NCBI RefSeq assembly: GCF_030157465.1
Contig: NZ_JAOAUU010000020.1
Span: 1-64,000 of the forward strand
Direction: 5' to 3'
DNA length: 64,000 nt
Origin: Zoogloea sp.
Lineage (GTDB): Bacteria > Pseudomonadota > Gammaproteobacteria > Burkholderiales > Rhodocyclaceae
Part shown: positions 1 to 64,000 of the stretch, piece after piece
How the letters are laid out: each line of letters opens with the position of its first letter
Numbering within the stretch: position 1 is the first letter of the stretch
Position numbers and translations under genes: made by a program
The notes under the pieces: model-generated
Told to the model about the DNA's origin: nothing
The model's input: the letters and a program-made list of their open reading frames with translations, nothing else
The model's database searches: none

Positions 1-1
1 C

Positions 2-78
2 TGGTGCGCCCGGCAGGATTCGAACCCACGACCCCTTGGTTCGTAGCCAAGTACTCTATCCAACTGAGCTACGGGCGC
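2..78 (-). tRNA. tRNA-Arg (anticodon ACG)
   Basis: The reverse complement folds as a 77-nt cloverleaf with acceptor stem GCGCCCG/CGGGCGC, D-arm GCTC..GAGT, anticodon stem CTTGG/CCAAG around loop CTACGAA, a TTCGAAT T-loop and an encoded 3' CCA. Loop positions 34-36 are ACG, which makes it an arginine tRNA reading CGN codons after A34-to-I editing. Confidence 0.97.
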
Positions 79-248
79 TACGTGAAGCCAAAGATTATAT
101 ACACTCTGACAGAAATTGGAAGCCCTTCGTTGCATTTCGATGAAATTAGTCGGTGACGACGTTTACGCGGGGGCTTTCCCCAAGAGAGTCCGGGGAAGGT
201 TTTCGGGATAATCGGGCTTTCAAACACTGAACCCAGCCCGGAGCGTCC

Positions 249-1040
249 ATGAAAACCCTGCGCATTCTCGATACGGAACTCGAAATCGTCCGCCTTGTTT
301 CCGCTCACCCGCGGCCGGGCGCACCGGCGATCGTCTTTCTTCACGAAGGCCTGGGCTCCGTATCCATGTGGCGGGATTTTCCCCAGCGGGTGGCCGATGC
401 CACCGGGTGTGAGGCGGTGGTCTTCTCGCGCTATGGCTACGGACGCTCCACGCCGCACCGGGGCGAGGCTCGCACGCCCCGCTACATGCACGACGAAGCC
501 CTTGAGGCCTTGCCAGCCGTGCTGCAAACCCTGGGTCTGGAGCAGCCCTTCCTGCTGGGCCACAGCGACGGCGGCTCGATTGCGCTGATCAACGCCGGCG
601 GCACCCACCGCCCGCTGTCCGGAATCATGGTGATGGCGCCCCATGTGCTAGTCGAGGATTTCACCCTCGCGGGCATCCGCAAGGCGGTCGAGTTCTATAA
701 GACGACCGACCTGCCCGCCCGCCTCGCCCGCCACCACCGCGACGCGGCGACAACTTTCCGCGTCTGGCAGGACATCTGGCTGGACCCGGCCTTTCGCAGC
801 TGGAACATCGAGAACTATCTCGCCACCATCCGCTGCCCGGTGCTGGCGCTCCAGGGCGAGGATGACGAGTACGGAACGATGGACCAGATCGAGCGCATCG
901 CCCGCCAGGTGGCGGACGTGGATCTGGTCAAGCTGGCCGACTGCCGCCATTCGCCCCACAAGGATCAGCCCGAAGCGGTGATCGAGGCGGTGTCAGGTTT
1001 TGTCGCCCGCATCCTGGATGCCCAGGAAAGCGCGGCCTGA
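249..1040 (+). CDS. alpha/beta hydrolase
   Basis: A 263-residue single-domain alpha/beta-hydrolase-fold protein with no signal peptide, so probably cytoplasmic. The oxyanion-hole region HEGLGS is near residue 32, the nucleophile elbow is GHSDGG, the acidic residue is probably in GEDDEYGT and the catalytic histidine in CRHSPHKDQ. The order Ser-Asp-His and the length are normal for the family. The substrate cannot be told from sequence; small ester or lactone hydrolysis is the generic expectation. It is a stand-alone gene between the tRNA and a convergent signalling operon, and it ends just before a hairpin shared with that operon. Confidence 0.85.
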   Translation: MKTLRILDTELEIVRLVSAHPRPGAPAIVFLHEGLGSVSMWRDFPQRVADATGCEAVVFSRYGYGRSTPHRGEARTPRYMHDEALEALPAVLQTLGLEQPFLLGHSDGGSIALINAGGTHRPLSGIMVMAPHVLVEDFTLAGIRKAVEFYKTTDLPARLARHHRDAATTFRVWQDIWLDPAFRSWNIENYLATIRCPVLALQGEDDEYGTMDQIERIARQVADVDLVKLADCRHSPHKDQPEAVIEAVSGFVARILDAQESAA

Positions 1041-1050
1041 GCCTTTTAAA

Positions 1051-1075
1051 CCGGCCCTTACCCGTAAGGCGCCGG
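1051..1075. terminator. Bidirectional hairpin terminator candidate
   Basis: CCGGC-CCTTA, loop CCCG, TAAGG-(C)-GCCGG forms a roughly 10-bp stem with a one-base bulge in the 36-bp gap between two convergent genes. On the minus strand it is followed by TTTAAAA. It probably ends the minus-strand signalling operon and may also serve the hydrolase gene. Confidence 0.55.
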
Positions 1076-1076
1076 C

Positions 1077-1934
1077 TCAAAACGCCATCCACCAGTCGCC
1101 GTTTACATCCGGCATGTCGCAGATGGCCTCGATCTCGCTCAAAGAGTCGCGGGCCAGGATGATCTTGTCGGCGATGCCCATGAAGGCATCCACGATGCGC
1201 GGGTCGAACTGCTGGCCGCGGCGTTCGCGGATCATCTCCAGCACCTCTGCATCGGGCAGGGCCTTGCGGTAGCAGCGGTCCATCGTCAGCGCATCGAAGA
1301 AATCCGCCAGCCCGACGATCCGCCCGGAAAGCGGAATGGCGTCGCCCGCGATGCCCAGCGGGTAGCCGGCACCGCTGTAGTGCTCGTGGTGCGAGAGCGA
1401 AATCTCGGCGGCCAGCTCCAGCATGGGCAGATCCGAGCCTGACAGGATGCCGGCGCCGATGCGCGGATGTTCACGCATCAGCTTCCATTCGTCGGTCGTC
1501 AGCGCACCGGGCTTACGGAGGATGCTCTCGTGGATGCCGATCATGCCGATATCGTGCAGCTGGGCCGCCTTGTAGAGCAGCTCGCAGTATTCGTCCGGGT
1601 AGCCCAGCGCCTCAGCGATCATTCCCGCAAAGAGGCCGATCCGGCGCATGTGGTTGCCGGCCTCACCGTTCTTGTGTTCGGCGGCGCGCGCCAGGCGAAA
1701 CAGGGTTTCCTGATGCGCATCTTCGAGCGCGCGGTAGGCCCGGTCGCGTTCGCTGCGCAGGGTCTGCACTTCAAGGGTCAGCTGGTTCAGCCGCGCCTCG
1801 GCGGCGACCCGCTCGCGGTGGTCCTGATCGCGGCGACGGGTCAGTTCGTCAAGCTGGTCTGCCAGACCCGTGCCGTGGGCAGGCAGCGTGAAGGCGGTGA
1901 ATTGATGCAGCGTGCCGTGACGGTTCGTCATCAT
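1077..1934 (-). CDS. HD-GYP domain protein (predicted c-di-GMP phosphodiesterase)
   Basis: A 285-residue protein. I start it at the ATG ending at 1934 because AAGGAGCAC lies directly upstream and the next gene upstream stops only 11 bp away. An N-terminal coiled coil (about residues 25-75, rich in E/R/L) leads into an HD-GYP domain with HDIG, HHEHYSGAGYP and ADFFDAL motifs. HD-GYP proteins hydrolyse c-di-GMP to pGpG or GMP at a metal centre. The usual HHE..DGxGYP here has Ser in place of the Asp, so activity should not be assumed. There is no receiver domain; input presumably comes from the kinase encoded just upstream in the same operon. Confidence 0.85.
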   Translation of the reverse strand: MMTNRHGTLHQFTAFTLPAHGTGLADQLDELTRRRDQDHRERVAAEARLNQLTLEVQTLRSERDRAYRALEDAHQETLFRLARAAEHKNGEAGNHMRRIGLFAGMIAEALGYPDEYCELLYKAAQLHDIGMIGIHESILRKPGALTTDEWKLMREHPRIGAGILSGSDLPMLELAAEISLSHHEHYSGAGYPLGIAGDAIPLSGRIVGLADFFDALTMDRCYRKALPDAEVLEMIRERRGQQFDPRIVDAFMGIADKIILARDSLSEIEAICDMPDVNGDWWMAF

Positions 1935-1945
1935 GTGCTCCTTGT

Positions 1946-4930
1946 TCAGGCATTTTCGAGGACAGGCGCTGCGGCGCCTTGGTCCTGTGTTTCGGCGGGT
2001 GCGGCGTCCCCGATGGGTGGGGCCACGGGCAACCAGAGAGTGAGCGTCGTTCCGACGCCCGCCTCGCTGTCGAGGTCCACGCTGCCGCCATGTATCTCGA
2101 TGATTTCCTTGACGAGGGACAGCCCGAGGCCAGTGCCCGGAATATTCCCCGAGCTGTCGGCGCGGTAGAAGCGCTCGAACGCCCGCGCGCACTGTTCGGG
2201 CGTCATGCCCAGCCCTTCATCGCGAACCCTGAGGCCGATGCGGTCCTCCTGCAGTTCGCTGGACAGCTCCACGCACCCGCCGCCCGGCGAATACTTGAAG
2301 GCGTTGGAAATCACGTTGACCAGGGACTGCTGGATCTTCGCGGCGTCGACCATCACCTCGGGCAACTCGCCCAGCAGCTCGAGATTGATCGAGCGCTTGT
2401 CGCCGGGAATCATGAAAGCGGCCACGGTGTCGCGGACGATGGCCCCGAGAGGCTGGCGGACGAGCTGAAAATCCTTGGCGGCACGGGATTCGATGCGCGC
2501 CAGGTCGAGCAGTTCGTTGAGCAGCGAGGTCAGGCGGGTGGACTGCCGATTGATCGTGTCGAGGAAATCGCGGGTGCGGTTTTCGTCGTACTTGCGGGTC
2601 AGCAGCAGTTCGGAGAAACCCATGATGCTGGCCATCGGCGTGCGCAGCTCGTGGGCCGCGGTCGACAGGAACTCGCTCTTCATGCGGTCCACCTCGGTCT
2701 CGCGGGTAACGTCCCGGTAGTACAGCACGAAGGCCGTGTTGTTGCTGCCCACACGGCGCACGCTCCGCGAGAGCACGCGTGGCGCCGGAAGCAGCATGGG
2801 CAGGGTGCGGCGGCGGTGACGACGACGGGAATCCTGATAGTTCTCGGCCAGATCGACGCCGGCCGGCGTGTAGGGCTCGGCCGGATCGCCGAGGACGCGC
2901 ATGCGTTCGTCGAATTCTTCAAGGGTGAGCCCGACGATATCCGCCACCGTAAAGCCGCTCATGCGCTCGAAGGCCGGGTTGGCAAAGGCCAGCCGGCCGT
3001 TGCTGTCGAAGGACACAAAGCCGTCCGGGCTGAGGGTGAAGATTGTCTCGAGGCGCACGAACCACTCGTAGGTCTGGCGCTCGGCCTCGCGGCGGGCGGT
3101 GATGTCGTGCTGGATGCCGACATAGTGGGTCAGCTTGCCGCTAACCGGATCGCGCACCGGCGACACCGACAGTTCGTTCCAGAACGGCTGGCCGTCCTTG
3201 CGGAAATTTCGCAGCACCACCTGGGTTTCACGCTCGTTGGCAATGGCGTGGCGAAGGGCCCGCACCTCGGGCGAATCCATGTCGGAGCCCTGCAGGTAGC
3301 GGCAATTGCGCCCCAGCGCCTCGCTGGCGGAATAGCCGGTGATGCGCTCGAAAGCCGGGTTCACATAGATGATCGGCGCCTCCGGCTGGGTCATGTCGGC
3401 AATCACGATGCCGTTGCAACTGGCTTCAAGGGCGCGATTCTTCATGTTCAGGATGGTCTCCGTGCGCGCCTGCTCCTCCTCGGCCATGACCTTTTCGGTG
3501 ACATCGGTGACGATGCCGTCGATGCGCAGCGGTGTGCCCTCCTCGTCCAGCACGACATGGAAGCGGTCCCTGACCCAGCGGATTTCCCCGTCGGTGCGGA
3601 CGATCCGGTAGCGCTGCTCGCCGTAACCCTCCGAGAGCACCTGCAGATAGGCCTTGCGCGCGGCTTCGCGTTCGTCCGGGTGGATGAAGCTGGTCAGGCC
3701 GAAGGGCGAATCCGGCGACTGGGCCATATCCGAGCCGGTCAGTTCGGTGACCGAGGGGCTGATGTAGAGCACGCTCACGAAATCGGGCGAGAACGAATAC
3801 ACCACGTCACGCAGCGAATCGAGAATGGCCGCGAGCCGGCCCTGGGTTTCGGCCAGCTGCCGGCTGCGGGCTTCGACGCGCGCTTCGAGCGCCTCGTGGG
3901 CGCCACGCACCGAAACCATCATGCGGTTCAGGGCCAGGGTCAGCGTGGCAATCTCGTCGCAACCCTGGATCGGCAGACGATACAGGCGCGTGCTGTCGCC
4001 GCTTTCCTCAATCTCGCGGGCGGCACGGCTCAGTTCGCGCAGCCCGCGGGTAAGCCGCTCGGCAGCCCGAACCGACAGCCGGTTCGCCAGGCCCAGGGTC
4101 AACAGGCCCGTCACGACAAAACCCAGAGCCAGCAGGCTCATCGACTGGTAGACCACCGTCGAATCGACGCCGATCTCGATGCGGTAGCCCTTGAGGCCAC
4201 TGCTTTCGTCGAGTTCCAGGCTGATCGAATTCTGCTCGCCGGTGTTGTCGCCGGTGCGCGCCACCTCACGCCCCTGCCCGTCGAGCAGGCGCACCCGGTG
4301 GTGCTCGGGCGCTCCGGCAAAGTAGCGGCCGAACAAGGCCGGCAGGTCGATTTCAACGCTGAGTGCGCCTTCCACCGAGCGGGTGGGCGTAAACACGATC
4401 GGGGCCGCAATCAGGAGCCGGGTGTCGCCGGCATTGCTCCGAAGATCCGTACTGATCGCCTTCTCGCCGCTGATCACCCCCTCGATCAGCGGCTGGATCT
4501 CGTCCTCCAGCAGCCTGCCGCTGCCGACGGTGATCTGTGCGCGCCCCCTGTAATCGTGGATGCTGATCGCGGCGATGCGCGGTTCGGCTGCGACAAACTC
4601 GCGCAGGAAGGGCAGCAGGTAGGCGTCGCGCCCTTCCGAATCGCCGATCGCGTTGGTCACCAGCGAACGCCGCGCCATCGAGTTGATGTCGCCGTTCAGC
4701 TCGCGCAGGGCTTGCTCCAGGCCATAGTGGCCCAGGGCAACCACGTTACGCAGCTCGGCCTCTATTTTCTGACTGAGCAGATGGTGGATGATGCCGTAGG
4801 CCACGGCGCCCAGCGGCACGACAATGACCAGGGTGATCATCAGCGCCAGCGCCGAGAAGCGGTTGGCCAGGCTCTCGCCCAGCCACTCTGTGGCCCTTCG
4901 GATCACGCGGGACATCGCTTTTCCGAACAT
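1946..4930 (-). CDS. Membrane sensor histidine kinase with PAS, LOV and PAS domains
   Basis: A 994-residue hybrid-input kinase starting at the ATG at 4930. Domain order: transmembrane helix about 27-50, extracytoplasmic sensor about 51-260, second helix about 262-283, HAMP, coiled coil about 340-365, PAS1 about 366-480 and a LOV-type PAS about 500-612. The LOV domain has GRNCRYLQG (Cys543, the residue that forms the flavin adduct in LOV photoreceptors), NFRKDG, FWN and YVGIQ. A third PAS (about 625-740) and a HisKA box with His760 in FLSTAAHELRTP follow. The HATPase has an N box (NVISNAFKYS), DEGLGM and GTGLGLSLV. It therefore looks able to combine a periplasmic signal with blue light. It lies 4 bp after a periplasmic binding protein gene and 11 bp before an HD-GYP gene, so these probably act together. 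Confidence 0.92.
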   Translation of the reverse strand: MFGKAMSRVIRRATEWLGESLANRFSALALMITLVIVVPLGAVAYGIIHHLLSQKIEAELRNVVALGHYGLEQALRELNGDINSMARRSLVTNAIGDSEGRDAYLLPFLREFVAAEPRIAAISIHDYRGRAQITVGSGRLLEDEIQPLIEGVISGEKAISTDLRSNAGDTRLLIAAPIVFTPTRSVEGALSVEIDLPALFGRYFAGAPEHHRVRLLDGQGREVARTGDNTGEQNSISLELDESSGLKGYRIEIGVDSTVVYQSMSLLALGFVVTGLLTLGLANRLSVRAAERLTRGLRELSRAAREIEESGDSTRLYRLPIQGCDEIATLTLALNRMMVSVRGAHEALEARVEARSRQLAETQGRLAAILDSLRDVVYSFSPDFVSVLYISPSVTELTGSDMAQSPDSPFGLTSFIHPDEREAARKAYLQVLSEGYGEQRYRIVRTDGEIRWVRDRFHVVLDEEGTPLRIDGIVTDVTEKVMAEEEQARTETILNMKNRALEASCNGIVIADMTQPEAPIIYVNPAFERITGYSASEALGRNCRYLQGSDMDSPEVRALRHAIANERETQVVLRNFRKDGQPFWNELSVSPVRDPVSGKLTHYVGIQHDITARREAERQTYEWFVRLETIFTLSPDGFVSFDSNGRLAFANPAFERMSGFTVADIVGLTLEEFDERMRVLGDPAEPYTPAGVDLAENYQDSRRRHRRRTLPMLLPAPRVLSRSVRRVGSNNTAFVLYYRDVTRETEVDRMKSEFLSTAAHELRTPMASIMGFSELLLTRKYDENRTRDFLDTINRQSTRLTSLLNELLDLARIESRAAKDFQLVRQPLGAIVRDTVAAFMIPGDKRSINLELLGELPEVMVDAAKIQQSLVNVISNAFKYSPGGGCVELSSELQEDRIGLRVRDEGLGMTPEQCARAFERFYRADSSGNIPGTGLGLSLVKEIIEIHGGSVDLDSEAGVGTTLTLWLPVAPPIGDAAPAETQDQGAAAPVLENA

Positions 4931-4934
4931 CGCC

Positions 4935-6149
4935 TCAGCTCCCCGAGGACGCAATCCGGAGGAGCCGCCCATCCGGGGTGTAGCGCGCCATGAACAGCTC
5001 GTCCGGGCCAAGGGCCTCGTGGCGGGTGGCGGTAAAGGCCGGCGCGTAGCGGCGGATCACGCCCTCGTAGGGCGGCAGGTTTTCAAGAGCCATGCGCACG
5101 GCCGCCACATCGGTCGACCCGGCGCGGTTGATCGCCCGCGCCACCAGATGCATCAAGTCGTAGGCGTGCGCCAGGCCCACCACGGACGGAATGCGGGACG
5201 GATCGTCCTGCCTGAAAAGGGCCATCGCCCGCTCGGCCAGGCTCCGCGCCAGGGCGTTGCGAGGCGTTTCGAACGAATAGGTCTGCACCACCGCAAAATC
5301 CAGCTCGTTCAGGGCTTTGCCGGCAAGGCGGGGCAAATCGCCACCGCTGACACCCCAGTGATTGGCAACCGGCACGCGCTCGCCGGCCGGAATGGTGGCC
5401 AGCTCCTTGAGGAACAGCGCGCCATCGCGCTCATTGCACACCATCAGCAGGCCTTCCATGCCAAGCCGGCGCAGGCTGACGTACTGCTCCATGAAGCTCT
5501 TCGCGCCACCCCAGGTAAACCACTCGACCCCCACCAGGGCCGCATCGCGGCTGCTGTCGAGCACGTTTCTCGCCGCGGAGACACAGCTGCGGCCCCAGGC
5601 GCTGTTGGGCACCAGGATGCCGATCCGCCGGCTGCGCCGGGCAAGCAGGTGGCGCGTCATCGTGCGGATGGCCCAGGAGTCCTTGAGGGACAGACGGAAC
5701 ACGTTGTTGGGCTGGGCGCCGCTATCGACGATGGCATCCGCCGCGGACCAGGGATTGAACATCAGGATCCGGTTTCCGTTGGCAACCGGCACCTGCTCCA
5801 GCGCCACCGGGCTGAACTTGCCGACGAAAAAGCCCACCATGTCCTTCATCATTGAAAATTCGATGGCGTTGTCGACACCGCGCGCCGGCACGGTGCGGTT
5901 GTCGCGCACCACCAGTTCGAGCGGGCGACCGCCCAGCACGCCGCCGGCCTGGTTGATATCGGCCAGCGCAAAATCCAGCCCGGCACGAATCGCTTCGTCG
6001 GAAGTGCTGGTCAGGTCGCGCAGCTCCGCGTCGAAACCGATCAGCACCGGTGCCGCTGCGGCACGGGCGCTGGCCGGCAGGGCCGCACCGGCCCCCAGGA
6101 CGAGCGCGGACTGGATGAAGCGACGACGGTCAGGCACGGCGTTTTTCAT
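4935..6149 (-). CDS. Periplasmic ligand-binding protein (Peripla_BP_6 / LivK-like)
   Basis: A 404-residue protein whose N-terminus is a Tat-like signal (RRRFIQS followed by an Ala-rich hydrophobic stretch ending around ASARAAA). The mature part has features of the branched-chain amino acid/amide type I binding family (PVLIGFDAEL opening, two alpha/beta lobes, a conserved central region around residues 90-125). No permease or ATPase gene is adjacent. It sits between a response-regulator gene and a membrane sensor kinase, so I infer that it presents ligand to the kinase periplasmic domain rather than feeding a transporter. The ligand is unknown. Confidence 0.8.
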   Translation of the reverse strand: MKNAVPDRRRFIQSALVLGAGAALPASARAAAAPVLIGFDAELRDLTSTSDEAIRAGLDFALADINQAGGVLGGRPLELVVRDNRTVPARGVDNAIEFSMMKDMVGFFVGKFSPVALEQVPVANGNRILMFNPWSAADAIVDSGAQPNNVFRLSLKDSWAIRTMTRHLLARRSRRIGILVPNSAWGRSCVSAARNVLDSSRDAALVGVEWFTWGGAKSFMEQYVSLRRLGMEGLLMVCNERDGALFLKELATIPAGERVPVANHWGVSGGDLPRLAGKALNELDFAVVQTYSFETPRNALARSLAERAMALFRQDDPSRIPSVVGLAHAYDLMHLVARAINRAGSTDVAAVRMALENLPPYEGVIRRYAPAFTATRHEALGPDELFMARYTPDGRLLRIASSGS

Positions 6150-6185
6150 GGAAATCCCAAATAAACAGAAGGCTTGTGCGCGTGC

Positions 6186-6575
6186 TCAGACAGTTTCCCG
6201 GGCCTGCTGCTCGAGCAGGCTTTCCACCTTGTCGATCAGCTCCAGCGGGCTGAAAGGCTTGGTGAGATAGGCGTCGGCGCCGGCGTCTCGCCCGGCGTTG
6301 AGGTCGGCCTGCTGGCCGCGTGCGGTCAGCATCACCACCATCGTGCCGGCAGTTTCACGGGCTTCCTTGATCTTCCGGCACACCTGAAAACCATCCAGCT
6401 CGCCCGGCATCATCACGTCGAGCAGCACGATGTTCGGCCGCACCGCCCCCAGCATGCGCAGCCCGCTTACACCGTTCTCGGCTTCATGAACTTCAAACTC
6501 GCCGAAATCCAGGGTCATGCGAATCAGCTTGCGGATGTCCGGCTGGTCCTCGACCACCAATACGATCGATTTCAT
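6186..6575 (-). CDS. CheY-like single-domain response regulator
   Basis: A 129-residue receiver domain with no output domain. Acidic pocket E9-D10, phosphoacceptor D53 in NIVLLDVMMPG, Thr in VMLTARG and Lys in YLTKPFSP are all present, so phosphorylation competence is expected. Its ATG overlaps the stop of the upstream kinase gene (ATGA), which suggests translational coupling and a cognate pair. It probably works by protein-protein contact, perhaps with the downstream kinase or HD-GYP protein of the same operon. Confidence 0.92.
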   Translation of the reverse strand: MKSIVLVVEDQPDIRKLIRMTLDFGEFEVHEAENGVSGLRMLGAVRPNIVLLDVMMPGELDGFQVCRKIKEARETAGTMVVMLTARGQQADLNAGRDAGADAYLTKPFSPLELIDKVESLLEQQARETV

Positions 6576-7705
6576 TGTTCAGCTCCCTCGGTTTTGCGCT
6601 TGTTTCGATTCATCAGTCGCGCCAGATCCTGCGCGTAGCGCTGGGCCTGGGCAAGATCAAGGGCCTTGGCGTCGCCGCTCGGCGCACCAGTGGGCAGTTC
6701 AATCGTGAAATCGGTCATGCCGTCTTCAGCCGAAGCAAGGGTCAGGTTGCCGCCGTGCATCTGCACGATCTGGCGGGCCAGGCCAAGTCCGAGGCCGAGA
6801 CCCGGCGTGTCCTTGCGTTCGGCGTTGCGTCCCCGGTAGAGCACCTGGAACAGCCGTTCGCGCAGATGAATCGGCACGAGATCACCGTAGTTGCGCACCG
6901 AGATCAACAGGAAGTTGCCGTTCTGCTTGAAGCTCACCAGCACGTTCGAGCGTGCCGGCCCGTACTTGATGGCGTTGTCGAGCAGCTCACCGAAGGCCCG
7001 CCCCAGCCAGGCACGGCTGCCATAAACAGGTGGCATCTCGTCGGCGGGACGCTCCACCAGCAGCGAAATACCGCGCAGCGTGGCCGCAGGCCGCAGCAGA
7101 TCCACGCAGCCGTTGATCCACTCGGGCACCGGAATGCGCTCGTCGTCGGCAATCGGTTCGCCACCGGTGATGCGCGCCAGATCGGCAAGACGTCGCAGGG
7201 CATCGAGCAGCTTGCGCCCTTCGCTCACCGCATCGCGGGCCTGATCAGCCAGACCCGGCGCACGCTCGCCAATGGCGTTCATGCTGAGCAGCAGTGCATC
7301 CAGCCCCGCCTGGAAACGCTCGAGATTCGCGCCGCACTCCCGCTCCACCATGCCCGACAGGTTGGCAATGGCGCTGGCGTAAAAATGCTCTTCGGTCAGG
7401 TTATGCAGGATCACCACGTAATCGGTACCCACCGGGCTGGCCAGCAGGTGGGCGCGAATCGTGTCGGCCGCGGCCACCAGGCAATCCTCACCAATCTCGA
7501 TATCCGCCGCGTGCGGCACAGCGACATGGCCGCCATTCACCGCCTCGATCATTCGCAGCAGCGCCGGGTTGGGCATCGCGACCCCGACCCGGCACGGAAT
7601 CAGGCACAGGGCGGCTTCGTTCCCGAAACGCACGACGCCATCCCGCCCGACGATGAAAATGCCGTCGCGAACAGTGTGGAAGAGACGCTTCATCATCGGA
7701 TTCAT
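6572..7705 (-). CDS. Soluble PAS-type sensor histidine kinase
   Basis: A 377-residue protein with no membrane segment. An N-terminal PAS-like fold (GIFIVGRDGVVRFGNEAA) precedes a helical region and a HATPase domain with N box ELLDNAIKYG and G boxes LGLGLGLARQIVQMHGG. I do not see a clear HisKA H-box (H-E-L/I-R-T/N-P), so the phosphotransfer histidine is either divergent or absent. It is the first gene of a five-gene minus-strand operon and overlaps the response regulator by 4 bp. Its promoter should be in the AT-rich stretch just upstream (7706-7800). Confidence 0.82.
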   Translation of the reverse strand: MNPMMKRLFHTVRDGIFIVGRDGVVRFGNEAALCLIPCRVGVAMPNPALLRMIEAVNGGHVAVPHAADIEIGEDCLVAAADTIRAHLLASPVGTDYVVILHNLTEEHFYASAIANLSGMVERECGANLERFQAGLDALLLSMNAIGERAPGLADQARDAVSEGRKLLDALRRLADLARITGGEPIADDERIPVPEWINGCVDLLRPAATLRGISLLVERPADEMPPVYGSRAWLGRAFGELLDNAIKYGPARSNVLVSFKQNGNFLLISVRNYGDLVPIHLRERLFQVLYRGRNAERKDTPGLGLGLGLARQIVQMHGGNLTLASAEDGMTDFTIELPTGAPSGDAKALDLAQAQRYAQDLARLMNRNKRKTEGAEQ

Positions 7706-8013
7706 TGCAATGCGGGTAAAAATTGTCTTCGCTTATTTTAACGAAATTGTTGTTTTTGTCATTTTAATCGTTTCTAATATTTACGTAGGAAATCGGCTTA
7801 TAGCCCACAAAACCGTGACTTTCGTCACAAATCCACACGCATACCCAATCGTCACCGCAGGCACACGCTCGGAATGCGTAAAACAGAAGACATTCCATCG
7901 CCGCCAGCCATCTGCAGGCGCGGGAACTCGTCGAATCGGGGGGTTTACAGCAAGGGCTGGATCTTCTTCAAGCGCCGCGGGCATCGACCCGGAACGGCTT
8001 GAAGCGCCGCCCG
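7706..8013 (-). promoter_or_regulatory. Intergenic promoter region of the signalling operon
   Basis: A 308-bp gap with no convincing gene. About 7715-7800 is strikingly AT-rich compared with its surroundings, as expected for a promoter driving the kinase gene at 7705. A perfect dyad GTGAC-TTTC-GTCAC lies at 7815-7828 and could be an operator. No start sites or sigma boxes are assigned with certainty. Confidence 0.4.
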
Positions 8014-9222
8014 TCACTCGTGACGCAGCGCGTCGATGGGGTCGAGCTGCGCAGCGCGGCGGGCCGGAAAATATCCGAACACCACGCCGATGGCGGCCGA
8101 GAAGCAGAAGGACAGCAGATTGATGCCCGGATTGAACAAGAAGGGCATGTGCATCAGGGACGACAGCCCGATGCAGGTCACAAAGGCCAGCGCAATGCCG
8201 ACCAGCCCGCCAAAGGCCGAAAGCACCACGGCCTCGATCAGGAACTGGAGCAGCACCTCGTTCTCGAGGGCCCCGATGGCGAGGCGGATGCCGATTTCCC
8301 GCGTCCGCTCGGTGACCGACACCAGCATGATGTTCATGATGCCGATGCCGCCCACCAGCAGGCTCACCGCCGCCACCGCCCCCAGCAGGCCGGTCATGGT
8401 GCGGATGGTGCCGGAGAGCGTTTCGGCGATCTGCCGGGTGTCCATGATGTTGAAATTGTCGGCCTCGTTTTCGGCGAGCTTGCGACGCTCGCGCAGCAGC
8501 GAACGGATCTGCGCCATGACAGCCGGCGTGTCGGCGCCGTTCTGCAGCGCGATCATCATCGTCGGAATATCCTGGGTGCCGGTGAGGCGGCGCTGCACGG
8601 TGCTGATGGGCATCAGCACGATGTCGTCCTGGTCCATGCCCATCGCCCCCTGCCCCTTCGAGGCCAGCAGGCCGATCACCTGGCAGGTGAAGGTTTTGAC
8701 GCGGATCTCGTCGCCCAGCGGATTCCGGCTGCCGAACAGCTCCTTCTTCACCGTGGCGCCGATGATGCACACGGCCTTGCCGGCGCGCTCTTCGTCGTCG
8801 AGGAACTCCCGGCCGGCCGCCAGCTTCCAGTTGCCGGCAATCAGGTAGGCGTTGGTGGTGCCGTTGATCGAGGCCGACCAGTTGTTGTTGCCCGCCACCA
8901 GGGTCACCGAACTGCCGGCCACCGGCGCCACCACCTGCAGGCTGCTCACCTGGCTGCGGATCGCTTCGACATCCGCCTTGCGAAAGCTGGGCGAGCCCGC
9001 GCTGTCACGCCCCGGCCCGAGGCGCTGGCCGGGGCGCAGCATCAGCAGATTGCTGCCGAGGCTGGAAATCTGGTCGGATACCATCCGCGTCGCCCCGTTG
9101 CCGAGGGTCACCATCGTGATCACCGCCGCCACCCCGATGACGATGCCCAGCACCGTCAGGAACGATCGCATCAGGTTGCGGCGAATCTCGCGCAGGGCCA
9201 GCAGCAGGGCACTCAGGAGCAC
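8014..9222 (-). CDS. MacB-type ABC transporter permease
   Basis: A 402-residue membrane protein of the FtsX/MacB permease family. There is one N-terminal transmembrane helix (about 18-42, SFLTVLGIVIGVAAVI), a large periplasmic MacB-PCD domain (about 45-245) and three C-terminal helices (about 280-390) with the typical RTREIGIRLAIGA coupling segment. It is encoded separately from its ATPase, unlike E. coli MacB where the two are fused. It overlaps the ATPase gene by 10 bp and is the last gene of an efflux operon. The substrate is not determined; macrolides, peptides and siderophores are typical of the family. Confidence 0.93.
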   Translation of the reverse strand: MLLSALLLALREIRRNLMRSFLTVLGIVIGVAAVITMVTLGNGATRMVSDQISSLGSNLLMLRPGQRLGPGRDSAGSPSFRKADVEAIRSQVSSLQVVAPVAGSSVTLVAGNNNWSASINGTTNAYLIAGNWKLAAGREFLDDEERAGKAVCIIGATVKKELFGSRNPLGDEIRVKTFTCQVIGLLASKGQGAMGMDQDDIVLMPISTVQRRLTGTQDIPTMMIALQNGADTPAVMAQIRSLLRERRKLAENEADNFNIMDTRQIAETLSGTIRTMTGLLGAVAAVSLLVGGIGIMNIMLVSVTERTREIGIRLAIGALENEVLLQFLIEAVVLSAFGGLVGIALAFVTCIGLSSLMHMPFLFNPGINLLSFCFSAAIGVVFGYFPARRAAQLDPIDALRHE

Positions 9223-9941
9223 GCCACGCCCTCCTCCCGAGCTTCATCCTTCACTTCATCGCTGGCCACCGCGCCATCCACAAAATGCACGATGCGCCGG
9301 GCGTAGGCCGCCATGTCGGGTTCGTGGGTCACCATGATGATGGTGATGCCCTGCTCCCGGTTCAGGGCCGCCAGCAATTCCATGATTTCGTGGCTGCGCG
9401 TGCTGTCGAGGTTGCCGGTGGGCTCGTCGGCGAGCAGCACCAGCGGGCTGGTGACGATGGCCCGGGCAATGGCCACGCGCTGCTGCTGGCCGCCGGAAAG
9501 CTCGGCCGCCGTGTGCGCCTCCCACCCGTCCAGGCCCACCCGCGCCAGCGCCGCCTTCGCTGCGGCGTGGCGGGCCGCGGCCTCCTCGCCGCGGTAAAGC
9601 AGCGGCAGTTCGACGTTCTCCTGGGCCGACGTGCGGGCCAGCAGGTTGAAGCCCTGGAAGACGAAACCCAGGCAATGCCGGCGCAGCAGGGCCCGCTGGT
9701 TGCGCCCCAGCCGCTCCACGTGCACGCCCTGAAAAAGGTATTCGCCGGCACTTGGCGTATCGAGGCAGCCGATGATGTTCATCGCCGTCGATTTGCCCGA
9801 ACCGCTCGGCCCCATCACCGCGATGAACTCGCCAGAGACAATTCGCAGATCGACGCCACGCAGGGCCTGGAAAGCCGCCTGGCCGGTGCCGTAGGTTTTG
9901 GCGATGCCGGAAAGCTCGATCAGAGCCGGCGCCGTGCTCAC
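9213..9941 (-). CDS. MacB/LolD-type ABC transporter ATP-binding protein
   Basis: A 242-residue cytoplasmic nucleotide-binding subunit. I place the start at the GTG at 9941, which overlaps the stop of the upstream gene (GTGA) and has a strong GGAGG upstream; the preceding in-frame codons read as shadow. Walker [10 protein letters not shown], signature LSGGQQQR, Walker B VLLADEPT and the switch histidine (MVTHEPD) are intact. It powers the adjacent MacB-type permease. Confidence 0.94.
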
Positions 9942-11227
9942 CGCGGCGCCTCCTGGTAATCGGTGATCACCGCCATCCCGGCCTTCAACTCGCCCCCCAG
10001 GATCTCGGTGAGGCGGCCGTTGCTGACACCGGTTTTTACCGGCACGGCCCGCGGCGTGGCGTTGTCCAGCACCCACAACTGCGGCGCACCGGGATTGCTG
10101 ACGTTCAGCGACTTTTTTGGCGCGGCCGGCGGACGCGGCAACAAACCGGCCACGATGCCGCCGTCAGGCTTGGGCGCGCTCACCTGCGGCGGCGTGAAGC
10201 GCAGCGCGGCATTGGGCACCAGCAGCACGTTCTCGCGGCTGGCGGTGACGATGGAGGCCGTAGCCGTCATGCCCGGCCTCAGGGCCAGGTCGTCGTTGGC
10301 CACGGTGAGCACGGTTTTGTAAGTCACCACATTGTCGGTGATCGTCGAACCAAGGCCCACGCGCTGGATGGTGGCCGGAAAATTGCGCCCCGGCCACGCC
10401 GCCACGGTAAAACTGGCCGGCTGGCCGAGCTTAACGGTGCCCACGTCGGCCTCGTCCACCTTCACCTGCAACTCCATGCGCGCGAGGTCTTCGGCCAGTG
10501 TGAACAGCACCGGAATGGTCATCGCCGCGACCACCGACTGCCCCGGCTCGACCTTGCGCGTCAGCACCACGCCATCCACTGGCGAACGGATCGTGCCCTT
10601 GGACAAGTTGGTCTGGTCGGTCTTGAGCACCGCCTCGGCCTGCACCACGGTGGCGCGGGCCGCCGCCTCGTTGGCCACCGCCCGCGACACGCCGGCCTCG
10701 GCAGTTTCGAGTTCGGTCCTGGCCGGCACCTGCCCGCCGGACAGCACGGCCACCTGGCGCATGCGTGCAAGCGACGCCTTCGCCTCCACCACCGTCGCCC
10801 GCGCCTGGGCCACCGACGCCTCGGCCGCAGCCAGCGCCGCCGTGGACTTGGCCACCGCATCCTTCAACTTTGCGGAATCCAGCTGAGCCAGCAGCTGGCC
10901 CTTTTTGACGTGATCGTTTTCCTGCACCAGCACGCTGGCCAGGGTGCCGGACTGCTCGCTGCCCACGTCGACGGATTTGGTCGGCTGAAGGGTTCCGCTG
11001 GCCGACACGGTAACGACCAGATTGCCGGTAAGCGCTTCCTCCGTGAGGTAGCGCCCGGTGGCTTTGTCTTCGCCCGAAAAAAAAATCAGGCCGACAAGCA
11101 CCAGCGCGGCCAGCACGCCGGCCCCGATCAACAGCCGGCGCAACCAGCCGCCCCCGAGCACACCCTTTGGTGCCGAATTCAAAATGGCGAGCAAGTCATC
11201 CGGCGGTTTTTTTGCAGTTTCTGTCAT
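9938..11227 (-). CDS. Periplasmic adaptor (HlyD/MacA family membrane fusion protein)
   Basis: A 429-residue adaptor with one N-terminal membrane anchor (about 26-46, LIGAGVLAALVLVGLIFF). It has a split biotinyl-lipoyl domain (TVSASGTLQP..VDVGSEQSG and VDGVVLTRKVEPGQSV), an Ala-rich coiled-coil hairpin (about 120-205) and a C-terminal barrel. It links the inner-membrane MacB-type pump to the outer-membrane channel encoded just upstream. Both gene junctions overlap by 4 bp, so the operon is translated as a coupled unit. Confidence 0.93.
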   Translation of the reverse strand: MTETAKKPPDDLLAILNSAPKGVLGGGWLRRLLIGAGVLAALVLVGLIFFSGEDKATGRYLTEEALTGNLVVTVSASGTLQPTKSVDVGSEQSGTLASVLVQENDHVKKGQLLAQLDSAKLKDAVAKSTAALAAAEASVAQARATVVEAKASLARMRQVAVLSGGQVPARTELETAEAGVSRAVANEAAARATVVQAEAVLKTDQTNLSKGTIRSPVDGVVLTRKVEPGQSVVAAMTIPVLFTLAEDLARMELQVKVDEADVGTVKLGQPASFTVAAWPGRNFPATIQRVGLGSTITDNVVTYKTVLTVANDDLALRPGMTATASIVTASRENVLLVPNAALRFTPPQVSAPKPDGGIVAGLLPRPPAAPKKSLNVSNPGAPQLWVLDNATPRAVPVKTGVSNGRLTEILGGELKAGMAVITDYQEAPR

Positions 11228-12732
11228 GACGCTTCCTTGCCCTTCGGGCCTGCGCTTGCCGGCCAGGCAGCGGAATGCGCCCAGCCGCCGCCCAGCGCCT
11301 TGTAGAGCTTGATCAGGTTGGTCCGCATGCCGGCCTCGGCGGTGGCGAGCGCGTCTTCGGCACTCAGCCGGGTGCGTTCGGTTTCAAGCACTTTCTGAAA
11401 ATCCACCAGCCCCGACTGGTAAAGATTGCGCGACAGCTGCGCCGCATTCCGCGCCGCCACGGCCGCCGCCCGCCGCGCCTCGACCCCCTCGCGCCCGGCG
11501 GCATAGGCAAACAGCGCGTTTTCCACTTCTTCCAGCGCTGCCAGCACGCTGCCCTGGTAGGACACCAGCGCCTGCTCCTGCACCGCACTCTGGATGTCCA
11601 CCGCACTCTTCAGGCGACCGCCGTCGAACAGCGTTGCCGCCAGCGTGCCGCTCACCGCCCGCGCCAGGCTGCCGCTTCCGCCAAGGGCCGCAAAACTGTA
11701 GGCCTGCCAGCCAAACGAAGCCCCCAGGTCGAGGCTCGGAAAACGCTTCGCCAGACGCTGCCCGACGCGCGCCGTCTCGGCGGCAAGCGTGCGTTCGGCG
11801 GCAATCAGGTCGGGGCGACGGATCAGCACGTCGGCGGGAATACCGGCGCCGACAGCCGCCGGCAAATCGGGCAGCTCGCGCGCTTCGGCCAGCTGCGCCT
11901 GCAGGCTTCCGGGCAGCCGGCCCAGTAGCACCGCCAGCCGGTTCCCGGCTTCGGCCTGCCCGATCTCCAGATCGGGAATGCCGGCGCGGGTCTGCTCGCG
12001 GCTGGTGCGGGCCTGCTCCACGTCACTGCCGGCGGCAAGCCCGGCCTGATAGCGCCACTGGGTGATCTGCAGCGTCTCGCTCTGGCTGGCGAGGTTGTCA
12101 CGGGCAATGGCCAGCCGGCGCCGGAAGGCGATCAGCTCGATGTAATTGCGGGCCACTTCAGCCACCAGTGAAACGCGGGTGTTGTCCAGGCTGGCCTCAC
12201 TGGCCGCCAGATCGGCGCCAGCCGCCTCGATGCCGCGCCGCGTGCCGCCAAAAATGTCGATTTCCCAGCTTGCATCGAAACCGGCATCGTAGATCGTGCG
12301 GGCCGGCAGGCTGGCAAGATTGGCCGCGCTGCGGCTGCGGCTCGCGCCGGCCGAGCCCGACAGCACCGGGAAAAGCCCTCCCGCCGCCTGCTCCCGGCTG
12401 GCCCGCGCCTGACGCAGGCGGGCCTGGGCGAGGCGCAGGTCGAGGCTGCCGGCCAGCGCCTCGTCGATCAAGCCATCGAGCCGCGGATCGCCCAGCTGCC
12501 GCCACCAGCGGGCGAGATCTCCGCCCGCCTCGACGCCCCCCGCCGACGCTGCCGCAGACCAGGTGGACGGCAGGATGATTTCAGGTGCCACGTAATCAGG
12601 CCCGACCGGCGGCGGCAGGCCCGCGCAGGCACCGAGCAGGCTCGCAGCCAGGGCGAACGGCACACAACGGAAAAGTGATTCAGTGATGATCGTGTCGCCG
12701 GATTCAGGGCGCCAGCGCGGAAGGCCGGACAC
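11224..12732 (-). CDS. Outer membrane efflux lipoprotein (NodT/TolC family)
   Basis: About 502 residues. The lipobox LLGAC follows a hydrophobic signal, and the mature protein has two OEP (TolC) repeats with family motifs such as DASWEIDIFGGTR and LIRRPDLIAAE. The start is uncertain: GTG at 12732, with TTG at 12735 directly before it and GGAG just upstream; no ATG fits. It is the first gene of the tripartite efflux operon and provides the exit duct. Confidence 0.9.
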   Translation of the reverse strand: MSGLPRWRPESGDTIITESLFRCVPFALAASLLGACAGLPPPVGPDYVAPEIILPSTWSAAASAGGVEAGGDLARWWRQLGDPRLDGLIDEALAGSLDLRLAQARLRQARASREQAAGGLFPVLSGSAGASRSRSAANLASLPARTIYDAGFDASWEIDIFGGTRRGIEAAGADLAASEASLDNTRVSLVAEVARNYIELIAFRRRLAIARDNLASQSETLQITQWRYQAGLAAGSDVEQARTSREQTRAGIPDLEIGQAEAGNRLAVLLGRLPGSLQAQLAEARELPDLPAAVGAGIPADVLIRRPDLIAAERTLAAETARVGQRLAKRFPSLDLGASFGWQAYSFAALGGSGSLARAVSGTLAATLFDGGRLKSAVDIQSAVQEQALVSYQGSVLAALEEVENALFAYAAGREGVEARRAAAVAARNAAQLSRNLYQSGLVDFQKVLETERTRLSAEDALATAEAGMRTNLIKLYKALGGGWAHSAAWPASAGPKGKEAS

Positions 12733-12839
12733 CAACTCCGTCGATTTTACGGAGCCGGCCGGGGCACGTTCTGTTCAGGATCATGGAAGGGCCAATAAAG
12801 CGGGCCTCGTCTGCCAGTCCGTGTTTGCCAGTCAGTGAA

Positions 12840-12869
12840 CAAAAAAAGGCGACCCTGAAGGATCGCCAT
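12840..12869 (-). terminator. Rho-independent terminator of hupB
   Basis: Read on the minus strand, GGCGATCC-TTCA-GGGTCGCC (8-bp stem with one G-T pair) is followed by a run of T residues. It lies about 45 bp after the hupB stop and isolates hupB from the efflux operon. Confidence 0.85.
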
Positions 12870-12915
12870 TTTCTGTTTTTCGCTGCGTGCAGAAACACGC
12901 CCGAAAAGCTGGCAC

Positions 12916-13191
12916 TTAGCCGTTTACTGCGTCTTTCAGCTTGGAGCCGGCCGAGAACTTCGGCTGCTTGGAAGCCGCGATCTGGATTTCGGCACCGGTT
13001 TGCGGGTTGCGACCCACGCGGGCAGCACGCTCGCCAACCGAGAAGGTACCGAAACCGACGAGGGTTACGCTTTCGCCCTTGCCGAGTGCTTCGGAGATGA
13101 TTTCCATGACGCCGTCAACAGCACGGCCGGCATCGGCTTTGGTCAGACCACTCTTGCCAGCCAGCGCATCGATCAATTCAGTCTTGTTCAT
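12916..13191 (-). CDS. hupB: HU family DNA-binding protein
   Basis: A 91-residue histone-like protein that begins [20 protein letters not shown]. The arm region carries [20 protein letters not shown], with the conserved RNPxTG tip that inserts in the minor groove. HU dimers bend and compact DNA. The start at 13191 is fixed by homology. It has its own terminator and an upstream 185-bp gap, so it is monocistronic as usual for hup genes. Confidence 0.96.
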
Positions 13192-13376
13192 AGCTCTTAA
13201 TGTGTAATGAAAGAAATGGGTGGATAGAGAGAAGCCGCCACAGGTGACGCCTGGTGCCAGCTGTGCACACCACACCACCCGCAGGGCGCTAGCTTACATG
13301 GCTCTTTTCAGGATGTGCCACGAATATCTACGTTTTCTGCGGCTTTCCGCGCCGCAGCATTGCAAAAAACCGTAAC

Positions 13377-14753
13377 TCAGCCGTCCGCCAACTCGCGCAA
13401 ACGCTCCAGCGCCTCTTCGATGCGCTCCACGGCCACCACGCGCATCCCCGGGATGTCGTGCCGGGGTGCGTTGGCCTTGGGCACCAGCGCCAGCTTGAAA
13501 CCCAGCTTGGCCGACTCCTTGAGGCGCTCCTGCCCGCGGGGTGCCGGGCGGATTTCACCGGCCAGGCCCACCTCGCCGAACACCACCAGCTCCCGCGGCA
13601 GCGGACGGTTGGTCAGCGACGAGACGATTGCCAGCAGCACCGCGAGGTCGGCCGCCGGCTCGGCGATCTTCACGCCGCCCACTGCGTTCACGAACACGTC
13701 CTGATCGAAGCACACCACACCGGCATGCCGGTGCAGCACCGCAAGCAGCATCGCCAGCCGGTTCTGCTCCAGGCCAACCGAGAGACGCCGCGGACTCGGG
13801 CTGTGGGCGCTATCGACGAGCGCCTGGATTTCGACCAGCAGCGGCCGGGTTCCCTCCTGGGTGACCAGCACGCACGAGCCGGGCACCTGCTGGCCGTGCT
13901 GGGAGAGGAAGATCGCCGACGGGTTGCTGACGCCCTTGAGGCCCTTCTCGGTCATCGCGAACACGCCCAGCTCGTTCACGGCGCCAAAACGGTTCTTGAA
14001 GGCACGCACCAGCCGGAAGCTGGAATGGGTGTCACCCTCGAAATACAGCACCGTGTCGACGATGTGCTCCAGCACCCGCGGGCCGGCCAGCGTGCCGTCC
14101 TTGGTGACGTGGCCGACCATGATCAGCGTGGTGCCGCTCTGCTTGGCAAAGCGGGTGAGCTGGGCCGCGCATTCGCGCACCTGGGCCACCGAGCCCGGCG
14201 CCGAGCTGAGCGCTTCGGAATAAACGGTCTGGATCGAGTCGATCACCGCCACGTCGGGCTTGATGTCACGCAGGTTGCCGAGAATGCGCTCGAGGTTGAT
14301 CTCGGGCAGCAACTGCAGGCCGTGGGCGTCGAGTTGCAGGCGCGATGCGCGCAGCGCCACCTGTTCGGCAGATTCCTCACCGCTGACGTAGAGGGCCTTG
14401 AGATGCCCCGAGAGCAGCGCCAGAGCCTGCAGCAGCAGGGTTGATTTGCCAATGCCCGGATCGCCACCGATCAGCACCACGCCGCCGGGCACCAGCCCGC
14501 CGCCGAGCACCCGGTCGAACTCTTCGATGCCGGTCGGCACGCGGGCGGATTCCTGCGGCTTGATGTCGGCCAGGGTCTGCAGGCGGCTGGTCTCGCCGGC
14601 CAGCGCGGCAAAGCGCTTGGCCACCGGCGCTTCCGGCTCGACGACCGATTCAATCAGGGTGTTCCAGGCATTGCAGTGGGGGCACTGCCCCTGCCAGCGG
14701 GGCGACTTGCCACCGCATTCGGAGCACACATGCACCGTTTTGACTTTCGCCAT
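13377..14753 (-). CDS. radA: DNA repair protein RadA
   Basis: A 458-residue branch-migration ATPase of recombination. It has an N-terminal C4 zinc finger (C10, C13, C24, C27), a RecA-like core with Walker A GDPGIGKST, the RadA-specific KNRFG motif (AFKNRFGAVNELGVF) and a C-terminal Lon-protease-like domain. The start at 14753 overlaps the alr stop (ATGA) and begins MAKVKTVHVCSECGG, the standard RadA N-terminus. Confidence 0.97.
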   Translation of the reverse strand: MAKVKTVHVCSECGGKSPRWQGQCPHCNAWNTLIESVVEPEAPVAKRFAALAGETSRLQTLADIKPQESARVPTGIEEFDRVLGGGLVPGGVVLIGGDPGIGKSTLLLQALALLSGHLKALYVSGEESAEQVALRASRLQLDAHGLQLLPEINLERILGNLRDIKPDVAVIDSIQTVYSEALSSAPGSVAQVRECAAQLTRFAKQSGTTLIMVGHVTKDGTLAGPRVLEHIVDTVLYFEGDTHSSFRLVRAFKNRFGAVNELGVFAMTEKGLKGVSNPSAIFLSQHGQQVPGSCVLVTQEGTRPLLVEIQALVDSAHSPSPRRLSVGLEQNRLAMLLAVLHRHAGVVCFDQDVFVNAVGGVKIAEPAADLAVLLAIVSSLTNRPLPRELVVFGEVGLAGEIRPAPRGQERLKESAKLGFKLALVPKANAPRHDIPGMRVVAVERIEEALERLRELADG

Positions 14754-15838
14754 CAGGCCGCATCTCCCCGCACGCCAACCGGCACGCGGGCTGCAAGGGC
14801 ACAGAACAACTCGTAGCTGATGGTCCCGGCGGCTGCGGCCACTTCGTCGGCGGCAAGGCCTTCGCCCCACAGCGTAACCGGCGAACCGATGCCGGCATCC
14901 GGCAGGTGGGTGAGATCGCAGGCCAGCATGTCCATGGACACCCGGCCCAGCGTGCGCGTGCGCCGCCCGTCGACAAGGATGGGCGTGCCGGTGGGGGCAT
15001 GACGCGGGTAACCGTCGGCATAGCCGCAGGCCACCACTCCGACCCGGGTCGGGCCGGTGGCTTCAAAGGTGCCGCCGTAACCCACCCGCTCGCCAACGGC
15101 AATGTCCTGCACGCCGATGATCTCGGTCGTCAGGCTCATCACCGGACGCAGGCCAATGGCTTCGGCGCTCAGCAGATCGGGCATCGGCGAAGCGCCGTAG
15201 AGCATGATGCCCGGCCGCACGATGTGACCAGTGGCCTCGGGAAAGCGCAGCAGCGCCGCCGAATTCGCGAGACACAGCGGCAGCTTGAGCCCGGCGGTGA
15301 TCTGCCGGAACACACCCATCTGGGCGCCGATGCCGGTCTCGTCGTCAGCCTGGGCAAAATGCGTCATCAGCGTGATGTCGCGCACCGCGGGGATGCAGCG
15401 GAGCTGCGCCAGCGCGGCCGGAAAGCTGTCGGCGGTAAAGCCCAGCCGGTTCATGCCGGAGTTGATCTTGAGAAGCACGTCGATCGGCTCGGCAAGCCGG
15501 GCCCGCTCGAGCATCGCCAGCTGGGCATCGCAGTGGATGGCCGGGGTGAGCTTGAGCGCAAGGATTTCAGCGATGTCGGCCGGCTCGAAGAAGCCTTCGA
15601 GCAGCGCAATCGGCTGGGAGATGCCGGCGGCGCGCAGCGCGCGGGCTTCGGCCAGGTCGAGCAGCGCGAAACCATCGGCGACTTCGCCCAGGGCGCGCAC
15701 CGCGCGGTCGAGGCCGTGGCCGTAGGCGTTGGCCTTGACCACTGCGAAAGCCTTGGCATGGCCGGCCCGGTTTTTAGCTAGAAGGTAATTGTGACGCAGG
15801 GCCTCGAGATCGATCGAGGCACGAATGGGACGGGGCAT
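14753..15838 (-). CDS. alr: Alanine racemase
   Basis: A 361-residue PLP enzyme that interconverts L- and D-alanine for peptidoglycan. The PLP lysine is K35 in AVVKANAYGHG and the second catalytic base is the Tyr of GERVGYGG. The start is MPRPIRASIDLEALRHN at 15838; longer in-frame starts run into the LysR gene upstream. It is co-transcribed with radA (4-bp overlap). Confidence 0.97.
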   Translation of the reverse strand: MPRPIRASIDLEALRHNYLLAKNRAGHAKAFAVVKANAYGHGLDRAVRALGEVADGFALLDLAEARALRAAGISQPIALLEGFFEPADIAEILALKLTPAIHCDAQLAMLERARLAEPIDVLLKINSGMNRLGFTADSFPAALAQLRCIPAVRDITLMTHFAQADDETGIGAQMGVFRQITAGLKLPLCLANSAALLRFPEATGHIVRPGIMLYGASPMPDLLSAEAIGLRPVMSLTTEIIGVQDIAVGERVGYGGTFEATGPTRVGVVACGYADGYPRHAPTGTPILVDGRRTRTLGRVSMDMLACDLTHLPDAGIGSPVTLWGEGLAADEVAAAAGTISYELFCALAARVPVGVRGDAA

Positions 15839-15848
15839 GGTGCGGAAT

Positions 15849-16760
15849 TCAGTTTCTTTCAGACGACAAACGGGCGATTTCCTCGACGACGAAATCGGCA
15901 AAAGAGCTTACCAGCCGCGAGCGGAACTTGTCCTTGAGCAGGATGACTTCCAGCGGGGTGTAGAGCGGCGGATTGAGCGGAACACCCACCAGCGCACCGC
16001 TGGCAACCTCGCTGCGGATGGCCGCACTCGAGGCCACGGCGATGCCGAAGCCCTGAGCGGCCATGTGCTTGACCGACGACAGGCTGCCGAGTTCGGCGGT
16101 CACGTTGAGATCTTCGAGCGGAATGCCGGCCGCGATGAAAAACTGATCCACCAGATCGCGAATGCCATTGCCGGGTTCCCGGTGCAGCAGCGGGTAGCCC
16201 ACCATCTGTTCGGCGCGCACGGATTTTTCGGCGGCCAGCGGATGGCCGGGGGCGACGATCAGCTGCAGCTCGTCCTGCCCGGCGGCAACCCGGTCGAGGG
16301 TAGGCTCTTCGGTGACGATCTCGATCAGGCCCACATCGAGATTACGATCCATGACGCGGCTCTCGATCAGGTGGGAGTTGCCCACCGACACCCGCGGCAC
16401 GACCAGCGGATAGCGCCGCTTGAAGCCCTCGAGCAGACAGGGCAGCCAGTAGCCGGCAATGGTGGTGCTGGTGCCCAGGTGGAGGATGCCCGACAGTTCG
16501 CCGGTCAGCTCGGACACCCGGGATTCGAGTTCCTCGGTCAGCCCGAGGATGCGCTCGGCGTAGGCCATGACCATGTCGCCAGCCGCGGTGAGCGTCACGC
16601 GACCGTGGCCGCGGTCGAACAGGCGGGTGTTGAATTGTTCTTCCAGTTGCTTGATCTGGAAGGTCACGGCCGGCTGGGTCATGAACAGAGCCTCGGCGGC
16701 ACGGGTGAAGGATCCGTGCCGGGCAACGGCGTGAAAAACCTGGAGGCGGCGATCAGCCAT
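15849..16760 (-). CDS. LysR family transcriptional regulator (CysB/CbbR-like)
   Basis: A 303-residue LTTR. The N-terminal winged HTH (MADRRLQVFHAVARHGSFTRAAEALFMTQ at the start of the protein) is followed by a substrate-binding domain of about 210 residues. The sequence style is closest to the CbbR/CysB group; the effector is unknown. It is divergent from lplT and 10 bp upstream of alr, so it may govern one or both. A perfect T-N11-A dyad lies immediately upstream of its start codon. Confidence 0.9.
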   Translation of the reverse strand: MADRRLQVFHAVARHGSFTRAAEALFMTQPAVTFQIKQLEEQFNTRLFDRGHGRVTLTAAGDMVMAYAERILGLTEELESRVSELTGELSGILHLGTSTTIAGYWLPCLLEGFKRRYPLVVPRVSVGNSHLIESRVMDRNLDVGLIEIVTEEPTLDRVAAGQDELQLIVAPGHPLAAEKSVRAEQMVGYPLLHREPGNGIRDLVDQFFIAAGIPLEDLNVTAELGSLSSVKHMAAQGFGIAVASSAAIRSEVASGALVGVPLNPPLYTPLEVILLKDKFRSRLVSSFADFVVEEIARLSSERN

Positions 16761-16764
16761 TGTT

Positions 16765-16781
16765 CATAAATCCGGTTTATG
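16765..16781. promoter_or_regulatory. LysR-type operator (T-N11-A dyad)
   Basis: CATAAA-TCCGG-TTTATG is a perfect 6-bp inverted repeat with the T-N11-A spacing typical of LTTR boxes. It sits 5 bp upstream of the LysR start codon in the 126-bp gap shared with lplT, so it is probably the autoregulatory site and may also control lplT. Confidence 0.65.
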
Positions 16782-16886
16782 GATACTGCTATTGGAGCAC
16801 AACATTGATCTTGTCGCCAGAAGCCTTCATAGCCTTCGTGGTATAAAGCGCGCACCGTAAATTCACCGAGCTTCCGTCTCCCAGCG

Positions 16887-18149
16887 ATGCCCTTCGGTTT
16901 CTACATGATCATGGCGGCGCAGTTTTTCTCTGCGCTGGCCGACAACGCCCTGTTGATCGCATCCATCTACGTACTCCGGGAGATGCAGTCGCCCCAGGAA
17001 TACGAGCCGCTCCTCAAGCTGTTCTTCACGCTGTCGTACGTGCTGCTGGCGGCTTTCGTGGGTGCTTTTGCCGACTCGATGCCCAAGTGGCGGGTCATGC
17101 TGATCAGCAACGGCATCAAGATCGCCGGGTGCTCGCTGATGTTCGTCGGGCTGCATCCGCTGGCGGCCTACGCCGTCGTCGGGCTGGGTGCGGCGGCCTA
17201 TTCCCCGGCCAAGTACGGCATCCTCACCGAATACCTGCCGTCCCGCCTGCTGGTGGTTGCCAACGGCTGGATCGAAGGCCTGACCGTCGGCGCGATCATC
17301 CTCGGCACCCTCGTCGGCGGCCTGCTGATCAAGCCCGCCATCGCCCAGTCCCTGCTGGGTTTCGATTTTCCGCTGATCGAAACCGGCATCGACACGGTGC
17401 CCGAGATGGCCCTCTGCGTGGTCGGCGTGCTGTACATCCTGGCGGCGCTGTTCAACCTCAAGGTGCCGGACACCGGCGTTGATCACAAGGCGCTCAAGTC
17501 CAACCCGATCTACCTGTTGCACGACTTCAACCACTGCCTCAGGTTGCTGTGGCGCGACAAGCTGGGCCAGATCTCGCTGGCCACCACCACCCTGTTCTGG
17601 GGTGCCGGTGCAACGCTGCAGTTCATCGTGATCAAGTGGGCCGAGCATGCGCTGCACCTGGATCTGTCCAAGGCTTCGATGCTGCAGGGCGTGGTGGCCA
17701 TCGGGGTGGCCATCGGCGCCGTCCTGGCAGCCCGGATGGTGACGATGAAGTCTTCGGTGAGAGTGATTCCGCTCGGCATCGCGATGGGTGTCATCGTGAA
17801 CGTGATGATCTTCGTCACCGACATGGGTGTGGCGATGGCGCTGATGGTGCTGATCGGCGCCCTGTCCGGCTTCTTTGTCGTGCCGATGAACGCCCTGCTG
17901 CAGCACCGCGGCCACATCCTGATGGGTGCCGGGCACTCGATCGCGGTGCAGAACTTCAACGAGAACCTGTCCATCCTCATCATGACCGGCATCTACGCGC
18001 TGCTGATCCGCGCGGATGTCTCGATCAACACCGTCGTGATCGCCTTCGGCCTGTTCGTGGCCGGCACCATGTACATGGTCAAGCGCAAGCACGAAGCCAA
18101 CCAGCGCGAATTCGACTCTGTCGCGTCGCTGGAAGACGCCCACCATTAA
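16887..18149 (+). CDS. lplT: Lysophospholipid transporter LplT
   Basis: A 420-residue MFS protein with 11-12 predicted membrane helices. The N-terminal FFSALADNALLIASIYVLRE and the YSPAKYGILTEYLP segment are diagnostic of LplT, which flips lysophospholipids (for example 2-acyl-glycerol-PE) to the cytoplasmic side for re-acylation. Its acyltransferase partner (aas) is not in the window. The position next to alr-radA is common in betaproteobacteria. Confidence 0.94.
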   Translation: MPFGFYMIMAAQFFSALADNALLIASIYVLREMQSPQEYEPLLKLFFTLSYVLLAAFVGAFADSMPKWRVMLISNGIKIAGCSLMFVGLHPLAAYAVVGLGAAAYSPAKYGILTEYLPSRLLVVANGWIEGLTVGAIILGTLVGGLLIKPAIAQSLLGFDFPLIETGIDTVPEMALCVVGVLYILAALFNLKVPDTGVDHKALKSNPIYLLHDFNHCLRLLWRDKLGQISLATTTLFWGAGATLQFIVIKWAEHALHLDLSKASMLQGVVAIGVAIGAVLAARMVTMKSSVRVIPLGIAMGVIVNVMIFVTDMGVAMALMVLIGALSGFFVVPMNALLQHRGHILMGAGHSIAVQNFNENLSILIMTGIYALLIRADVSINTVVIAFGLFVAGTMYMVKRKHEANQREFDSVASLEDAHH

Positions 18150-18154
18150 GCGAT

Positions 18155-18176
18155 GGGCAGGGATCGCTCCCTGCCC
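18155..18176. terminator. Bidirectional hairpin terminator
   Basis: GGGCAGGGA-TCGC-TCCCTGCCC is a perfect 9-bp stem with a 4-nt loop, placed between the convergent lplT and NarL-type regulator genes. It lacks a long T tract, so efficiency is uncertain. Confidence 0.65.
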
Positions 18177-18199
18177 GACTCTCGGCCCGACTCCCTGCC

Positions 18200-18838
18200 T
18201 TATTCCGTACCGTCCAGCAGCCGGTGGGTTTCGGCGTGACGGTACATGTCGAGAACGCTGGCGAGGCCGGTTTTCTGGCGGACCAACGTCTGGTAATTGG
18301 CCACCGTCTTGGCGCTGAGAAAGAGCCGCGCGGCAATCTGCTCCACCGTCCGCCCAGCCGCCAGCAAGCGAAAAATCTCGAACTCCCGGGGTGACAAGGC
18401 CAGGTGCGCGGCCTCGCCGGCATCGGCCCCAAGCGCCGACGCCACATCCGGCGACAGCGGGCGCTCGCCGCGGGCGGCCTTGCGCACCGCGTCGATCAGC
18501 GCATCGGGCTCGCTGCTCTTGGTGAGATAGCCGTCCGCGCCAGCCTGCAGGGCCTGGCAGACCATTGCCGGGCTGTCGTGCATCGAGAACACCAGCACCC
18601 GCAGCCCGGGCTGGCGGGCCTTCACGCGGACCAGGGTTTCCAGCCCGCCGCGGCCCGGCATCGACAGATCGAGCACCAGCACGTCGGCCTCGTGGCTGGC
18701 AAACCAGGCGCAGGCCGCATCGCTGTCGCCAAAATCGGCCACCACCTCCATGTCGTCCTCCAGTTCGAGCAGGCGCCGGTAGCCGGTGCGCACCACCGCG
18801 TGATCGTCCGCCAGCACGACGCGCAGGCGGCCGCTCAT
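18200..18838 (-). CDS. NarL/FixJ family response regulator
   Basis: A 212-residue regulator. The receiver domain has the acidic pair in VLADDHAVVR, the phosphoacceptor Asp in VLVLDLSMPG (about residue 56) and Lys in YLTKSSE. A C-terminal LuxR HTH follows (LSPREFEIFRLLAAGRT..IAARLFLSAKTVANY). The start at 18838 overlaps the upstream kinase gene by 4 bp. It is the distal gene of a TonB receptor-kinase-regulator cluster and probably controls that receptor or a related uptake function. Confidence 0.92.
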   Translation of the reverse strand: MSGRLRVVLADDHAVVRTGYRRLLELEDDMEVVADFGDSDAACAWFASHEADVLVLDLSMPGRGGLETLVRVKARQPGLRVLVFSMHDSPAMVCQALQAGADGYLTKSSEPDALIDAVRKAARGERPLSPDVASALGADAGEAAHLALSPREFEIFRLLAAGRTVEQIAARLFLSAKTVANYQTLVRQKTGLASVLDMYRHAETHRLLDGTE

Positions 18839-19371
18839 GGTGCGCCCTCCGTGGCCAGCGGCAGGCTGGCGGCAAGGCACAGGGACTCGCTGGCAAGCTC
18901 CCAGCGCAGCACCGCGGGGTCGTCATCCGCAACGCGCACGGAGAGACTTACCGGGCGAGTGAGGGCCTGGCGGGCAATGTGCTGGAGCGCTTCATGGATC
19001 ATGCGGCAAAGGGTCAGGCTGAGGTCACGGGGCAGGACAAGATGAGGCGGCCGGATTTCAAGCCGGCAGCGGGCCGACTGGCGGGAGGAATCCTGCCAGC
19101 TTTTCAGCAGTTCGTGGAGCTGCGGCTGCAGCGCCTGGGCGGCCTCCTCGGGCAGCGGCGCCGGATGCAGCAGCGCGTGAAGGCTGCGGGCGATCTGCGC
19201 GCCCTGGATTTCCACATCCCGCGCGGCGGCGTGCAGATCCGGCCGGGCGGCGGTCTGGCGCAGCAGAAAGGCATTGTTGGCGCGCAGCGCGGTCAGCGCC
19301 TGGCCGATTTCCTCGTGCAAGGCAGACGTCACACGACGGCGTTCGTCGTCTTCGAAGCCGCTCATGTCCAT
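18835..19371 (-). CDS. Truncated NarX/UhpB-type histidine kinase-like protein
   Basis: A 178-residue protein with a HisKA_3 phosphoacceptor motif (ERRRVTSALHEEIGQALTAL, with His in the ALHEE position) and an N-box-like segment (LCRMIHEALQHIARQA). The HATPase G1/G2 boxes are not visible and the C-terminus ends soon after, so an autonomous ATP-binding domain is doubtful. There is no sensor or membrane domain. It is coupled to the NarL-type regulator gene and lies 13 bp after the TonB receptor. It could be a phosphotransfer or phosphatase partner rather than a full kinase. Confidence 0.75.
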   Translation of the reverse strand: MDMSGFEDDERRRVTSALHEEIGQALTALRANNAFLLRQTAARPDLHAAARDVEIQGAQIARSLHALLHPAPLPEEAAQALQPQLHELLKSWQDSSRQSARCRLEIRPPHLVLPRDLSLTLCRMIHEALQHIARQALTRPVSLSVRVADDDPAVLRWELASESLCLAASLPLATEGAP

Positions 19372-19384
19372 GCTCGCCCTCCGC

Positions 19385-21826
19385 TCACAGGCTGTAGCGC
19401 AGGCCCACCCAGAAGGTACGCGGCGCGCCCGGTGCGTAGAAGGTCGAGCCGACCTGCGGATAATCGCCTCCCACCTGCCCGAAAGGCCGTGTCACCACGC
19501 TGCCGCCGGCCGAAAAGGCCGTCGAGCCGAGTTGCGCCGCGCTTGCGTACTGGCGGTCGAACAGGTTGTTGATCTGCCCGAAAAGCTGCAGCCCGCGGCT
19601 CATGTCGTAGCGCGCACCGAGGTTCATCAGCGCGTAGCCCGCGGAGCGGCCCGGGCCCAGGTAGGTGCTGCCGTCGGCCTGGTGCTGGTTGTTCTCGTTG
19701 CCGCGGGCAAAGGCGCCGGACACCGCGATCATGTCGGCGCCCAGGGACAGCGCCGGCGTGAGGCGGTAGTCGGCCGAGGCCTTGACGAGGTGGCGCGGAA
19801 TCAGCGGAATACGGTTGCCCGGGTGGATCGCGATGCTGCCCTCTAGGCCGGCGCCGGCGCTGTTGGTGCTGTTGCCGGCCCCGCCCACGCTCTCGACCGA
19901 GCGATAGGTCGCGTCGATGAACGTGTAGTTGAGCGCCAGGCTGAGGGCCCCGATGGCGGTGCTGGCACCGGCCTCCACGCCCTGCCGGCGGGTCTTGCCG
20001 AAGTTCTTGAAATAGCCGTAGCCAAGCTGGTCATCCGCCACAAAAAGAATGTCGTCGTGGTTTTCGGCGCGGAACAGGCCCAGGTTCCAGCGGGTCACGC
20101 TGCTCGCCTGGCCGCGCAGGCCGAAGTCCCAGGTCTTGGTCACAACCTGCTTGAGCGGCGGATCGCCGGCCATGGCGTTGGGCAGCTTGCAGGGGTTGTC
20201 CGGGTTGGCGCAGCCAAGCTCGATGGCCGTGGGGGTGCGGCTGCCTTCGCTGTAACCGGCGTAGGCATTCCAGGCGCGGGACGGCGTGTAGGTAAGGCCG
20301 ACGGCCGGGTTGAAGCGCTGGAAGCGGTGATCGCCGTCGAGCGAATCGGCCCCGCCGCCGGGATTGAGCTGGTCGCGATTGCTCACCGTGCTGCGGTTAT
20401 AGCGACCGGAAAGGGTGGCGTGCCAGCGCTCGCTGAGCGACAGCGTGTCGGTGGCAAAAAGGCTCCAGGTGCGGGTGCGGCCGCCAAGGCTCACCCGTGA
20501 GTCGAGGCTGGTTTCACCGGGATCGGCGCTCTGGGAGCCATCCGCCCAGGCCGCCACCGGGGTCACGCTGCGGTCAGCATTGATGTAGCCGTACTGACCG
20601 GACTGCTGAAAGTGGATCTGGCTCTGGTCATAGCCGGCGCCGGCTATGAAGAGGTTCTTGCGCCCGGCCAGCTCGCCGGAAAAACTCGCCTGGCCGGAAA
20701 AGCCCAGGTTTTCCTGGCTGCTGCGGCTGCGGTTGATGAGGCCGGTGCACTTCTCGTTGGGCTGGTCGGCCGCCAGGGCGTTGGCGATGCAGGCCGCCGA
20801 CGGAAACGGCGTGCCGGCAGCGGTTTCGCCGGGCAGGTAAACGTTCTGTTCGAGCGAAGCCTCGTTCAGGTCGCCGTTGTGGGTGGCCGTGTTGATCTTG
20901 CGATAATAGATGTTGCCGGAAATCATCAGCGCGTCGCTCAGGCTGTGCTTGCCGGTGAGGTTCACAAAAAGCGAGCGGTTCTGCGTGATGTCCGGCTGGG
21001 TATAGATGCTGCTGTAGTCGCGGGCCAGCAGACGGCGTTCCTGAAGGCCGTTGCCATTGAGCCTGTTGTCGGCGTAGGCCAGCGTCAGGTCCAGGTCGGT
21101 GCGGGCGTCCTGCCAGCCCAGCTTGCCAAAAAACTGGCGCACGTCAGAGGGCGAGTTGGTGCGCCAGCCGCTGTCACGAAACAGGTTGCCGGCCACGAAC
21201 CATTCCAGCCCCTTGTCGTTGAAACCGCCGTGCTCCAGTTCCAGCGAGCGGCGGCTGTTAGAGCCCCCCGTCACCTGCACCGAACTCCCCGGATGGCTGC
21301 GCCCCTCCTTGGTCTGGATGGCCAGCGCGCCGCCCAGGGTGTTGAGACCGAACAGCGGGTTGGAGCCGGGCATCAGGTTCATCGAGGCGATCGCCGCCTT
21401 CGGAATCAGATCCCAGCTCACCACGTCGCCAAACGGCTGGTTGATGCGCACGCCGTCGAAATACACCGACAGGCCCTGGGGCGTGCCCAGCAGCGGCGAG
21501 GCCGTGTAGCCGCGGTAATTCACGTCCATCTGGAAAGGGTTGCCCTGCACCTCGTTCACATGCACGCCACCCAGCCGGCGGTTCATGAAGGCCGACACAT
21601 CCAGCGCGCCGCTGCCATCGATATCCCCGGCCGTGGCCGACTGCACCGGTGCGGCAATCTGCCCAAGGGGCAGCTCCAGCCCCGGCAACGGCGTCTGGCC
21701 GATCACCGTGACCGTCGGAGCGACGGTTGCAGGCTCGTCGACAGCTTGCGCAGGCAGCGCAAAACACAGGGCAAGCGCCGAAACCAGCGGGTGAAGGGGC
21801 GGCAGCGGACGGGTTGGGTGCAGCAT
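19385..21826 (-). CDS. TonB-dependent outer membrane receptor
   Basis: An 813-residue receptor. I start it at the ATG at 21826 (MLHPTRPLPPLHPLVSALAL), which gives a Sec signal peptide ending at PAQA. A plug domain (about 45-170, NYRGYTASPLLGTPQGLSVY) and a 22-strand barrel follow, ending in an aromatic C-terminal residue pattern (FWVGLRYSL) recognised by the Bam machinery. The substrate is unknown. A kinase-like protein and a NarL-type regulator are encoded immediately downstream, and a tonB gene lies beyond the prophage, so before phage insertion these were near neighbours. Confidence 0.92.
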   Translation of the reverse strand: MLHPTRPLPPLHPLVSALALCFALPAQAVDEPATVAPTVTVIGQTPLPGLELPLGQIAAPVQSATAGDIDGSGALDVSAFMNRRLGGVHVNEVQGNPFQMDVNYRGYTASPLLGTPQGLSVYFDGVRINQPFGDVVSWDLIPKAAIASMNLMPGSNPLFGLNTLGGALAIQTKEGRSHPGSSVQVTGGSNSRRSLELEHGGFNDKGLEWFVAGNLFRDSGWRTNSPSDVRQFFGKLGWQDARTDLDLTLAYADNRLNGNGLQERRLLARDYSSIYTQPDITQNRSLFVNLTGKHSLSDALMISGNIYYRKINTATHNGDLNEASLEQNVYLPGETAAGTPFPSAACIANALAADQPNEKCTGLINRSRSSQENLGFSGQASFSGELAGRKNLFIAGAGYDQSQIHFQQSGQYGYINADRSVTPVAAWADGSQSADPGETSLDSRVSLGGRTRTWSLFATDTLSLSERWHATLSGRYNRSTVSNRDQLNPGGGADSLDGDHRFQRFNPAVGLTYTPSRAWNAYAGYSEGSRTPTAIELGCANPDNPCKLPNAMAGDPPLKQVVTKTWDFGLRGQASSVTRWNLGLFRAENHDDILFVADDQLGYGYFKNFGKTRRQGVEAGASTAIGALSLALNYTFIDATYRSVESVGGAGNSTNSAGAGLEGSIAIHPGNRIPLIPRHLVKASADYRLTPALSLGADMIAVSGAFARGNENNQHQADGSTYLGPGRSAGYALMNLGARYDMSRGLQLFGQINNLFDRQYASAAQLGSTAFSAGGSVVTRPFGQVGGDYPQVGSTFYAPGAPRTFWVGLRYSL

Positions 21827-21997
21827 GATCGAAGTCTCCGTTATCGTATTTTTTGCAGAGACTACCGGCGCGCTGCCCGGCACACCATGGGAGAAACTCC
21901 CGACCCGCAACGGGCGCAGCGGCTTGGTCCCTTCCGGGCTCGCCCGGTATGATCGACGCCCCTTCCCCTTCCCGCTCCGCCGACCGGACGAAACGCC
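21827..21997 (-). promoter_or_regulatory. GC-rich structured leader of the TonB receptor gene (also the TPR gene promoter region)
   Basis: The 171-bp divergent gap contains a perfect palindrome CCGGGC-TC-GCCCGG (21934-21947) and a hairpin GGGAG-AAA-CTCCC (21889-21901), both in the 5' leader of the receptor mRNA. I tested by eye for TPP and cobalamin (B12 box) riboswitch signatures and found none. Function not assigned. Confidence 0.35.
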
Positions 21998-22951
21998 ATG
22001 CACGCCATCATCGAGCCCACCGCCACCGACCTCTACTGCCACCTCGACGGCGCCCCCGACGAACTGCGCCTCGACAGCGCCGACGCCCTGGGCCGCCTGC
22101 AGGCCTGGACCGTGCGCTGCCGGGAGGCCGCCCGTGCCAACAACGACGACGCGCTGCTCGCCATCGGCCGCGAAATCTTCGCCTGGCTCAACATCCCGAC
22201 CTGGATCAGCACCTGGGCCCGCAGCGAAGGCCCGCAGCGCCTCGAGATTCGTGCCGCCAACCCGGACGAACCCCTCGCCGCCGCCCTCCTCGCCTGCCCG
22301 TGGGAACTCCTCGCCGACGTGCAGGGCTTCATCGCCGCCGATCCGGCGCGTCCCTTCGAGATTGTCCGCGTACGCGGCGAAGCCTCGGCCGAAGACATCG
22401 AAGCGGCCACCGGCGCCGTTGCCCGACGTGGCTTTGCCGAAAACCTGCTGGCCGAAAACAAGCTCGACGAAGCCCTCGAAATCCTGGGCAAGGAAGTGCT
22501 GACCGTGTTCGAGCGCCTCGACGACAACCGCGAAAAAGCCATCACCCAGGGCCGCATCGCCGACGTCTTGTTTGCCCAGGGCAAGCTCGACGAAGCCATG
22601 GCCATGCAAACCGAGCGCCTGCCGGCCGTCACCGCCCTGGGCGATCACGAAGGCCTGGCCCACATCCGCTACTCCATGGCCAACATCCGCCTCGCCCGCG
22701 GCGAACACGAAAGCGGCAACCTGCAGCAGATCTACGAAGAGCTCGCCGAAGCTTTCCACCTGAGCTGCCAGTACGGCCAGCCCGACGCCATCGGCGGCAT
22801 CGGCCTGCTGCTTGTCCAGGTGCTTGCCATGGGCGGCCTGCGCGACGAAGCCCTCGAAACCCTCAACACCGCCGAAGACGCCTTCACCACCCTGCGCGAC
22901 CTCGACGGCATCGGCCAGGTGCGCGAACTGCGCGAAGCGCTGGGGGCCTGA
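21998..22951 (+). CDS. TPR-repeat protein with CHAT-like N-terminal segment
   Basis: A 317-residue soluble protein. Residues about 90-125 (ALLACPWELLAD followed by RPFEIVRVRGE) resemble the start of CHAT caspase-like domains, but no His/Cys protease core follows. From about 140 there are four or five TPR units (NLLAENKLDEALEILGKE, DVLFAQGKLDEAMAMQTERL and others). It looks like a repeat-based interaction protein, perhaps derived from a CHAT-TPR protein. It is divergent from the TonB receptor and ends in a strong terminator. Confidence 0.75.
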   Translation: MHAIIEPTATDLYCHLDGAPDELRLDSADALGRLQAWTVRCREAARANNDDALLAIGREIFAWLNIPTWISTWARSEGPQRLEIRAANPDEPLAAALLACPWELLADVQGFIAADPARPFEIVRVRGEASAEDIEAATGAVARRGFAENLLAENKLDEALEILGKEVLTVFERLDDNREKAITQGRIADVLFAQGKLDEAMAMQTERLPAVTALGDHEGLAHIRYSMANIRLARGEHESGNLQQIYEELAEAFHLSCQYGQPDAIGGIGLLLVQVLAMGGLRDEALETLNTAEDAFTTLRDLDGIGQVRELREALGA

Positions 22952-22960
22952 GCTGACGAC

Positions 22961-22997
22961 AAACCCGCAACAATCCGGCATGGCTTGTTGCGGGTTT
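22961..22997 (+). terminator. Rho-independent terminator
   Basis: A perfect 13-bp stem AAACCCGCAACAA / TTGTTGCGGGTTT with an 11-nt loop ends in TTTT, 10 bp after the TPR gene stop. Confidence 0.9.
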
Positions 22998-23163
22998 TGA
23001 AACGACACGGCAGTTTCTGCACGGGCCAGCGTCCAGCGTATTGGCCCGCAGTTGTCCTTGCGAAATTCCCCGGTCGGGCTGGGCTGAAACCACGGCCTTT
23101 TTTCTTGGCCATGCCACCGTGGAATCTTTGTGGCGGCTGCAGGTGCGTTCTGTACCTTTGTAG

Positions 23164-23241
23164 GGGCGACTTCAGTCGCCCTCAGCCGGCAAAATCAGGG
23201 TAAATCCCGGGTTCGGCCTCCGCGGGCGACTGGAGTCGCCC
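23164..23241. repeat. Pair of REP-like palindromes
   Basis: Two palindromes with identical 8-bp arms GGGCGACT..AGTCGCCC at 23164-23181 (centre TC) and 23224-23241 (centre GG) lie 42 bp apart. They resemble the extragenic palindromes common in Pseudomonas and betaproteobacteria. They are host DNA just outside the prophage; the surrounding 22998-23305 stretch holds no gene that I can support. Confidence 0.7.
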
Positions 23242-23305
23242 CCGCATGGCGCCTGGATCGCACAGGGTGCATCGTCGGGTCGATGCATTTCCACAGACAA
23301 CGATA

Positions 23306-23311
23306 ACAGAG
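23306..23311. repeat. Left target-site duplication of the prophage
   Basis: acagag directly precedes the TGAAG terminus; the identical hexamer follows the CTTCA terminus at 63578-63583. Confidence 0.8.
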
Positions 23312-23353
23312 TGAAGGTAGACGAGATAAGTCACCGGGGAATCCTGAGATAAA
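23312..23353. repeat. Left end with transposase-binding-like subrepeats
   Basis: TGAAG-N5-CGAGATAAGTCA at the tip is followed by a second copy TGAGATAAATCC about 20 bp further in. The right end, read inward, gives TGAAG-N5-CGCGATAAATCA and then GCGCGATAAGTGG. The shared GATAART cores at matching spacing are what Mu-family transposases bind. Confidence 0.75.
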
Positions 23354-23384
23354 TCCGGGATGACGCTGGATGAGGCGGGACCAA

Positions 23385-23454
23385 GTGGGATCGAATCTGA
23401 AAGGCTGTTTAGCGGGGTAAAACCGCGCGGCGATGCGATTCGATCCACTTTCAG
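23385..23454. other. Interleaved complementary arms downstream of dam
   Basis: Arm A (23385-23397, gtgggatcgaatc) is complementary to A' (23437-23448) and arm B (23397-23403, ctgaaag) to B' (23448-23454). The order A-B-A'-B' means the two stems interleave, as in a pseudoknot or two alternative folds. A short hairpin GCGG..CCGC is nested inside. It lies just 3' of the early operon and may be its terminator. Confidence 0.45.
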
Positions 23455-23464
23455 GGCAGGATTC

Positions 23465-24256
23465 TCACCAGCTTCGGATGATCAGCTCACCGGGTGACTT
23501 CGATGATCTTCCAGGGCCACCAACCGTATAGTTCAGGTCGACGCGGTCCATTGTGAGGCCGTCGAAGGCGCGACGCATCTCGGGAATGTCGTTCACCGAG
23601 ATCACCATCCGGCCCTTGATCGCGCGGGCCAGTTCGGCCAGCCGGTCATACTCATCAAGGCCGAATCCAACGCCGTAGCCTTCAGTTCCCCAGTACGGCG
23701 GGTCGCAGTAGAACAGGGTATGTGGCCGGTCGTAGCGGGCCACGCATTCGGCCCATCCAAGGTGTTCGATAGTGCAGCGGGAAAGACGCAGGTGGGCTGC
23801 CGAAAGATCCTCCTCGAGGCGCAGCAGGTTGAGCCTCACACGGGTCGTTGTTCCGGTACCGAATGTCCGGCCGTCGACCTTTCCCCCAAAGCCCAGCTTC
23901 TGCAAATAGAAGAACCGCGCGGCACGCTGAATATCCGTCAGCGTTTCGCCCGGTGTGGCGTTCATCCACATCCAGATTTCTCGGCTGACCAGAGCCCAGC
24001 GAAACTGCCGCACGAATTCGTCGAGGTGGTGCTGCACGACCCGATAGAGGTTCACCAGGTCGCCGTTTATGTCGTTCAAGACCTCGGCCTTCACCGGCGG
24101 CTTGAGAAAGAACAGTGCCGCTGCGCCGCAGAAGGGCTCAACGTAGCACTGGTGCTCCGGGAACAGGGGCAGCAGGTGCTTGGCCAGGCGGCGTTTGCCG
24201 CCGATCCACGGAATGATCGGGCGGGCTTGAGTCGGATTTTCAAAGATTGGTGCCAT
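23465..24256 (-). CDS. Dam-type N6-adenine DNA methyltransferase
   Basis: A 263-residue class D12 enzyme. The SAM-binding N-terminus PWIGGKRRLAKHLLPLFP with VEPFCGAAALFF (motif I) and the catalytic DPPY motif (YCDPPYWG, about residue 185) are present. It is the last gene of the early operon and its start overlaps com by 17 bp. In Mu the corresponding com partner is mom, a different DNA modification enzyme. Here a methylase occupies that slot, presumably to protect phage DNA from host restriction. Confidence 0.92.
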   Translation of the reverse strand: MAPIFENPTQARPIIPWIGGKRRLAKHLLPLFPEHQCYVEPFCGAAALFFLKPPVKAEVLNDINGDLVNLYRVVQHHLDEFVRQFRWALVSREIWMWMNATPGETLTDIQRAARFFYLQKLGFGGKVDGRTFGTGTTTRVRLNLLRLEEDLSAAHLRLSRCTIEHLGWAECVARYDRPHTLFYCDPPYWGTEGYGVGFGLDEYDRLAELARAIKGRMVISVNDIPEMRRAFDGLTMDRVDLNYTVGGPGRSSKSPGELIIRSW

Positions 24257-24416
24257 GTGAAGCCTCTTGTGTGTCGGGCGCTCGGGGCGCGCACTTGGGA
24301 GGCTCGATGGCCTTCAGCTGGTTCAAGGTGCCACAGCGTGGGCACTTGATGTTGAGGCGGGTGTATTCCCCCTCCCCAAGTTTTCGGTTGCACTTACCGC
24401 ATCGAATCGTTTCCAT
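24240..24416 (-). CDS. com: Com-like zinc-finger translational regulator
   Basis: A short 58-residue gene starting at the ATG at 24416. It begins METIRCGKCNRKLGEG and has a four-cysteine zinc knuckle: C6, C9, C25 and C28 (CGKC..CPRC). Size and motif match Mu Com, which binds the mom mRNA to expose its start codon. The stop lies inside the dam start region (17-bp overlap), so a com-to-dam translational switch like com-mom is likely. Confidence 0.88.
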   Translation of the reverse strand: METIRCGKCNRKLGEGEYTRLNIKCPRCGTLNQLKAIEPPKCAPRAPDTQEASHGTNL

Positions 24417-24440
24417 TTTTTATGCCTTTGCGATAGCCTC

Positions 24441-24467
24441 GCACCGCCGTCGCGACGGTGGCGGTGC
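24441..24467. promoter_or_regulatory. Large inverted repeat between mor and com
   Basis: The outer arms GCACCGCC and GGCGGTGC enclose a perfect palindrome CCGTCGCGACGG (24447-24458). On the minus strand this lies 25 bp before the com start with no T tract after it. It could be a terminator for mor-gemA read-through or a control structure for com-dam expression. Confidence 0.45.
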
Positions 24468-24559
24468 CCTGGCTGAAAGCAGGCTGTCTCTGCTGGAAGT
24501 GGCCGGACGGGTGCGTCAACACCCGGTTCGGTCGCACCGTCTCTCTTTCCATCGCTTGA

Positions 24560-24982
24560 TCAGAGCAGGGAGAGTTGGGCCGCGTTAGCCGGCGGCGGAG
24601 TGATCGGGGTGTTGAGGACGCCCTCTATGCGGCGGTACGAGAGGCGGTACTTCAGCGCGAGGTCGAGGACCGTGACGCCGGTGCCGTAGTCGGCGATGAT
24701 CTGACGGTCGCGGGCGCGGAGGATGGCTTTCTTGCAGCTCGGGACGTACAGGCCGCGGTCGTCGCCGTAGTTCCGGACCAGGATCAACGTTGCCTCGTAG
24801 CCGACGATCTCGACCAGCTGGGCGAAGCGTGCGGCGCCGTCGGGGTTGTTGTTCTCCCCGCGGGGCACGGGGAAGCGGATGCCGGGCATGGCCTGGATGA
24901 GGGCCACGGTCGCCGGCAGCCCGATCTGGGTGATCAGGTCGCGGGCGGATTGGGGCAGATCATCCAGGCACACGTCCATCAT
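24560..24982 (-). CDS. mor: Mor-type middle-operon transcription activator
   Basis: A 140-residue protein with the Mor/C family C-terminal HTH: GDDRGLYVPSCKKAILRARD, then IADYGTGVTVLDLALKYRLS and a recognition-helix segment YRRIEGVL. In Mu, Mor activates the middle promoter to switch on the late activator C. No second Mor/C paralogue is visible here, so this protein may drive the late genes directly. It overlaps gemA by 4 bp. Confidence 0.92.
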   Translation of the reverse strand: MMDVCLDDLPQSARDLITQIGLPATVALIQAMPGIRFPVPRGENNNPDGAARFAQLVEIVGYEATLILVRNYGDDRGLYVPSCKKAILRARDRQIIADYGTGVTVLDLALKYRLSYRRIEGVLNTPITPPPANAAQLSLL

Positions 24983-25593
24983 TGACTCCGTGCGGCGTCA
25001 GCGGTTTTGAGGGTTTCCCATGCGGCAAGCAGCGCGTCGAAGCCGTCCGGCTTGCGCTTCGGCGCCACGCTCCGGGCGAGGTCGCGCACCGAGGCCCACC
25101 GCATGGGCGCCCCAGCTGCGGCGAGGGTCTCCATCCGCGCCTGGATGGCAGCCGGGAGCTTGCGGGCAGCCCAGGCCTTGAGGCCCTCGATCACCGGCAT
25201 CATGCTCCCTACCCAGCGCAGGTCATCGACCCCAGCGATCCTCAGCACATAGCTGTTGAGCGCGGCTTCAGATGGGTCGCGAACAGCACCGATCTCGACC
25301 AGCAGCAGCCACACGGCCCTGGCCTTGCTGCCTTCGTCGGAAGTGTCGAGGGGGCGCCGCTCCGGCTTCGGTTTCGCCGCCGCCGGCTTGCGGGGTTTGA
25401 AGCCGAGCCGCTTGAGTTCGTCGATCACGCGGTCGAGCTGCAGGGTCGTGCAGTCCGAGCAGCTCGACTTGCCCTTCACGGCGCGGCCGACGGCCTCACG
25501 GTAGGCGTCGTCGGAGAGATCCAGCTCCCGCTTGGCGACCTGGATCATCCGGATCTTGCTGGCGCGGATGCGTTCGAGAGGGACGGAGGGCAT
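24979..25593 (-). CDS. gemA: GemA-like regulatory protein (DUF1018)
   Basis: A 204-residue protein. The N-terminal half carries the DUF1018 pattern: KIRMIQVAKRELDLSDDAYR, a GKSSCSDCTTLQLDRVIDEL segment and LKRLGFKP. Mu GemA (gp16) modulates host gene expression and supercoiling early in infection. The C-terminal half (WVGSMMPVIEGLKAW and onward) is a helical domain common in longer GemA homologues. Confidence 0.88.
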   Translation of the reverse strand: MPSVPLERIRASKIRMIQVAKRELDLSDDAYREAVGRAVKGKSSCSDCTTLQLDRVIDELKRLGFKPRKPAAAKPKPERRPLDTSDEGSKARAVWLLLVEIGAVRDPSEAALNSYVLRIAGVDDLRWVGSMMPVIEGLKAWAARKLPAAIQARMETLAAAGAPMRWASVRDLARSVAPKRKPDGFDALLAAWETLKTADAARSQ

Positions 25594-25595
25594 GG

Positions 25596-25787
25596 TCAGG
25601 CGTCCTCCCCGTCGTCGTACAGCTTCCGCCCGGTCGCTTCAAGCATGTCGCCTGCCACCTCAAGGACCTCCATGTTCATCTGGTCGACCTCATTCCATTC
25701 GACGGCCATCTCGTTGAGCTTGCGGGCCATGGTCTTGAGGCGCCGCCGGTGGCCAGCGGCAATCTGTTTGGGGGTGCGTTCGGGCAT
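25596..25787 (-). CDS. Small phage early protein, unknown function
   Basis: A 63-residue, mostly helical acidic/basic protein (KTMARKLNEMAVEWNEVDQM). Spacing of 2 bp to neighbours on both sides supports it as a real member of the early operon. No domain recognised. Confidence 0.7.
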   Translation of the reverse strand: MPERTPKQIAAGHRRRLKTMARKLNEMAVEWNEVDQMNMEVLEVAGDMLEATGRKLYDDGEDA

Positions 25788-25789
25788 GG

Positions 25790-26020
25790 TCAGCCCCTCC
25801 CTTTCACGGTTTCAAACTGGGTAGCGCCGTCGCGGAGCGTGGCCAGGGTGTTGCCCTGTTCATCCACGATCTTGAAGTGGGTGCGGCGGTCGGAGTGGTA
25901 GTGCAGCGTGCTGCAGCTGGCGTCCAGGTCGGCACGCAGCTGCGGGCTGTCGTCGAAGCGGCCGAGGACAGCCCAGCTGCCGCTGGCGTTGCTCATGAGG
26001 GTGATGCGTGCGAGGCCCAT
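25790..26020 (-). CDS. Small phage early protein, unknown function
   Basis: A 76-residue protein (MGLARITLMSNASGSWAVLG, ending FETVKGRG). The start at 26020 leaves a 1-bp gap to the DUF3164 gene. It looks like a small beta-rich fold. No function assigned. Confidence 0.7.
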   Translation of the reverse strand: MGLARITLMSNASGSWAVLGRFDDSPQLRADLDASCSTLHYHSDRRTHFKIVDEQGNTLATLRDGATQFETVKGRG

Positions 26021-26021
26021 G

Positions 26022-26648
26022 TCACACCGCCGCCAGGTCGAGGGGGATGGCTTGCCACTGCCCCGACTGACCAACGCGCTTGTAGAAGCGCACGTACACC
26101 GCCGTGCCGCTGGCCTGGATGCTGTCGCGAATGGCCTGCATGGCGTTCGTCCATTCGGCGTCGTCGATTTCGAGGCGCAGCAGCTCGAGCACGGCGGCGG
26201 TTTTCAGTTGGCCTTTGCTATCGGTACGAAATGCGCGGTCGATGAGGACGCGAATATTTGCGTTGGCGCCCTCGCTCCAGCGGTGGATGCAGCGGTTGAT
26301 CAGTTCTTTGGCCGCTTCGATCTGCTCCGTGAAGATGATCCGCTCGGCGTAGGCCCGCAGGATCTTGTAGTCGCCGTCGTAGGTGGTGATCTGCACGTTG
26401 CCCTTCTCGCCGCCCATCTGTACTTCGTACTGTGCGGCGCTGATGCTCACCAGCTCTGCAATGCTCGCCAGGGCTAGTTTTTTGAGTGCGGCCAGCTGGG
26501 CGTGTGCAGCAAGCGCGGATTCGACCAGGCTGCGGGCAACGCCGTCGCGCAGCTTGTCGTGGGCACTGACCTGGGCTTCGGGCACGAGGTGGCCGGCGGC
26601 GTTGCGCCAGTAGCCCTCGGGAGTGGCGGTTTGGGAGTTTTCAGCCAT
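26022..26648 (-). CDS. DUF3164 family phage protein
   Basis: A 208-residue protein with the DUF3164 signature: EGYWRNAAGHLVPEAQV, ITTYDGDYKILRAYAERI, AAKELINRCIHRWSEGAN and AFRTDSKGQL. DUF3164 proteins are found almost only in Mu-like phages and their role is unknown. Start at the ATG at 26648. Confidence 0.9.
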   Translation of the reverse strand: MAENSQTATPEGYWRNAAGHLVPEAQVSAHDKLRDGVARSLVESALAAHAQLAALKKLALASIAELVSISAAQYEVQMGGEKGNVQITTYDGDYKILRAYAERIIFTEQIEAAKELINRCIHRWSEGANANIRVLIDRAFRTDSKGQLKTAAVLELLRLEIDDAEWTNAMQAIRDSIQASGTAVYVRFYKRVGQSGQWQAIPLDLAAV

Positions 26649-26967
26649 GGTGGGCGGTCCTTTCTGTGAGGGGTACAAAGCTGGCCGGCAGGCCGGGCAA
26701 CGGAGAGGGGTCGAGCCAGGTGAGCTGGCATGCGAGGTAAGGCACGGCGTGGACTTCAGATCCAGCGATCCGGGCGCGGGTGTAGCGGCCCGGAATCGCC
26801 CGAACTGTGGGGTGATCGACGACGTGGATCACCGGGCTGTCGGAGAAGCTGCTGATCTCCGCGCTGATGATTTCCACTCCGGCAATGCGCAGGGCTTCGA
26901 CGGCTTGGCGCAAGTCGCGCAGGTCGCGTTCAAAGCGGGTGTAGGCGTGATCTGGGTGGCGCGTCAT
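26641..26967 (-). CDS. Phage early protein, unknown function
   Basis: A 108-residue protein starting MTRHPDHAYTRFERDLRDLR. An amphipathic helix is followed by a beta-rich region (GVEIISAEISSFSDSPVIHV). It overlaps both neighbours by a few bases (8 bp downstream, ATGA upstream). No family recognised. Confidence 0.75.
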   Translation of the reverse strand: MTRHPDHAYTRFERDLRDLRQAVEALRIAGVEIISAEISSFSDSPVIHVVDHPTVRAIPGRYTRARIAGSEVHAVPYLACQLTWLDPSPLPGLPASFVPLTERTAHHG

Positions 26968-27539
26968 ACCCGTCTCTCGATCTTTGCTTTCGGCTTGGCC
27001 ACACGAAACGAGTACGTGCTGATGACGTTCCCGGCCGGATAGCAATAGACGACCGGCCGGCTATTGCGGCGGGTGATGATCACGTCGCATACACGTCGCA
27101 CCACGATCAAGGCATCAAGGGCGGCAGAGATGTCCTTCCGCCTACCTTTGATCGATGCGATCAGATCCTCGCGAGCGATCGGTCGCTGCTTGGAGTGCGG
27201 CACCAGTGCGCTGAGAATCTGCTCATCCAGCGCAGGGTTGGACTCGGGAACCGGCGCAACGCCGGTGGGGGCCGGCGGGATATCCTCAGCCCGGATGCAG
27301 ACCTCTTCAGGGCGGGCCATGCCGAGGGCGGCTTCCAGCTTTTCAATAATTTTGGTCGGGCTGGCCGGATAGGTTCCGGCGAGCACGGCATATATCGTCT
27401 TGAGGCGCACGGTGCCAATCTCATACAGCCAGATTTTCGGCTTGCTGCATGCGGCCAGTTCGGCCTCGATGGCTTCGACGCGGGCAATGTCGGATCGGGA
27501 GTAGCACGCAGACCAAAGGCGGGTTTTGTGGGCGCTCAT
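26964..27539 (-). CDS. Phage early protein with probable winged-helix C-terminus
   Basis: A 191-residue protein. The C-terminal part (EQILSALVPHSKQRPIAREDLIASIKGRR then VVRRVCDVIITRRNSRPVVYCY) reads like a winged helix-turn-helix with a beta wing. The N-terminal part (VRLKTIYAVLAGTYPASPTK) is HTH-like too. It is probably a DNA-binding regulator; no named family. Coupled to both neighbours by 4-bp overlaps. Confidence 0.7.
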   Translation of the reverse strand: MSAHKTRLWSACYSRSDIARVEAIEAELAACSKPKIWLYEIGTVRLKTIYAVLAGTYPASPTKIIEKLEAALGMARPEEVCIRAEDIPPAPTGVAPVPESNPALDEQILSALVPHSKQRPIAREDLIASIKGRRKDISAALDALIVVRRVCDVIITRRNSRPVVYCYPAGNVISTYSFRVAKPKAKIERRV

Positions 27540-27982
27540 AGCGGCGTTGCTCCCGGCCGATACGCCCAGTGCGTTACCCCGCGGGCGGCGCCGCTATCCA
27601 CATACCACCAGCCGCCACGCTCATCCATGTGGCCCAGCCAGGGGAGTTGCCCTCCGAGCTTGTCGGCCATCCAGATCAGCACAATTTCATCCACAGGCGG
27701 GCGCTCGGTAACAACGGCGATGCGCTCGACGAGCATCAGGCCCGTGGCCGGATCAGGCGTTGAAACGGCCAGGCCGGCCTGGTAGGCAAACAGCAAATCG
27801 GCAGCAAAGCGCAGGTCTGCTGAGAGCCGGTTAAGCTCGGCCAACGCGATCGTTTCCGTGGTGACGTCGGCCGTTTCGTTCACCAAGGTCACCTGCTTGT
27901 ACAGCTCGCCCACCAGGCGTTCGGCTTCGGCACGGTCGGCATCGCGATTGCGGGGCACATGAGTAGGAAGGGGGGCGTTCAT
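27536..27982 (-). CDS. Phage early protein with DUF551-like C-terminus
   Basis: A 148-residue protein. The N-terminal half is helical (DADRAEAERLVGELYKQVTL). The C-terminal ERPPVDEIVLIWMADKLG with GGWWYVDSGAARGVTHWAYRP resembles the short DUF551 module found in phage early genes (W..P..x..VTHW). Function unknown. Confidence 0.72.
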   Translation of the reverse strand: MNAPLPTHVPRNRDADRAEAERLVGELYKQVTLVNETADVTTETIALAELNRLSADLRFAADLLFAYQAGLAVSTPDPATGLMLVERIAVVTERPPVDEIVLIWMADKLGGQLPWLGHMDERGGWWYVDSGAARGVTHWAYRPGATPL

Positions 27983-28176
27983 GCTTTGTCTCCGGTTTCG
28001 GTTTGCGGCTCGGCGATCATCTCGACGGGGCCGGGCTCGATGCACTCAAGGGCCATGCGGCGGGCGGCTTGGATACGCGCCTCGGCATCGGTGCCCACGC
28101 GCTCGAGCGTGATCAACACGCCCAGCCCGAAGGCCACTACGAGGGAAAGTGCAAAGCGTTGTTTTGGGGTGGCCAT
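27979..28176 (-). CDS. Small single-pass membrane protein
   Basis: 65 residues: MATPKQRFALSLVVAFGLG begins a single hydrophobic helix (about 8-23) followed by a charged tail. The start at 28176 lies directly after the ATPase stop and the end overlaps the next gene by 4 bp. No function assigned. Confidence 0.7.
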   Translation of the reverse strand: MATPKQRFALSLVVAFGLGVLITLERVGTDAEARIQAARRMALECIEPGPVEMIAEPQTETGDKA

Positions 28177-28177
28177 G

Positions 28178-29386
28178 TCAGTTCCCCTTTTTCTTCGCAT
28201 CGAGCACGATGCCGCGGTCGATCTGCGGGGCGCCCAGCTCGGCCGCACCGTTGAGCGCCAGCGTGACCAGGTTGCCCACCAGCAGCGGGTAGCACAGCGA
28301 CACCGTGTTGCCGTCGGCGTCGCTGGCCCGCAGCACATCGCGGATCGCCTGCCAGGCGTCGGGGGCGAACAGCGCGTCGGGCTTCTGGCCGGCGCGGGCC
28401 AGGCGGTGCGCGGCGTAGGCCTCCAGATCAGAATCGAGCGGTAGCATGCGCACGATCTCCAGGCGGTTCTTCACCTCCCGTGCCTCCAGCCCCTTGGCGT
28501 TCAGCTTGCGCAGCAGTTCGGGCTGGGCCAGCAGGATGATTCCCAGCGCCCGCTTCCAGCCCAGCTTGAATTCGTGGAAGCGCTTCAACTGCTTGATGGC
28601 GGCCACTGTCATGTCGTGGGCCTCTTCAAAAACCAGCACGCACTTCTGCCCTTCGGCCACCCGGTTGGCGATCAGCTCATGCGCCTGGCGGGCCAGCAGC
28701 TCGGCCGACTGGCGTAGCGTGGCGTGGGGCTCCAGGTCGCGCACGATCGCCTGCAGGATGCCCACCCCGGTCAGCCGGGATTTGTCCGTCACCTTCGGCT
28801 GGATCAGGTGCACCGGCTGCTTCTGCTCGCGCACCTGGTCCTGCACCCACTCCCAGATCGTGGATTTGCCCGAGCCCGACTCGCCCACCACGGCGATCAT
28901 GCGGGCGTTATGGATGCCCTCCACGATCACCGATGCCACGTAGCGCTGTTCGTCGCCCAGATACACGTCGTCGGCGCACTGCGGGTCGGCCCCGAAGGGG
29001 TTGAACATCAGCTTGAAATGGCGTTTGGCTTGAGCGGTCAGCATTGCGGGTTCCAGCAAATAGGGGTCGGGTTCGGGGGTTTTGGGGGTGTCAGGGGTTT
29101 CGGGGACCGCGGCCAGGGGCCTTCTGCGGCCGCCCCGGCCAATCTCGTCGTCCGGATCGAACGCGGTGGCGATCTCGCCATCCGGCACGCCCTTGGCGCG
29201 CAGGACGTCGGCAATCTGCTGCCGGATCGACGCTTCCGGGGTGCGCTTGGGCCACTGCGCCCAGTTGCACAGCAGGTTCATCGCCGTCGTGTCCATCGGA
29301 TTGCCGATCGCCTGCATCACCGCCGCGCCGAGATCCGTCTGTGTGATGCCATGGCGCTGGAGCACCGACTTGAGCTTGATGGGCAT
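28178..29386 (-). CDS. Transposition AAA ATPase (MuB/TnpB-like target-selection protein)
   Basis: 402 residues from the ATG at 29386, chosen because GGAG stands 6 nt upstream (a second ATG at 29419 is possible). An N-terminal HTH (SVLQRHGITQTDLGAAVMQ) is followed by a Pro/Thr linker (about 95-110) and an AAA core with Walker A GESGSGKST (168-176) and Walker B VLVFEEAHD. Like MuB it should bind target DNA, activate the transposase and mediate target immunity. Confidence 0.93.
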   Translation of the reverse strand: MPIKLKSVLQRHGITQTDLGAAVMQAIGNPMDTTAMNLLCNWAQWPKRTPEASIRQQIADVLRAKGVPDGEIATAFDPDDEIGRGGRRRPLAAVPETPDTPKTPEPDPYLLEPAMLTAQAKRHFKLMFNPFGADPQCADDVYLGDEQRYVASVIVEGIHNARMIAVVGESGSGKSTIWEWVQDQVREQKQPVHLIQPKVTDKSRLTGVGILQAIVRDLEPHATLRQSAELLARQAHELIANRVAEGQKCVLVFEEAHDMTVAAIKQLKRFHEFKLGWKRALGIILLAQPELLRKLNAKGLEAREVKNRLEIVRMLPLDSDLEAYAAHRLARAGQKPDALFAPDAWQAIRDVLRASDADGNTVSLCYPLLVGNLVTLALNGAAELGAPQIDRGIVLDAKKKGN

Positions 29387-29549
29387 GTGGTACTCCGGTC
29401 GTTTAAAGGCGGGCTTCATGGCCGAGCCCTCGGGTTGTTGGGTGTTTCACGGTTAAACTCCTCACGTCGTTGCTGCGACACGGGGCCCGATACATTCGGT
29501 GCCCCACTCTCCGGCCTGGTGTGTTGGCGCACACCGGGCCGGAACCTTC

Positions 29550-31307
29550 TTAAAAACCACTCGCCTTGCGCCCATCGGCGCCCGCCTGCAGGGCCGCAAT
29601 TTGGGCTTCCAGCCAGGCCGCGGGCACCTCGGCGCCGTGCTCGGCGATCAGCTGCGCATACACATCGGGGCGGGTGTCGCCGGCGGCCTTCAGGCGGCGC
29701 ACCGCATCGGGCGTGGCCACCGGCGGCAGCTCGCGGGCTGCCGTTTCCATCGGGTGATCGATGCCGCGCTTGGGCAGGTAGGTCGGCACCGTCACCGCGT
29801 CGAAATCAGCAAACGGGTTCAGCGTGCCTTCGTAGGCGTTCGCCCGTGCCTTGCGGGCGGTGGCCACTTCCAGGGCGCTGGGCACCCCATAGGCCGCCTG
29901 GTTGATCCGGTCGAGTTGCTTTTCGGAGGCGCTCTTGGGCAGCGCCTTGTAGGTGCCAAAGTCCACCCCGTGGTCGAAGTAGCCCCCCGCGTCCTTCTCG
30001 GCTGGGGCGATGGTGTAGAGCCGCTCCGTGCCGTCCGCGTCGCACATCACAAGGTCGATGGCCGGCGCGCGGTACATGTTCAACCGCACCGTCACCCGTT
30101 CGCGGATCTGCACCCCCGGTACGCCGCCCACGTAATACGTGCGGCTGCCAAAGCCCTTCACTGCAAAACTGATCGTCGATTGGTCGTCCACCAGGCGCGT
30201 TTCGTCTTTGCCGGCAACCTGGTCGCGCATCAGTTCGATGCTTGGTGCCAGTCGCAATTGCTCGGCGGTGATGCGTTGCCACATGCCCCAGCGGGTCAGC
30301 CCGTGGCGGCTGTGGATCGCCTTGCTGCAATGCGCCGCGCGCACCTGGTCGGCGCGGGCATTGAGGGCGGCAATGTTCTCTGGCAGCCACATGAACAGCC
30401 GGCTCTCAAACACCTGCTCCCAGATGTTGTGCATGCCCTCCACGCTGCCCTTGGCCCGGCTTTTCTTAACAGCGTGCTCATGCACCGTAATGCCGAGCTG
30501 CTTGAGCAAGCGCCGTGCATGGGCCGCCCGGCCGGCGCTGCCCTTATCCAGCACAAAGTTGAGGGGCACGCCGTGCATCGGCTCGCCGCGGCTTTGCATC
30601 GCTTCAATCACAAACTCGATAAAGCCCATCGAATCCTCGTGGCCGGCGAAATAGCGCACGAAGTAAGACCCGGAGTACGGATCAGTCACCATCCAGCGGA
30701 TGCACAAATCGTTCTGCACACGCTTGAGCGCATCGGGCTTGTTTTTGTACACCTCGGTTTCATCCAGCAGTTCCACGCCCCGGATGCCGCCACCCGGCGC
30801 GTAGAACAGCACCGCCACCGAGCTGTCGATCTGCCAAACCTGATTGGGGTGGGCGTACTTGATGTGCACCGCAGCATGGCCGGCCGAGAGTTGATCCGGA
30901 TGGCAGCTATAGGCGCGCATCGCACGCGTCAGCGTTGTCGCCGATGGTTTGACGATCTCCCCCGTCAGTCCGTCGACCCTTCCAAGGCCCTGCGCATGAA
31001 GCAGGTCTGCGGCCGCGCCGAGCTTGAAATTACGTTTGCCGTTGGCCCGGGTGCCGTGGTGGATCAAGCCCGCCGCAGCCAGCGCCACATCCTCGCTCAC
31101 CGAAATCCGGCCCGCGTCGGCGCGCTGTTTGCGGCCGGCGTCGTACAGGCCCGCCGCCTTCAGGCGGGCGTACAGCGTCGCCTTGCTCTTGCCCAGGCGC
31201 GTGGCCGCGTCGAGCATGATCGCCCCGCGCTCCCGGTGGCCCGCGGCCTTCAGCCGGCCGGCCAGCTCGCGCAGCAGCTCCAGTTCCACCACCGTGGCGG
31301 CGTCCAT
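29550..31307 (-). CDS. DDE transposase (BcepMu TnpA/MuA-type)
   Basis: A 585-residue rve-fold transposase. An N-terminal HTH region (KSKATLYARLKAAGLYDAGR) precedes the catalytic core with D161 (WQIDSS), D254 (FVLDKGSAG) and E290 (AKGSVEGMH). A Mu-type beta-barrel and C-terminal tail follow. It inserts and replicates the phage genome by replicative transposition. The gene precedes the ATPase; the 163-bp gap between them holds no gene. Confidence 0.96.
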   Translation of the reverse strand: MDAATVVELELLRELAGRLKAAGHRERGAIMLDAATRLGKSKATLYARLKAAGLYDAGRKQRADAGRISVSEDVALAAAGLIHHGTRANGKRNFKLGAAADLLHAQGLGRVDGLTGEIVKPSATTLTRAMRAYSCHPDQLSAGHAAVHIKYAHPNQVWQIDSSVAVLFYAPGGGIRGVELLDETEVYKNKPDALKRVQNDLCIRWMVTDPYSGSYFVRYFAGHEDSMGFIEFVIEAMQSRGEPMHGVPLNFVLDKGSAGRAAHARRLLKQLGITVHEHAVKKSRAKGSVEGMHNIWEQVFESRLFMWLPENIAALNARADQVRAAHCSKAIHSRHGLTRWGMWQRITAEQLRLAPSIELMRDQVAGKDETRLVDDQSTISFAVKGFGSRTYYVGGVPGVQIRERVTVRLNMYRAPAIDLVMCDADGTERLYTIAPAEKDAGGYFDHGVDFGTYKALPKSASEKQLDRINQAAYGVPSALEVATARKARANAYEGTLNPFADFDAVTVPTYLPKRGIDHPMETAARELPPVATPDAVRRLKAAGDTRPDVYAQLIAEHGAEVPAAWLEAQIAALQAGADGRKASGF

Positions 31308-31308
31308 G

Positions 31309-32277
31309 TCAGAACTCCTCTGCCTCGGCCGCGGGGGCTGCGGTCATGTCGGCAAGCCAGGGCGGCATCACCACCTCGGCAAAATCCACCGGCATCCCGT
31401 GGGCGTTGGCCAGGTCTGCCAGGCGCTGGTACGTGGCGCGCAGAGTGTCGGCCGCCTCGGTAGCGGCGGTCGCATCGCCCAGGGCCATCACGTCGGCAAC
31501 CGCCTGGTCAAAGCGGCTCACGTAGACCAGCATCGCCAGGGAGGCATCGCGCAGCGCCCCCAGGGCCCGGTTGCGCTTCTCCAGGGCCACCTTGCGGTTG
31601 GCGTCCTGGGTCAGCGTCATCCCGATCAGCTGCTCCTTCAGCCCGTCCCGCTCCTCGCCGAGCACGTGAATCCGGCGCTCCTTCAGCTCTACCTTCTGGC
31701 CCAGGTCGGCAATCACCCGGTCCTTCTCGGCGAGCTTCTTGGCGTGGCGCTCGGTCAGCTCGCCGATCAGGTCGGTAACGGTGTCTCGGTCGTTGGTGTC
31801 GGCGATGGCAGACTTGACCAGGGCCTGGTCGTCGTTGGGGAGCGCACGCAGGGCTCGGTAATCTTTGGCCCGCAGTCCAAGTCGCTCAGCAGACTCGAAA
31901 ATGCGGTCGCCGAGCAGTTCATAGTTCTGGGCAATTTCTGCGCATGTCCGATAGCTCTTGCCGATCAGTGCATCGCACGCCTCCTCCAAAGTCTGCAACC
32001 GTCGCAGATTTCCGGATGCGTCAGCAAAATCTAAGTCTTTGTATTTCTTGTCATCCCTAAGCTGGATGAATGTCTCCGCAATCATTTTGTCTGCGACGTG
32101 TCGCAGAAAAAGCGTCGATTCGAGACGGCCGACCAACTTGCCGACCTCAAGCGACGAACTCTGCAGCCGATCGCGTGCGCCAACTTCGGTCAGGGCCTGG
32201 CCCTCCTCGGCGATCAGCCCAGCATCCAGTGCCGGCAGGGTTTCGGGTGCTGCGATAGGGGTAGGTTTGCGTCCCAT
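31309..32277 (-). CDS. Coiled-coil phage early protein
   Basis: A 322-residue protein from the ATG at 32277 (GGAG 8 nt upstream; a TTG at 32283 is the alternative). The central region (about 165-235, ERHAKKLAEKDRVIADLGQK and ELKERRIHVLGEERDGLK) is a long coiled coil. Position directly before the transposase matches the corresponding gene in BcepMu-like phages. No catalytic motif seen; a structural or DNA-protecting role is possible. Confidence 0.8.
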   Translation of the reverse strand: MGRKPTPIAAPETLPALDAGLIAEEGQALTEVGARDRLQSSSLEVGKLVGRLESTLFLRHVADKMIAETFIQLRDDKKYKDLDFADASGNLRRLQTLEEACDALIGKSYRTCAEIAQNYELLGDRIFESAERLGLRAKDYRALRALPNDDQALVKSAIADTNDRDTVTDLIGELTERHAKKLAEKDRVIADLGQKVELKERRIHVLGEERDGLKEQLIGMTLTQDANRKVALEKRNRALGALRDASLAMLVYVSRFDQAVADVMALGDATAATEAADTLRATYQRLADLANAHGMPVDFAEVVMPPWLADMTAAPAAEAEEF

Positions 32278-32279
32278 GG

Positions 32280-32603
32280 TCAAGGCTCCGAGCTGTAGCG
32301 GTTACGGATTTCTTCAAGGCGCTGGGCGGCGCGCATCAAGGCTGTGGCGTGTGCCACCGAGATGCGTACGAGCGCCGGCCCCAGGCGGTAGCGGCCGGTC
32401 TCGCCGATCTGCTCCACAAAGCCCACCGCCTTCAGGTTGTGCAGGTCACGGGTGATCGATGCAGGGCTCACCTTCAACCCGGCCGCCAGGTCTTTCGGCG
32501 CCAGGCCGTGCATCTCCTGCCCGGCCAGCAGGAGGATCGCGTCGAGAATGCGGCGCTGGCTGCCGTTGTCGTGCATGTGCCGCTCGTCGTGCTTATTGGT
32601 CAT
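32280..32603 (-). CDS. IclR-type winged-helix DNA-binding protein
   Basis: 107 residues starting at 32603. The N-terminal half is a typical IclR winged HTH (ILDAILLLAGQEMHGLAPKD, then LKVSPASITRDLHNLKAVGF and a wing GETGRYRLGP), with no effector domain. It overlaps the upstream gene by 4 bp. Likely a small early regulator. Confidence 0.85.
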   Translation of the reverse strand: MTNKHDERHMHDNGSQRRILDAILLLAGQEMHGLAPKDLAAGLKVSPASITRDLHNLKAVGFVEQIGETGRYRLGPALVRISVAHATALMRAAQRLEEIRNRYSSEP

Positions 32604-33073
32604 GGCGCGCACCCCAGGTCCAGCTCGGGCTGCTCGCCCTTGCGCACGTTCTCCCGGTGCCAGGCCAGGGATTCCAGCCCCGCGCCGAGCTTGCCCAGCG
32701 TCGTTTCGCGGTCCATCTGGCCGGCCATGTAGTCCAGCAGCGCACCCGTCGCGCCGTGCAGGGTGGCCTGCAGCACATGCACATCCTCTGCAGTGGTTGC
32801 CCGCCCGGTTGGAATCGCGATCACGACCGCGGCCTCCGCGGCGGCCAGATAGCGCACCACGTTGATGGAGCCCGTGAGGTGCTGCCAGGCCAGCACGGCC
32901 TTGGCCGGCATGGTCTCGGCCTCGATCCACTTGTAGAGCGTGGCCGGTGTCGTACTCATCAGCTCGGCCAGCCGCTCAATGGAGAGGCGCCGGTGTTTGA
33001 GCGCGTGGCTCTTGTCCATTTCGAACGCCATGCGCAGGCTGTTCGGGACGGGTTTCGAATGTCGGACGGTCAT
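32600..33073 (-). CDS. HTH regulatory protein
   Basis: 157 residues from the ATG at 33073. It has an HTH-like segment (SIERLAELMSTTPATLYKWI) followed by a helical C-terminal region (VLQATLHGATGALLDYMAGQ). Probably a DNA-binding early regulator. Family not named with confidence. Confidence 0.75.
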   Translation of the reverse strand: MTVRHSKPVPNSLRMAFEMDKSHALKHRRLSIERLAELMSTTPATLYKWIEAETMPAKAVLAWQHLTGSINVVRYLAAAEAAVVIAIPTGRATTAEDVHVLQATLHGATGALLDYMAGQMDRETTLGKLGAGLESLAWHRENVRKGEQPELDLGCAP

Positions 33074-33185
33074 TGGATTGGACTGAGAGGTCAGATTTCT
33101 GGACAAAAACCGGGTTGGAAAGGCTGAAATGGCGTTTCAGGCGGCTAAACTTCGGGGCGTCGAACAACGCAACCGGAGAAACGTC

Positions 33186-33449
33186 ATGGACGATCCTTTC
33201 AAGCACCACTGCGTAGAACTCGAAGCCTGTCTCGGCTCCACAGAAGCCGGGCATCTGGCGGCGTTCATGGTGTTGGGCCTCGGCGAGTTGGCTTTGCAGT
33301 TGCATGAGCGTGGGCTTATCGATCTGCCACGTTTTGATGAGATGTTGTCGGCTGGGCCGCTGCGGACTGCGCTGAGTCCGACGTGGACTCATGCGTTTGG
33401 AGTGCTCTCAGCACATCTCCATCAAGACGAAAGTGACGCAACTGGCTGA
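33186..33449 (+). CDS. Small plus-strand protein opposing the early operon
   Basis: 87 residues beginning MDDPFKHHCVELEACLGSTE, with GGAGAAACGTC placing a good ribosome-binding site before the ATG. It is helical, with the pattern ALQLHERGLIDLPRFDEML. It runs against the early operon and its 3' end overlaps the 3' end of the minus-strand gene at 33316 by 134 bp. A similar pattern occurs in the protein at 34793-35083. Confidence 0.6.
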   Translation: MDDPFKHHCVELEACLGSTEAGHLAAFMVLGLGELALQLHERGLIDLPRFDEMLSAGPLRTALSPTWTHAFGVLSAHLHQDESDATG

Positions 33450-33906
33450 CCAGCTCGGCCACCGCGCTCTGTACGATCTGTTCCAGCGTGATCTCCTCGC
33501 CCGCAGCGGCCTGCCGGTCGGGCGTGGAATACACCGCGAGAGCGATCAGGCGCTTGGTGGCCGCCCCGCCAAACTCCTGCGCGCCAGCTGCGCGCTTGAA
33601 GCGGGTCGAGAGCGAGAGCGGGGTTGTGCTGGCGATGTGCTCTGTCGGGCTCTCGTCGTGGGGCGAGACGTGATTGATCTCGGAGCGCACCCGCCAGGCC
33701 TTAAAGAGGCGGCGAGGGGTTTCGGACGCGGAGGTTCGGGACGAAACGTCGAGCGGGTCGACTACATGCTGGGCCGGCACAAGGACGTAATCACCGGGCT
33801 GAATGCCGGGGCAGGCCGAAACGTCCCAGACGCAGCCGGCAACGTTGATCTGCAGGCGGGCATTGACGATGCGCAGGCCGCCGTCGAACTTATGGGTAGT
33901 AGTCAT
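33316..33906 (-). CDS. Phage early protein, unknown function
   Basis: A 196-residue protein. The N-terminal 60 residues (LRIVNARLQINVAGCVWDVS..GDYVLVPAQHVVDPL) look like a small beta domain. The rest is helical and ends in a Ser/Ala/Gln-rich tail (the part that overlaps the opposing gene). No family recognised. Confidence 0.65.
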   Translation of the reverse strand: MTTTHKFDGGLRIVNARLQINVAGCVWDVSACPGIQPGDYVLVPAQHVVDPLDVSSRTSASETPRRLFKAWRVRSEINHVSPHDESPTEHIASTTPLSLSTRFKRAAGAQEFGGAATKRLIALAVYSTPDRQAAAGEEITLEQIVQSAVAELVSQLRHFRLDGDVLRALQTHESTSDSAQSAAAQPTTSHQNVADR

Positions 33907-33917
33907 GGCGCGCCCCC

Positions 33918-34370
33918 TCAGAACTTGAAGCCCACGCCCAGGCGCAGGTTGTTGGCCACCACGCCCACTTCCAGCACCAGGCCGGCATTGAGCGCCGCGT
34001 CACGGTAGTCGGACGGAAGCGCGTTGAGGATCAGCGCCCCGGCCAGCGACCCGAGCAGGAACTGCCGATTCACGCGGCCGATGTCGCCACTTTCAGTGGG
34101 CTGTCGCAAATTCACGTTAGCCGGGCCGGCGTAGCTCGCCGCGTAAGCGCGATCCGGCTGGCCGGGAATACGGCTGACGGGGGCCGAGGTGTCGGCGGCG
34201 TCGCGGGCCCGGCTGTGTTCTTGGGCCCAGTTAATGGCTACGAGGGTCGCCAGGGCAAAGCCCTTGCCCTGTTGGGCGGGTGTCCAGTCGTCGCCGGCAT
34301 GGGCTTGGGGAGCGGTAAAGATGGCGGCGGCGCAGAGCGCGGCAGCCAGCGGTTTGAAGTGTTTGAACAT
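33918..34370 (-). CDS. Exported phage protein, unknown function
   Basis: A 150-residue protein from the ATG at 34370. The Sec signal peptide MFKHFKPLAAALCAAAIFTA ends at QAHA. The mature part has a second hydrophobic segment (FLLGSLAGALILNAL) and a beta-type end (VVANNLRLGVGFKF). An exported protein in an early operon may act at the host envelope, for example in superinfection exclusion; that is speculation. Confidence 0.72.
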   Translation of the reverse strand: MFKHFKPLAAALCAAAIFTAPQAHAGDDWTPAQQGKGFALATLVAINWAQEHSRARDAADTSAPVSRIPGQPDRAYAASYAGPANVNLRQPTESGDIGRVNRQFLLGSLAGALILNALPSDYRDAALNAGLVLEVGVVANNLRLGVGFKF

Positions 34371-34374
34371 GGCG

Positions 34375-34503
34375 TCAGGCTCCGAGGGCAAAGCAGCGGA
34401 AAGCGTCGATGCCACAGGTGTTCCAGATCCGCAGCGCCGCCTCAAGAAAGGCGAGCTTGAGGTTGTCCGGTTCGACGCCGGTTTGTTGACGAAGGGTTTG
34501 CAT
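34375..34503 (-). CDS. Very small phage early protein
   Basis: 42 residues: MQTLRQQTGVEPDNLKLAFL, ending FRCFALGA. A GAGG stands about 6 nt before the ATG at 34503, and it fits tightly between its neighbours (8 bp and 4 bp). Helical; unknown function. Confidence 0.5.
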   Translation of the reverse strand: MQTLRQQTGVEPDNLKLAFLEAALRIWNTCGIDAFRCFALGA

Positions 34504-34511
34504 GGCGGGCC

Positions 34512-34772
34512 TCACGGCGTGGGTTGAGAAACAGGCGCGGGCTTGAGGCCCAGCACGATCGCGGCGCGGTGGGTGTCGCCCCGAAAGCCCTTGGCGCGGC
34601 CGCGCAGCAGGTCGACAAAGGCGTAGCGCTGGATCTGGTTGTGGCGTGCCAGCTCCGACACACACAGGCCGTGCAGGCGGATGTAATCGAGGGCCGTCTC
34701 GGGCGTCTGGGGATACGGGATGACCGGCTTCGGGTCCGGCGCCTTATGCGTGGTAGATTGTGGTTTTTTCAT
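34512..34772 (-). CDS. BcepMu gp16-like DNA-binding protein
   Basis: 86 residues. The segment ALDYIRLHGLCVSELARHNQ, then RYAFVDLLRGRAKGFRGDTH and RAAIVLGLKP, matches the phage-associated BcepMu gp16 family. It is the first gene of the early operon, where Mu-like phages encode Ner/Cro-type regulators, so I infer that it controls the early promoter. Confidence 0.85.
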   Translation of the reverse strand: MKKPQSTTHKAPDPKPVIPYPQTPETALDYIRLHGLCVSELARHNQIQRYAFVDLLRGRAKGFRGDTHRAAIVLGLKPAPVSQPTP

Positions 34773-34792
34773 GGTGCGAGGCGTTACAAGTC

Positions 34793-35083
34793 ATGAATCA
34801 GAAGGCGACCGAAACATTCATCGTGGAAGCAGTAGACGGGGTCATGTCGCTGCTTCAGGTGCTGGTTGTTGCACTGTCGAAGGAGGGCAAGCTGGACACG
34901 GCGGAATACGCCCGCCTGCTGCTGGACTTTCGGCAGAAGCTGGTTCAGCCGGACTCGTATCAAGACGCGCTGTTTCAGCGAATGCTGGAGATGCTGGTTG
35001 ATGGCGATCCGCAGGTGCTGATGCGGCGGTGGGAGATGCATGTGGTGCCCACTGGGCAAGAGCCTCCCCACGCTGACGAATGA
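34793..35083 (+). CDS. Small plus-strand protein in the immunity region
   Basis: 96 residues, MNQKATETFIVEAVDGVMSL at the start, with the helical pattern VVALSKEGKLDTAEYARLLL. Its start is 20 bp from the divergent gp16-like gene. It overlaps by 242 bp the 3' part of the minus-strand gene at 34842, whose overlapped portion is low-complexity. No recognised family. Confidence 0.6.
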   Translation: MNQKATETFIVEAVDGVMSLLQVLVVALSKEGKLDTAEYARLLLDFRQKLVQPDSYQDALFQRMLEMLVDGDPQVLMRRWEMHVVPTGQEPPHADE

Positions 35084-35687
35084 GGGATTTGGCGTCGTCC
35101 GCAGTGCGGACGCCTGTCAGCACGTAGTTGCCGTCAATGCCGAGTTCCGGCCGCATCTGCACAGCAACAAGCAGGTCTTTTGTGGGGAAGGCGTTGCGCG
35201 ACTTGCGTGCTGAATAGGCGGAGAACTTCATGCCGAGAAAGGTGGCCACCTCTCGGTCCTTGCTCACCCGCAGCTCATATTTCAGGCGGTTCTCGATGTC
35301 CACAAAGTTACGCGGCGCTTCATCTTGCGTCGCTGCCGAAAGGAGATCGCGCATGCGCTGGATCAATTGTTCTTCCGTGGCGGGCACGGCTAGGACTTTG
35401 GTTGCGGCCTCGTTGATGCGTTCGGCCTGCGCCTGGCCGGCAAAGGCCGCCACTTGCAGTGCTACCGGGTGGTTGGTCAGGCAGAAGGCGCGATAGGCAT
35501 CCTGCCGTATGACGCCTGCAGCTAGCAGCGCCGCGGCGGCGTCGAGTACGCCGGCCTCGCTGTCGCCGATGCCGCCCAGCGCCCCGAAAAGAATGGTGGC
35601 CGGCGAGGCGGGCCATTCGTCGCTGAAGGCGGCTGAAACGAGCACGGCCCAGGCGTCGTTCTCGGTGAAGTTGAAGGTGCTCGGCAT
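34842..35687 (-). CDS. CI-type helix-turn-helix regulator
   Basis: Up to 281 residues. After an N-terminal helical domain of about 120 residues comes a segment like the phage CI repressor HTH: FVDIENRLKYELRVSKDREV, then FLGMKFSAYSARKSRNAFPT and YVLTG. The C-terminal 60 residues are Ala/Pro/Ser-rich and antisense to the gene at 34793, so the true functional part may end near residue 215. It is divergent from the XRE repressor at 35798, a Cro/CI-like layout. Confidence 0.65.
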   Translation of the reverse strand: MPSTFNFTENDAWAVLVSAAFSDEWPASPATILFGALGGIGDSEAGVLDAAAALLAAGVIRQDAYRAFCLTNHPVALQVAAFAGQAQAERINEAATKVLAVPATEEQLIQRMRDLLSAATQDEAPRNFVDIENRLKYELRVSKDREVATFLGMKFSAYSARKSRNAFPTKDLLVAVQMRPELGIDGNYVLTGVRTADDAKSLIRQRGEALAQWAPHASPTAASAPADRHQPASPAFAETARLDTSPAEPASAESPAAGGRIPPCPACPPSTVQQPAPEAAT

Positions 35688-35797
35688 GGCTGGCTCCTTG
35701 CGGGCTGGTGTGTGGTGTTGTGAAGCGTTGTGCGGGTGTATGTGGCTATTTTGGGTAAAAAATTACACATAGTCAACGCTACTAGGGGAATTTTTTT
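35688..35797. promoter_or_regulatory. Divergent immunity promoter/operator region
   Basis: A 110-bp gap between two opposed regulator genes. Its right half is AT-rich and contains inverted arms TATGTG (35739-35744) and CACATA (35766-35771). AGGGGAA gives a ribosome-binding site for the repressor at 35798. A likely switch region for lysogeny control. Confidence 0.55.
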
Positions 35798-36250
35798 ATG
35801 CACTCTCACGTGCGACTGAAAGAAGAACGGGAGCGTCTGGGATTCAGCCAAGTTGAGTTCGCGGATAGAGCCGGGACGACACGAAAAACGCTTTTCAACT
35901 GGGAGAGCGGCACCGGGGGACCGACCGCCGAGGTACTGGCTACATGGGCAGATCTAGGGGTTGATGTTCAGTACATCGTCACCGGCCAGCGCCAAGGCCA
36001 AGGAATCGGTGAATCCGCCGTGCACCAGGCGGTGATAGATGCGGTGGATCTGCTCTCACTAGGCAAAAAGGTGGATGCCGCGCAACTGGCGAAGGCCGTG
36101 GTCAAGCTGTGCGCGAGACACTCCGCGGCGGGTCTATCGGGCTCTGTTATGAGTCAGCAAACCGTTCATGGCGGCACGGCGCAGCAGTTCAATGCACCCG
36201 TAGAGGCCGTGACGGGCATGGTCATCAACAAGGGCAAAGGTAAGGCATGA
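35798..36250 (+). CDS. XRE-family phage repressor
   Basis: 150 residues. The N-terminal HTH is canonical (LKEERERLGFSQVEFADRAG, then TRKTLFNWESGTGGPTAEVL), followed by the YIVTG end typical of XRE domains and a C-terminal helical/oligomerisation region without a LexA-type peptidase. Position and orientation (opposite to the early operon) make it the best candidate for the lysogeny repressor. Confidence 0.85.
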   Translation: MHSHVRLKEERERLGFSQVEFADRAGTTRKTLFNWESGTGGPTAEVLATWADLGVDVQYIVTGQRQGQGIGESAVHQAVIDAVDLLSLGKKVDAAQLAKAVVKLCARHSAAGLSGSVMSQQTVHGGTAQQFNAPVEAVTGMVINKGKGKA

Positions 36251-36777
36251 AGGTCGAGCAACATTTCCATGCTCCGGTGACCCATGTGACTGGGATCCAA
36301 GCAGAGATGAATGATGTGTGTGCGCTCACCCATGAGGAATGGTTGAGGGAGCACCAGCAGGATCAGGAATTCATCAAGGCCACTCGCATTGCAGCAACCC
36401 GCCCGGAGCGCATCCTGCTGGAGCGGCTGATCTGCCTTGGGGTGCGACCTGAGCACGTCCGTGAGCTGTGGAGCATGCGTTTGCTGCTGCGACAGGATGA
36501 AGGTGGTCTTGTCATCAAGCGCCCGCGTTGGCTTGTGTGGGCGGGCAGTGCAGCATTCATGACTATGGCAGCGGCTTCGCTACCTCTCGCTGCGCACGCT
36601 GTTCTGTTATCGAACCGCTCACCGCTATGGTTTGTGGCTTTTGTTTTGTTCGCGGTTTGTATCGCTTGGGCCGTCTGGTGTGGCTTAAGCTTTATTCGCC
36701 CATGGCGTTTGGCGAAGCGGATGAAGCCACTTGTTGATCAGGTAAACCGCGGAGTAGGTTTGGGGAAACCAGCATGA
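36247..36777 (+). CDS. Two-helix membrane protein (accessory)
   Basis: 176 residues with a soluble N-terminal half and two membrane helices (about 98-118 WLVWAGSAAFMTMAAASLPL and 127-147 WFVAFVLFAVCIAWAVWCG). Coupled to the repressor gene by ATGA and to the next gene by a 4-bp overlap, so it should be expressed in the lysogen. Unknown function. Confidence 0.75.
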   Translation: MKVEQHFHAPVTHVTGIQAEMNDVCALTHEEWLREHQQDQEFIKATRIAATRPERILLERLICLGVRPEHVRELWSMRLLLRQDEGGLVIKRPRWLVWAGSAAFMTMAAASLPLAAHAVLLSNRSPLWFVAFVLFAVCIAWAVWCGLSFIRPWRLAKRMKPLVDQVNRGVGLGKPA

Positions 36778-37409
36778 ATACCTTGCTCAAATGTGTGCTT
36801 TTCGGACTTGTATTAAGTGTCACTGGCTGTGCGACCCAAAATCGCCAACAACTGACAAAGGACGAGTGGAAAACAGTCACACGACATACCTTCCCCGGTG
36901 TCACCAAGGATCAAGCCACCATCGCTGCCGAGCGTGTGCTTCAGCTCGCAGACGGCGACGACTTTGCAATCGTCCGCGATCAGGATGGATTGACGGCGGC
37001 ACGTAACTGGTCAATCTATTTCGTGCTCGGTTTTGTGATGGGCACCGACTACTGGAACGTGAGAGTCAAGCAGGATGATCTGGGGGCGCATGTCAGCTTT
37101 GCTGTCGGCTCGCAAGCACAACCGAGCCAAATAAGGGCTCCTGCCCGTCACCCTTTAGATGAGCGTCCGACCGTCATGGGAACGATGCCTGAAGGCACCG
37201 CCATCTACGACCTCTTCTGGTCCCGCATGGCTTACCTGCTCGGCCAGCGCGATACATGGATGAGCTGCGCCGAATCCGACGAGCGGGTGAAGGCTGGCAA
37301 GGCGTGGGGCATGAATGAGGCGCTTTGCAACAGCTTCAACGTGAAGGACGAGACGCCGGAAGGGCCGATGGTCTCGGTGCAGGATGCGACCAGGACGAGT
37401 GCCAGATGA
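36774..37409 (+). CDS. Lipoprotein (accessory)
   Basis: 211 residues with a lipoprotein signal: MNTLLKCVLFGLVLSVTGCA, lipobox SVTGC. The mature domain has no recognised family. It is part of a three-gene unit directly behind the repressor, so it may alter the lysogen envelope (lysogenic conversion or superinfection exclusion); that is inference from position. Confidence 0.78.
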   Translation: MNTLLKCVLFGLVLSVTGCATQNRQQLTKDEWKTVTRHTFPGVTKDQATIAAERVLQLADGDDFAIVRDQDGLTAARNWSIYFVLGFVMGTDYWNVRVKQDDLGAHVSFAVGSQAQPSQIRAPARHPLDERPTVMGTMPEGTAIYDLFWSRMAYLLGQRDTWMSCAESDERVKAGKAWGMNEALCNSFNVKDETPEGPMVSVQDATRTSAR

Positions 37410-38674
37410 TCTTGACGTGGCTGGCGTTGGTGTTTGTGGTGTCGGCGTTGGTCATTGCGCTTTGGATTGCCATGGGGCGCCAGGCACCTCCATCACTTGA
37501 CGGAAATTCTAGCCCCACCGCATCAGATGCACGGACAGATGGTCCGAGCGGGGAGCAGGTGCTTTATTCGACACCGATTGCACCTGGTCTGAAGATGGAG
37601 CTGTTCGCCAGGCCCCGGTCAGGCTCAAGGGCTGAAGATGAGCTGCTGTCCAACTTTCACCGCTTGGAGCGCATTGACCGCTACACGGCCGCCGACTACC
37701 TGGATGCAGAGCTTGGGCGTTCCCGCTGGTCGGTGCTGGATGAGTTTGATCGGGAGCGGTTCACGCGTCTCGCAACGCCATCGGAGGTGCTCAACCACGA
37801 GCACAAACTCGATAGCCTCAGGGCCATGTGTCGGGCGGAAAACCTAAAGGTTGGCGGCAAAAAGGCGGAGGTCATCGCCCGGCTCCTGGCTGCCAATCCC
37901 TTGCGAGTGCCCCTTGAACAGTGCAGCGCATACCGCACCCTCACAGATGCAGGGATAGCGAGGGTGGAAAGCTACTACCGCAAAGAGGAGCGCAGCTGGA
38001 ATGCCGTGGCAGCCGCCATCATTGCCGCCCTTGATCGGGATGACATTTCTGCCGTTGTCGAAATCGCTCAGCACTACAGCGAATCCTTGACCCGTCCCGT
38101 CATGGCAGTTCAAGGTGATATGGCGCGGAGCTATGTTGCGGGTATGTGGACAACTCCAGCTGAAAGCCGCGCGACTCGCATATACGCGGTGCTGATGGGC
38201 ACCATTGGTACATCCTTTCCTGGCAAGTGGTGGTTGGATAGGCAGTCGCCACAGCCCGAAGGGACGGCTGCCGACACGGAAGAAAAAGAGCGAATGAGTA
38301 AAGCGGCGTCCATCATCGTGCGAGACGGCACGCACATGGAAATCTTTGGGGTGCGCATACCTCGCGATGCAGACCAGCAGCGCGCCTTGGGCAGGCAGCT
38401 CGCGGATGATGATCTGCGCAAATTGAAAGTGATCACGACCGAGGCCGAGATCTCAGCCGGTCGAGATGGCTGCCCCTCCTGCAAAGCCTTGGAAGGCGTG
38501 TGGAACATTGATCGCGCATTTGAGGAGATGCCTCTTCCCAACGAAAATTGCGAGCGCTATCAGCGCGGCTTTAATATGCATTGCTGCGCCTCGTGGGTTC
38601 TACCGCGTAGCTACATTGACCAGTTGATATCGCCAGAGGCAGACACCGAGCCTCCGAAGCCCTTCGCCTCCTAG
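37406..38674 (+). CDS. Membrane-anchored protein with SAP-like motif (accessory)
   Basis: 422 residues starting at the ATG at 37406. An N-terminal membrane helix (about 3-22) precedes a central segment SLRAMCRAENLKVGGKKAEV with IARLLAAN, which fits a SAP DNA/RNA-binding motif. The C-terminal domain carries paired cysteines (DGCPSCKALEG and MHCCASW). Third gene of the repressor-linked accessory unit. A membrane protein with a nucleic-acid-binding motif could act on incoming phage DNA, but this is a guess. Confidence 0.7.
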   Translation: MILTWLALVFVVSALVIALWIAMGRQAPPSLDGNSSPTASDARTDGPSGEQVLYSTPIAPGLKMELFARPRSGSRAEDELLSNFHRLERIDRYTAADYLDAELGRSRWSVLDEFDRERFTRLATPSEVLNHEHKLDSLRAMCRAENLKVGGKKAEVIARLLAANPLRVPLEQCSAYRTLTDAGIARVESYYRKEERSWNAVAAAIIAALDRDDISAVVEIAQHYSESLTRPVMAVQGDMARSYVAGMWTTPAESRATRIYAVLMGTIGTSFPGKWWLDRQSPQPEGTAADTEEKERMSKAASIIVRDGTHMEIFGVRIPRDADQQRALGRQLADDDLRKLKVITTEAEISAGRDGCPSCKALEGVWNIDRAFEEMPLPNENCERYQRGFNMHCCASWVLPRSYIDQLISPEADTEPPKPFAS

Positions 38675-38692
38675 TCCCCTCCGCGCGCGCGC
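38655..38692 (+). repeat. Late-region intergenic element, copy A
   Basis: CGAAG-CCC-TTCG, then CTCC..GTCCCCTC and an alternating CG tract, ending 12 bp before the lysozyme start. Its left part overlaps the stop of the upstream gene. Shares sequence and layout with copies at 45312 and 52616. Confidence 0.7.
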
Positions 38693-38704
38693 AACACTGC
38701 GCGC

Positions 38705-39214
38705 ATGCAATCCCCGCTTACCACTTCCCCCCGCGGCCTTGAGCTGATCCGCTCGTTCGAGCGGTTCGAGCCCCAGGCCTACCTGTGCCCGGCCGGTGAA
38801 TTGACGATTGGTTACGGCCACGTCATTCGCAAGTCCGAACCGCACTTGCGCACCGCGACGCTGACCCGCGCCGAGGCGGAGGCGCTGCTGCGGGGCGACT
38901 GCCGGACCATCGAGATCTACCTCTCCGCGGTGCTGCCCGACTGGGTGCGCATCCACCACTTCGACGCGCTGGTTTCGTTCTGCTTCAACTGCGGCATCAA
39001 GGCCTTCGACGGCTCGACCCTGCGGGTCAAGCTCAGGGCCGGTGATCGCCTTGCCGCGCAGGCCAGTTTCAGCAAGTGGGTGTTCGCCAAGGGCAAGCGC
39101 TTGCGCGGGCTGGGGGTGCGTCGGGCGTGCGAGGCGATGATGTTTGCGGGGTGTTCCGACAATGCCATCGAAACCGAGCGCCGCCGGCTCGAATCCCTGA
39201 AAGGTCCGCTATGA
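38705..39214 (+). CDS. Phage lysozyme (GH24 endolysin)
   Basis: A 169-residue muramidase. The catalytic segment SFERFEPQAYLCPAGELTIG is followed by YGH. The Glu and Thr of the E-8-D-5-T triad are present and the middle Asp position reads Cys (YLCPAG), a variant seen in many phage GH24 enzymes. No signal-arrest-release helix, so export needs the holin. First gene of the late block. Confidence 0.93.
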   Translation: MQSPLTTSPRGLELIRSFERFEPQAYLCPAGELTIGYGHVIRKSEPHLRTATLTRAEAEALLRGDCRTIEIYLSAVLPDWVRIHHFDALVSFCFNCGIKAFDGSTLRVKLRAGDRLAAQASFSKWVFAKGKRLRGLGVRRACEAMMFAGCSDNAIETERRRLESLKGPL

Positions 39215-39651
39215 GCATCCGCTTTTCCGTCGTGGCCAGCTCGGCCGAGGCCCAGGACGAGGACGTCCTGATCGACGCCCACCACATTTCCACCGACCGG
39301 GAATGGTTCGAGCACCCGATCCGCACCCACCGGTTGCGCATCGGTCATAGCCTGCACCTCCTGGCCCACGTGGCCCTCGGCTTCAAGCTGCACCGGGGCG
39401 CACGGGACGAGCTGTGCATCAACGTGAGCCACGACGACCCCGGCGCCTCCCACGCCCTGCAGCTGGTGAGCGTGATCACCGCGGCCCCGGCCGGCGACGA
39501 GCTGCCCGGCGCCATCACGCTGGACGAAGCCGGCGACGCGGTGGAGTGCGACGCGGTAACAGTGCGGCCGGGCGGCAGCGCCCCCATCACCCTACTGCGG
39601 GCCAATGTGCTGGTGATTCGCGAGGTGCCGGTGGAGGTGCGCCATGGCTGA
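39211..39651 (+). CDS. Phage late protein, unknown function
   Basis: 146 residues (MSIRFSVVASSAEAQDEDVL) between lysozyme and holin genes, overlapping both. Beta-rich prediction; no signal peptide, so not an obvious Rz spanin. Function unknown. Confidence 0.7.
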   Translation: MSIRFSVVASSAEAQDEDVLIDAHHISTDREWFEHPIRTHRLRIGHSLHLLAHVALGFKLHRGARDELCINVSHDDPGASHALQLVSVITAAPAGDELPGAITLDEAGDAVECDAVTVRPGGSAPITLLRANVLVIREVPVEVRHG

Positions 39652-39871
39652 GCCGCAGACCCTGCCCGAGCCCAAGCCGGCTCGCCAGTCCAAGGTGCTG
39701 CTGTTCAACGGCGCGGCCGCGGCTGTGTCGGCGCTGCTCACCGTGGCCGACAGCTTCGAGCCCTTCCTGCCGCCCGACTTCTACAAGGCCGCGCTGGCCG
39801 TGGTGGTGGTCGTCAATGCGGTGCTGCGGATCTACACCACGCAGCCGGTGTGCATGCGGGGGGGCGAGTGA
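39644..39871 (+). CDS. Holin-like membrane protein
   Basis: 75 residues with two hydrophobic segments (about 20-38 LLFNGAAAAVSALLTVADSF and 46-65 YKAALAVVVVVNAVLRIY) and charged ends. Size, topology and place beside the lysozyme gene fit a holin. Confidence 0.78.
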   Translation: MAEPQTLPEPKPARQSKVLLFNGAAAAVSALLTVADSFEPFLPPDFYKAALAVVVVVNAVLRIYTTQPVCMRGGE

Positions 39872-40095
39872 TGTTTCGCTACTACTTCTGCGCGGCGCTG
39901 GCTCCCACCTCGGCTTTCACCTGGTACTGCGGCGCCGTGGCCGCCCATCTCGACCGCTGGCGCAGCAGCTTGACCCCGTTCTCCCGCCTGCGCTGGCGCA
40001 CGCCGGCGCTACGCGACAGCGTGCAGCGCCTCGCCCTCAACCCCACCGCATCGGCTCGCCTGTGCGGCCCGATGCTGCAGCGCGCCCGCGCCTGA
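39871..40095 (+). CDS. Small basic phage protein
   Basis: 74 residues (MFRYYFCAALAPTSAFTWYC), Arg-rich after residue 30, coupled to the holin gene (ATGA overlap). Possibly part of the lysis cassette. No family recognised. Confidence 0.6.
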   Translation: MFRYYFCAALAPTSAFTWYCGAVAAHLDRWRSSLTPFSRLRWRTPALRDSVQRLALNPTASARLCGPMLQRARA

Positions 40096-40102
40096 CCCTG
40101 CC

Positions 40103-40354
40103 ATGACCGACTTTTCCGACCGCGCCAGCGAGCGCGAAGCCGAGTTCATCGACGACGCGCTGCTCGAGCAGCGCCTTCACGACCCCTCCGCCGGCAAAAC
40201 GGTGGCCGACAGCGCAACCCACTGCGCCGGCTGCGCCCAGCCCATCAGCGAGGCCCGCCGCCAGGCCGTGCCGGGCGTGATTCTGTGTTTTGACTGTCAA
40301 GATGAAGCGGCTTGGCTCGAAGCCGCAGCGCGGCGAAATGGCAGGCCGGTATGA
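40103..40354 (+). CDS. TraR/DksA-type zinc-finger protein
   Basis: 83 residues with a four-cysteine finger: HCAGCAQPISEARRQAVPG followed by LCFDCQDE. Small TraR-like proteins of Mu-type phages bind the RNA polymerase secondary channel. Placed before the gp25/26-like genes, as in many Mu-like phages. Confidence 0.9.
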   Translation: MTDFSDRASEREAEFIDDALLEQRLHDPSAGKTVADSATHCAGCAQPISEARRQAVPGVILCFDCQDEAAWLEAAARRNGRPV

Positions 40355-40659
40355 GCATGGATCTGGAGCTGCTGAAGTTCGTCCTATCAGTGATCAACCT
40401 TGTTGCCGTGGTGTGGCTGGCCCTGTCGGGTCGCAACCGTGTGACCAAGGACGCCCTGGACGCAAAGCTGTCTGGCTTCGGCGACCGGCTGACAGCCATC
40501 GAGCGCGACCAGCGCCATGCACCGACCCACGACGATTTGAAGCGCATCCACTCGCGCCTCGACGAAGCCCTGACCGGCTTGAGCTCGGTGAACGGCAAGC
40601 TCGAAGGCACCAACAAAACGCTGGATTTGATCCACGAACACCTTTTGAACAGGGACTGA
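40351..40659 (+). CDS. DUF2730 family protein (Mu gp25-like)
   Basis: 102 residues with an N-terminal membrane helix (about 6-24 LKFVLSVINLVAVVWLALSG) and a coiled coil. Matches DUF2730 in layout and in position before the gp26/gp27 homologues. Role unknown. Confidence 0.85.
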   Translation: MSMDLELLKFVLSVINLVAVVWLALSGRNRVTKDALDAKLSGFGDRLTAIERDQRHAPTHDDLKRIHSRLDEALTGLSSVNGKLEGTNKTLDLIHEHLLNRD

Positions 40660-40661
40660 CC

Positions 40662-40955
40662 ATGAGCTACACGGACCTGCTGCGCGAGGATGCACGGCTT
40701 GTTCTTCTTCGCACGCTTTCCGAACTGCCGGCCCGGCGCGGGAACTCGTCGGTGCTGCTTTCCATCATGGATAGCCAGTATGGCCATGCCGTGTCGCGCG
40801 ACTACGTGAAAACCGAGCTGCGCTGGCTGGAAGAGCAAGGCCTGGTGAAGATCGAGGTGGCGGGTTCGGTGCTGGTGGCCACCCTCACCGAGCGTGGCGA
40901 GGATGTGGCCGGCGGCCGCGCCCGCGTGGATGGCGTGAAGCGGCCTGGAGCCTGA
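40662..40955 (+). CDS. Mu gp26-like small phage protein
   Basis: 97 residues: LREDARLVLLRTLSELPARR, SRDYVKTELRWLEEQGLVKI and a beta wing (GSVLVATLTERG) give a winged-helix fold. This gene always sits between gp25 and gp27 homologues in Mu-like phages; it may help packaging initiation. Confidence 0.85.
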   Translation: MSYTDLLREDARLVLLRTLSELPARRGNSSVLLSIMDSQYGHAVSRDYVKTELRWLEEQGLVKIEVAGSVLVATLTERGEDVAGGRARVDGVKRPGA

Positions 40956-40956
40956 C

Positions 40957-41514
40957 ATGGGCCGCAAAAGCTCAATTGACCAGCGCTCGGAAGACTTCCG
41001 CAAGCATGTGTTTCAGCGCCTGCGCGAAAACCGTCTGACACTCGACGCGTTGCGGGCCGAGCTCGAGGATGAGTTCCCCGACGAACCGACGCCCAGCCGG
41101 TCGGCCCTTGGCCGATTTGCTCAGTCCGTGGATGACATCGTCGCCCATGAACGCGAGATGGCGGTGTGCGCCGAGGCGCTGGTTTCTGAATTGGGCGAGG
41201 ACTTCGACGCCAAGAGCGGTGCGCTGCTGGCCCAGGCCGTGACCACCCTGACCAGCAAGTACGCGATGCGCCAGATCCGCGACAACACGGAGATGGAAAT
41301 TGGCGACGTGCTCGATCTCGCCCGCGCGGCCAAAGCGGCTCAGGAGGCGCGCTCGCTCAACCTGAAAGAGCGCCGCGAGGTGGAACGCCTGGCACGCGAA
41401 AGGCTGCTGGCCGAGCAGAAGGAAAAGCTCGCCGACATGGAGAAAAAGGGCGGCCGCCGGTTCGACGCCGAAACCCTGCGCATCGTGCGCGAAGAGATCT
41501 ACGGCATCGTATGA
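40957..41514 (+). CDS. Terminase small subunit (Mu gp27-like, DUF3486)
   Basis: 185 residues: MGRKSSIDQRSEDFRKHVFQ and TPSRSALGRFAQSVDDIV carry the DUF3486 pattern; the C-terminus is helical. Recognises phage DNA and loads the large subunit. Coupled to it by ATGA. Confidence 0.9.
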   Translation: MGRKSSIDQRSEDFRKHVFQRLRENRLTLDALRAELEDEFPDEPTPSRSALGRFAQSVDDIVAHEREMAVCAEALVSELGEDFDAKSGALLAQAVTTLTSKYAMRQIRDNTEMEIGDVLDLARAAKAAQEARSLNLKERREVERLARERLLAEQKEKLADMEKKGGRRFDAETLRIVREEIYGIV

Positions 41515-42893
41515 GCACGCCTGCCGTTCCCCTTTATGGCTATCAGCGCAGATGGCTGGCCGACAAGAGCCGCTTCAAGATCGGCATGTTTGCCCGCCAG
41601 ACGGGCAAGACCTTCACCACCACGCTGGAGGTGGTCGACGATTGCTTCGAGGCCGAAGCGATGGGCGGTCGGACACGCTGGGTGATCCTCTCCCGCGGCG
41701 AACGCCAAGCGAAAGAGGCGATCGAGGAAGGCGTGAAGAAGCACTGCAAGGCCTACAGCCTGGGCATCCAGATCGTCGAGGGCGAGTTCAAGGGCGAATC
41801 CGGCGAGCGTTACACCATGCTCGACGTGACCCTTCCGGGTGGATCAAAGATCACGGCGCTGCCGGCCAACCCGGATACGGCGCGCGGCTTCTCGGCCAAC
41901 GTGTTCCTGGACGAGTTCGCCTTTCATGCCGACAGCCGCAAGATCTGGACGGCCCTGTTCCCGGTCATCTCCAACGGCTGGAAGCTGCGCGTCACCAGCA
42001 CGCCGAACGGCAAGGGCAACAAGTTCTACGAGCTGATGACCGACAAGGCGCTGGCCGGTGTGTGGTCGCGGCACCTGGTGGATATCTACAAGGCCGTGGC
42101 GGATGGCCTGCCGCGCAACGTCGATGAGATGCGCCTGGCGCTGAACGATGAAGATGCCTGGAAGCAGGAATTCGAGCTGGGCTGGCTCGACGAGGCTTCG
42201 GCCTGGATCTCGTTCGAGCTGATCGACGGTGTCGAGCACGACCACGCCGGCCAGCCGGACGGCTACACCGGCGGGCCGTGCTTTGTAGGTGTGGACATTG
42301 CCGCCCGCAATGACTTGTTCGTGATCTGGGTTGTCGAGATGGTGGGCGACGTGGCCTGGACGCGGGAGATCATCACCCGCAAGCGCATCAAGTTTGCCGA
42401 GCAGGATGCACTGCTGGATGACGTGTTTCTGCGCTACCGGGTGCTGCGCTGCTGCATGGACCAGACCGGCATGGGCGAAAAGCCCGTGGAGGACGCCAAG
42501 CGCCGTCACGGGGAGATGCGTGTCGAGGGTGTGTTGTTCTCCGGGCCCAGCAAGCTGACCCTGGCTACACGGGGCAAAGAGGCTTTCGAGGATCGCAAGA
42601 TCCGGATACCGCTGGGCGACCGTGAGCTGCGCGCCGATCTCCACAAGCTTCAAAAAATCACCAGCCCCACCGGCGCCCCGCGATTTGTCGCGGACTCCGA
42701 CGAGGCCGGGCACGCGGACAGAGCCTGGGCGTGCTTTCTCGCGCTGAATGCAGCGAGCGGCGAAGTGCAACCCGCTGCCGGCGCCACCGTCGAGGCCGCC
42801 AAATCCACTTACGACCCCCAATCCCTCACCGACCGGCAGCAGCGCGGCGTTTTGCTCAGCCGCCCCTACAGGCCGTTTTTCCGGCGGGGATAG
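41511..42893 (+). CDS. Terminase large subunit (Mu gp28-like)
   Basis: 460 residues. Packaging ATPase with a Walker A-like ARQTGKT (residues 28-34), Walker B NVFLDEF (130-136) and a C-terminal RNase H-like nuclease whose first acidic residue lies in FVGVDIAARND. It pumps DNA into the prohead, cutting within host DNA for headful packaging as in Mu. Confidence 0.95.
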   Translation: MSTPAVPLYGYQRRWLADKSRFKIGMFARQTGKTFTTTLEVVDDCFEAEAMGGRTRWVILSRGERQAKEAIEEGVKKHCKAYSLGIQIVEGEFKGESGERYTMLDVTLPGGSKITALPANPDTARGFSANVFLDEFAFHADSRKIWTALFPVISNGWKLRVTSTPNGKGNKFYELMTDKALAGVWSRHLVDIYKAVADGLPRNVDEMRLALNDEDAWKQEFELGWLDEASAWISFELIDGVEHDHAGQPDGYTGGPCFVGVDIAARNDLFVIWVVEMVGDVAWTREIITRKRIKFAEQDALLDDVFLRYRVLRCCMDQTGMGEKPVEDAKRRHGEMRVEGVLFSGPSKLTLATRGKEAFEDRKIRIPLGDRELRADLHKLQKITSPTGAPRFVADSDEAGHADRAWACFLALNAASGEVQPAAGATVEAAKSTYDPQSLTDRQQRGVLLSRPYRPFFRRG

Positions 42894-42971
42894 GTCCGAG
42901 CGGTGCGGCACCGCTTGCCACCCGGTTTATAAACCCCTGTAAATCGCTTGCCGGGGATTTCTGGAGCCATG

Positions 42972-44399
42972 ATGAAACTACCCGACTGGATTTCCCGGTG
43001 GATACCCGGCACTGAGCCGGCCCCCCGGGCCGAGACGATGCGCGAAGCGGCCGGCAGCTATGCGGACGCCGACGAAGACCAGTGGCGCAAGCTCACCGGC
43101 GATGCCGACCGCGACCTCTCGCCGATGACCCAGGACCGCATGCAGAAAATGGCGGCCTACCTGTGGGAATCCAACCTGATGGCCAACCGCCTGGTGGAGC
43201 TGATGGTGGCCTATCTGCTGGCCGAGGGCGTCAAGCTCACCTGCAAGGATGATCTCGGCCAGAAGACGCTGAACCGCTTCTGGCGCGACCCGATCAACAA
43301 CATGCCGCTCAAGCTGGCCGAGAAAGTGCGCGAGCTGGCCCTGTTTGGTGAGCAGTGCTACCCGGTGTTCCTCAACGAGGTGTCGGGCGCCGTGCGCCTG
43401 GGCTACCTGGACCCGTCGCTGATCGGCACCGTGGTGATGGACCCGGACAACGCCAGCCAGCCCATCGGCGTGGTCACCAAGAAAGACCGCAAGGGCAACG
43501 CCAAGCGCTACCAGGTGATCATCAACGGGCCGGAAGAGGTGTTCACCGCCCGCACCCGCGAGATCCGCGCCGGCTTTACCGATGGGCCGTGCTTCTACAT
43601 CCGGGTGAACAACATGGCTGCCGGCGGCCGCGGCCGCTCCGATCTGCTCGCCCAGGCCGACTGGCTGGACGCTTACGACAGCTTCCTGTTCGGCGAGCTG
43701 GACCGGGCCAAGTTCATGCGGGCCTTCTTCTGGGACGTGACGCTCACAGGGGCGACCGAAGACCAGGTGAAGAAGAAGGCCTCCGAGATCTCGGCGCCGT
43801 CGCCCGGCGCGGTACGCGTGCATAACGACAGCGAGGAGTGGAAGGCCGAGACGCCGGACTTGAAAGCGGCCGACAGCAGCGAGCATGCCCGCCTGTTCCG
43901 CAACCACGTGCTGGGCGGCGCCACGATTCCGGAACACTGGTTCGGTGGCGGCGGCGATGTGAATCGCTCCACCGCCGGCGAGATGGGCGAGCCGACCTTC
44001 AAGGTATTCAGCATGCGGCAGGGCCTGTGGAAGATCGTGCTTGAGGACATGGGCCGCTACGTGCTGCGCCAGGACGCGCTCGCCACTGGCGGCCGCGAGC
44101 CGGATTTCGAGGACGAGGCCTACGAGGTGGAGGCCGTGTTCCCGGAACTCACCAGCCGCGACACCACCAAGTGGGCAGCCGCCCTGCAACAGGTGGCCAC
44201 GGCCATGCTGGTAATGGTGAATGCCCAGCTCATCACCCGCGCCACCGCCGTGAAGATGCTGGCCACCGTGGCCGGCCGCCTCGGGGTGGAGATCGACGCC
44301 GAGGCCGAAATCGCCGCGGCCGAAGCCGAGGCGAAGACCAAGGCCGCCAACGATGCCTTCAGTGGTCTCGATACCGCTGCGCCGCCGGCGGCCGCATGA
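42972..44399 (+). CDS. Portal protein
   Basis: 475 residues from the ATG at 42972 (second of two ATGs; GGAG spacing favours it). Helical N-terminus, a central LFGEQCYPVFLNEVSGAVRL segment and Ala-rich C-terminus fit a portal, which forms the dodecameric DNA entry ring. It does not show the DUF935 pattern of the Mu portal, marking the switch to a different head module. The 78-bp gap before it contains an inverted repeat AGCGGTGC/GCACCGCT. Confidence 0.85.
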   Translation: MKLPDWISRWIPGTEPAPRAETMREAAGSYADADEDQWRKLTGDADRDLSPMTQDRMQKMAAYLWESNLMANRLVELMVAYLLAEGVKLTCKDDLGQKTLNRFWRDPINNMPLKLAEKVRELALFGEQCYPVFLNEVSGAVRLGYLDPSLIGTVVMDPDNASQPIGVVTKKDRKGNAKRYQVIINGPEEVFTARTREIRAGFTDGPCFYIRVNNMAAGGRGRSDLLAQADWLDAYDSFLFGELDRAKFMRAFFWDVTLTGATEDQVKKKASEISAPSPGAVRVHNDSEEWKAETPDLKAADSSEHARLFRNHVLGGATIPEHWFGGGGDVNRSTAGEMGEPTFKVFSMRQGLWKIVLEDMGRYVLRQDALATGGREPDFEDEAYEVEAVFPELTSRDTTKWAAALQQVATAMLVMVNAQLITRATAVKMLATVAGRLGVEIDAEAEIAAAEAEAKTKAANDAFSGLDTAAPPAAA

Positions 44400-45274
44400 G
44401 CACCCTTGCCCAGGCCGTCGAAGCCGAGCTAAAGGCCGTGCTCGAAGAGCGCGACCGCTACCTGGCCACCAGCGGCGACACCATCGCCAAGCTGCTCAAG
44501 ACGGCGGAGGGCAGGCTGCTCGCCTTGCTGGCCGACCAGCCGAGCGACGCGGCCCAGTGGAGCCTCTCGCAGGTGCAGGCCCAGGTACGCCATGCGCTGG
44601 CCGAGTTTGGCGACCAGGCCGCGGCCGAGGTGGCCAGCCAGGCCGGCCAGGCATGGGAGATCGGGCAGGCGGCGATCGACGCCCCGTTGGCGGCCGGCCG
44701 CATCGCGGTGGTTGGCGCTGCGCCTGTGCTCGACACGCGCCTGTTGTCAGCGATGCGGGCCTTCATGACCGACCGCATCAAGGACGTGGGTACGGAGGCC
44801 ATCAGCAAGATCAACACCCAGCTGGGCCTCACGGTGCTGGGCGCCCAGTCGCCGGCCGAGACGGTGACGGCGATCAAGGAGGTGCTGGGCGAGACCTCCC
44901 GCCGGCGGGCACTGACCATTGTGCGTACCGAGAACTCGCGGGTGTATTCGACAGCCGCCTTTGAAAGGTTGTTGCAGCAGGCGCAAATGGTTGAGGGCCT
45001 GCAGAAGCAGTGGCGGGCCAGCGGCAAGCCACACCCGCGTATCAATCACCTGGCAGCCGACGGCCAGGTGCAGGACGTGACCAAGCCCTTCAAACTCGGC
45101 GGCGCCGAGCTGATGTACCCCCACGATCCGAAGGCGCCGGCTTCCGAAACCATTCTGTGCGGCTGTACGATGGTGCCCTGGCACGCCGACTGGGCCGGCG
45201 CCATGCAGAACCCCACCCGCAAGTACGCCCAGGACGAAGTCGGCAAGCCCGTGCGCGAGCTGCTCGCCCGCTGA
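44396..45274 (+). CDS. Phage minor head protein (SPP1 gp7/Mu F-type)
   Basis: 292 residues starting at the ATG at 44396 that overlaps the portal stop. The C-terminal half holds the Mu F/SPP1 gp7 domain: RRALTIVRTENSRVYSTAAF and a conserved end with HPRINHLAADGQ and PHDPKAPASETILCGCTMVP. A head-completion protein injected or attached at the portal. Confidence 0.9.
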   Translation: MSTLAQAVEAELKAVLEERDRYLATSGDTIAKLLKTAEGRLLALLADQPSDAAQWSLSQVQAQVRHALAEFGDQAAAEVASQAGQAWEIGQAAIDAPLAAGRIAVVGAAPVLDTRLLSAMRAFMTDRIKDVGTEAISKINTQLGLTVLGAQSPAETVTAIKEVLGETSRRRALTIVRTENSRVYSTAAFERLLQQAQMVEGLQKQWRASGKPHPRINHLAADGQVQDVTKPFKLGGAELMYPHDPKAPASETILCGCTMVPWHADWAGAMQNPTRKYAQDEVGKPVRELLAR

Positions 45275-45311
45275 TCCTTCCTTTTTTCCCTCCCGCAGTC
45301 TCCCGGCCTTC

Positions 45312-45346
45312 CGAAGCCTTTCGTCTCCCGGTCGTCGCGCGCGCGC
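45312..45346 (+). repeat. Late-region intergenic element, copy B
   Basis: CGAAG-CCT-TTCG, TCTCC-CGGTCGT, then an 11-nt alternating CG tract. It lies in the 120-bp gap before the capsid genes, 48 bp upstream of the start at 45395. Confidence 0.65.
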
Positions 45347-45394
45347 CGGCAGGATGGCACACGCAATCACGTTGCCATTCACCAGGAGACTTCC

Positions 45395-45643
45395 ATGGCC
45401 GAACCCGATGCCGTCGCCGCGGCAAAACTCTTCACGGACGCGGGCATCACCGTGCGCGTCCCCAAGCTCGACAAGGACGGCAAGCCCGTCCGTGATCCCG
45501 AGACCAAGCGCTTTGTGCTGGTCGACGAGGAGCTGAGCGCAGATCACATCGTCGGCGTGCGTGACCTGGGCAACAAGCTGTCGATCACCGTTGCCGACGG
45601 CCAGAAGTACCAGGCCTCCAAGTCCGCCAGGGCAGGCAAGTAG
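45395..45643 (+). CDS. Small phage head-module protein
   Basis: 82 residues (MAEPDAVAAAKLFTDAGITV) with AGGAG 6 nt before the ATG. Precedes the protease-capsid gene by 2 bp. No family recognised; a minor head component is likely from position. Confidence 0.72.
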   Translation: MAEPDAVAAAKLFTDAGITVRVPKLDKDGKPVRDPETKRFVLVDEELSADHIVGVRDLGNKLSITVADGQKYQASKSARAGK

Positions 45644-45645
45644 CC

Positions 45646-47964
45646 ATGCCCAAGCCGATTCCCGCAACGGGCATCATCGGCGTGGTGGCCCTGCGTGAGG
45701 CCGCGACGACCGAATACGGGCAGATCGCCGACCTGGTGCGCGCGGGGCTGGATGCCGTTCTCAACGCCAACCCGGACCCGACCACCGGGCGCCGCTATTT
45801 CGATATCGAGGCGCTCTTTCCGGATCGCGTCGTTGTCGAGCTTGACGGCCGCTACTGGGCCTATCCCTACACCCTCGCCGACGACAACCAGGTGCAGCTC
45901 GGCGCGCGGGTTGAGGTGATCGAAACCTACGCGCCGGTGACCACCCCGCTGCGCGAGGCCCGCGACACGCCGGAAGGCCACTTCCTTGAAGCCCGCGCAA
46001 GCGACAGCACGGGCCTGGTGTGGGATGCCGTGCTGGTCCGGTCTGGCGCATCGACCAACGGCCGCTTCTACCCCGACGCCGTGCTGCGCGAATCCGCAGC
46101 CCTGTTCGACGGCCGCCCGATCTTCGTCAAGGGCGACATCCAGCACCTCAAGGGCGAAGGCAAGGACGTGCGCAACATCATCGGCTACGTCTCCGCCACC
46201 CACTTCGTCGAAGGTGCGGCACCCGATACCGGCTACCTGGCCGCCACCGTCACCTTCCTGGGTTCGGCATCGACGCTGCCCGAGACTATTCGTGAAGCCT
46301 GGGACCGGGGCAAGAAAGACCTGGTAGGCCTCTCCATCGACGCCACCGGCACCGCCCGCGATCTGCGCGTGGCCAACAAGACACTCAAAGTGGCCGCATC
46401 CATCAATCGTGTGGATTCGGTCGATCTGATCGTGGACCCGGGCGCCGGCGGCGGTCTGGTCCGGATGCGTGAAGCCGCCGACCCCAATTACCAACAGGAG
46501 GACTCCGATATGGGTCTGAAGGAACGCATGCTGGAGGCCATTCGGGTGAAGTCCCCCGAAAAAGCCGCCGCCATCGATCTGGCCACCGTCACCGACGATG
46601 CGCTGGAAACCGCTTACCGGGAAGCTGTAGCCCCTGCTGCAGCGCCCGTCACCACCGGCCTGGTCACGCTGGAAGACCTGCGCATGGTCGAGGCCCGCGC
46701 CAGCGCCCGCGCCACGATCGCCACCTGCACCTTGCCCCAGCCGGCCAAGGACAAGCTGCAGGCCGACTTCGCCGCCCGTGAACGCTTTACCGAGGCCGAC
46801 GTGAGTGGCGCTATCAATGCCGAGCGGGCCTATGTGGCGCGCTTTGTCGAATCCGGCCAGGTGCGCATGCCGGGCTTGAACATCGAGATCACCGAGCCGC
46901 GCCACGTGGTGGTGGGCCAGATGCTCGATGCCTTCTTCGACGCTGGCCACAAAGACCACGTCCATGTGCAGAGCTTCAAGGAAGCCTACGGCCAGATCAC
47001 CGGTGACTGGAAGGCGACCGGCCGGGTGGAAAACTGCGACCCGGTGCGCATGCGTGAAGCCCTGGGCGAAGCCTCGTTCCGCGAGGCGCTGGATTCGACC
47101 AGCTTTGGCAGTGTGCTGGGCAACGCCATCACCCGCCGGATGATTGCCGACTACCGGGACATGGGGCAGTACGACGTGTGGCGCAACCTGGCCGATACGG
47201 TGCCCCTGAACGACTTCCGGACCAACGAGCGCACCCGCTACGGCGGCTACGGCGATCTGCCGGTGGTGCCCGAGGGCGACCCCTACCAGGCCATGACCAG
47301 CCCGACCGACGAGAAGGCGACCTACGCGCCGGCCAAGCGCGGCGGCACGGAAGAAATCACCATCGAGATGATCCGCAACGACGATGTGGGCGCCATCCGC
47401 CGCATCCCGACCAAGCTCAGCCGGGCAGCCAAGCGCACCCTGGCCAAGTTCGTGCTGGACTTCATCCGCGCCAACCCGACGATCTACGACGGTCTGCCCC
47501 TGTTCCATGCCACCCACGGCAACCTGGGCGCGGCGGCGCTGGACTCGGCGGGCGTCTCCGCCGGCCGCCTGGCCATGCTCAAGCAGACCGAGCTGAACAG
47601 TCTTGACCGCATCGGCATCGGCCCGGCCCAGATCTGGGTGCCCGCCGACCTGCAGGAAACCGCCACCAACCTGTTTGCCCGCAGCACCAACAACGACAAG
47701 ACCTTCGTGCAGAACCTCAACCTGCAGGTGAACCCGGTCTGGTACTGGACCGACACCAACGACTGGGCCATGTCGGCCGACAAGGCGGACATCCCCACCG
47801 TCGAGATCGGCTTCCTGGACGGCAACCAGGAACCCGAGATCTTCATCCAGGACAACCCCACGGTGGGCTCGCTGTTCACCCACGACAAGGTGACCTACAA
47901 GATCCGCCACGTGTATGGCGGCAACGTGGTCGAGTTCCGGGGTCTGTGGAAGTCGGTGCTGTAA
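45646..47964 (+). CDS. Prohead protease-major capsid protein fusion
   Basis: 772 residues. The first about 288 residues look like a U35-type prohead protease, with candidate His167 (GDIQHLKG) and Ser230 (LVGLSIDATG). After a linker and a charged delta/scaffold-like region (about 290-400) comes an HK97-type capsid domain (about 405-772; QMLDAFFDAGHKDHVHVQSF, RIPTKLSRAAKRTLAKFVLD). Fusion of protease, scaffold and capsid is known in some phages. A strong internal ribosome-binding site and ATG (46510) are in frame, so capsid subunits can also be made alone. Confidence 0.88.
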   Translation: MPKPIPATGIIGVVALREAATTEYGQIADLVRAGLDAVLNANPDPTTGRRYFDIEALFPDRVVVELDGRYWAYPYTLADDNQVQLGARVEVIETYAPVTTPLREARDTPEGHFLEARASDSTGLVWDAVLVRSGASTNGRFYPDAVLRESAALFDGRPIFVKGDIQHLKGEGKDVRNIIGYVSATHFVEGAAPDTGYLAATVTFLGSASTLPETIREAWDRGKKDLVGLSIDATGTARDLRVANKTLKVAASINRVDSVDLIVDPGAGGGLVRMREAADPNYQQEDSDMGLKERMLEAIRVKSPEKAAAIDLATVTDDALETAYREAVAPAAAPVTTGLVTLEDLRMVEARASARATIATCTLPQPAKDKLQADFAARERFTEADVSGAINAERAYVARFVESGQVRMPGLNIEITEPRHVVVGQMLDAFFDAGHKDHVHVQSFKEAYGQITGDWKATGRVENCDPVRMREALGEASFREALDSTSFGSVLGNAITRRMIADYRDMGQYDVWRNLADTVPLNDFRTNERTRYGGYGDLPVVPEGDPYQAMTSPTDEKATYAPAKRGGTEEITIEMIRNDDVGAIRRIPTKLSRAAKRTLAKFVLDFIRANPTIYDGLPLFHATHGNLGAAALDSAGVSAGRLAMLKQTELNSLDRIGIGPAQIWVPADLQETATNLFARSTNNDKTFVQNLNLQVNPVWYWTDTNDWAMSADKADIPTVEIGFLDGNQEPEIFIQDNPTVGSLFTHDKVTYKIRHVYGGNVVEFRGLWKSVL
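46496..46512 (+). promoter_or_regulatory. Internal ribosome-binding site and in-frame start in the protease-capsid gene
   Basis: AGGAGG at 46496-46501 is followed 8 nt later by ATG (46510-46512), which is codon 289 of the long gene and in the same frame. It would produce a 484-residue capsid precursor (MGLKERMLEAIRV) without the protease. Confidence 0.75.
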
Positions 47965-47974
47965 GACATCTCAC

Positions 47975-47988
47975 GGCCCTTCGGGGCC
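47975..47988 (+). terminator. UUCG-tetraloop hairpin after the capsid gene
   Basis: GGCCC-TTCG-GGGCC is an extra-stable hairpin 10 bp after the capsid stop, without a T tract. It more likely protects or attenuates the capsid message than ends transcription. Confidence 0.5.
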
Positions 47989-48010
47989 TACCAACTGCAA
48001 GGAGTCACCC

Positions 48011-48466
48011 ATGTTCCGCAAGCCCTTTGTCTTTACCCGCAACCTCGTTCTGGCGCTGGCCGCCATGGCGGTAACGCTGTTCACGCCGGCAGCGCTGGCC
48101 GACACCGCCAACTACCCGACCACCACCTCGGTGCAGATCCTGCCGCTGGTGATCTCCGGTCAATACACGGCCACCACCATCGGCGTGGTGCAGATCAAGC
48201 TGCCCTTCAAGGCCCGCCTGGTGGGCGTATCGGCCACCGCCCGGGCCTCGGGCGGCACCAGCCCCACGCTGACGGTGAACGTCAAGCAGGGCGCCACCTC
48301 GGTGCTGTCGGCGCCGATCGGCATCACTGCGGGCACGGTGGCCGAGGGCACGATCACCAGCCCGCAGCTGGCCGACGAGAGCACGTTGACGGTGGATCTC
48401 ACCATCGGTGGCACCTCGCCCACCTGGAACGACATCAGCGTCGTCCTCACCCTGGCGCGGAACTGA
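48011..48466 (+). CDS. Phage structural protein with a Sec-like signal peptide
   Basis: 151 residues from the ATG at 48011 (GGAG 6 nt upstream). N-terminus RKPFVFTRNLVLALAAMAVT with cleavage site AALA looks like a Sec signal. The mature part is beta-rich (TLTVNVKQGATSVLSAPIGI) like head-decoration or fibre proteins. It follows the capsid gene where a decoration protein is expected; the signal peptide is odd for a virion part. Confidence 0.7.
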   Translation: MFRKPFVFTRNLVLALAAMAVTLFTPAALADTANYPTTTSVQILPLVISGQYTATTIGVVQIKLPFKARLVGVSATARASGGTSPTLTVNVKQGATSVLSAPIGITAGTVAEGTITSPQLADESTLTVDLTIGGTSPTWNDISVVLTLARN

Positions 48467-48469
48467 GCC

Positions 48470-49123
48470 ATGTTGTCGGACTACCAGGGGCTGGTGGATC
48501 GGCTGGTCCGCGACGACGCGGGCAAGCTGACCGCCGCCGACCGCGACGAAGCCATCGGCCTGGCGCTGATCCGCTATGGCCAGGCCCGGCCGCGCCAGGG
48601 CGTGGCGGACGTGACCCCCACCGGTGACACGCTGCCGCTGCCGGCAGGCTGGGTGGTGGGCAGCTCGACCCTCGCCGGGCTCGAATACCCCATCGGCCAG
48701 GTGCCGCCGGCGTCGATCCCCGGCGAGCTCTACCTGGGGCCCGACGGCCTGGTGGTGATGCTGGCCGGCCGCCCAGCCGGCCCGGTGCGGGTGCGCTACA
48801 CGCTTCAGCACGCGCTGTCGGCCACCGAGGACACCCTCCCGCCCGCCGACCGCGAGGCGGTGGCCAAGTACGCTTCGGCGCTGCTGTGCGAGCAGCTCGC
48901 CAGCTTCTATGCGTCTGACACCGATTCGACCATCAGCGCCGACCGCAGCTTCGGCCAGACCCGCAGCCAGGCCTTTGCTGCCCGGGCGCGGGAGTACCGC
49001 AAGCAGTTCCAGGCCGCGCTGGGCATCGAAGAGAAGACCGCCGCCCCGGCCGGGGCCGTGGTCCAGTTGAAAAGCACCGACAGCCGCGGCGGTAGCCGCA
49101 TGTATCACGGGAGAATGGGATGA
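48470..49123 (+). CDS. Head-tail connector-like protein
   Basis: 217 residues. N-terminal helices (LVDRLVRDDAGKLTAADRDE) and a later helical pair (REAVAKYASALLCEQLASFY) fit the gp6/gp15 connector fold that sits below the portal. It is in the right place, after the capsid and before the tail genes. Family assignment is by shape, not a firm motif. Confidence 0.7.
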   Translation: MLSDYQGLVDRLVRDDAGKLTAADRDEAIGLALIRYGQARPRQGVADVTPTGDTLPLPAGWVVGSSTLAGLEYPIGQVPPASIPGELYLGPDGLVVMLAGRPAGPVRVRYTLQHALSATEDTLPPADREAVAKYASALLCEQLASFYASDTDSTISADRSFGQTRSQAFAARAREYRKQFQAALGIEEKTAAPAGAVVQLKSTDSRGGSRMYHGRMG

Positions 49124-49827
49124 CGGGAGTGATTGCAGGGCTGGACCGGAGCGATCCGACCAAGCCCAGAGCACGGGAACTGGCTGTCGACAGCCTGGGC
49201 CGCCTGGTGGTGGTGATGTCGGGCGACGCCGCGGCCGGCGCCGGCGCGCCGGTGGATGGCTCCGGCACCATCACGGTCGGCGGCACCGCCCAGGTGCTGT
49301 TTGGCGGCGTGGTGCCGGATGCCGGCTACGCCATCTACAACGCCGACCCCGACAACGACCTGTGGATCAACGACACCGGCGCCGCGGCCGCCCCCAACGC
49401 CGCCGGCACCATCCGCCTGGCGGCCGGGGGCGGTGGCTACGAGACGCCCCGGGGCGTGGGCGCCGCCGCGGCCGTGTCGATCTACGGCGCCGTCACCGGC
49501 ATGGCCTTCACGGCCCGCCGCTGGACCCGCGACACCCCGGCCCTCACGCCCATCGACGGCTCCGGCACGATCGCCGCCGGCGGCACGGCCCAGCCGCTCT
49601 TCAACGGTGCGATTCCGGCCACGGGCTTCGCCCTCTACAACCCCGATCCCGACAACGATCTGTGGATCAACGACGGCGGCGGCAACGCCGCCATCGCCGG
49701 TGCGGGCTCCATCCGCATCCCGGCCAACGGCGGCGGCTACGAGACCCCCGCCGACATGGTGCCCTGGGCGAGCGTGTCCATCGTCGGGGCGGTGACGGGT
49801 CAAAAATTCACAGCCAGGAGGTGGTGA
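49120..49827 (+). CDS. Tandem-repeat phage structural protein
   Basis: 235 residues with two copies of a 90-residue beta-rich domain, at 46-135 and 146-235, exactly 100 residues apart. Each starts DGSGTI..GGTAQ, contains DPDNDLWIND and YETP, and ends TARRW. This kind of duplicated beta domain suits a decoration, fibre or adhesin protein. Overlaps the connector gene (ATGA). Confidence 0.75.
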   Translation: MTGVIAGLDRSDPTKPRARELAVDSLGRLVVVMSGDAAAGAGAPVDGSGTITVGGTAQVLFGGVVPDAGYAIYNADPDNDLWINDTGAAAAPNAAGTIRLAAGGGGYETPRGVGAAAAVSIYGAVTGMAFTARRWTRDTPALTPIDGSGTIAAGGTAQPLFNGAIPATGFALYNPDPDNDLWINDGGGNAAIAGAGSIRIPANGGGYETPADMVPWASVSIVGAVTGQKFTARRW

Positions 49828-49828
49828 G

Positions 49829-51028
49829 ATGCCGGTTTATTTTCCGGGGAACGGGTTGCCGGCGGGGGTGAAGCCTGTCGGATTTATTACTACGCCAACA
49901 AAGCGAAGAATCGAGACGCTGAATGGCGTAGTGATGCCGCCGCGAACTGCTCGCTATCCGACTCCCAAGTGGAATGCCGCCCGCGCGGGTGTCGCCGTCG
50001 GCACACGCAACGCCAAGGTCGCTCTGCTGAGCGACTCGACCGGACTCGGGGCGTGGGGGTCCGGTGTCTCCTTTGCGGGAAACTTATACAACGGCTGGTT
50101 CAGGCGCCTAGGCAATAAGATCAAGTCGGTCCCCGTCACCCTCGGAAGTTGGTACGGCGACTCCGGCTGTGGGATTGCCGGTGGTGGATCTGCCAAATTC
50201 AAAGAGTACGACCCACGTATTTCATTCGACACGGCAGTGTGGGACTACAACACGCCGTATCAGGTCGGATGCTTCGGTCTCAAGACCAATGCCGCAACGA
50301 GCGCAGGTACGATCGGCTTTCTGCCCGACAAGGCCTACGACACCGTCGACATCTACTACAAGAAGGCAAACGGTCTGGGTAGCTTTACTGTAGATGTGGG
50401 TGGGGCCGTGCTTGCGACAATCAACTGCAACCAGCCAACAACCGCAATCGTTAAGACCACGGTTACTGTTCCTCTCGGTGTTCAAACACTGAACATCAGC
50501 AAGGTCGGTACGTCTGTGCTGCAGTTCCGTGGAACGTCTTGCTACCGGAACAATGCGGAGGTGCAGCTCATCTCCGGTGCGTGGAATGCCCAGTCGATGT
50601 GGGGTTACTTAAGGGGTGGGGCGGCATCCGAACCGGCCGACGGCCCTCGGCAAGACATCCTCGCGATCGCACCCGACCTCACCATCATCTGCTTGGGCAT
50701 CAACGACAGCACCTTGGCCAAGCCCATCGATGAGTTCAAGACGCGCTACCAGGAGATGATTGATCTGTGCAAGACCACCGGCGATGTAGTGCTGTGCATT
50801 CCCAATGTCATTGACTACGCCGGCAACGCAAACCAAGATACCTACTGGTCAGCAATCAGGGAGATCGCTGACATCAACGCCATCAACCTCTTTGATCATC
50901 AACTGGCACTCGAAAGTTGGGTTGCCGCGAACAATCGAGGGTTGTTCGCTGATGGACGGCATCCGTTGGCTGCCGGTTATGAAGTCATGAGCGAGGCGTT
51001 TTACGGTTGGGGGGTGCTTGGACAGTGA
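49829..51028 (+). CDS. SGNH/GDSL-type hydrolase
   Basis: 399 residues with SGNH block I VALLSDSTG (Ser70), block III LGINDS (Asn) and block V DGRHP (Asp375, His378). An N-terminal extension (MPVYFPGNGLPAGVKPVGFI) and a beta-sandwich insert (about 165-250) are present. Predicted esterase/deacetylase. In a phage structural operon it may strip acetyl groups from surface polysaccharide, or be cargo. Lower GC than its neighbours, so probably acquired separately. Confidence 0.85.
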   Translation: MPVYFPGNGLPAGVKPVGFITTPTKRRIETLNGVVMPPRTARYPTPKWNAARAGVAVGTRNAKVALLSDSTGLGAWGSGVSFAGNLYNGWFRRLGNKIKSVPVTLGSWYGDSGCGIAGGGSAKFKEYDPRISFDTAVWDYNTPYQVGCFGLKTNAATSAGTIGFLPDKAYDTVDIYYKKANGLGSFTVDVGGAVLATINCNQPTTAIVKTTVTVPLGVQTLNISKVGTSVLQFRGTSCYRNNAEVQLISGAWNAQSMWGYLRGGAASEPADGPRQDILAIAPDLTIICLGINDSTLAKPIDEFKTRYQEMIDLCKTTGDVVLCIPNVIDYAGNANQDTYWSAIREIADINAINLFDHQLALESWVAANNRGLFADGRHPLAAGYEVMSEAFYGWGVLGQ

Positions 51029-51119
51029 CGACTGGGACTGCGTGTTGCCCACTTTTCGCTATCACTGGATCTCAGCCAAACACCCGTGGTGATCACTACC
51101 TTGGACCATGAGGAACGAA

Positions 51120-52028
51120 ATGAATAAGGAAGACCCCTCCCAGGGGAAGATGCCCATCTGGATCTGGATCGTAACGTCGCTGACGGTCTTTTCCATTTGG
51201 TGGCTTTCGGGGATGTTGATCGATCACTTCGTCGATGAGGCGTCCAGGGGAACATTCGGAGATAAGTTCGGTGCGATCAACGCTCTGTTCTCCGGTCTTG
51301 CCTTTGCAGCGATCATCTACACGATGCTCATGCAGCGCGCCGAGTTGATGCTGCAACGCGAGGAATTAAAGGCGAATCGGTTGGAGTTGAAGAATCAGAG
51401 CGCTCAGCTTGAGGCCCAGGCGTCGATTTTGAACAGACAGTCGTTTGATGTGGCTTTTTTCAAGCTGCTCGAAATTCTGGAGGGAGTGAAGAAGGATCTC
51501 GCAAAGCTCGATGCGAGCGATCCTAGGTATGAGGTATCAAAGCGAGCCGGCGATGATTATTTTGTCTATTTTTTCAACAAGCTGAAAGCGATATGCTCTT
51601 ACCATACTCAAACGGGTGAGGCTGGACGCGAGTCATATAGAAAGCTTGGCACTGACTTATCTGAAATTAATATCCAGGGGGTCGTGCTTGGTGCAATCAT
51701 GACTGATGCAAGTCATGAATATCTATTCACTTTGAAGCCGTACTTCAGTGTTTATTCAGCATTGATCCGCCTCCTCATGGAGGGTACTCCAAAATCAATG
51801 CTCCAATACAAAGAAGTACTTAAGGCCGTCCAGTCGAGAGAAGAACAAATCGTTATATTTTATGGGGTTAGGCACTCTGTCGCACTCGGGGACGAGCAAA
51901 TCGTGTCATTTATGTTGGAGCATGGATTGCTTTCTGACATCAACGCCGGCTTTCTTTTCCACGCAAGTCACGCTGTCGAGGTGGACAAAGGATTTTTCAA
52001 AAAAACTGCAGCCTCGGACTCCATCTGA
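51120..52028 (+). CDS. Putative AbiC-family abortive-infection protein
   Basis: 302 residues from the ATG at 51120 (GAGGAACGAA upstream; an ATG at 51108 is the alternative). Membrane helix about 12-36, then FGDKFGAINALFSGLAFAAI (second helix 52-72), a coiled coil rich in E/L/K/Q (72-106) and a soluble C-terminal domain. This matches the putAbiC (PF16872-type) layout of putative phage-exclusion proteins. Clearly AT-richer than the flanking tail genes, with its own 91-bp leader, so it looks like a moron. Confidence 0.8.
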   Translation: MNKEDPSQGKMPIWIWIVTSLTVFSIWWLSGMLIDHFVDEASRGTFGDKFGAINALFSGLAFAAIIYTMLMQRAELMLQREELKANRLELKNQSAQLEAQASILNRQSFDVAFFKLLEILEGVKKDLAKLDASDPRYEVSKRAGDDYFVYFFNKLKAICSYHTQTGEAGRESYRKLGTDLSEINIQGVVLGAIMTDASHEYLFTLKPYFSVYSALIRLLMEGTPKSMLQYKEVLKAVQSREEQIVIFYGVRHSVALGDEQIVSFMLEHGLLSDINAGFLFHASHAVEVDKGFFKKTAASDSI

Positions 52029-52072
52029 TTGCCTGACCATTCCACAGGCGCACGTGGAGTTTGGTAAGAGAC

Positions 52073-52564
52073 ATGAACCTCGAACTCACCCCCACCCCGC
52101 GCCCGGATCTGTCCTCCGCCACCCCGGCCATCCTCCACGCCGAACTCCACCGCGCCCTCCTGGAGGCCACCGCGCTCCTCGAGCGCGAGGTGAAGGACGC
52201 CACACCCACCGCCACCGGCCTGACCCGCGCCAGCATCGGCAGCTTCATCACTGAGATCCCCGACGGCCTGCTGGGCGTGGTGGGCAGTGCCCAGCCCCAT
52301 GTGGAGTATGTCGAGCTGGGTACGCGGCCGCACTTTCCGCCGCTTGAACCGATCCAGGACTGGGTGCGGGTGAAGTTCGGGATCTCGGAGCAGTCCGAGA
52401 TCGAGGCGGCGGCGCTGGCCATCGCCCGCAAGATCGCCGCCCGGGGCACCCTCGGGGTCGGCATGTTCCACCGCACCTGGGCGCGCCTGGAGCCGCAGGT
52501 GCAGGCCATCTTCTCCCGCGCTGCAGATCGCATCGTGGCGCGCATGGCGGGCGGGTCGGCGTAG
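52073..52564 (+). CDS. Tail completion/HK97 gp10-like protein
   Basis: 163 residues from the ATG at 52073. Contains TGLTRASIGSF, an HVEYVELGTRPHFPPLEPIQ segment (the EyGT/H-P pattern of HK97 gp10-type and Mu G-type proteins) and a C-terminal helix. Joins tail to head. Confidence 0.82.
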   Translation: MNLELTPTPRPDLSSATPAILHAELHRALLEATALLEREVKDATPTATGLTRASIGSFITEIPDGLLGVVGSAQPHVEYVELGTRPHFPPLEPIQDWVRVKFGISEQSEIEAAALAIARKIAARGTLGVGMFHRTWARLEPQVQAIFSRAADRIVARMAGGSA

Positions 52565-52615
52565 TTCCGGCCTGGCTGCACCTCTCTTTCTCCATCCCTC
52601 CACTGCTGTTCCCTC

Positions 52616-52653
52616 CGAAGGGCTTCGCCTCCGGGCGGCTTCGCGCGCGCGCG
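52616..52653 (+). repeat. Late-region intergenic element, copy C
   Basis: CGAAG-GG-CTTCG, CCTCCGGGCGGCTT, then an alternating CG tract, 13 bp before the start at 52667. Closest in layout to copy A: both tracts are followed by CTGC and the start codon within about 15 bp. Confidence 0.7.
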
Positions 52654-52666
52654 TAGTCTGCCGGGC

Positions 52667-53134
52667 ATGACGCACGTTGCCCTTGTCCGTTCCGCTCTCT
52701 TCGATTTGATCGCCTCCGTGCCCGAAGTGGGCCGGGTGCATGCGTACCAGCGCTTTGCCTCCCGCGAGGCCGAGATGAAGGCGCTGTACGTGGCCAACAT
52801 CGGCGGTGCCGACCAGCTGCGCGGGTGGTTCGTCACTCGCACGGCGACCCGTGAGCGTGCCTTCACCCTCACTACCACCGTACAGCGGGTGAGCTGGACC
52901 ATCGTCGGCTACATGGCGCTGGCGGATGCCGATCAGTCCGAGCTGTCCTTTGACTGGCTGGTGGAGGCGATTCGCGCCGCCTGGCGGGCCAACCCGACCC
53001 TGGGCGGCCTGGTGGCGCCGGTGGCGAGCGACGACGAGGCCGGCATTCAGGTGGATGAGCTGGCGACGGTGCTGTTCTGCGGCGTGCTGTGCCACCAGGC
53101 GCGCCTTTCCCTCAAGACCGAGTTCGAGATCTAG
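52667..53134 (+). CDS. Tail terminator-like protein
   Basis: 155 residues (MTHVALVRSALFDLIASVPE) with an alpha/beta pattern and SELSFDWLVEAIRAAWRANP. Size and position just before the tail-tube gene fit a tail terminator (lambda gpU-type). No firm motif. Confidence 0.7.
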   Translation: MTHVALVRSALFDLIASVPEVGRVHAYQRFASREAEMKALYVANIGGADQLRGWFVTRTATRERAFTLTTTVQRVSWTIVGYMALADADQSELSFDWLVEAIRAAWRANPTLGGLVAPVASDDEAGIQVDELATVLFCGVLCHQARLSLKTEFEI

Positions 53135-53143
53135 GAGCCCTCC

Positions 53144-53296
53144 ATGGCCAAGACGCCCAACCCATTGCCCGCCTCTCCGGACCAGCCGGCCGAGCAAGAC
53201 CCGCCCGCCGGCGGCCGCTGGATCCGCCAGCCCGACGGCAGCCTCACGCCGCACCCCGACGACCTTCCGCCGGCCGAGCCGGCGCCCCAGGAGTAA
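53144..53296 (+). CDS. Small proline-rich phage protein
   Basis: A short 50-residue gene: MAKTPNPLPASPDQPAEQDP ... ending AEPAPQE. AGGAG stands 7 nt before its ATG and it ends 3 bp before the tail-tube start, so it is placed to be translated with it. Proline/acid-rich and probably unstructured. Function unknown. Confidence 0.65.
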   Translation: MAKTPNPLPASPDQPAEQDPPAGGRWIRQPDGSLTPHPDDLPPAEPAPQE

Positions 53297-53299
53297 GCC

Positions 53300-54256
53300 A
53301 TGTCCCGCTATTCCCGCAACGCCCTGATCCTGGCCAAGGTGGAGACCACCGCCGGCGTCGATGCCGCGCCCACCGGCGCCGCCAACGCGCTGCTGGTGGC
53401 CAACCTGACGATCAACCCGCTCAAGGCCAACAACGTGAGCCGCGACCTGGTGCGGCCGTTCTTTGGTGGCTCGGAGCAGCTGGTGGGCACCGCCACCGTG
53501 GAGGTGTCGTTTGACGTGGAGCTGGCCGCCAGCGGCACCGCCGGCACTGCGCCGGCCTGGGGCCCGCTGCTGCTGGGCTGCGCCTTTGCCGAGGCGGTCA
53601 CGGCCGGCAGCCGGGTGGATTACACCCCGGTCACCACCGGCCTCAAGACGCTCACCCTCTATTACTACGACGACGGCGTGCTGCATAAGCTGCTGGGCGC
53701 CATGGGCGACGTGGAGATCAAGGCCGGCATCGGCGAGCGGCCGCTGCTGAGCTTCAAGTTCGAAGGCATCGACGGCGGCGTGAGCGCGGCCACGGCCACC
53801 GGCACCTACACCCCGTGGAAGAAGCCGCTGGTGGTGACCGACCCCAACACCGGCGACATCCTGCTCGGCTGCACCTACAGCGCCGGCGCGCTGTCGGGCG
53901 GCACCAGCTACCCCAGCCGCGGCTTCAACGCCAAGATGGGCAACAGCGTGGTCTATACGCCGCTGCTCGGCGGCGACTCGATCGACATCACCAACCGCGA
54001 CGTGACGGGCAGCATCCAGCTCGACCTGACGCCCGCCCAGGAGGTGGCCATGTTCGCCTCGGTGAAGGCCAACACCACCCAGGGCGTGGGCTTCACCCAC
54101 GGCACCACGGCCGGCAGCCAGGTGATGGTGTTCGCCCCCAACGTGCAGCTCATCAACCCCAGCAAGCAGGACGTGAGCGGCCGCCGGCTGATCGGCTTTG
54201 ACCTGCGCATGACGCCCTCGGCCGGCAACGACGACGTGCGCATCGTGTGCCTGTAA
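53300..54256 (+). CDS. Major tail (tube) protein
   Basis: 318 residues, beta-rich, starting MSRYSRNALILAKVETTAGV and containing VEVSFDVELAASGTAG, YYDDGVLHKLLGAMGDVEIK and a C-terminal Ig-like part. It precedes the tail chaperone and tape measure genes, the canonical slot for the tube protein of a non-contractile tail. No sheath gene precedes it. Confidence 0.85.
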   Translation: MSRYSRNALILAKVETTAGVDAAPTGAANALLVANLTINPLKANNVSRDLVRPFFGGSEQLVGTATVEVSFDVELAASGTAGTAPAWGPLLLGCAFAEAVTAGSRVDYTPVTTGLKTLTLYYYDDGVLHKLLGAMGDVEIKAGIGERPLLSFKFEGIDGGVSAATATGTYTPWKKPLVVTDPNTGDILLGCTYSAGALSGGTSYPSRGFNAKMGNSVVYTPLLGGDSIDITNRDVTGSIQLDLTPAQEVAMFASVKANTTQGVGFTHGTTAGSQVMVFAPNVQLINPSKQDVSGRRLIGFDLRMTPSAGNDDVRIVCL

Positions 54257-54276
54257 CCGAAAAGGACTTCCGCCCC

Positions 54277-54744
54277 ATGAAAACTCCCATCCCCTTCGTG
54301 ATCGACCCGGAACCTAAAGTCTGGTGGCCGGTGCGGGTGAGCGTGCCCGTCGATGCCGGCTTTGCCGAGTTCGCCTTCGAGGCCCAGCTGCGCGTGTACT
54401 CGGAAGCGGACTACGCCCGCCTGCTGCCCGAGGCGGCGCCCGACGCCGCCCAGCCCGACCTGCGTGCCGTGCTGGCCCGCAACGCGGAGCTGATCCCCCA
54501 GTTCGTGGCCGACTGGCGCGGCGTGACCGACCCGGCCGGCCAGCCGATGCCGATCGCGGCGCTGCCGGCGACGCTGACCGGCCCCTACGGCAAGGCCTTC
54601 TCGGTGGGCTTTAACCGGGCGATCGCCGAGCTGCGCTACGGCGTGGCCCCCGATGGGGAGTCGGCCAGCCGGGGAAACTCCGCGCCGCCGCCCGCCGCTG
54701 GATCGACTGCGGACGCGGCGGCGGTGGAAGAACCGACGATCTAG
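54277..54744 (+). CDS. Tail assembly chaperone (lambda gpG-like)
   Basis: 155 residues from the ATG at 54277 (AAGGA 10 nt upstream). The start PIPFVIDPEPKVWWPVRVSV and a globular helix-rich domain are followed by an Ala/Pro tail that begins where the slippery site lies. It should bind the tape measure during tail assembly. Most ribosomes stop here; some shift frame to make a longer product. Confidence 0.82.
   Translation: MKTPIPFVIDPEPKVWWPVRVSVPVDAGFAEFAFEAQLRVYSEADYARLLPEAAPDAAQPDLRAVLARNAELIPQFVADWRGVTDPAGQPMPIAALPATLTGPYGKAFSVGFNRAIAELRYGVAPDGESASRGNSAPPPAAGSTADAAAVEEPTI
54672..54678 (+). other. Programmed -1 ribosomal frameshift site (G GGA AAC)
   Basis: In the gpG reading frame the codons are CGG GGA AAC, so the heptamer G-GGA-AAC fits X-XXY-YYZ exactly, like lambda G-GGA-AAG. 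A -1 slip continues into an open frame to 55052. Confidence 0.85.
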
Positions 54745-55052
54745 CCGCCCAGTTTGCGGCCTTCGGCCTGGCGCCCGCCGAGGGGAGCCTGCCGGAGGCC
54801 GACCGACCGCTGCCGATCTACCCCTGGCATGCGGAAACCGTGCGCACCTGGTGCGTGACCTGGCGGCAGTGGCGCTGGCTGGTGGGGGTGGGCGGCGCGG
54901 TGCGCCAGGGGCTGGACTGGCAGCAGGTGGAATCGGCCCTGCGGCTGATGGGCATCAAGCGCAAGCGCTGGCCCGACATCTTTGCCGGGCTGCGGGTGAT
55001 GCAGGACGAGGCGCTGGCAGCGCTGGAAAAAATCAACGAGGGAGCACACTGA
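54678..55052 (+). CDS. GT-type frameshift extension of the tail chaperone
   Basis: 124 codons read only after the -1 shift: LRAAARRWIDCG, AAQFAAFGLAPAEG, then PIYPWHAETVRTWCVTWRQW and a basic helix MGIKRKRWPDIFAGL. The T part resembles the DUF1799 proteins. No ribosome-binding site or ATG of its own; a GTG at 54840 gives only a 70-residue fragment. The fused GT protein recruits tail-tube subunits to the tape measure. Confidence 0.8.
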   Translation, partial: LRAAARRWIDCGRGGGGRTDDLAAQFAAFGLAPAEGSLPEADRPLPIYPWHAETVRTWCVTWRQWRWLVGVGGAVRQGLDWQQVESALRLMGIKRKRWPDIFAGLRVMQDEALAALEKINEGAH

Positions 55053-55055
55053 AAA

Positions 55056-57695
55056 ATGGCTGACCGGGGCGTCGAATACGGGATTCGGATCACCGCCGAC
55101 GGTAAGGTGGCGATCGCCGAGTCTGCCAAGGTCGAGAAGGCCCTGGACGGCGTGGCCCAGGCGCTGGACCACGTGGAGGGCAGCGCCAACCAGGCCCAGC
55201 CGGCCATTGGCACCACGATGAAACAGTTTGCCCCGCAGCCGGCCGTGGATACGGCCAAGGCGCTGGGCAACGCCGCCGGCAAGTTCGACCAGGTGCAGAT
55301 GTCGGCGGCGCAGACCTCGGCGGCGCTGCGGCAACTGCCGATGCAGTTCACCGACATCTTTACCTCGCTCGCCGCGGGCATGCCGCCGATGCAGGTGGCG
55401 CTGCAGCAAGGCGGACAGTTGAAGGATGCCTTCGGCGGCCTCGGCCCGGCCGCCAAGGCGATGGGCGGCTATGTGCTGGGCTTGGTGAACCCGTTCACCC
55501 TCGCGGCCGCCGGCGCCGGCGTGCTGACGCTGGCTTTTCTGCAGGGCCGCGGCGAAAGCGAGGAATACCGCAAGACCTTGGCGCTGACCGGCAACGCTGC
55601 CGGCGTCACATCGGACCAGCTGGCCCAGATGGCGGCCCGGCTGGATGTGGTGTCGGGCACCCAGGCCAGCAACGCCAACATCCTGGTGCGCCTGGCTTCA
55701 ACCGGCCAGGTCGCCAAGGGCCAGATCGAAGGCGTGGCCGGCGCGATCTCGGCGATGACCGAGGCAGGCATCTCGGACGCGGATGCGCTGGTGAAGGCGT
55801 TCGCGGACATCGGCAAGGATCCGGTCAAGGCGATCCTGAAGGTGAACGAGGCCTACAACTTCCTCACCCCCACGATCTACGGGCAGATCAAGGCCCTGCA
55901 GGAGCAAGGCAAGCAGGAAGAAGCTGTCGCCCTGGCCCAGGACACCGCAGCCAAGGCGATGAAGGAGCGCGCCCGCGAGGTGGTCGATCAGACCGGCACG
56001 CTGGAGCGGGCCTGGAAGAGCGTGACCACCTCGGCCCGCGAAGCCTGGGACGCGATGCTCTCCATCGGCCGCGAGAAGACCCTGCAGCAGAAGATCGCCG
56101 ACCAGAAGAAGGTGATCGAGGACATCCGCGACGGCCTGACCCCCGGCCGGATCGACATGGCCCAGGACTACCTGGCGCAGCTCGAAGCCCAGGCCGGTGC
56201 CCAGCAGAAGGTGGCCCAGGCCGGCGCCGACGGCGCGAAGAACATGCGCGACTACCTGGACGTGGAGAGCAAGGTCGCGCCCATCCAGAAGAAAGGTGCC
56301 GAGCAGACCCGCAACCTCGCCGAGGCGCTGAAGGAATACCGCGACAACCTGGCCCGGGTGAAGGCGCTCGACCCGAGCAGCGCGCTCCTCGACCCGGCCA
56401 AGGTGGCGGCCGGCGAAGCTGCAATCCGCGAGCAGTACAAGCCGAAGACCACTGGAACCCGGAGCGGCCGCAAGGACCAGCCCGACGACGCCCGCGTGCT
56501 GGCCGACTGGGAGCGCCGTGTGGCGCTGCTGGACGCCCAGGCTGCCGGCACCGAAAAGCTGAGCGACACCGAGCAGGCCTATGTACGCGTGCTGTCCGAC
56601 ATCAGCTCGGGGCACCTCAAGGTGACGGTGGCCGGCCGCCAGCGCCTGGCTGTGGATGCCGCCCGCGCCCTGGCCCAGGACGAAGCCAACCGCCAGGCGG
56701 CAGAGCAGGCCAAGTGGTCCGAAGCGCTGGCCAAGGAAACCACCCGCGAGACCGCCCAGCTCGAGGAGCAGCTGAAGCGCGAGCGGGACCAGGTGGCGGC
56801 GATCGGCCTGACCAAGGAGGCCGTGGAGCGCCTGGCTGTCGAGCGCCTGCGCAACGAAGCGGCCGCGAAGGCCGAGTACGCCGCCAACCTGGATCTGGCC
56901 GCCCAGTACGCCGGGCCGATGGCCGACAGCTACCGCGCCGCCGCCGAGGAAGCCCGCAAGCAGGCCGATCTGCTGGGCAAGCGCGCCGAAAACCGGATCG
57001 ATGCGGCCAACCGCGAAGCCGCGGCCACCACGGCCAAACGCTGGGAAAAGGTGGGCGACGACATCGAACGCAGCCTGACCGACAGCCTGTATCGGGGTTT
57101 CGAGAGCGGAAAGAACTTCGGCCAGTCCTTTGTCGATGCGATCCAGAACACCCTGAAGACCACGGTGCTCAAGATGGTGATCCAGGCCTACGTGGAGCCG
57201 GTGACGCAGGCTGCACGTAGCTTTCTGGGCGCCTTTCTGGAGTCGGCCGTCAAGAGCTACGCCGGATCGGTCTTCGGTTCGAGCGGCAGCTCGTCGTCCC
57301 AGTATTCCCTTTCGAGCGGCACCAACATGGATTCGATGGGCGGTGGCCAGGGCTTGAGCTTTGGCGGTGGCCGGGCCGGTGGTGGTTCGGTGGCGGCGGG
57401 ATCGTTCTACGAGGTGAACGAGACGGGCCCGGAACTGCTGACCACCGGCGGCCGCACCTTTTTGATGATGGGCGCCGGCACTGGCCAGGTGACGCCGGCA
57501 GGAACGGCCTCGGCTGCGGCGCCGGCCCAGCAGACCTTCCGCGTCGAGATCCACAACGACGGCACGCCCCAGGAGGTGACCGGCGCCGTGCCGCGCTTTG
57601 ATGCAGAAGGAACCGTAGTGCAGATCTTCACCCGCGACCTTCAGCGTAACGGGCCGATCGCCCAGTCGCTGAGCGCATTCAAGGGGCGGCGCTGA
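55056..57695 (+). CDS. Tail tape measure protein
   Basis: 879 residues, the largest tail gene before the tip. N-terminal TMP_2-type region (LRQLPMQFTDIFTSLAAGMP, then ALQQGGQLKDAFGG), a hydrophobic segment about 131-155, long coiled coils (about 390-640) and a Gly/Ser-rich C-terminus with NETGPELLTTGGRTF. Sets tail length and helps DNA entry. By the roughly 1.5 Å per residue rule, tail length would be about 130 nm, an estimate only. Confidence 0.93.
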   Translation: MADRGVEYGIRITADGKVAIAESAKVEKALDGVAQALDHVEGSANQAQPAIGTTMKQFAPQPAVDTAKALGNAAGKFDQVQMSAAQTSAALRQLPMQFTDIFTSLAAGMPPMQVALQQGGQLKDAFGGLGPAAKAMGGYVLGLVNPFTLAAAGAGVLTLAFLQGRGESEEYRKTLALTGNAAGVTSDQLAQMAARLDVVSGTQASNANILVRLASTGQVAKGQIEGVAGAISAMTEAGISDADALVKAFADIGKDPVKAILKVNEAYNFLTPTIYGQIKALQEQGKQEEAVALAQDTAAKAMKERAREVVDQTGTLERAWKSVTTSAREAWDAMLSIGREKTLQQKIADQKKVIEDIRDGLTPGRIDMAQDYLAQLEAQAGAQQKVAQAGADGAKNMRDYLDVESKVAPIQKKGAEQTRNLAEALKEYRDNLARVKALDPSSALLDPAKVAAGEAAIREQYKPKTTGTRSGRKDQPDDARVLADWERRVALLDAQAAGTEKLSDTEQAYVRVLSDISSGHLKVTVAGRQRLAVDAARALAQDEANRQAAEQAKWSEALAKETTRETAQLEEQLKRERDQVAAIGLTKEAVERLAVERLRNEAAAKAEYAANLDLAAQYAGPMADSYRAAAEEARKQADLLGKRAENRIDAANREAAATTAKRWEKVGDDIERSLTDSLYRGFESGKNFGQSFVDAIQNTLKTTVLKMVIQAYVEPVTQAARSFLGAFLESAVKSYAGSVFGSSGSSSSQYSLSSGTNMDSMGGGQGLSFGGGRAGGGSVAAGSFYEVNETGPELLTTGGRTFLMMGAGTGQVTPAGTASAAAPAQQTFRVEIHNDGTPQEVTGAVPRFDAEGTVVQIFTRDLQRNGPIAQSLSAFKGRR

Positions 57696-57696
57696 G

Positions 57697-58056
57697 ATGC
57701 CGGCCTTTCCGAGCTACGCCCAGATCCTGCTGGATGGCTATGCCGTGCAGCAGGCCAGCGCCCTCAAGCGCACCGAGATGGATGCCGGGCCTGCCAAACA
57801 GCGCCTCGACCGCAGCCGCCAGATGACCGAACGGCAGGTGACGGTACGGCTGCGCAGCCGGGCCGACTACACGGCCTTCATGGTGTGGTTTCGCGACACG
57901 ATCCACCGCGGCGCCGACTGGTTCGACTGGACCGACCCGGAGTCGCTGACCGTGGTGCAGGGGCGCATCAAGAACGGCGATATCCAGCGCCAGCCGAAGA
58001 ACCCGGCGCTGACCCTGTGGCATGTGTCCTTCACGCTGGAGAGCTGGGATGAGTAG
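57697..58056 (+). CDS. Minor tail protein
   Basis: 119 residues (ending TLWHVSFTLESWDE) with a beta pattern and DWFDWTDPESLTVVQGRI. It lies between the tape measure and a DUF1833 gene, which is where tail-tip adaptor proteins (lambda gpM-like) are encoded. Confidence 0.78.
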   Translation: MPAFPSYAQILLDGYAVQQASALKRTEMDAGPAKQRLDRSRQMTERQVTVRLRSRADYTAFMVWFRDTIHRGADWFDWTDPESLTVVQGRIKNGDIQRQPKNPALTLWHVSFTLESWDE

Positions 58057-58516
58057 TGAACGTTACAAACGGGCCCTGGGGGCCGTGTCATCAAGCGACG
58101 TGGCGGTGGTGCTGCTTGAGATATCGCATCCGGACATGCCGGAGCCTGCGCGGGTGGTGCGGGACACGCAGGCTCTGGTGAGCAACGGAAACATGTTCAT
58201 CGCCACGGGTTTCGACTTCACCTTTCCCGACGACCGCGGCGGCCAGGCGGCCCGGGCCGAGCTGGTGGTGGATAACGTCGGAGAGGAGCTGATGAGCTGG
58301 ATCGAGGCCAGCAAGGGCGGGCGCGGTGCCGAGGTGCGGCTGATGGTTGTGCTGCGGGCCACGCCGGATGTGATCGAAGCGGATTACCGCCTGGGGCTGG
58401 AGCGGATCGTGGTGGATCAGTGGAAAGTGTCCGGAGAGCTGGGCTATGGAAATCTGCTGGATCTGCCGGCCGTTGCGGTGCGCTACGACCCGAGCACGGC
58501 GCCGGGGATTTTCTGA
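58049..58516 (+). CDS. DUF1833 family minor tail protein
   Basis: 155 residues from the ATG at 58049, overlapping the previous gene by 8 bp. Pattern VVLLEISHPDMPEPARVVRD with the C-terminal LLDLPAVAVRYDPSTAPGIF is typical of DUF1833 (lambda gpL-like) tail-tip proteins. Confidence 0.88.
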   Translation: MSSERYKRALGAVSSSDVAVVLLEISHPDMPEPARVVRDTQALVSNGNMFIATGFDFTFPDDRGGQAARAELVVDNVGEELMSWIEASKGGRGAEVRLMVVLRATPDVIEADYRLGLERIVVDQWKVSGELGYGNLLDLPAVAVRYDPSTAPGIF

Positions 58517-58905
58517 TGGCGCACTGGACGGATGCTTACATCGGGCTGCCCTACATCGCGGGCGAGCAGGACTGCGCCGAGGTGGTGGCCCGGGTGCAGC
58601 GCGAGGTGTTCGGGCGCGCCGTGACCGTGCCAGCCGAGCGGGCGGACGGCCCCTTCGGCAGGTCGGCGCAGATTGCCCGGGGCGCACAGGATCTGGCCGA
58701 CCCGGTGGCGGAACCCACCGAGGGAGACGTGGTGCTGATGCAGGTGCGCGGGCTGTGGCATGTGGGAGTGTGGTTCCACCAGGGCGAGCCGTGGGTGCTG
58801 CACGCGCTGAGGAGCAGCGGCCAGGTGGTGAGCCACCGTCTGCGCGATCTGGCGGGGCTGGGCATTCGGGTGGAAGGCTTTTACAGGATGCGCTGCGATG
58901 GATGA
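58516..58905 (+). CDS. NlpC/P60-type tail peptidase (lambda gpK-like)
   Basis: 129 residues from the ATG at 58516. The catalytic Cys is in AGEQDCAEVVARVQREVFG and the His in RGLWHVGVWF. Cuts peptidoglycan peptides locally during DNA injection. Overlaps its neighbours by 1-8 bp. Confidence 0.9.
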   Translation: MAHWTDAYIGLPYIAGEQDCAEVVARVQREVFGRAVTVPAERADGPFGRSAQIARGAQDLADPVAEPTEGDVVLMQVRGLWHVGVWFHQGEPWVLHALRSSGQVVSHRLRDLAGLGIRVEGFYRMRCDG

Positions 58906-61900
58906 TGTGGTGTTGCGGCCCCGGCCGCCGAACGTGGTGTTTTGCCCGCATCCGCTGATGCCGGCGCGGGATCGGCGGATGATCTTTGAGCCGCCGCGCA
59001 CCGGTGAGCAGCTGGATGCTTATCTGGCGCGTGTGATCGGCGATCTGCCCGACCCGTGCGTTGTGACCATCGGCGATTGCAGCGTGCCGCGGGCCTGGTG
59101 GGGCCGCGTGAGGGTGAAGCCCGGCGCCGTGATCGGCGTGGCGGCCGCTGTCGCTGGCGGCGACGGCGGGTCGGATGTGGGTCGGATCGTGCTGACGATC
59201 GCTGTTGTTGTTGCGGCGGTCTATACAGGGGGTTTGGCTGCCGGCGCCATGGGTTGGGCGGGTACTGGTGCGATGACCCTTGGCCAGACCGCGGCTTACG
59301 TTGCCGCCTCTGCCGCGGTGATGACGGTGGGCATGATGGCGGTGAATGCGCTGCTGCCGCTGCCGACGAACGATCTGTCCGGCCTCGGTGGGGGTGAGAC
59401 ATCTCCGACCTACAGCCTGGCCGGCGGGTCAAACCGCGTGCGCCGCTACGAGCCGCTGCCGCTGGTGATCGGCACCCACCGGATGTTTCCGGACCAGGCG
59501 TGCGCGGGGTACACGCTGTACGTCAATGGCAATGACCAGTACCTGTTTATTGCCTACAACTTTGGTTTTGGAGATCTGGAAATCACCGATCTGCGCATCG
59601 GCGATACCCCGTTGACGGACTATAAGGATGTGACGGTTCAGTGGGCCACGGGCATGATGCCGACCCTGATCGCCGGCAATGTGGATACCCAGGGTGGAAC
59701 GGTACTCACGTCCACCGATGGCCCCATCGTGCGGACTACATCGGTGGACACCATGGAGATCCACATCGATGTGCAGTACGTGATGTTTCATGCCGGTAAT
59801 GGTGGGCTGGAACAGTACTCGGCATCGGTCATGTTCGAGTGGCGGGCGGTGGGAAGCCCTACCTGGTTGCCGTTCAGCAGCGCAGATGGAAGCGTGGCTT
59901 GGTTTGGCACGACTGAGAGCTCGCCATTCCTGCCCTTTGGAAGCACCGACGGCATTGTCTGGCTATACAGCGGGACTCGCGACGTTTGGCGCTTTACCCT
60001 GCGCAAGACGGTCACCAAGGGGCAGTACGAGGTAAGGGTCACCAAGCTTACCGCCGACATCAGCGACGCGCGGACTACCTGCGAGATCTCCATTCCGGCC
60101 ATCCGCAGCCTGCAGCCCGACAGTGGCGACTACGCCGGGCAGCGCATCCTGGGCCTCAAGATTCGGGCGAGCGGGCAGTTGAATGGCGCGGTGAGTCAGC
60201 TGTCCGGGCTGGTCAGCCACCGGTTGAACGGCGCGCCGACGAGCAACCCGGCGACGTGGTTCAAAGCCTTTGCCCTCGGCGCCTTCATCGGCGGCCGCCG
60301 GATCTGGGGCGCCGGGCTGGCTGCTTCCCGGATCGATCTGGCTGCCCTGGACGCCTGGGCTGCCTGGTGCGATGCCAAGGGTTTGAGCTGCAACATGGTG
60401 CTGGACCAGGCACTCTCCGCCGACACGGTGCTCGATCGCATTGCCCGCTGCGGCCGCGGGTCCAAGACATGGGCGCCAGGCGCCTTGTCTGCCGTGTGGG
60501 ATGCGGATGGGTTGCCGGCGGTGGCGATGTTCTCGCCGGTGAATATCAAGAAGGGCTCATTCCGCATTTCGTATCCGTCCGAAGAGATGGCTGATGAGCT
60601 GGAAGTCAGCTATATCAACCCGGACAACAACTGGCAACGCGACACTGTTCGAGTCTCGCCCAATGCAACGAACGTCCGGCGGACGGCCAGCGTGGAGCTG
60701 CTCGGGTGCACCAGCACCGCACTGGCCGGCAAAGAGGCGAACCTGATGTACGCCCAGAACCTGTACCGGTTTCGCAGCATCTCGTGGGAGGCCGACGCCG
60801 AGGGCCTGACAGTGCGCAAGGGCGATGTGGTCGCGCTGTCGCACGACCTGACCAAGTGGGGTGAGGCCGGCCGGCTGGTAGCCGTGGGCAGTGCGACGCA
60901 GCTCTCCCTGGACCGGACCATCACGCTGAAGCCTGCCGGTTGCTGGATGGCCGTGTGCCGTCCGTCAGGTGAAATCAGTTACCACCGGGTGCAAGTCGGG
61001 GCTACCGAGGCCCAGGCCGACGAGGTGACGCTGCTTGACCCGCTGCCCACCACCCCGGCCGCCGATGGCAGCCCCGCGGTGGATTGGCGCTACCTTGCCG
61101 ACGCTAAGGCGACGCCGGGCTGGCGGGTGAAGATCACCGACGTGTCGCCACGCCCTGGAATGGAGGGCGTGCGGATCACCGCCCAGGACGATCCGGCCGA
61201 GTACTACGCCGCCGAGAGCGGCACGTTTGCCCACGTGGCCACGCCCGTGGTGAACAACCTTCCGGTGCTCTCGGGGCTGCAGGTGTCCGAGGAGCTGATT
61301 CGCGCCGGAGCCGGCTACGCGGTGCAGCTCAACGTCACGTGGGCGGCTCAAGGCGAGATCGCAGCCACGCGGCTGCGCTACAAGATTGATGGGGGCCCAT
61401 GGCAGGAATCCGGACTCGCCACGGGCACACAGCATTCCATCCTGGTCCCGCAGACGGGATCGGCCTACATCGAAGTGACGGGCTACAACGGACTGGGGCA
61501 GAGCAACCTCAGAAGCCGGCTGGCAAGCACCTACGATATTCAGGGGCAGGATGTGCCACCGCCGGCGGTGACGGGATTCGGTGTGTCTGCGCTGGCCGAT
61601 GGCACGCGGGCGTTTGTGTGGACGGTAGCGACCGTGCCGCCGGACGTGACGTATCTAGAGATTCGCTACGCAGCCAGCAGCGGCACGGCATGGGGCGCGA
61701 TGACGCCATTGGGGCGGGTTCCGTTTGGCTCGGGGCGGGCAGAGAGCAATGTGCCTGCTGCCGGAACATGGACATTCGAGGCGCGGATGCTGGACGCGAG
61801 TGGTAACTACAGCGCGAGCGGAGCACGGGCGACGGTGACGCTCGGAGCCGCGCCGTTTGCTGTGACCAACACGAACCAGCTGACGGATGGAGCGGGATTT

Positions 61901-62713
61901 GGCGCTGCCGCTGCGGCTGCCCAGGCGGCGGCAAACTCCGCGAACGCAAAGCATGATGAACTGGCATCCGACTACAAGTTGAGTCCGCTGGAGAAGCAAG
62001 CTGCGTGGAAAGAGTATGGCGAAGTGAGCAATACCTATTGGGGCATCGACGGGAAGGCCGCGGCTTTCGGAATCGGATGGCAGAGGACGGCCCACGGAGA
62101 TCGCTTCAACGAATTGTCGGCTTACTTGTCGCCGCTGCTGGGAAACCTATCAACGACAAGTGATATCGATGGGCCGACGTGGCGGGCTTATTGGTCAAAC
62201 TATTACGCGGCCAGGCAGACTCTGCTTAACGAAATTTATGCTGTTGCCGGAACGACGGCGCTGTGGTCTGGCGTCGCTGGGTCTGGCAAGCCGATCGACA
62301 ACGCCGGCCGCATAATCGACCTGGGCGACGGTGGTGGCGCAGGTCAGCGTTATGCGAGCGATGCCCCCGGCTGGTACCCGGTCGGGACGCTGCAGCAATT
62401 TAAATGGAGCGTGTCTGTGGGCCTCGGATTTGGAGAATGGGGCGTGCTGCGGACTGAGCGGGCATGGGGCGACGATGCGGCGGCAGTTGTGCAGACATGG
62501 AAAAGTTCAGCCGGAGAATGGAAGCGCACCGGCTTTGTGGCCAGCGGCTGGGGTGGCTGGACACGCAGAGTCGATCGTCCGATCACGAGCGGGAATGCCT
62601 CTGATTTTGTGGGGGCTGGGGCAATCAATACCGCCGAGCTCAACGGTACCGCAGCATCTGAACGGGTCGTGCTATTTGATGCGGCGGGTGTTTCTCACGC
62701 GAACTACGGGTAA
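58898..62713 (+). CDS. Tail tip host-specificity protein (lambda gpJ-like)
   Basis: 1271 residues. N-terminus with a hydrophobic Ala/Gly-rich region (about 85-150) reminiscent of gpI, then a J-like core (VRRYEPLPLVIGTHRMFPDQ). There are fibronectin-III-like modules about 790-1000 (PPPAVTGFGVSALADGTRAF) and a C-terminal domain near 1140-1271 that reads like a fibre tip. It should decide host range. Confidence 0.9.
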   Translation: MDDVVLRPRPPNVVFCPHPLMPARDRRMIFEPPRTGEQLDAYLARVIGDLPDPCVVTIGDCSVPRAWWGRVRVKPGAVIGVAAAVAGGDGGSDVGRIVLTIAVVVAAVYTGGLAAGAMGWAGTGAMTLGQTAAYVAASAAVMTVGMMAVNALLPLPTNDLSGLGGGETSPTYSLAGGSNRVRRYEPLPLVIGTHRMFPDQACAGYTLYVNGNDQYLFIAYNFGFGDLEITDLRIGDTPLTDYKDVTVQWATGMMPTLIAGNVDTQGGTVLTSTDGPIVRTTSVDTMEIHIDVQYVMFHAGNGGLEQYSASVMFEWRAVGSPTWLPFSSADGSVAWFGTTESSPFLPFGSTDGIVWLYSGTRDVWRFTLRKTVTKGQYEVRVTKLTADISDARTTCEISIPAIRSLQPDSGDYAGQRILGLKIRASGQLNGAVSQLSGLVSHRLNGAPTSNPATWFKAFALGAFIGGRRIWGAGLAASRIDLAALDAWAAWCDAKGLSCNMVLDQALSADTVLDRIARCGRGSKTWAPGALSAVWDADGLPAVAMFSPVNIKKGSFRISYPSEEMADELEVSYINPDNNWQRDTVRVSPNATNVRRTASVELLGCTSTALAGKEANLMYAQNLYRFRSISWEADAEGLTVRKGDVVALSHDLTKWGEAGRLVAVGSATQLSLDRTITLKPAGCWMAVCRPSGEISYHRVQVGATEAQADEVTLLDPLPTTPAADGSPAVDWRYLADAKATPGWRVKITDVSPRPGMEGVRITAQDDPAEYYAAESGTFAHVATPVVNNLPVLSGLQVSEELIRAGAGYAVQLNVTWAAQGEIAATRLRYKIDGGPWQESGLATGTQHSILVPQTGSAYIEVTGYNGLGQSNLRSRLASTYDIQGQDVPPPAVTGFGVSALADGTRAFVWTVATVPPDVTYLEIRYAASSGTAWGAMTPLGRVPFGSGRAESNVPAAGTWTFEARMLDASGNYSASGARATVTLGAAPFAVTNTNQLTDGAGFGAAAAAAQAAANSANAKHDELASDYKLSPLEKQAAWKEYGEVSNTYWGIDGKAAAFGIGWQRTAHGDRFNELSAYLSPLLGNLSTTSDIDGPTWRAYWSNYYAARQTLLNEIYAVAGTTALWSGVAGSGKPIDNAGRIIDLGDGGGAGQRYASDAPGWYPVGTLQQFKWSVSVGLGFGEWGVLRTERAWGDDAAAVVQTWKSSAGEWKRTGFVASGWGGWTRRVDRPITSGNASDFVGAGAINTAELNGTAASERVVLFDAAGVSHANYG

Positions 62714-62716
62714 ATC

Positions 62717-63052
62717 ATGGCGCTGCCATCTGGATCTTTTAGCAGCCTGTACGCGGGTAGCCTCCGTATTACTACCAGTGCCTCCATTGGGGGGTCGGCG
62801 TTTTCAAACAACTATATGGCGTGGGGGACAAGCGCGTCAGACATCGTCCTGCGTGCATGGGTCAACAATGGCGCGCTGATTTATCTGCCGATTATTTCGC
62901 GCGTTGGTCCGACTGCAGAGATTGTTCTGGCGTACCCCGGCGGCGGCGTTGTCTGGACCATGGGGATGGAGGAACTGGGTTACACAATCTCCGGCGCCGG
63001 GTCGGTGTGGGCAAACAATCTTTACTTGATTGCGGAGCTGTTCAAGCGATGA
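62717..63052 (+). CDS. Small tail-associated protein
   Basis: 111 residues (MALPSGSFSSLYAGSLRITT), beta-rich with Gly/Ser turns. It lies 3 bp after the tail tip gene and is coupled to the next by ATGA. Unknown; may be a fibre partner. Confidence 0.7.
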   Translation: MALPSGSFSSLYAGSLRITTSASIGGSAFSNNYMAWGTSASDIVLRAWVNNGALIYLPIISRVGPTAEIVLAYPGGGVVWTMGMEELGYTISGAGSVWANNLYLIAELFKR

Positions 63053-63495
63053 GTGTCTTCAGCGTATACGAGGTCGCCACGGGGCGGATGACCGGCGCGC
63101 AGGTGTCTGCCCCGACTGGTGAACTAATTGCCGCAGCGATCCCGGACGGATGTGCGGTCGTGCTGGGTGCGTGGGATTACCTCTCTCATGAGGTGATCCA
63201 TGCTACGGGCGACGTTGTTCCGGTTTCTCCGCCGACTCCCGACTGGCGAGAGCGAATGGCCGCAGCTGCATCGATTGCATACGGGGATATCCTGCAGGCG
63301 GAGGCCGAGCAGGCCAGGCCAATGCGTGAGCTGGTCGAGGCGATGCTGGCAGGTGTTTCAGCAGCCCCTGAAGCCATCGCTCGCTTCGAAGCCCTCAAGT
63401 CTCGTATCGACTTGGCGAGATCTCGTTACAACGCCTTGCTGGCTGCAACGACTGAAGCCGAACTGGACGCCATCGTCGATCTTTGGCCCGTTTAG
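63049..63495 (+). CDS. Tail fibre assembly-like protein
   Basis: 148 residues from the ATG at 63049. N-terminal beta domain (VYEVATGRMTGAQVSAPTGE) and a helical C-terminus (EALKSRIDLARSRYNALLAA, TEAELDAIVDLWP) resemble tail-fibre chaperones. Last phage gene, 82 bp before the right end. Confidence 0.72.
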   Translation: MSVFSVYEVATGRMTGAQVSAPTGELIAAAIPDGCAVVLGAWDYLSHEVIHATGDVVPVSPPTPDWRERMAAAASIAYGDILQAEAEQARPMRELVEAMLAGVSAAPEAIARFEALKSRIDLARSRYNALLAATTEAELDAIVDLWPV

Positions 63496-63529
63496 TGAAA
63501 ATTTCTTTCGCCGGTTGAAAGTTGCCGCT

Positions 63530-63577
63530 CATCCACTTATCGCGCTTCCACCCTTTGATTTATCGCGGCGCGCTTCA
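63530..63577. repeat. Right end with transposase-binding-like subrepeats
   Basis: Read inward from 63577: TGAAG-CGCGC-CGCGATAAATCA and then GCGCGATAAGTGG, matching the layout of the left end (see 23312-23353). Confidence 0.75.
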
Positions 63578-63583
63578 ACAGAG
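63578..63583. repeat. Right target-site duplication of the prophage
   Basis: acagag directly after CTTCA, identical to 23306-23311. Confidence 0.8.
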
Positions 63584-63656
63584 CCTTTTTCTTTCCCATT
63601 TTTCCCGCCGGAACGGCCCGCCTTCGCTTGACCTTCCCGGACTTCATCCATAAAAT

Positions 63657-63675
63657 GCGAATCATTCTTATTTGC
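63657..63675. promoter_or_regulatory. Fur box upstream of tonB
   Basis: gcgaatcattcttatttgc; its complement GCAAATAAGAATGATTCGC fits the Fur consensus closely. Host DNA, about 150 bp before the tonB start. The rest of the 63584-63822 gap holds no gene that I can support. Confidence 0.75.
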
Positions 63676-63822
63676 GTTAATCTGATTCACGCCTGAACCA
63701 AGGCCTGAATCAGCGCCGTGTCCGCCCATCACGCGAACACGCAATCGCAAACCCCAGCCAGCCAGCACTGCCCGTCGGCATGTCGCAAGCCAGCCAGGAA
63801 ACGTCCTTTTCTGGAGATCGAC

Positions 63823-64000
63823 ATGACTGCCGCCCCGCTGGCGTTCGCGCCGCCCGACGCCCTCGGGTTGCCGGCTCCGTTTCTCGCCATGCCCCGCACC
63901 GAGCCCGCGTCCACCGTTCGCAGGAGCGGCGTCGGCCTTGGCGTGGCGGTGCTGCTGCACGCTGCGCTGCTGGCAGCGTTGGTGATCGGGATGAGCGAGA
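63823..64000 (+). CDS. tonB: TonB energy transducer (partial, cut by window end)
   Basis: The first 59 codons from the ATG at 63823 (GGAG 6 nt upstream). After an Ala/Pro-rich cytoplasmic stretch comes the membrane anchor VGLGVAVLLHAALLAALVIG, whose internal His is typical of TonB. TonB carries proton-motive energy from ExbB/ExbD to outer membrane receptors such as that at 19385. Fur control is suggested by the upstream box. Confidence 0.8.
   Translation, partial: MTAAPLAFAPPDALGLPAPFLAMPRTEPASTVRRSGVGLGVAVLLHAALLAALVIGMSE

Follow-up and report, generated by a model that had tools for sequence, protein, structure and literature searches.

Three copies of a short element in a Mu-like prophage of Zoogloea sp. 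are, with a probability that we put at roughly 90%, late promoters of the Mor/C type that are switched on by the prophage's own Mor-family activator. We found them in a 64,000-nucleotide stretch of the genome (here called the window) and refer to them as copies A, B, and C. The original prediction had proposed, as one of three alternatives, a late promoter or activator site bound by the Mor-like protein. Promoter anatomy, relatives in other phages, and an association between operator and recognition helix now support that proposal at the sequence level. The layout, the spacing, the recurrence, the missing ribosome-binding sites, and the pairing statistics reported below are features of the sequences themselves.

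In the mechanism that we propose, a dimer of the single known Mor/C-family activator would bind the GAA-N4-TTC dyad (here CGAAG-NN-CTTCG). With its center some 44 bp before the transcription start, the dyad would replace the −35 box. The activator would enable the sigma-70 RNA polymerase of the host to work from a poor −10 hexamer (AACACT, CAGGAT, or TAGTCT). With the start codon at +1 or +2, copies A and C would give leaderless messages, and the message from copy B would carry a leader that includes a ribosome-binding site. Part of the spacer between operator and −10 would be taken up by the CG tract, which in copy A would pair with bases after the −10.

Three exact copies precede the late gene blocks

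A pattern search of the window found the TCCGAAGNNNTTCGNCTCC core three times without a mismatch, on the + strand at 38653, 45310, and 52614, and thus confirmed three copies at the places where they had been predicted. Allowing up to three mismatches gave five matches in the window versus 2.2 expected, and the two besides copies A, B, and C each have three mismatches. In the 4.7-Mb genome, the only exact matches are these three, all inside the prophage. With up to two mismatches, there are 13 places genome-wide, of which the ten besides copies A, B, and C all have two; the reversed pattern gave 10 matches at the same threshold in the same genome. An exact match occurs in 7 of 399 genomes of the order, and more than one match was found only in the Zoogloea sp. 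genome studied. Chance, or a repeat common in the GC-rich intergenic DNA of the host, is an extremely improbable source of the element: CGAAG..CTTCG is short and the host is GC rich, but three exact matches stand against 0.011 expected, and no other place in the genome has fewer than two mismatches.

In each copy, a NANNNT hexamer lies exactly 32 nt downstream of the dyad center, with the CG tract between them. By eye, no TTGACA is present at the −35 place in copy A, B, or C. Copy A has its putative operator dyad at 38653 to 38671 (+ strand; core GAA at 38656 to 38658 and TTC at 38663 to 38665), its alternating CG tract at 38682 to 38692 (+), and its putative −10, AACACT, at 38693 to 38698 (+), in a layout that recurs in relatives. 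The start codon at 38705 falls at about +1 of the presumed transcription start and opens the lysozyme gene, the first gene under copy A (38705 to 39214, +; PF00959, 4.5e-31). In copy B, the putative dyad (45310 to 45328, +) is followed by a CG tract that matches the pattern (45336 to 45346, +) and by the putative −10 CAGGAT (45350 to 45355, +). This copy would be leadered, with a predicted transcription start near 45362 and with AGGAG preceding the ATG at 45395. Under it lie an 82-aa gene and a gene for a 772-aa protease/capsid fusion (45395 to 47964, +; PF25209, 7e-47; phrog_29592 and phrog_133). Copy C consists of the putative dyad (52614 to 52632, +), a CG tract that matches the pattern (52642 to 52653, +), and the putative −10 TAGTCT (52654 to 52659, +), and its start codon at 52667 falls at about +2. 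The first tail genes under copy C (52667 to 54256, +) encode a 155-aa protein without a family match and then a tail tube protein (53300 to 54256; PF18906, 6.3e-22; phrog_290).

The dyad center lies 44, 77, and 45 nt from the ATG in copies A, B, and C, respectively. The distance to the start codon that copies A and C were said to share thus holds within 1 nt, and the CTGC noted in both consists of the last bases of the hexamer followed by GC. The copies do precede the lysozyme, capsid, and tail blocks, but copy B is first followed by the 82-aa gene and only then by the protease/capsid fusion gene. If ORF 37325-38674 is real, its last codons share sequence with the dyad of copy A, which is then not strictly intergenic.

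The prophage encodes one Mor-family activator

P0001 (140 aa; 24560 to 24982, − strand), a late transcriptional activator of the Mor/C family, is encoded in the leftward early block, beside gemA. It matches PF08765 with 26.8 bits (cutoff, 24.9) and phrog_836, late transcriptional activator, at 1.3e-29. A search of the whole genome for Mor gave a single match, of 24.1 bits, at the P0001 locus. Among PDB chains, those labeled "Late transcription activator C" match the Mor family profile (E value, 0.001).

Across phages, we found that the recognition-helix residue after R-x-[IV] tends to track the operator base 5' of GAA. With the window included, Arg goes with G in 10 of 11 cases, Trp or Tyr with T in 15 of 16, and Glu with C in 3 of 3. 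Fisher tests that ignore kinship gave P values of 3e-6 and 7e-6. Controlling for kinship left few independent pairs and no significant association: two support Arg/G (P = 0.5), one supports Trp,Tyr/T (P = 1), and none is opposite. The exceptions are G279 (Arg with T), SuMu (Trp with G), and G388 (mixed operators). This count rests on 32 rows, 31 of which have an unmixed operator, and the operators of YPCBV1, G674, and G117b were taken from a separate 8-site set. D3112, L161, and G825 were omitted as near duplicates of JBD24, G226, and G674, respectively; also omitted were JBD16C (activator gene unreadable), a Mannheimia phage (sites by eye only), and sequences without a GAA-N4-TTC-type operator. 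By eye, the Mannheimia phage combines Trp with GGAA; it lies outside the count, where it would be a second Trp/G exception.

We consider it very unlikely that the sites belong to a different phage regulator, such as the repressor-like or CII-like proteins at 34842 to 36250, rather than to Mor. Such regulators are indeed encoded beside the late region, but the layout was found through Mor relatives in many phages, it differs in spacing from Mu Mor by no more than 1 bp, and the flank of the operator tends to vary with the recognition helix of Mor.

The layout recurs in related phages

The layout GAA-N4-TTC, 31 to 33 nt, NANNNT, 6 to 7 nt, and ATG has 53 matches in 32 of 70 sequences. The first set contributed 37 matches in 22 of 47 sequences, and a held-out set of 23 further sequences contributed 16 in 10, with none in the reversed sequences. 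The first set of 47 sequences, scanned more loosely, gave 45 rows, versus one row each for reversed and shuffled sequence. These scans required NANNNT, which defines a −10 only weakly. Distances from dyad center to ATG peak at 44 nt (29 cases) and 45 nt (25 cases), with 0 to 12 cases at the other distances between 30 and 74 nt; reversed sequence gave 0 at 44 nt and 2 at 45 nt. A C directly precedes the ATG in 52 of the 53 matches. Absence from relatives, which the original prediction would have counted against a function, is thus found for the exact sequence and not for the layout.

In G226 there are three copies, and each stands 6 nt upstream of an ATG; our reading of the translations by eye makes the downstream genes a peptidase gene, a head gene, and a tail gene. 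In 38 of the 70 sequences, some of which are cut-off contigs, the scans did not find the layout, and it is missing in 4 of the 10 closest Mor relatives (G120, G074, G151, and G134). G407 and G088, which were chosen by their head protein, carry another operator and lack the GAA-N4-TTC layout. Mor places in G316, G281, and G601 and a second place in G095 were left out of the set of relatives. Scans of viral contigs with P0001 and the Mor proteins of two relatives gave 0, 0, and 1 loci. Two viral-contig loci that matched the motif-plus-CG pattern were rejected, as their sequences show no such layout. Searching de novo for repeated dyads, with no spacing rule, returned mostly noise, yet it led to G226 and G088. 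A search for dyad pairs at a spacing of 30 to 32 missed the window's own sites because the dyad there is short. In the literature, covered mostly without subscription papers, we found no title or abstract on this motif or on leaderless late genes in Mu-like phages, and a search with four operator strings found none of them.

Most starts in the layout lack a Shine-Dalgarno sequence

AGGA, GGAG, or GAGG precedes 2 of the 53 layout starts versus 260 of 655 background starts. Relative to the presumed transcription start, the position of the start codon and the missing Shine-Dalgarno sequence in copies A and C fit leaderless mRNA, and copy B does not. With the start codon at +1 or +2, the messages from copies A and C should therefore be leaderless. 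The available portions of PMC4461284, PMC4390567, PMC4378225, PMC2628397, and PMC9239132 hold no description of leaderless lysis, head, or tail messages.

The dyad and the CG tract

The original prediction described CGAAG..CTTCG as a hairpin. We rejected this reading for both RNA and DNA: the dyad folds weakly as DNA (−1.7 to −2.2 kcal/mol), and a protein operator is the better reading, given that the core is nearly constant within one phage. Within the window, only copy A has a tendency to form a hairpin, and it does so around the −10.

The CG tract had been offered as a Z-DNA-prone boundary. If so, the (CG)4-6 tract would itself do the work, as a supercoil-responsive element that controls promoter opening or insulates the late blocks. 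The tract is confined in the window: CGCGCGCG has seven overlapping matches in the window, all within the three sites, whereas shuffles give 18.5 expected matches. It also occurs in 4 of 70 promoters of other phages versus 0.47 expected. But two of these four were picked by eye or found through another operator, and the unpicked set has 2 of 51, with about 0.3 expected at the same rate. By-eye choices account for 20 "other" promoters in this count (8 of the 19 rows of one listing, the 8-site set, and 2 each from G407 and G088). Because the tract is rare in other phages, being missing from 66 of the 70 promoters, it is not what defines the element. We rejected it as a defining part and regard a Z-DNA boundary as quite improbable.

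A stem often straddles the −10

In copy A, the inverted repeat GCGCGCA-acac-TGCGCGC (38687 to 38704, +) straddles the −10 and ends at the ATG, and the CG tract supplies most of its left arm. Its DNA fold has an energy of −9.9 kcal/mol (z = −1.4), and 18 of 200 shuffles fold as well. A stem of at least 6 bp straddles the −10 in 20 of the 53 promoters; copy A carries such a stem, and copies B and C do not. These stems often end at the ATG or within 3 nt of it, and in several phages the arms differ between promoters of one phage. An RNA-versus-DNA comparison of the stems revealed no clear sense-strand preference for G-U pairs.

The stems bear on the proposal of a terminator-promoter joint, or of an RNA processing site, in which the dyad or the −10 stem would act in read-through RNA by ending it, protecting it, or blocking translation, with or without a promoter. 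The frequency of the stems and their position next to the ATG would suit such a role, and in two relatives, G117b and G192b, the spacer contains a terminator-like stem with a T run. In the window, however, neither the dyads nor the stem of copy A are followed by a T run, as judged by eye, so that no GC-rich stem plus T run of an intrinsic terminator is present at the three sites. Around the −10, copies B and C fold as DNA worse than shuffles, and G674 has a stem (8 bp counted) even at a promoter with a 54-nt leader. The near constancy of the operator core within a phage is that of a protein site. A terminator-promoter joint or an RNA processing site is, in our judgment, unlikely.

More tentatively, the late promoters may form a widespread Mor-dependent class with leaderless mRNAs in which the −10 often lies in a hairpin selected for pairing and not for sequence. 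A DNA cruciform or hairpin might keep the promoter closed, or present the −10, until the activator unwinds it, and the CG tract might serve as an arm or a substitute. We regard this as possible but doubtful.

Comparison with known systems

According to the accessible part of the Mu literature, the Mu Mor operator is centered at −43.5, where it stands in for a −35 box. The Zoogloea sites resemble the Mor-activated Mu promoter Pm in having a dyad near −44 that would replace the −35 box, a poor −10, and a Mor-family activator. They differ in that the Mu operator has two 5-bp arms 6 bp apart, whereas the operator here is GAA-N4-TTC with variable flanks, and in that the promoter here would drive late genes directly, with the start codon at +1 or +2 in copies A and C. 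Like the C-activated Mu promoters Plys, PI, and PP, the sites precede lysis, head, and tail blocks and have an activator of the same family. However, Mu uses a cascade of Mor and then C, and the genome studied here yielded one Mor/C gene; the part of the Mu literature available to us also describes neither leaderless starts nor a −10 stem. No GAA-N4-TTC site in the layout occurs in Mu 9000 to 36717, and a quick dyad scan of Mu gave no convincing site at its late promoters. The proposed likeness to Mu thus concerns the mechanism and not Mu's operator sequence.

The D3112-like phages (Casadabanvirus, e.g., JBD24) have a homologous activator annotated as "late transcriptional activator." Their operator, GTTGAACCCCTTCC, lies 31 nt from CAGGAT or CACCAT, with the ATG 6 to 7 nt further on, and it precedes the endolysin-containing block and the head protease gene. 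In JBD24, the predicted leaderless starts are the ATG of the first late gene at 10475 and that of the head protease gene at 19621. In contrast to the sites here, the flanks are T/C instead of C/G, the spacing is 31 instead of 32, and there is no CG tract.

The early promoters of phage N4 are DNA hairpins with a short stem and a 3-nt loop. Copy A and several relatives likewise have short stems (7 to 8 bp, with 3- to 4-nt loops) centered on the −10 hexamer. In contrast to N4, the sites here have an operator for an activator and presumably rely on the sigma-70 polymerase of the host; copy A, with a 7-bp stem and a 4-nt loop, departs from the N4-type hairpin, and copies B and C have no such stem.

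Implications for the late regulon

For the Mor family, the residue/base association suggests a code between operator and recognition helix. The pairing around the −10, whose arms in several phages vary from one promoter to the next, points to a structural promoter element. Our reading predicts that lysis, head, and tail genes would be translated from leaderless messages. An unexplained repeat would become a testable late regulon in many transposable phages and prophages, including the D3112-like phages of Pseudomonas.

Three exact copies of a putative late promoter in the prophage

We found that TCCGAAGNNNTTCGNCTCC occurs with no mismatches at 38653 (copy A), 45310 (copy B), and 52614 (copy C). 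Rereading the sequence at all three sites confirmed the layout of the original prediction, a CGAAG..CTTCG hairpin followed by a CG tract. With up to two mismatches allowed, the pattern has 13 matches in the 4.7-Mb genome, 3 with none (A, B, and C) and 10 with two. Because the pattern read backwards matches 10 times at the same laxity, only the exact matches carry weight. These lie solely at the three prophage sites, whereas 0.011 are expected in the genome. An exact match is present in 7 of 399 genomes of the order, and this genome is the only one with more than one.

The distance from the center of the operator (CGAAG-NN-(C/T)TTCG) to a hexamer fitting NANNNT is exactly 32 nt in each copy. 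The A and T of NANNNT are the two best-kept positions of the −10 element. Copy A has AACACT at 38693, with the start codon 6 nt after the hexamer; copy B has CAGGAT at 45350, with 39 nt to an ATG preceded by AGGAG; and copy C has TAGTCT at 52654, with the start codon 7 nt after the hexamer. In all three, the CG tract lies within the operator-hexamer spacer and stops at the hexamer or just short of it. Right before copy A is a lower-GC stretch with a 449-aa open reading frame (ORF) (37325 to 38674; weak SAP domain match), the last codons of which overlap the operator.

A leftward early block encodes a repressor-like protein (34842 to 35687; weak match), a transposase-like protein (weak rve match), an AAA ATPase resembling that of Mu-type transposition, GemA, and a Mor-family protein (24560 to 24982), the one Mor match found in the genome. 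The rightward late block encodes lysozyme, terminase, portal, head morphogenesis, protease/capsid fusion, neck, tail tube, tape measure, and fiber proteins. With late genes assigned by family matches, the three sites precede lysis, head, and tail genes, as had been proposed, and Plys, PI, and PP of Mu likewise stand before such genes. A single 772-aa gene (45646 to 47964) unites protease/scaffold and capsid parts; its relatives are in a Microcystis phage (45% identity), two Dongia loci, and a Sneathiella MAG. A low-GC insert (49829 to 52028; GC of 0.53 in 50001 to 52000) separates the head genes from the neck gene. It encodes a 399-aa GDSL lipase/acylhydrolase-like protein and a 306-aa protein (phrog_8999) and looks like acquired cargo or a virion esterase.

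The layout recurs in related phages

Relatives found by head protein share the gene order, but any operator seen in them is a different one; the operator core is common to many phages found by Mor protein. In one relative, G226 (Mor 39% identical), three copies lie 32 nt before GACAAT, CACAAT, and TAATCT, each hexamer 6 nt before an ATG; by-eye reading of the translations gives a peptidase, a head gene, and a tail gene as the genes that follow. Among the phages found by head protein, G407 (loci L051 and L052) has exact repeats of its operator, TTTATAACAC-GTGTTAAAA, at 14473 and 24258, after the Mor gene and before the head block, with TAGCAT and CACACT 30 nt farther on, and G088 has two near-repeats of TTTTAACCC, 30 nt before GAGCAT and GAAACT.

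A looser scan (GAA-N4-TTC, 29 to 34 nt, NANNNT, 5 to 8 nt, and the start of an ORF of at least 60 aa) gave 45 matches in 47 sequences, versus 1 reversed and 1 shuffled. Tighter rules (31- to 33-nt spacer, 6 to 7 nt after the hexamer, and ATG) gave 37 matches in 22 of the 47, and 23 held-out sequences fetched afterwards gave 16 matches in 10 (reversed, 0). Over both sets, the layout was found at least once in 32 of 70 sequences, several of them near-duplicates (JBD24/D3112/JBD16C and G226/L161). Six of the ten closest Mor relatives have it (G388, G117, G279, G226, G235, and G192); it was not found in G120 (a 13.8-kb contig), G074, G151, or G134. Extra candidate copies, window copy B included, lack an adjacent long ORF or have one core mismatch, and some on this looser list look like chance.

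In G117b (L179 and L180, about 20443) and G192b (L181 and L182, about 14443), a terminator-like stem and T run lie between the operator and the −10 hexamer of a candidate late promoter. In Chromohalobacter phage YPCBV-1 (L099, about 18700), GGCCTCC in the head protease gene leader can pair with GGGAGGCC, which may hide the ribosome-binding site.

Predicted leaderless starts

With the hexamer left free, the distance between the operator center and the ATG, for ORFs of at least 80 aa, peaked sharply at 44 (29 cases) and 45 (25 cases) nt; other distances from 30 to 74 gave 0 to 12 each. The base before the ATG is C in 52 of 53 promoters, and a Shine-Dalgarno-like AGGA, GGAG, or GAGG precedes 2 of the 53 starts, versus 260 of 655 background starts. 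Predicted and annotated starts agree in JBD24 (2/2), B23 (2/2), and SuMu (1/1) and differ in D3112 (0/1) and JBD16C (0/1). The simplest reading of these sequences is that transcription would begin at the A of the ATG, i.e., that the starts are leaderless.

CG tract and pairing around the −10 hexamer

CGCGCGCG has 7 overlapping matches in the window, all within the three sites, versus 18.5 expected. Of 73 promoters, 7 have an alternating tract of at least 8 nt in the spacer, namely, all three window copies and a single promoter in each of G226, G115, G043, and G088; 0.47 are expected in the 70 promoters outside the window phage. The G115 and G088 tracts come from a picked promoter set, without which there are 2 tracts in 51 promoters, versus about 0.3 at the same rate. 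The tract is thus a dispensable mark of the window phage, with no more than a weak enrichment in other phages.

For the longest stem that spans the −10 hexamer, the mean length was 5.22 bp in the first 37 promoters, versus 3.98 bp with the right arm taken from another phage (SD, 0.16; maximum of 1,000, 4.57). The values were 4.75 versus 3.96 in the 16 held-out promoters (SD, 0.24; 0 of 1,000) and 4.70 versus 3.34 in 20 others (SD, 0.25; 0 of 1,000), which are leadered and leaderless, were picked by eye, and include near-duplicates. Within phages, the plain mean was 5.05 for own arms (n = 40) and 4.17 for swapped arms (n = 46). Stems of at least 6 bp occur in 20 of the 53 promoters, versus 3.2% of 5,568 NANNNT-N6/7-ATG places in the same sequences, base composition unmatched. 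The stem peak sits at the hexamer in the 53; for 18 of the other promoters, there is a second peak of equal height 16 to 18 nt downstream.

Because arm sequences differ among promoters of one phage in G029, G117, G192, and G226, it is pairing, not sequence, that is kept there; arms are alike in G388 and in two G182 promoters. Among the window copies, only A has a perfect stem (GCGCGCA-acac-TGCGCGC), and around the hexamer, B and C fold less well than shuffled sequence. The stem is a tendency, not a requirement, and may work in DNA or in read-through RNA.

Operator base and Mor recognition helix

Within the Mor recognition helix, we compared the residue that follows R-x-[IV] with a single operator base, the one on the 5′ side of the left GAA. 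Glu is present in the window Mor and in those of G117 and G192, and the operators of all three have CGAA. GGAA accompanies Arg in 10 of 11 cases, and TGAA accompanies Trp or Tyr in 15 of 16; single cases are Ser (G388, mixed operators) and Ile (G742, T). The exceptions are G279, SuMu, and an uncounted Mannheimia phage. The right half-site follows the residue less well, reading TTCC in G117, G192, JBD24, G279, and G095 and TTCG twice and TTCC once in G048. Fisher tests gave P values of 3e-6 and 7e-6 with rows taken as independent. A Mor tree from which the helix was left out is poorly resolved and requires 7 changes of the operator base. The independent pairs either agree or show no difference, but their number is too small (2 and 1 supported pairs; P = 0.5 and 1).

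A candidate one-step late activation

In Mu, a Mor dimer binds a dyad centered at −43.5, which takes the place of the −35 box (PMC4390567), and C is the activator of lys, I, P, and mom, unwinding DNA at mom and aiding open-complex formation at lys, I, and P (PMC4461284). Computer-predicted promoters are reported for D3112-like phages, at positions corresponding to most of the promoters that had been proposed in Mu and D3112 (PMC4378225). In the literature accessible to our search, we found no description of the window operator or of leaderless late genes in Mu-like phages.

Because the geometry here is that of Mu, the Mor-family protein is likely the activator of the putative late promoters. 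A profile search, which could miss a diverged copy, found no second Mor/C gene in the genome. The cascade would for this reason pass from early to late in one step, without a Mor-then-C relay.
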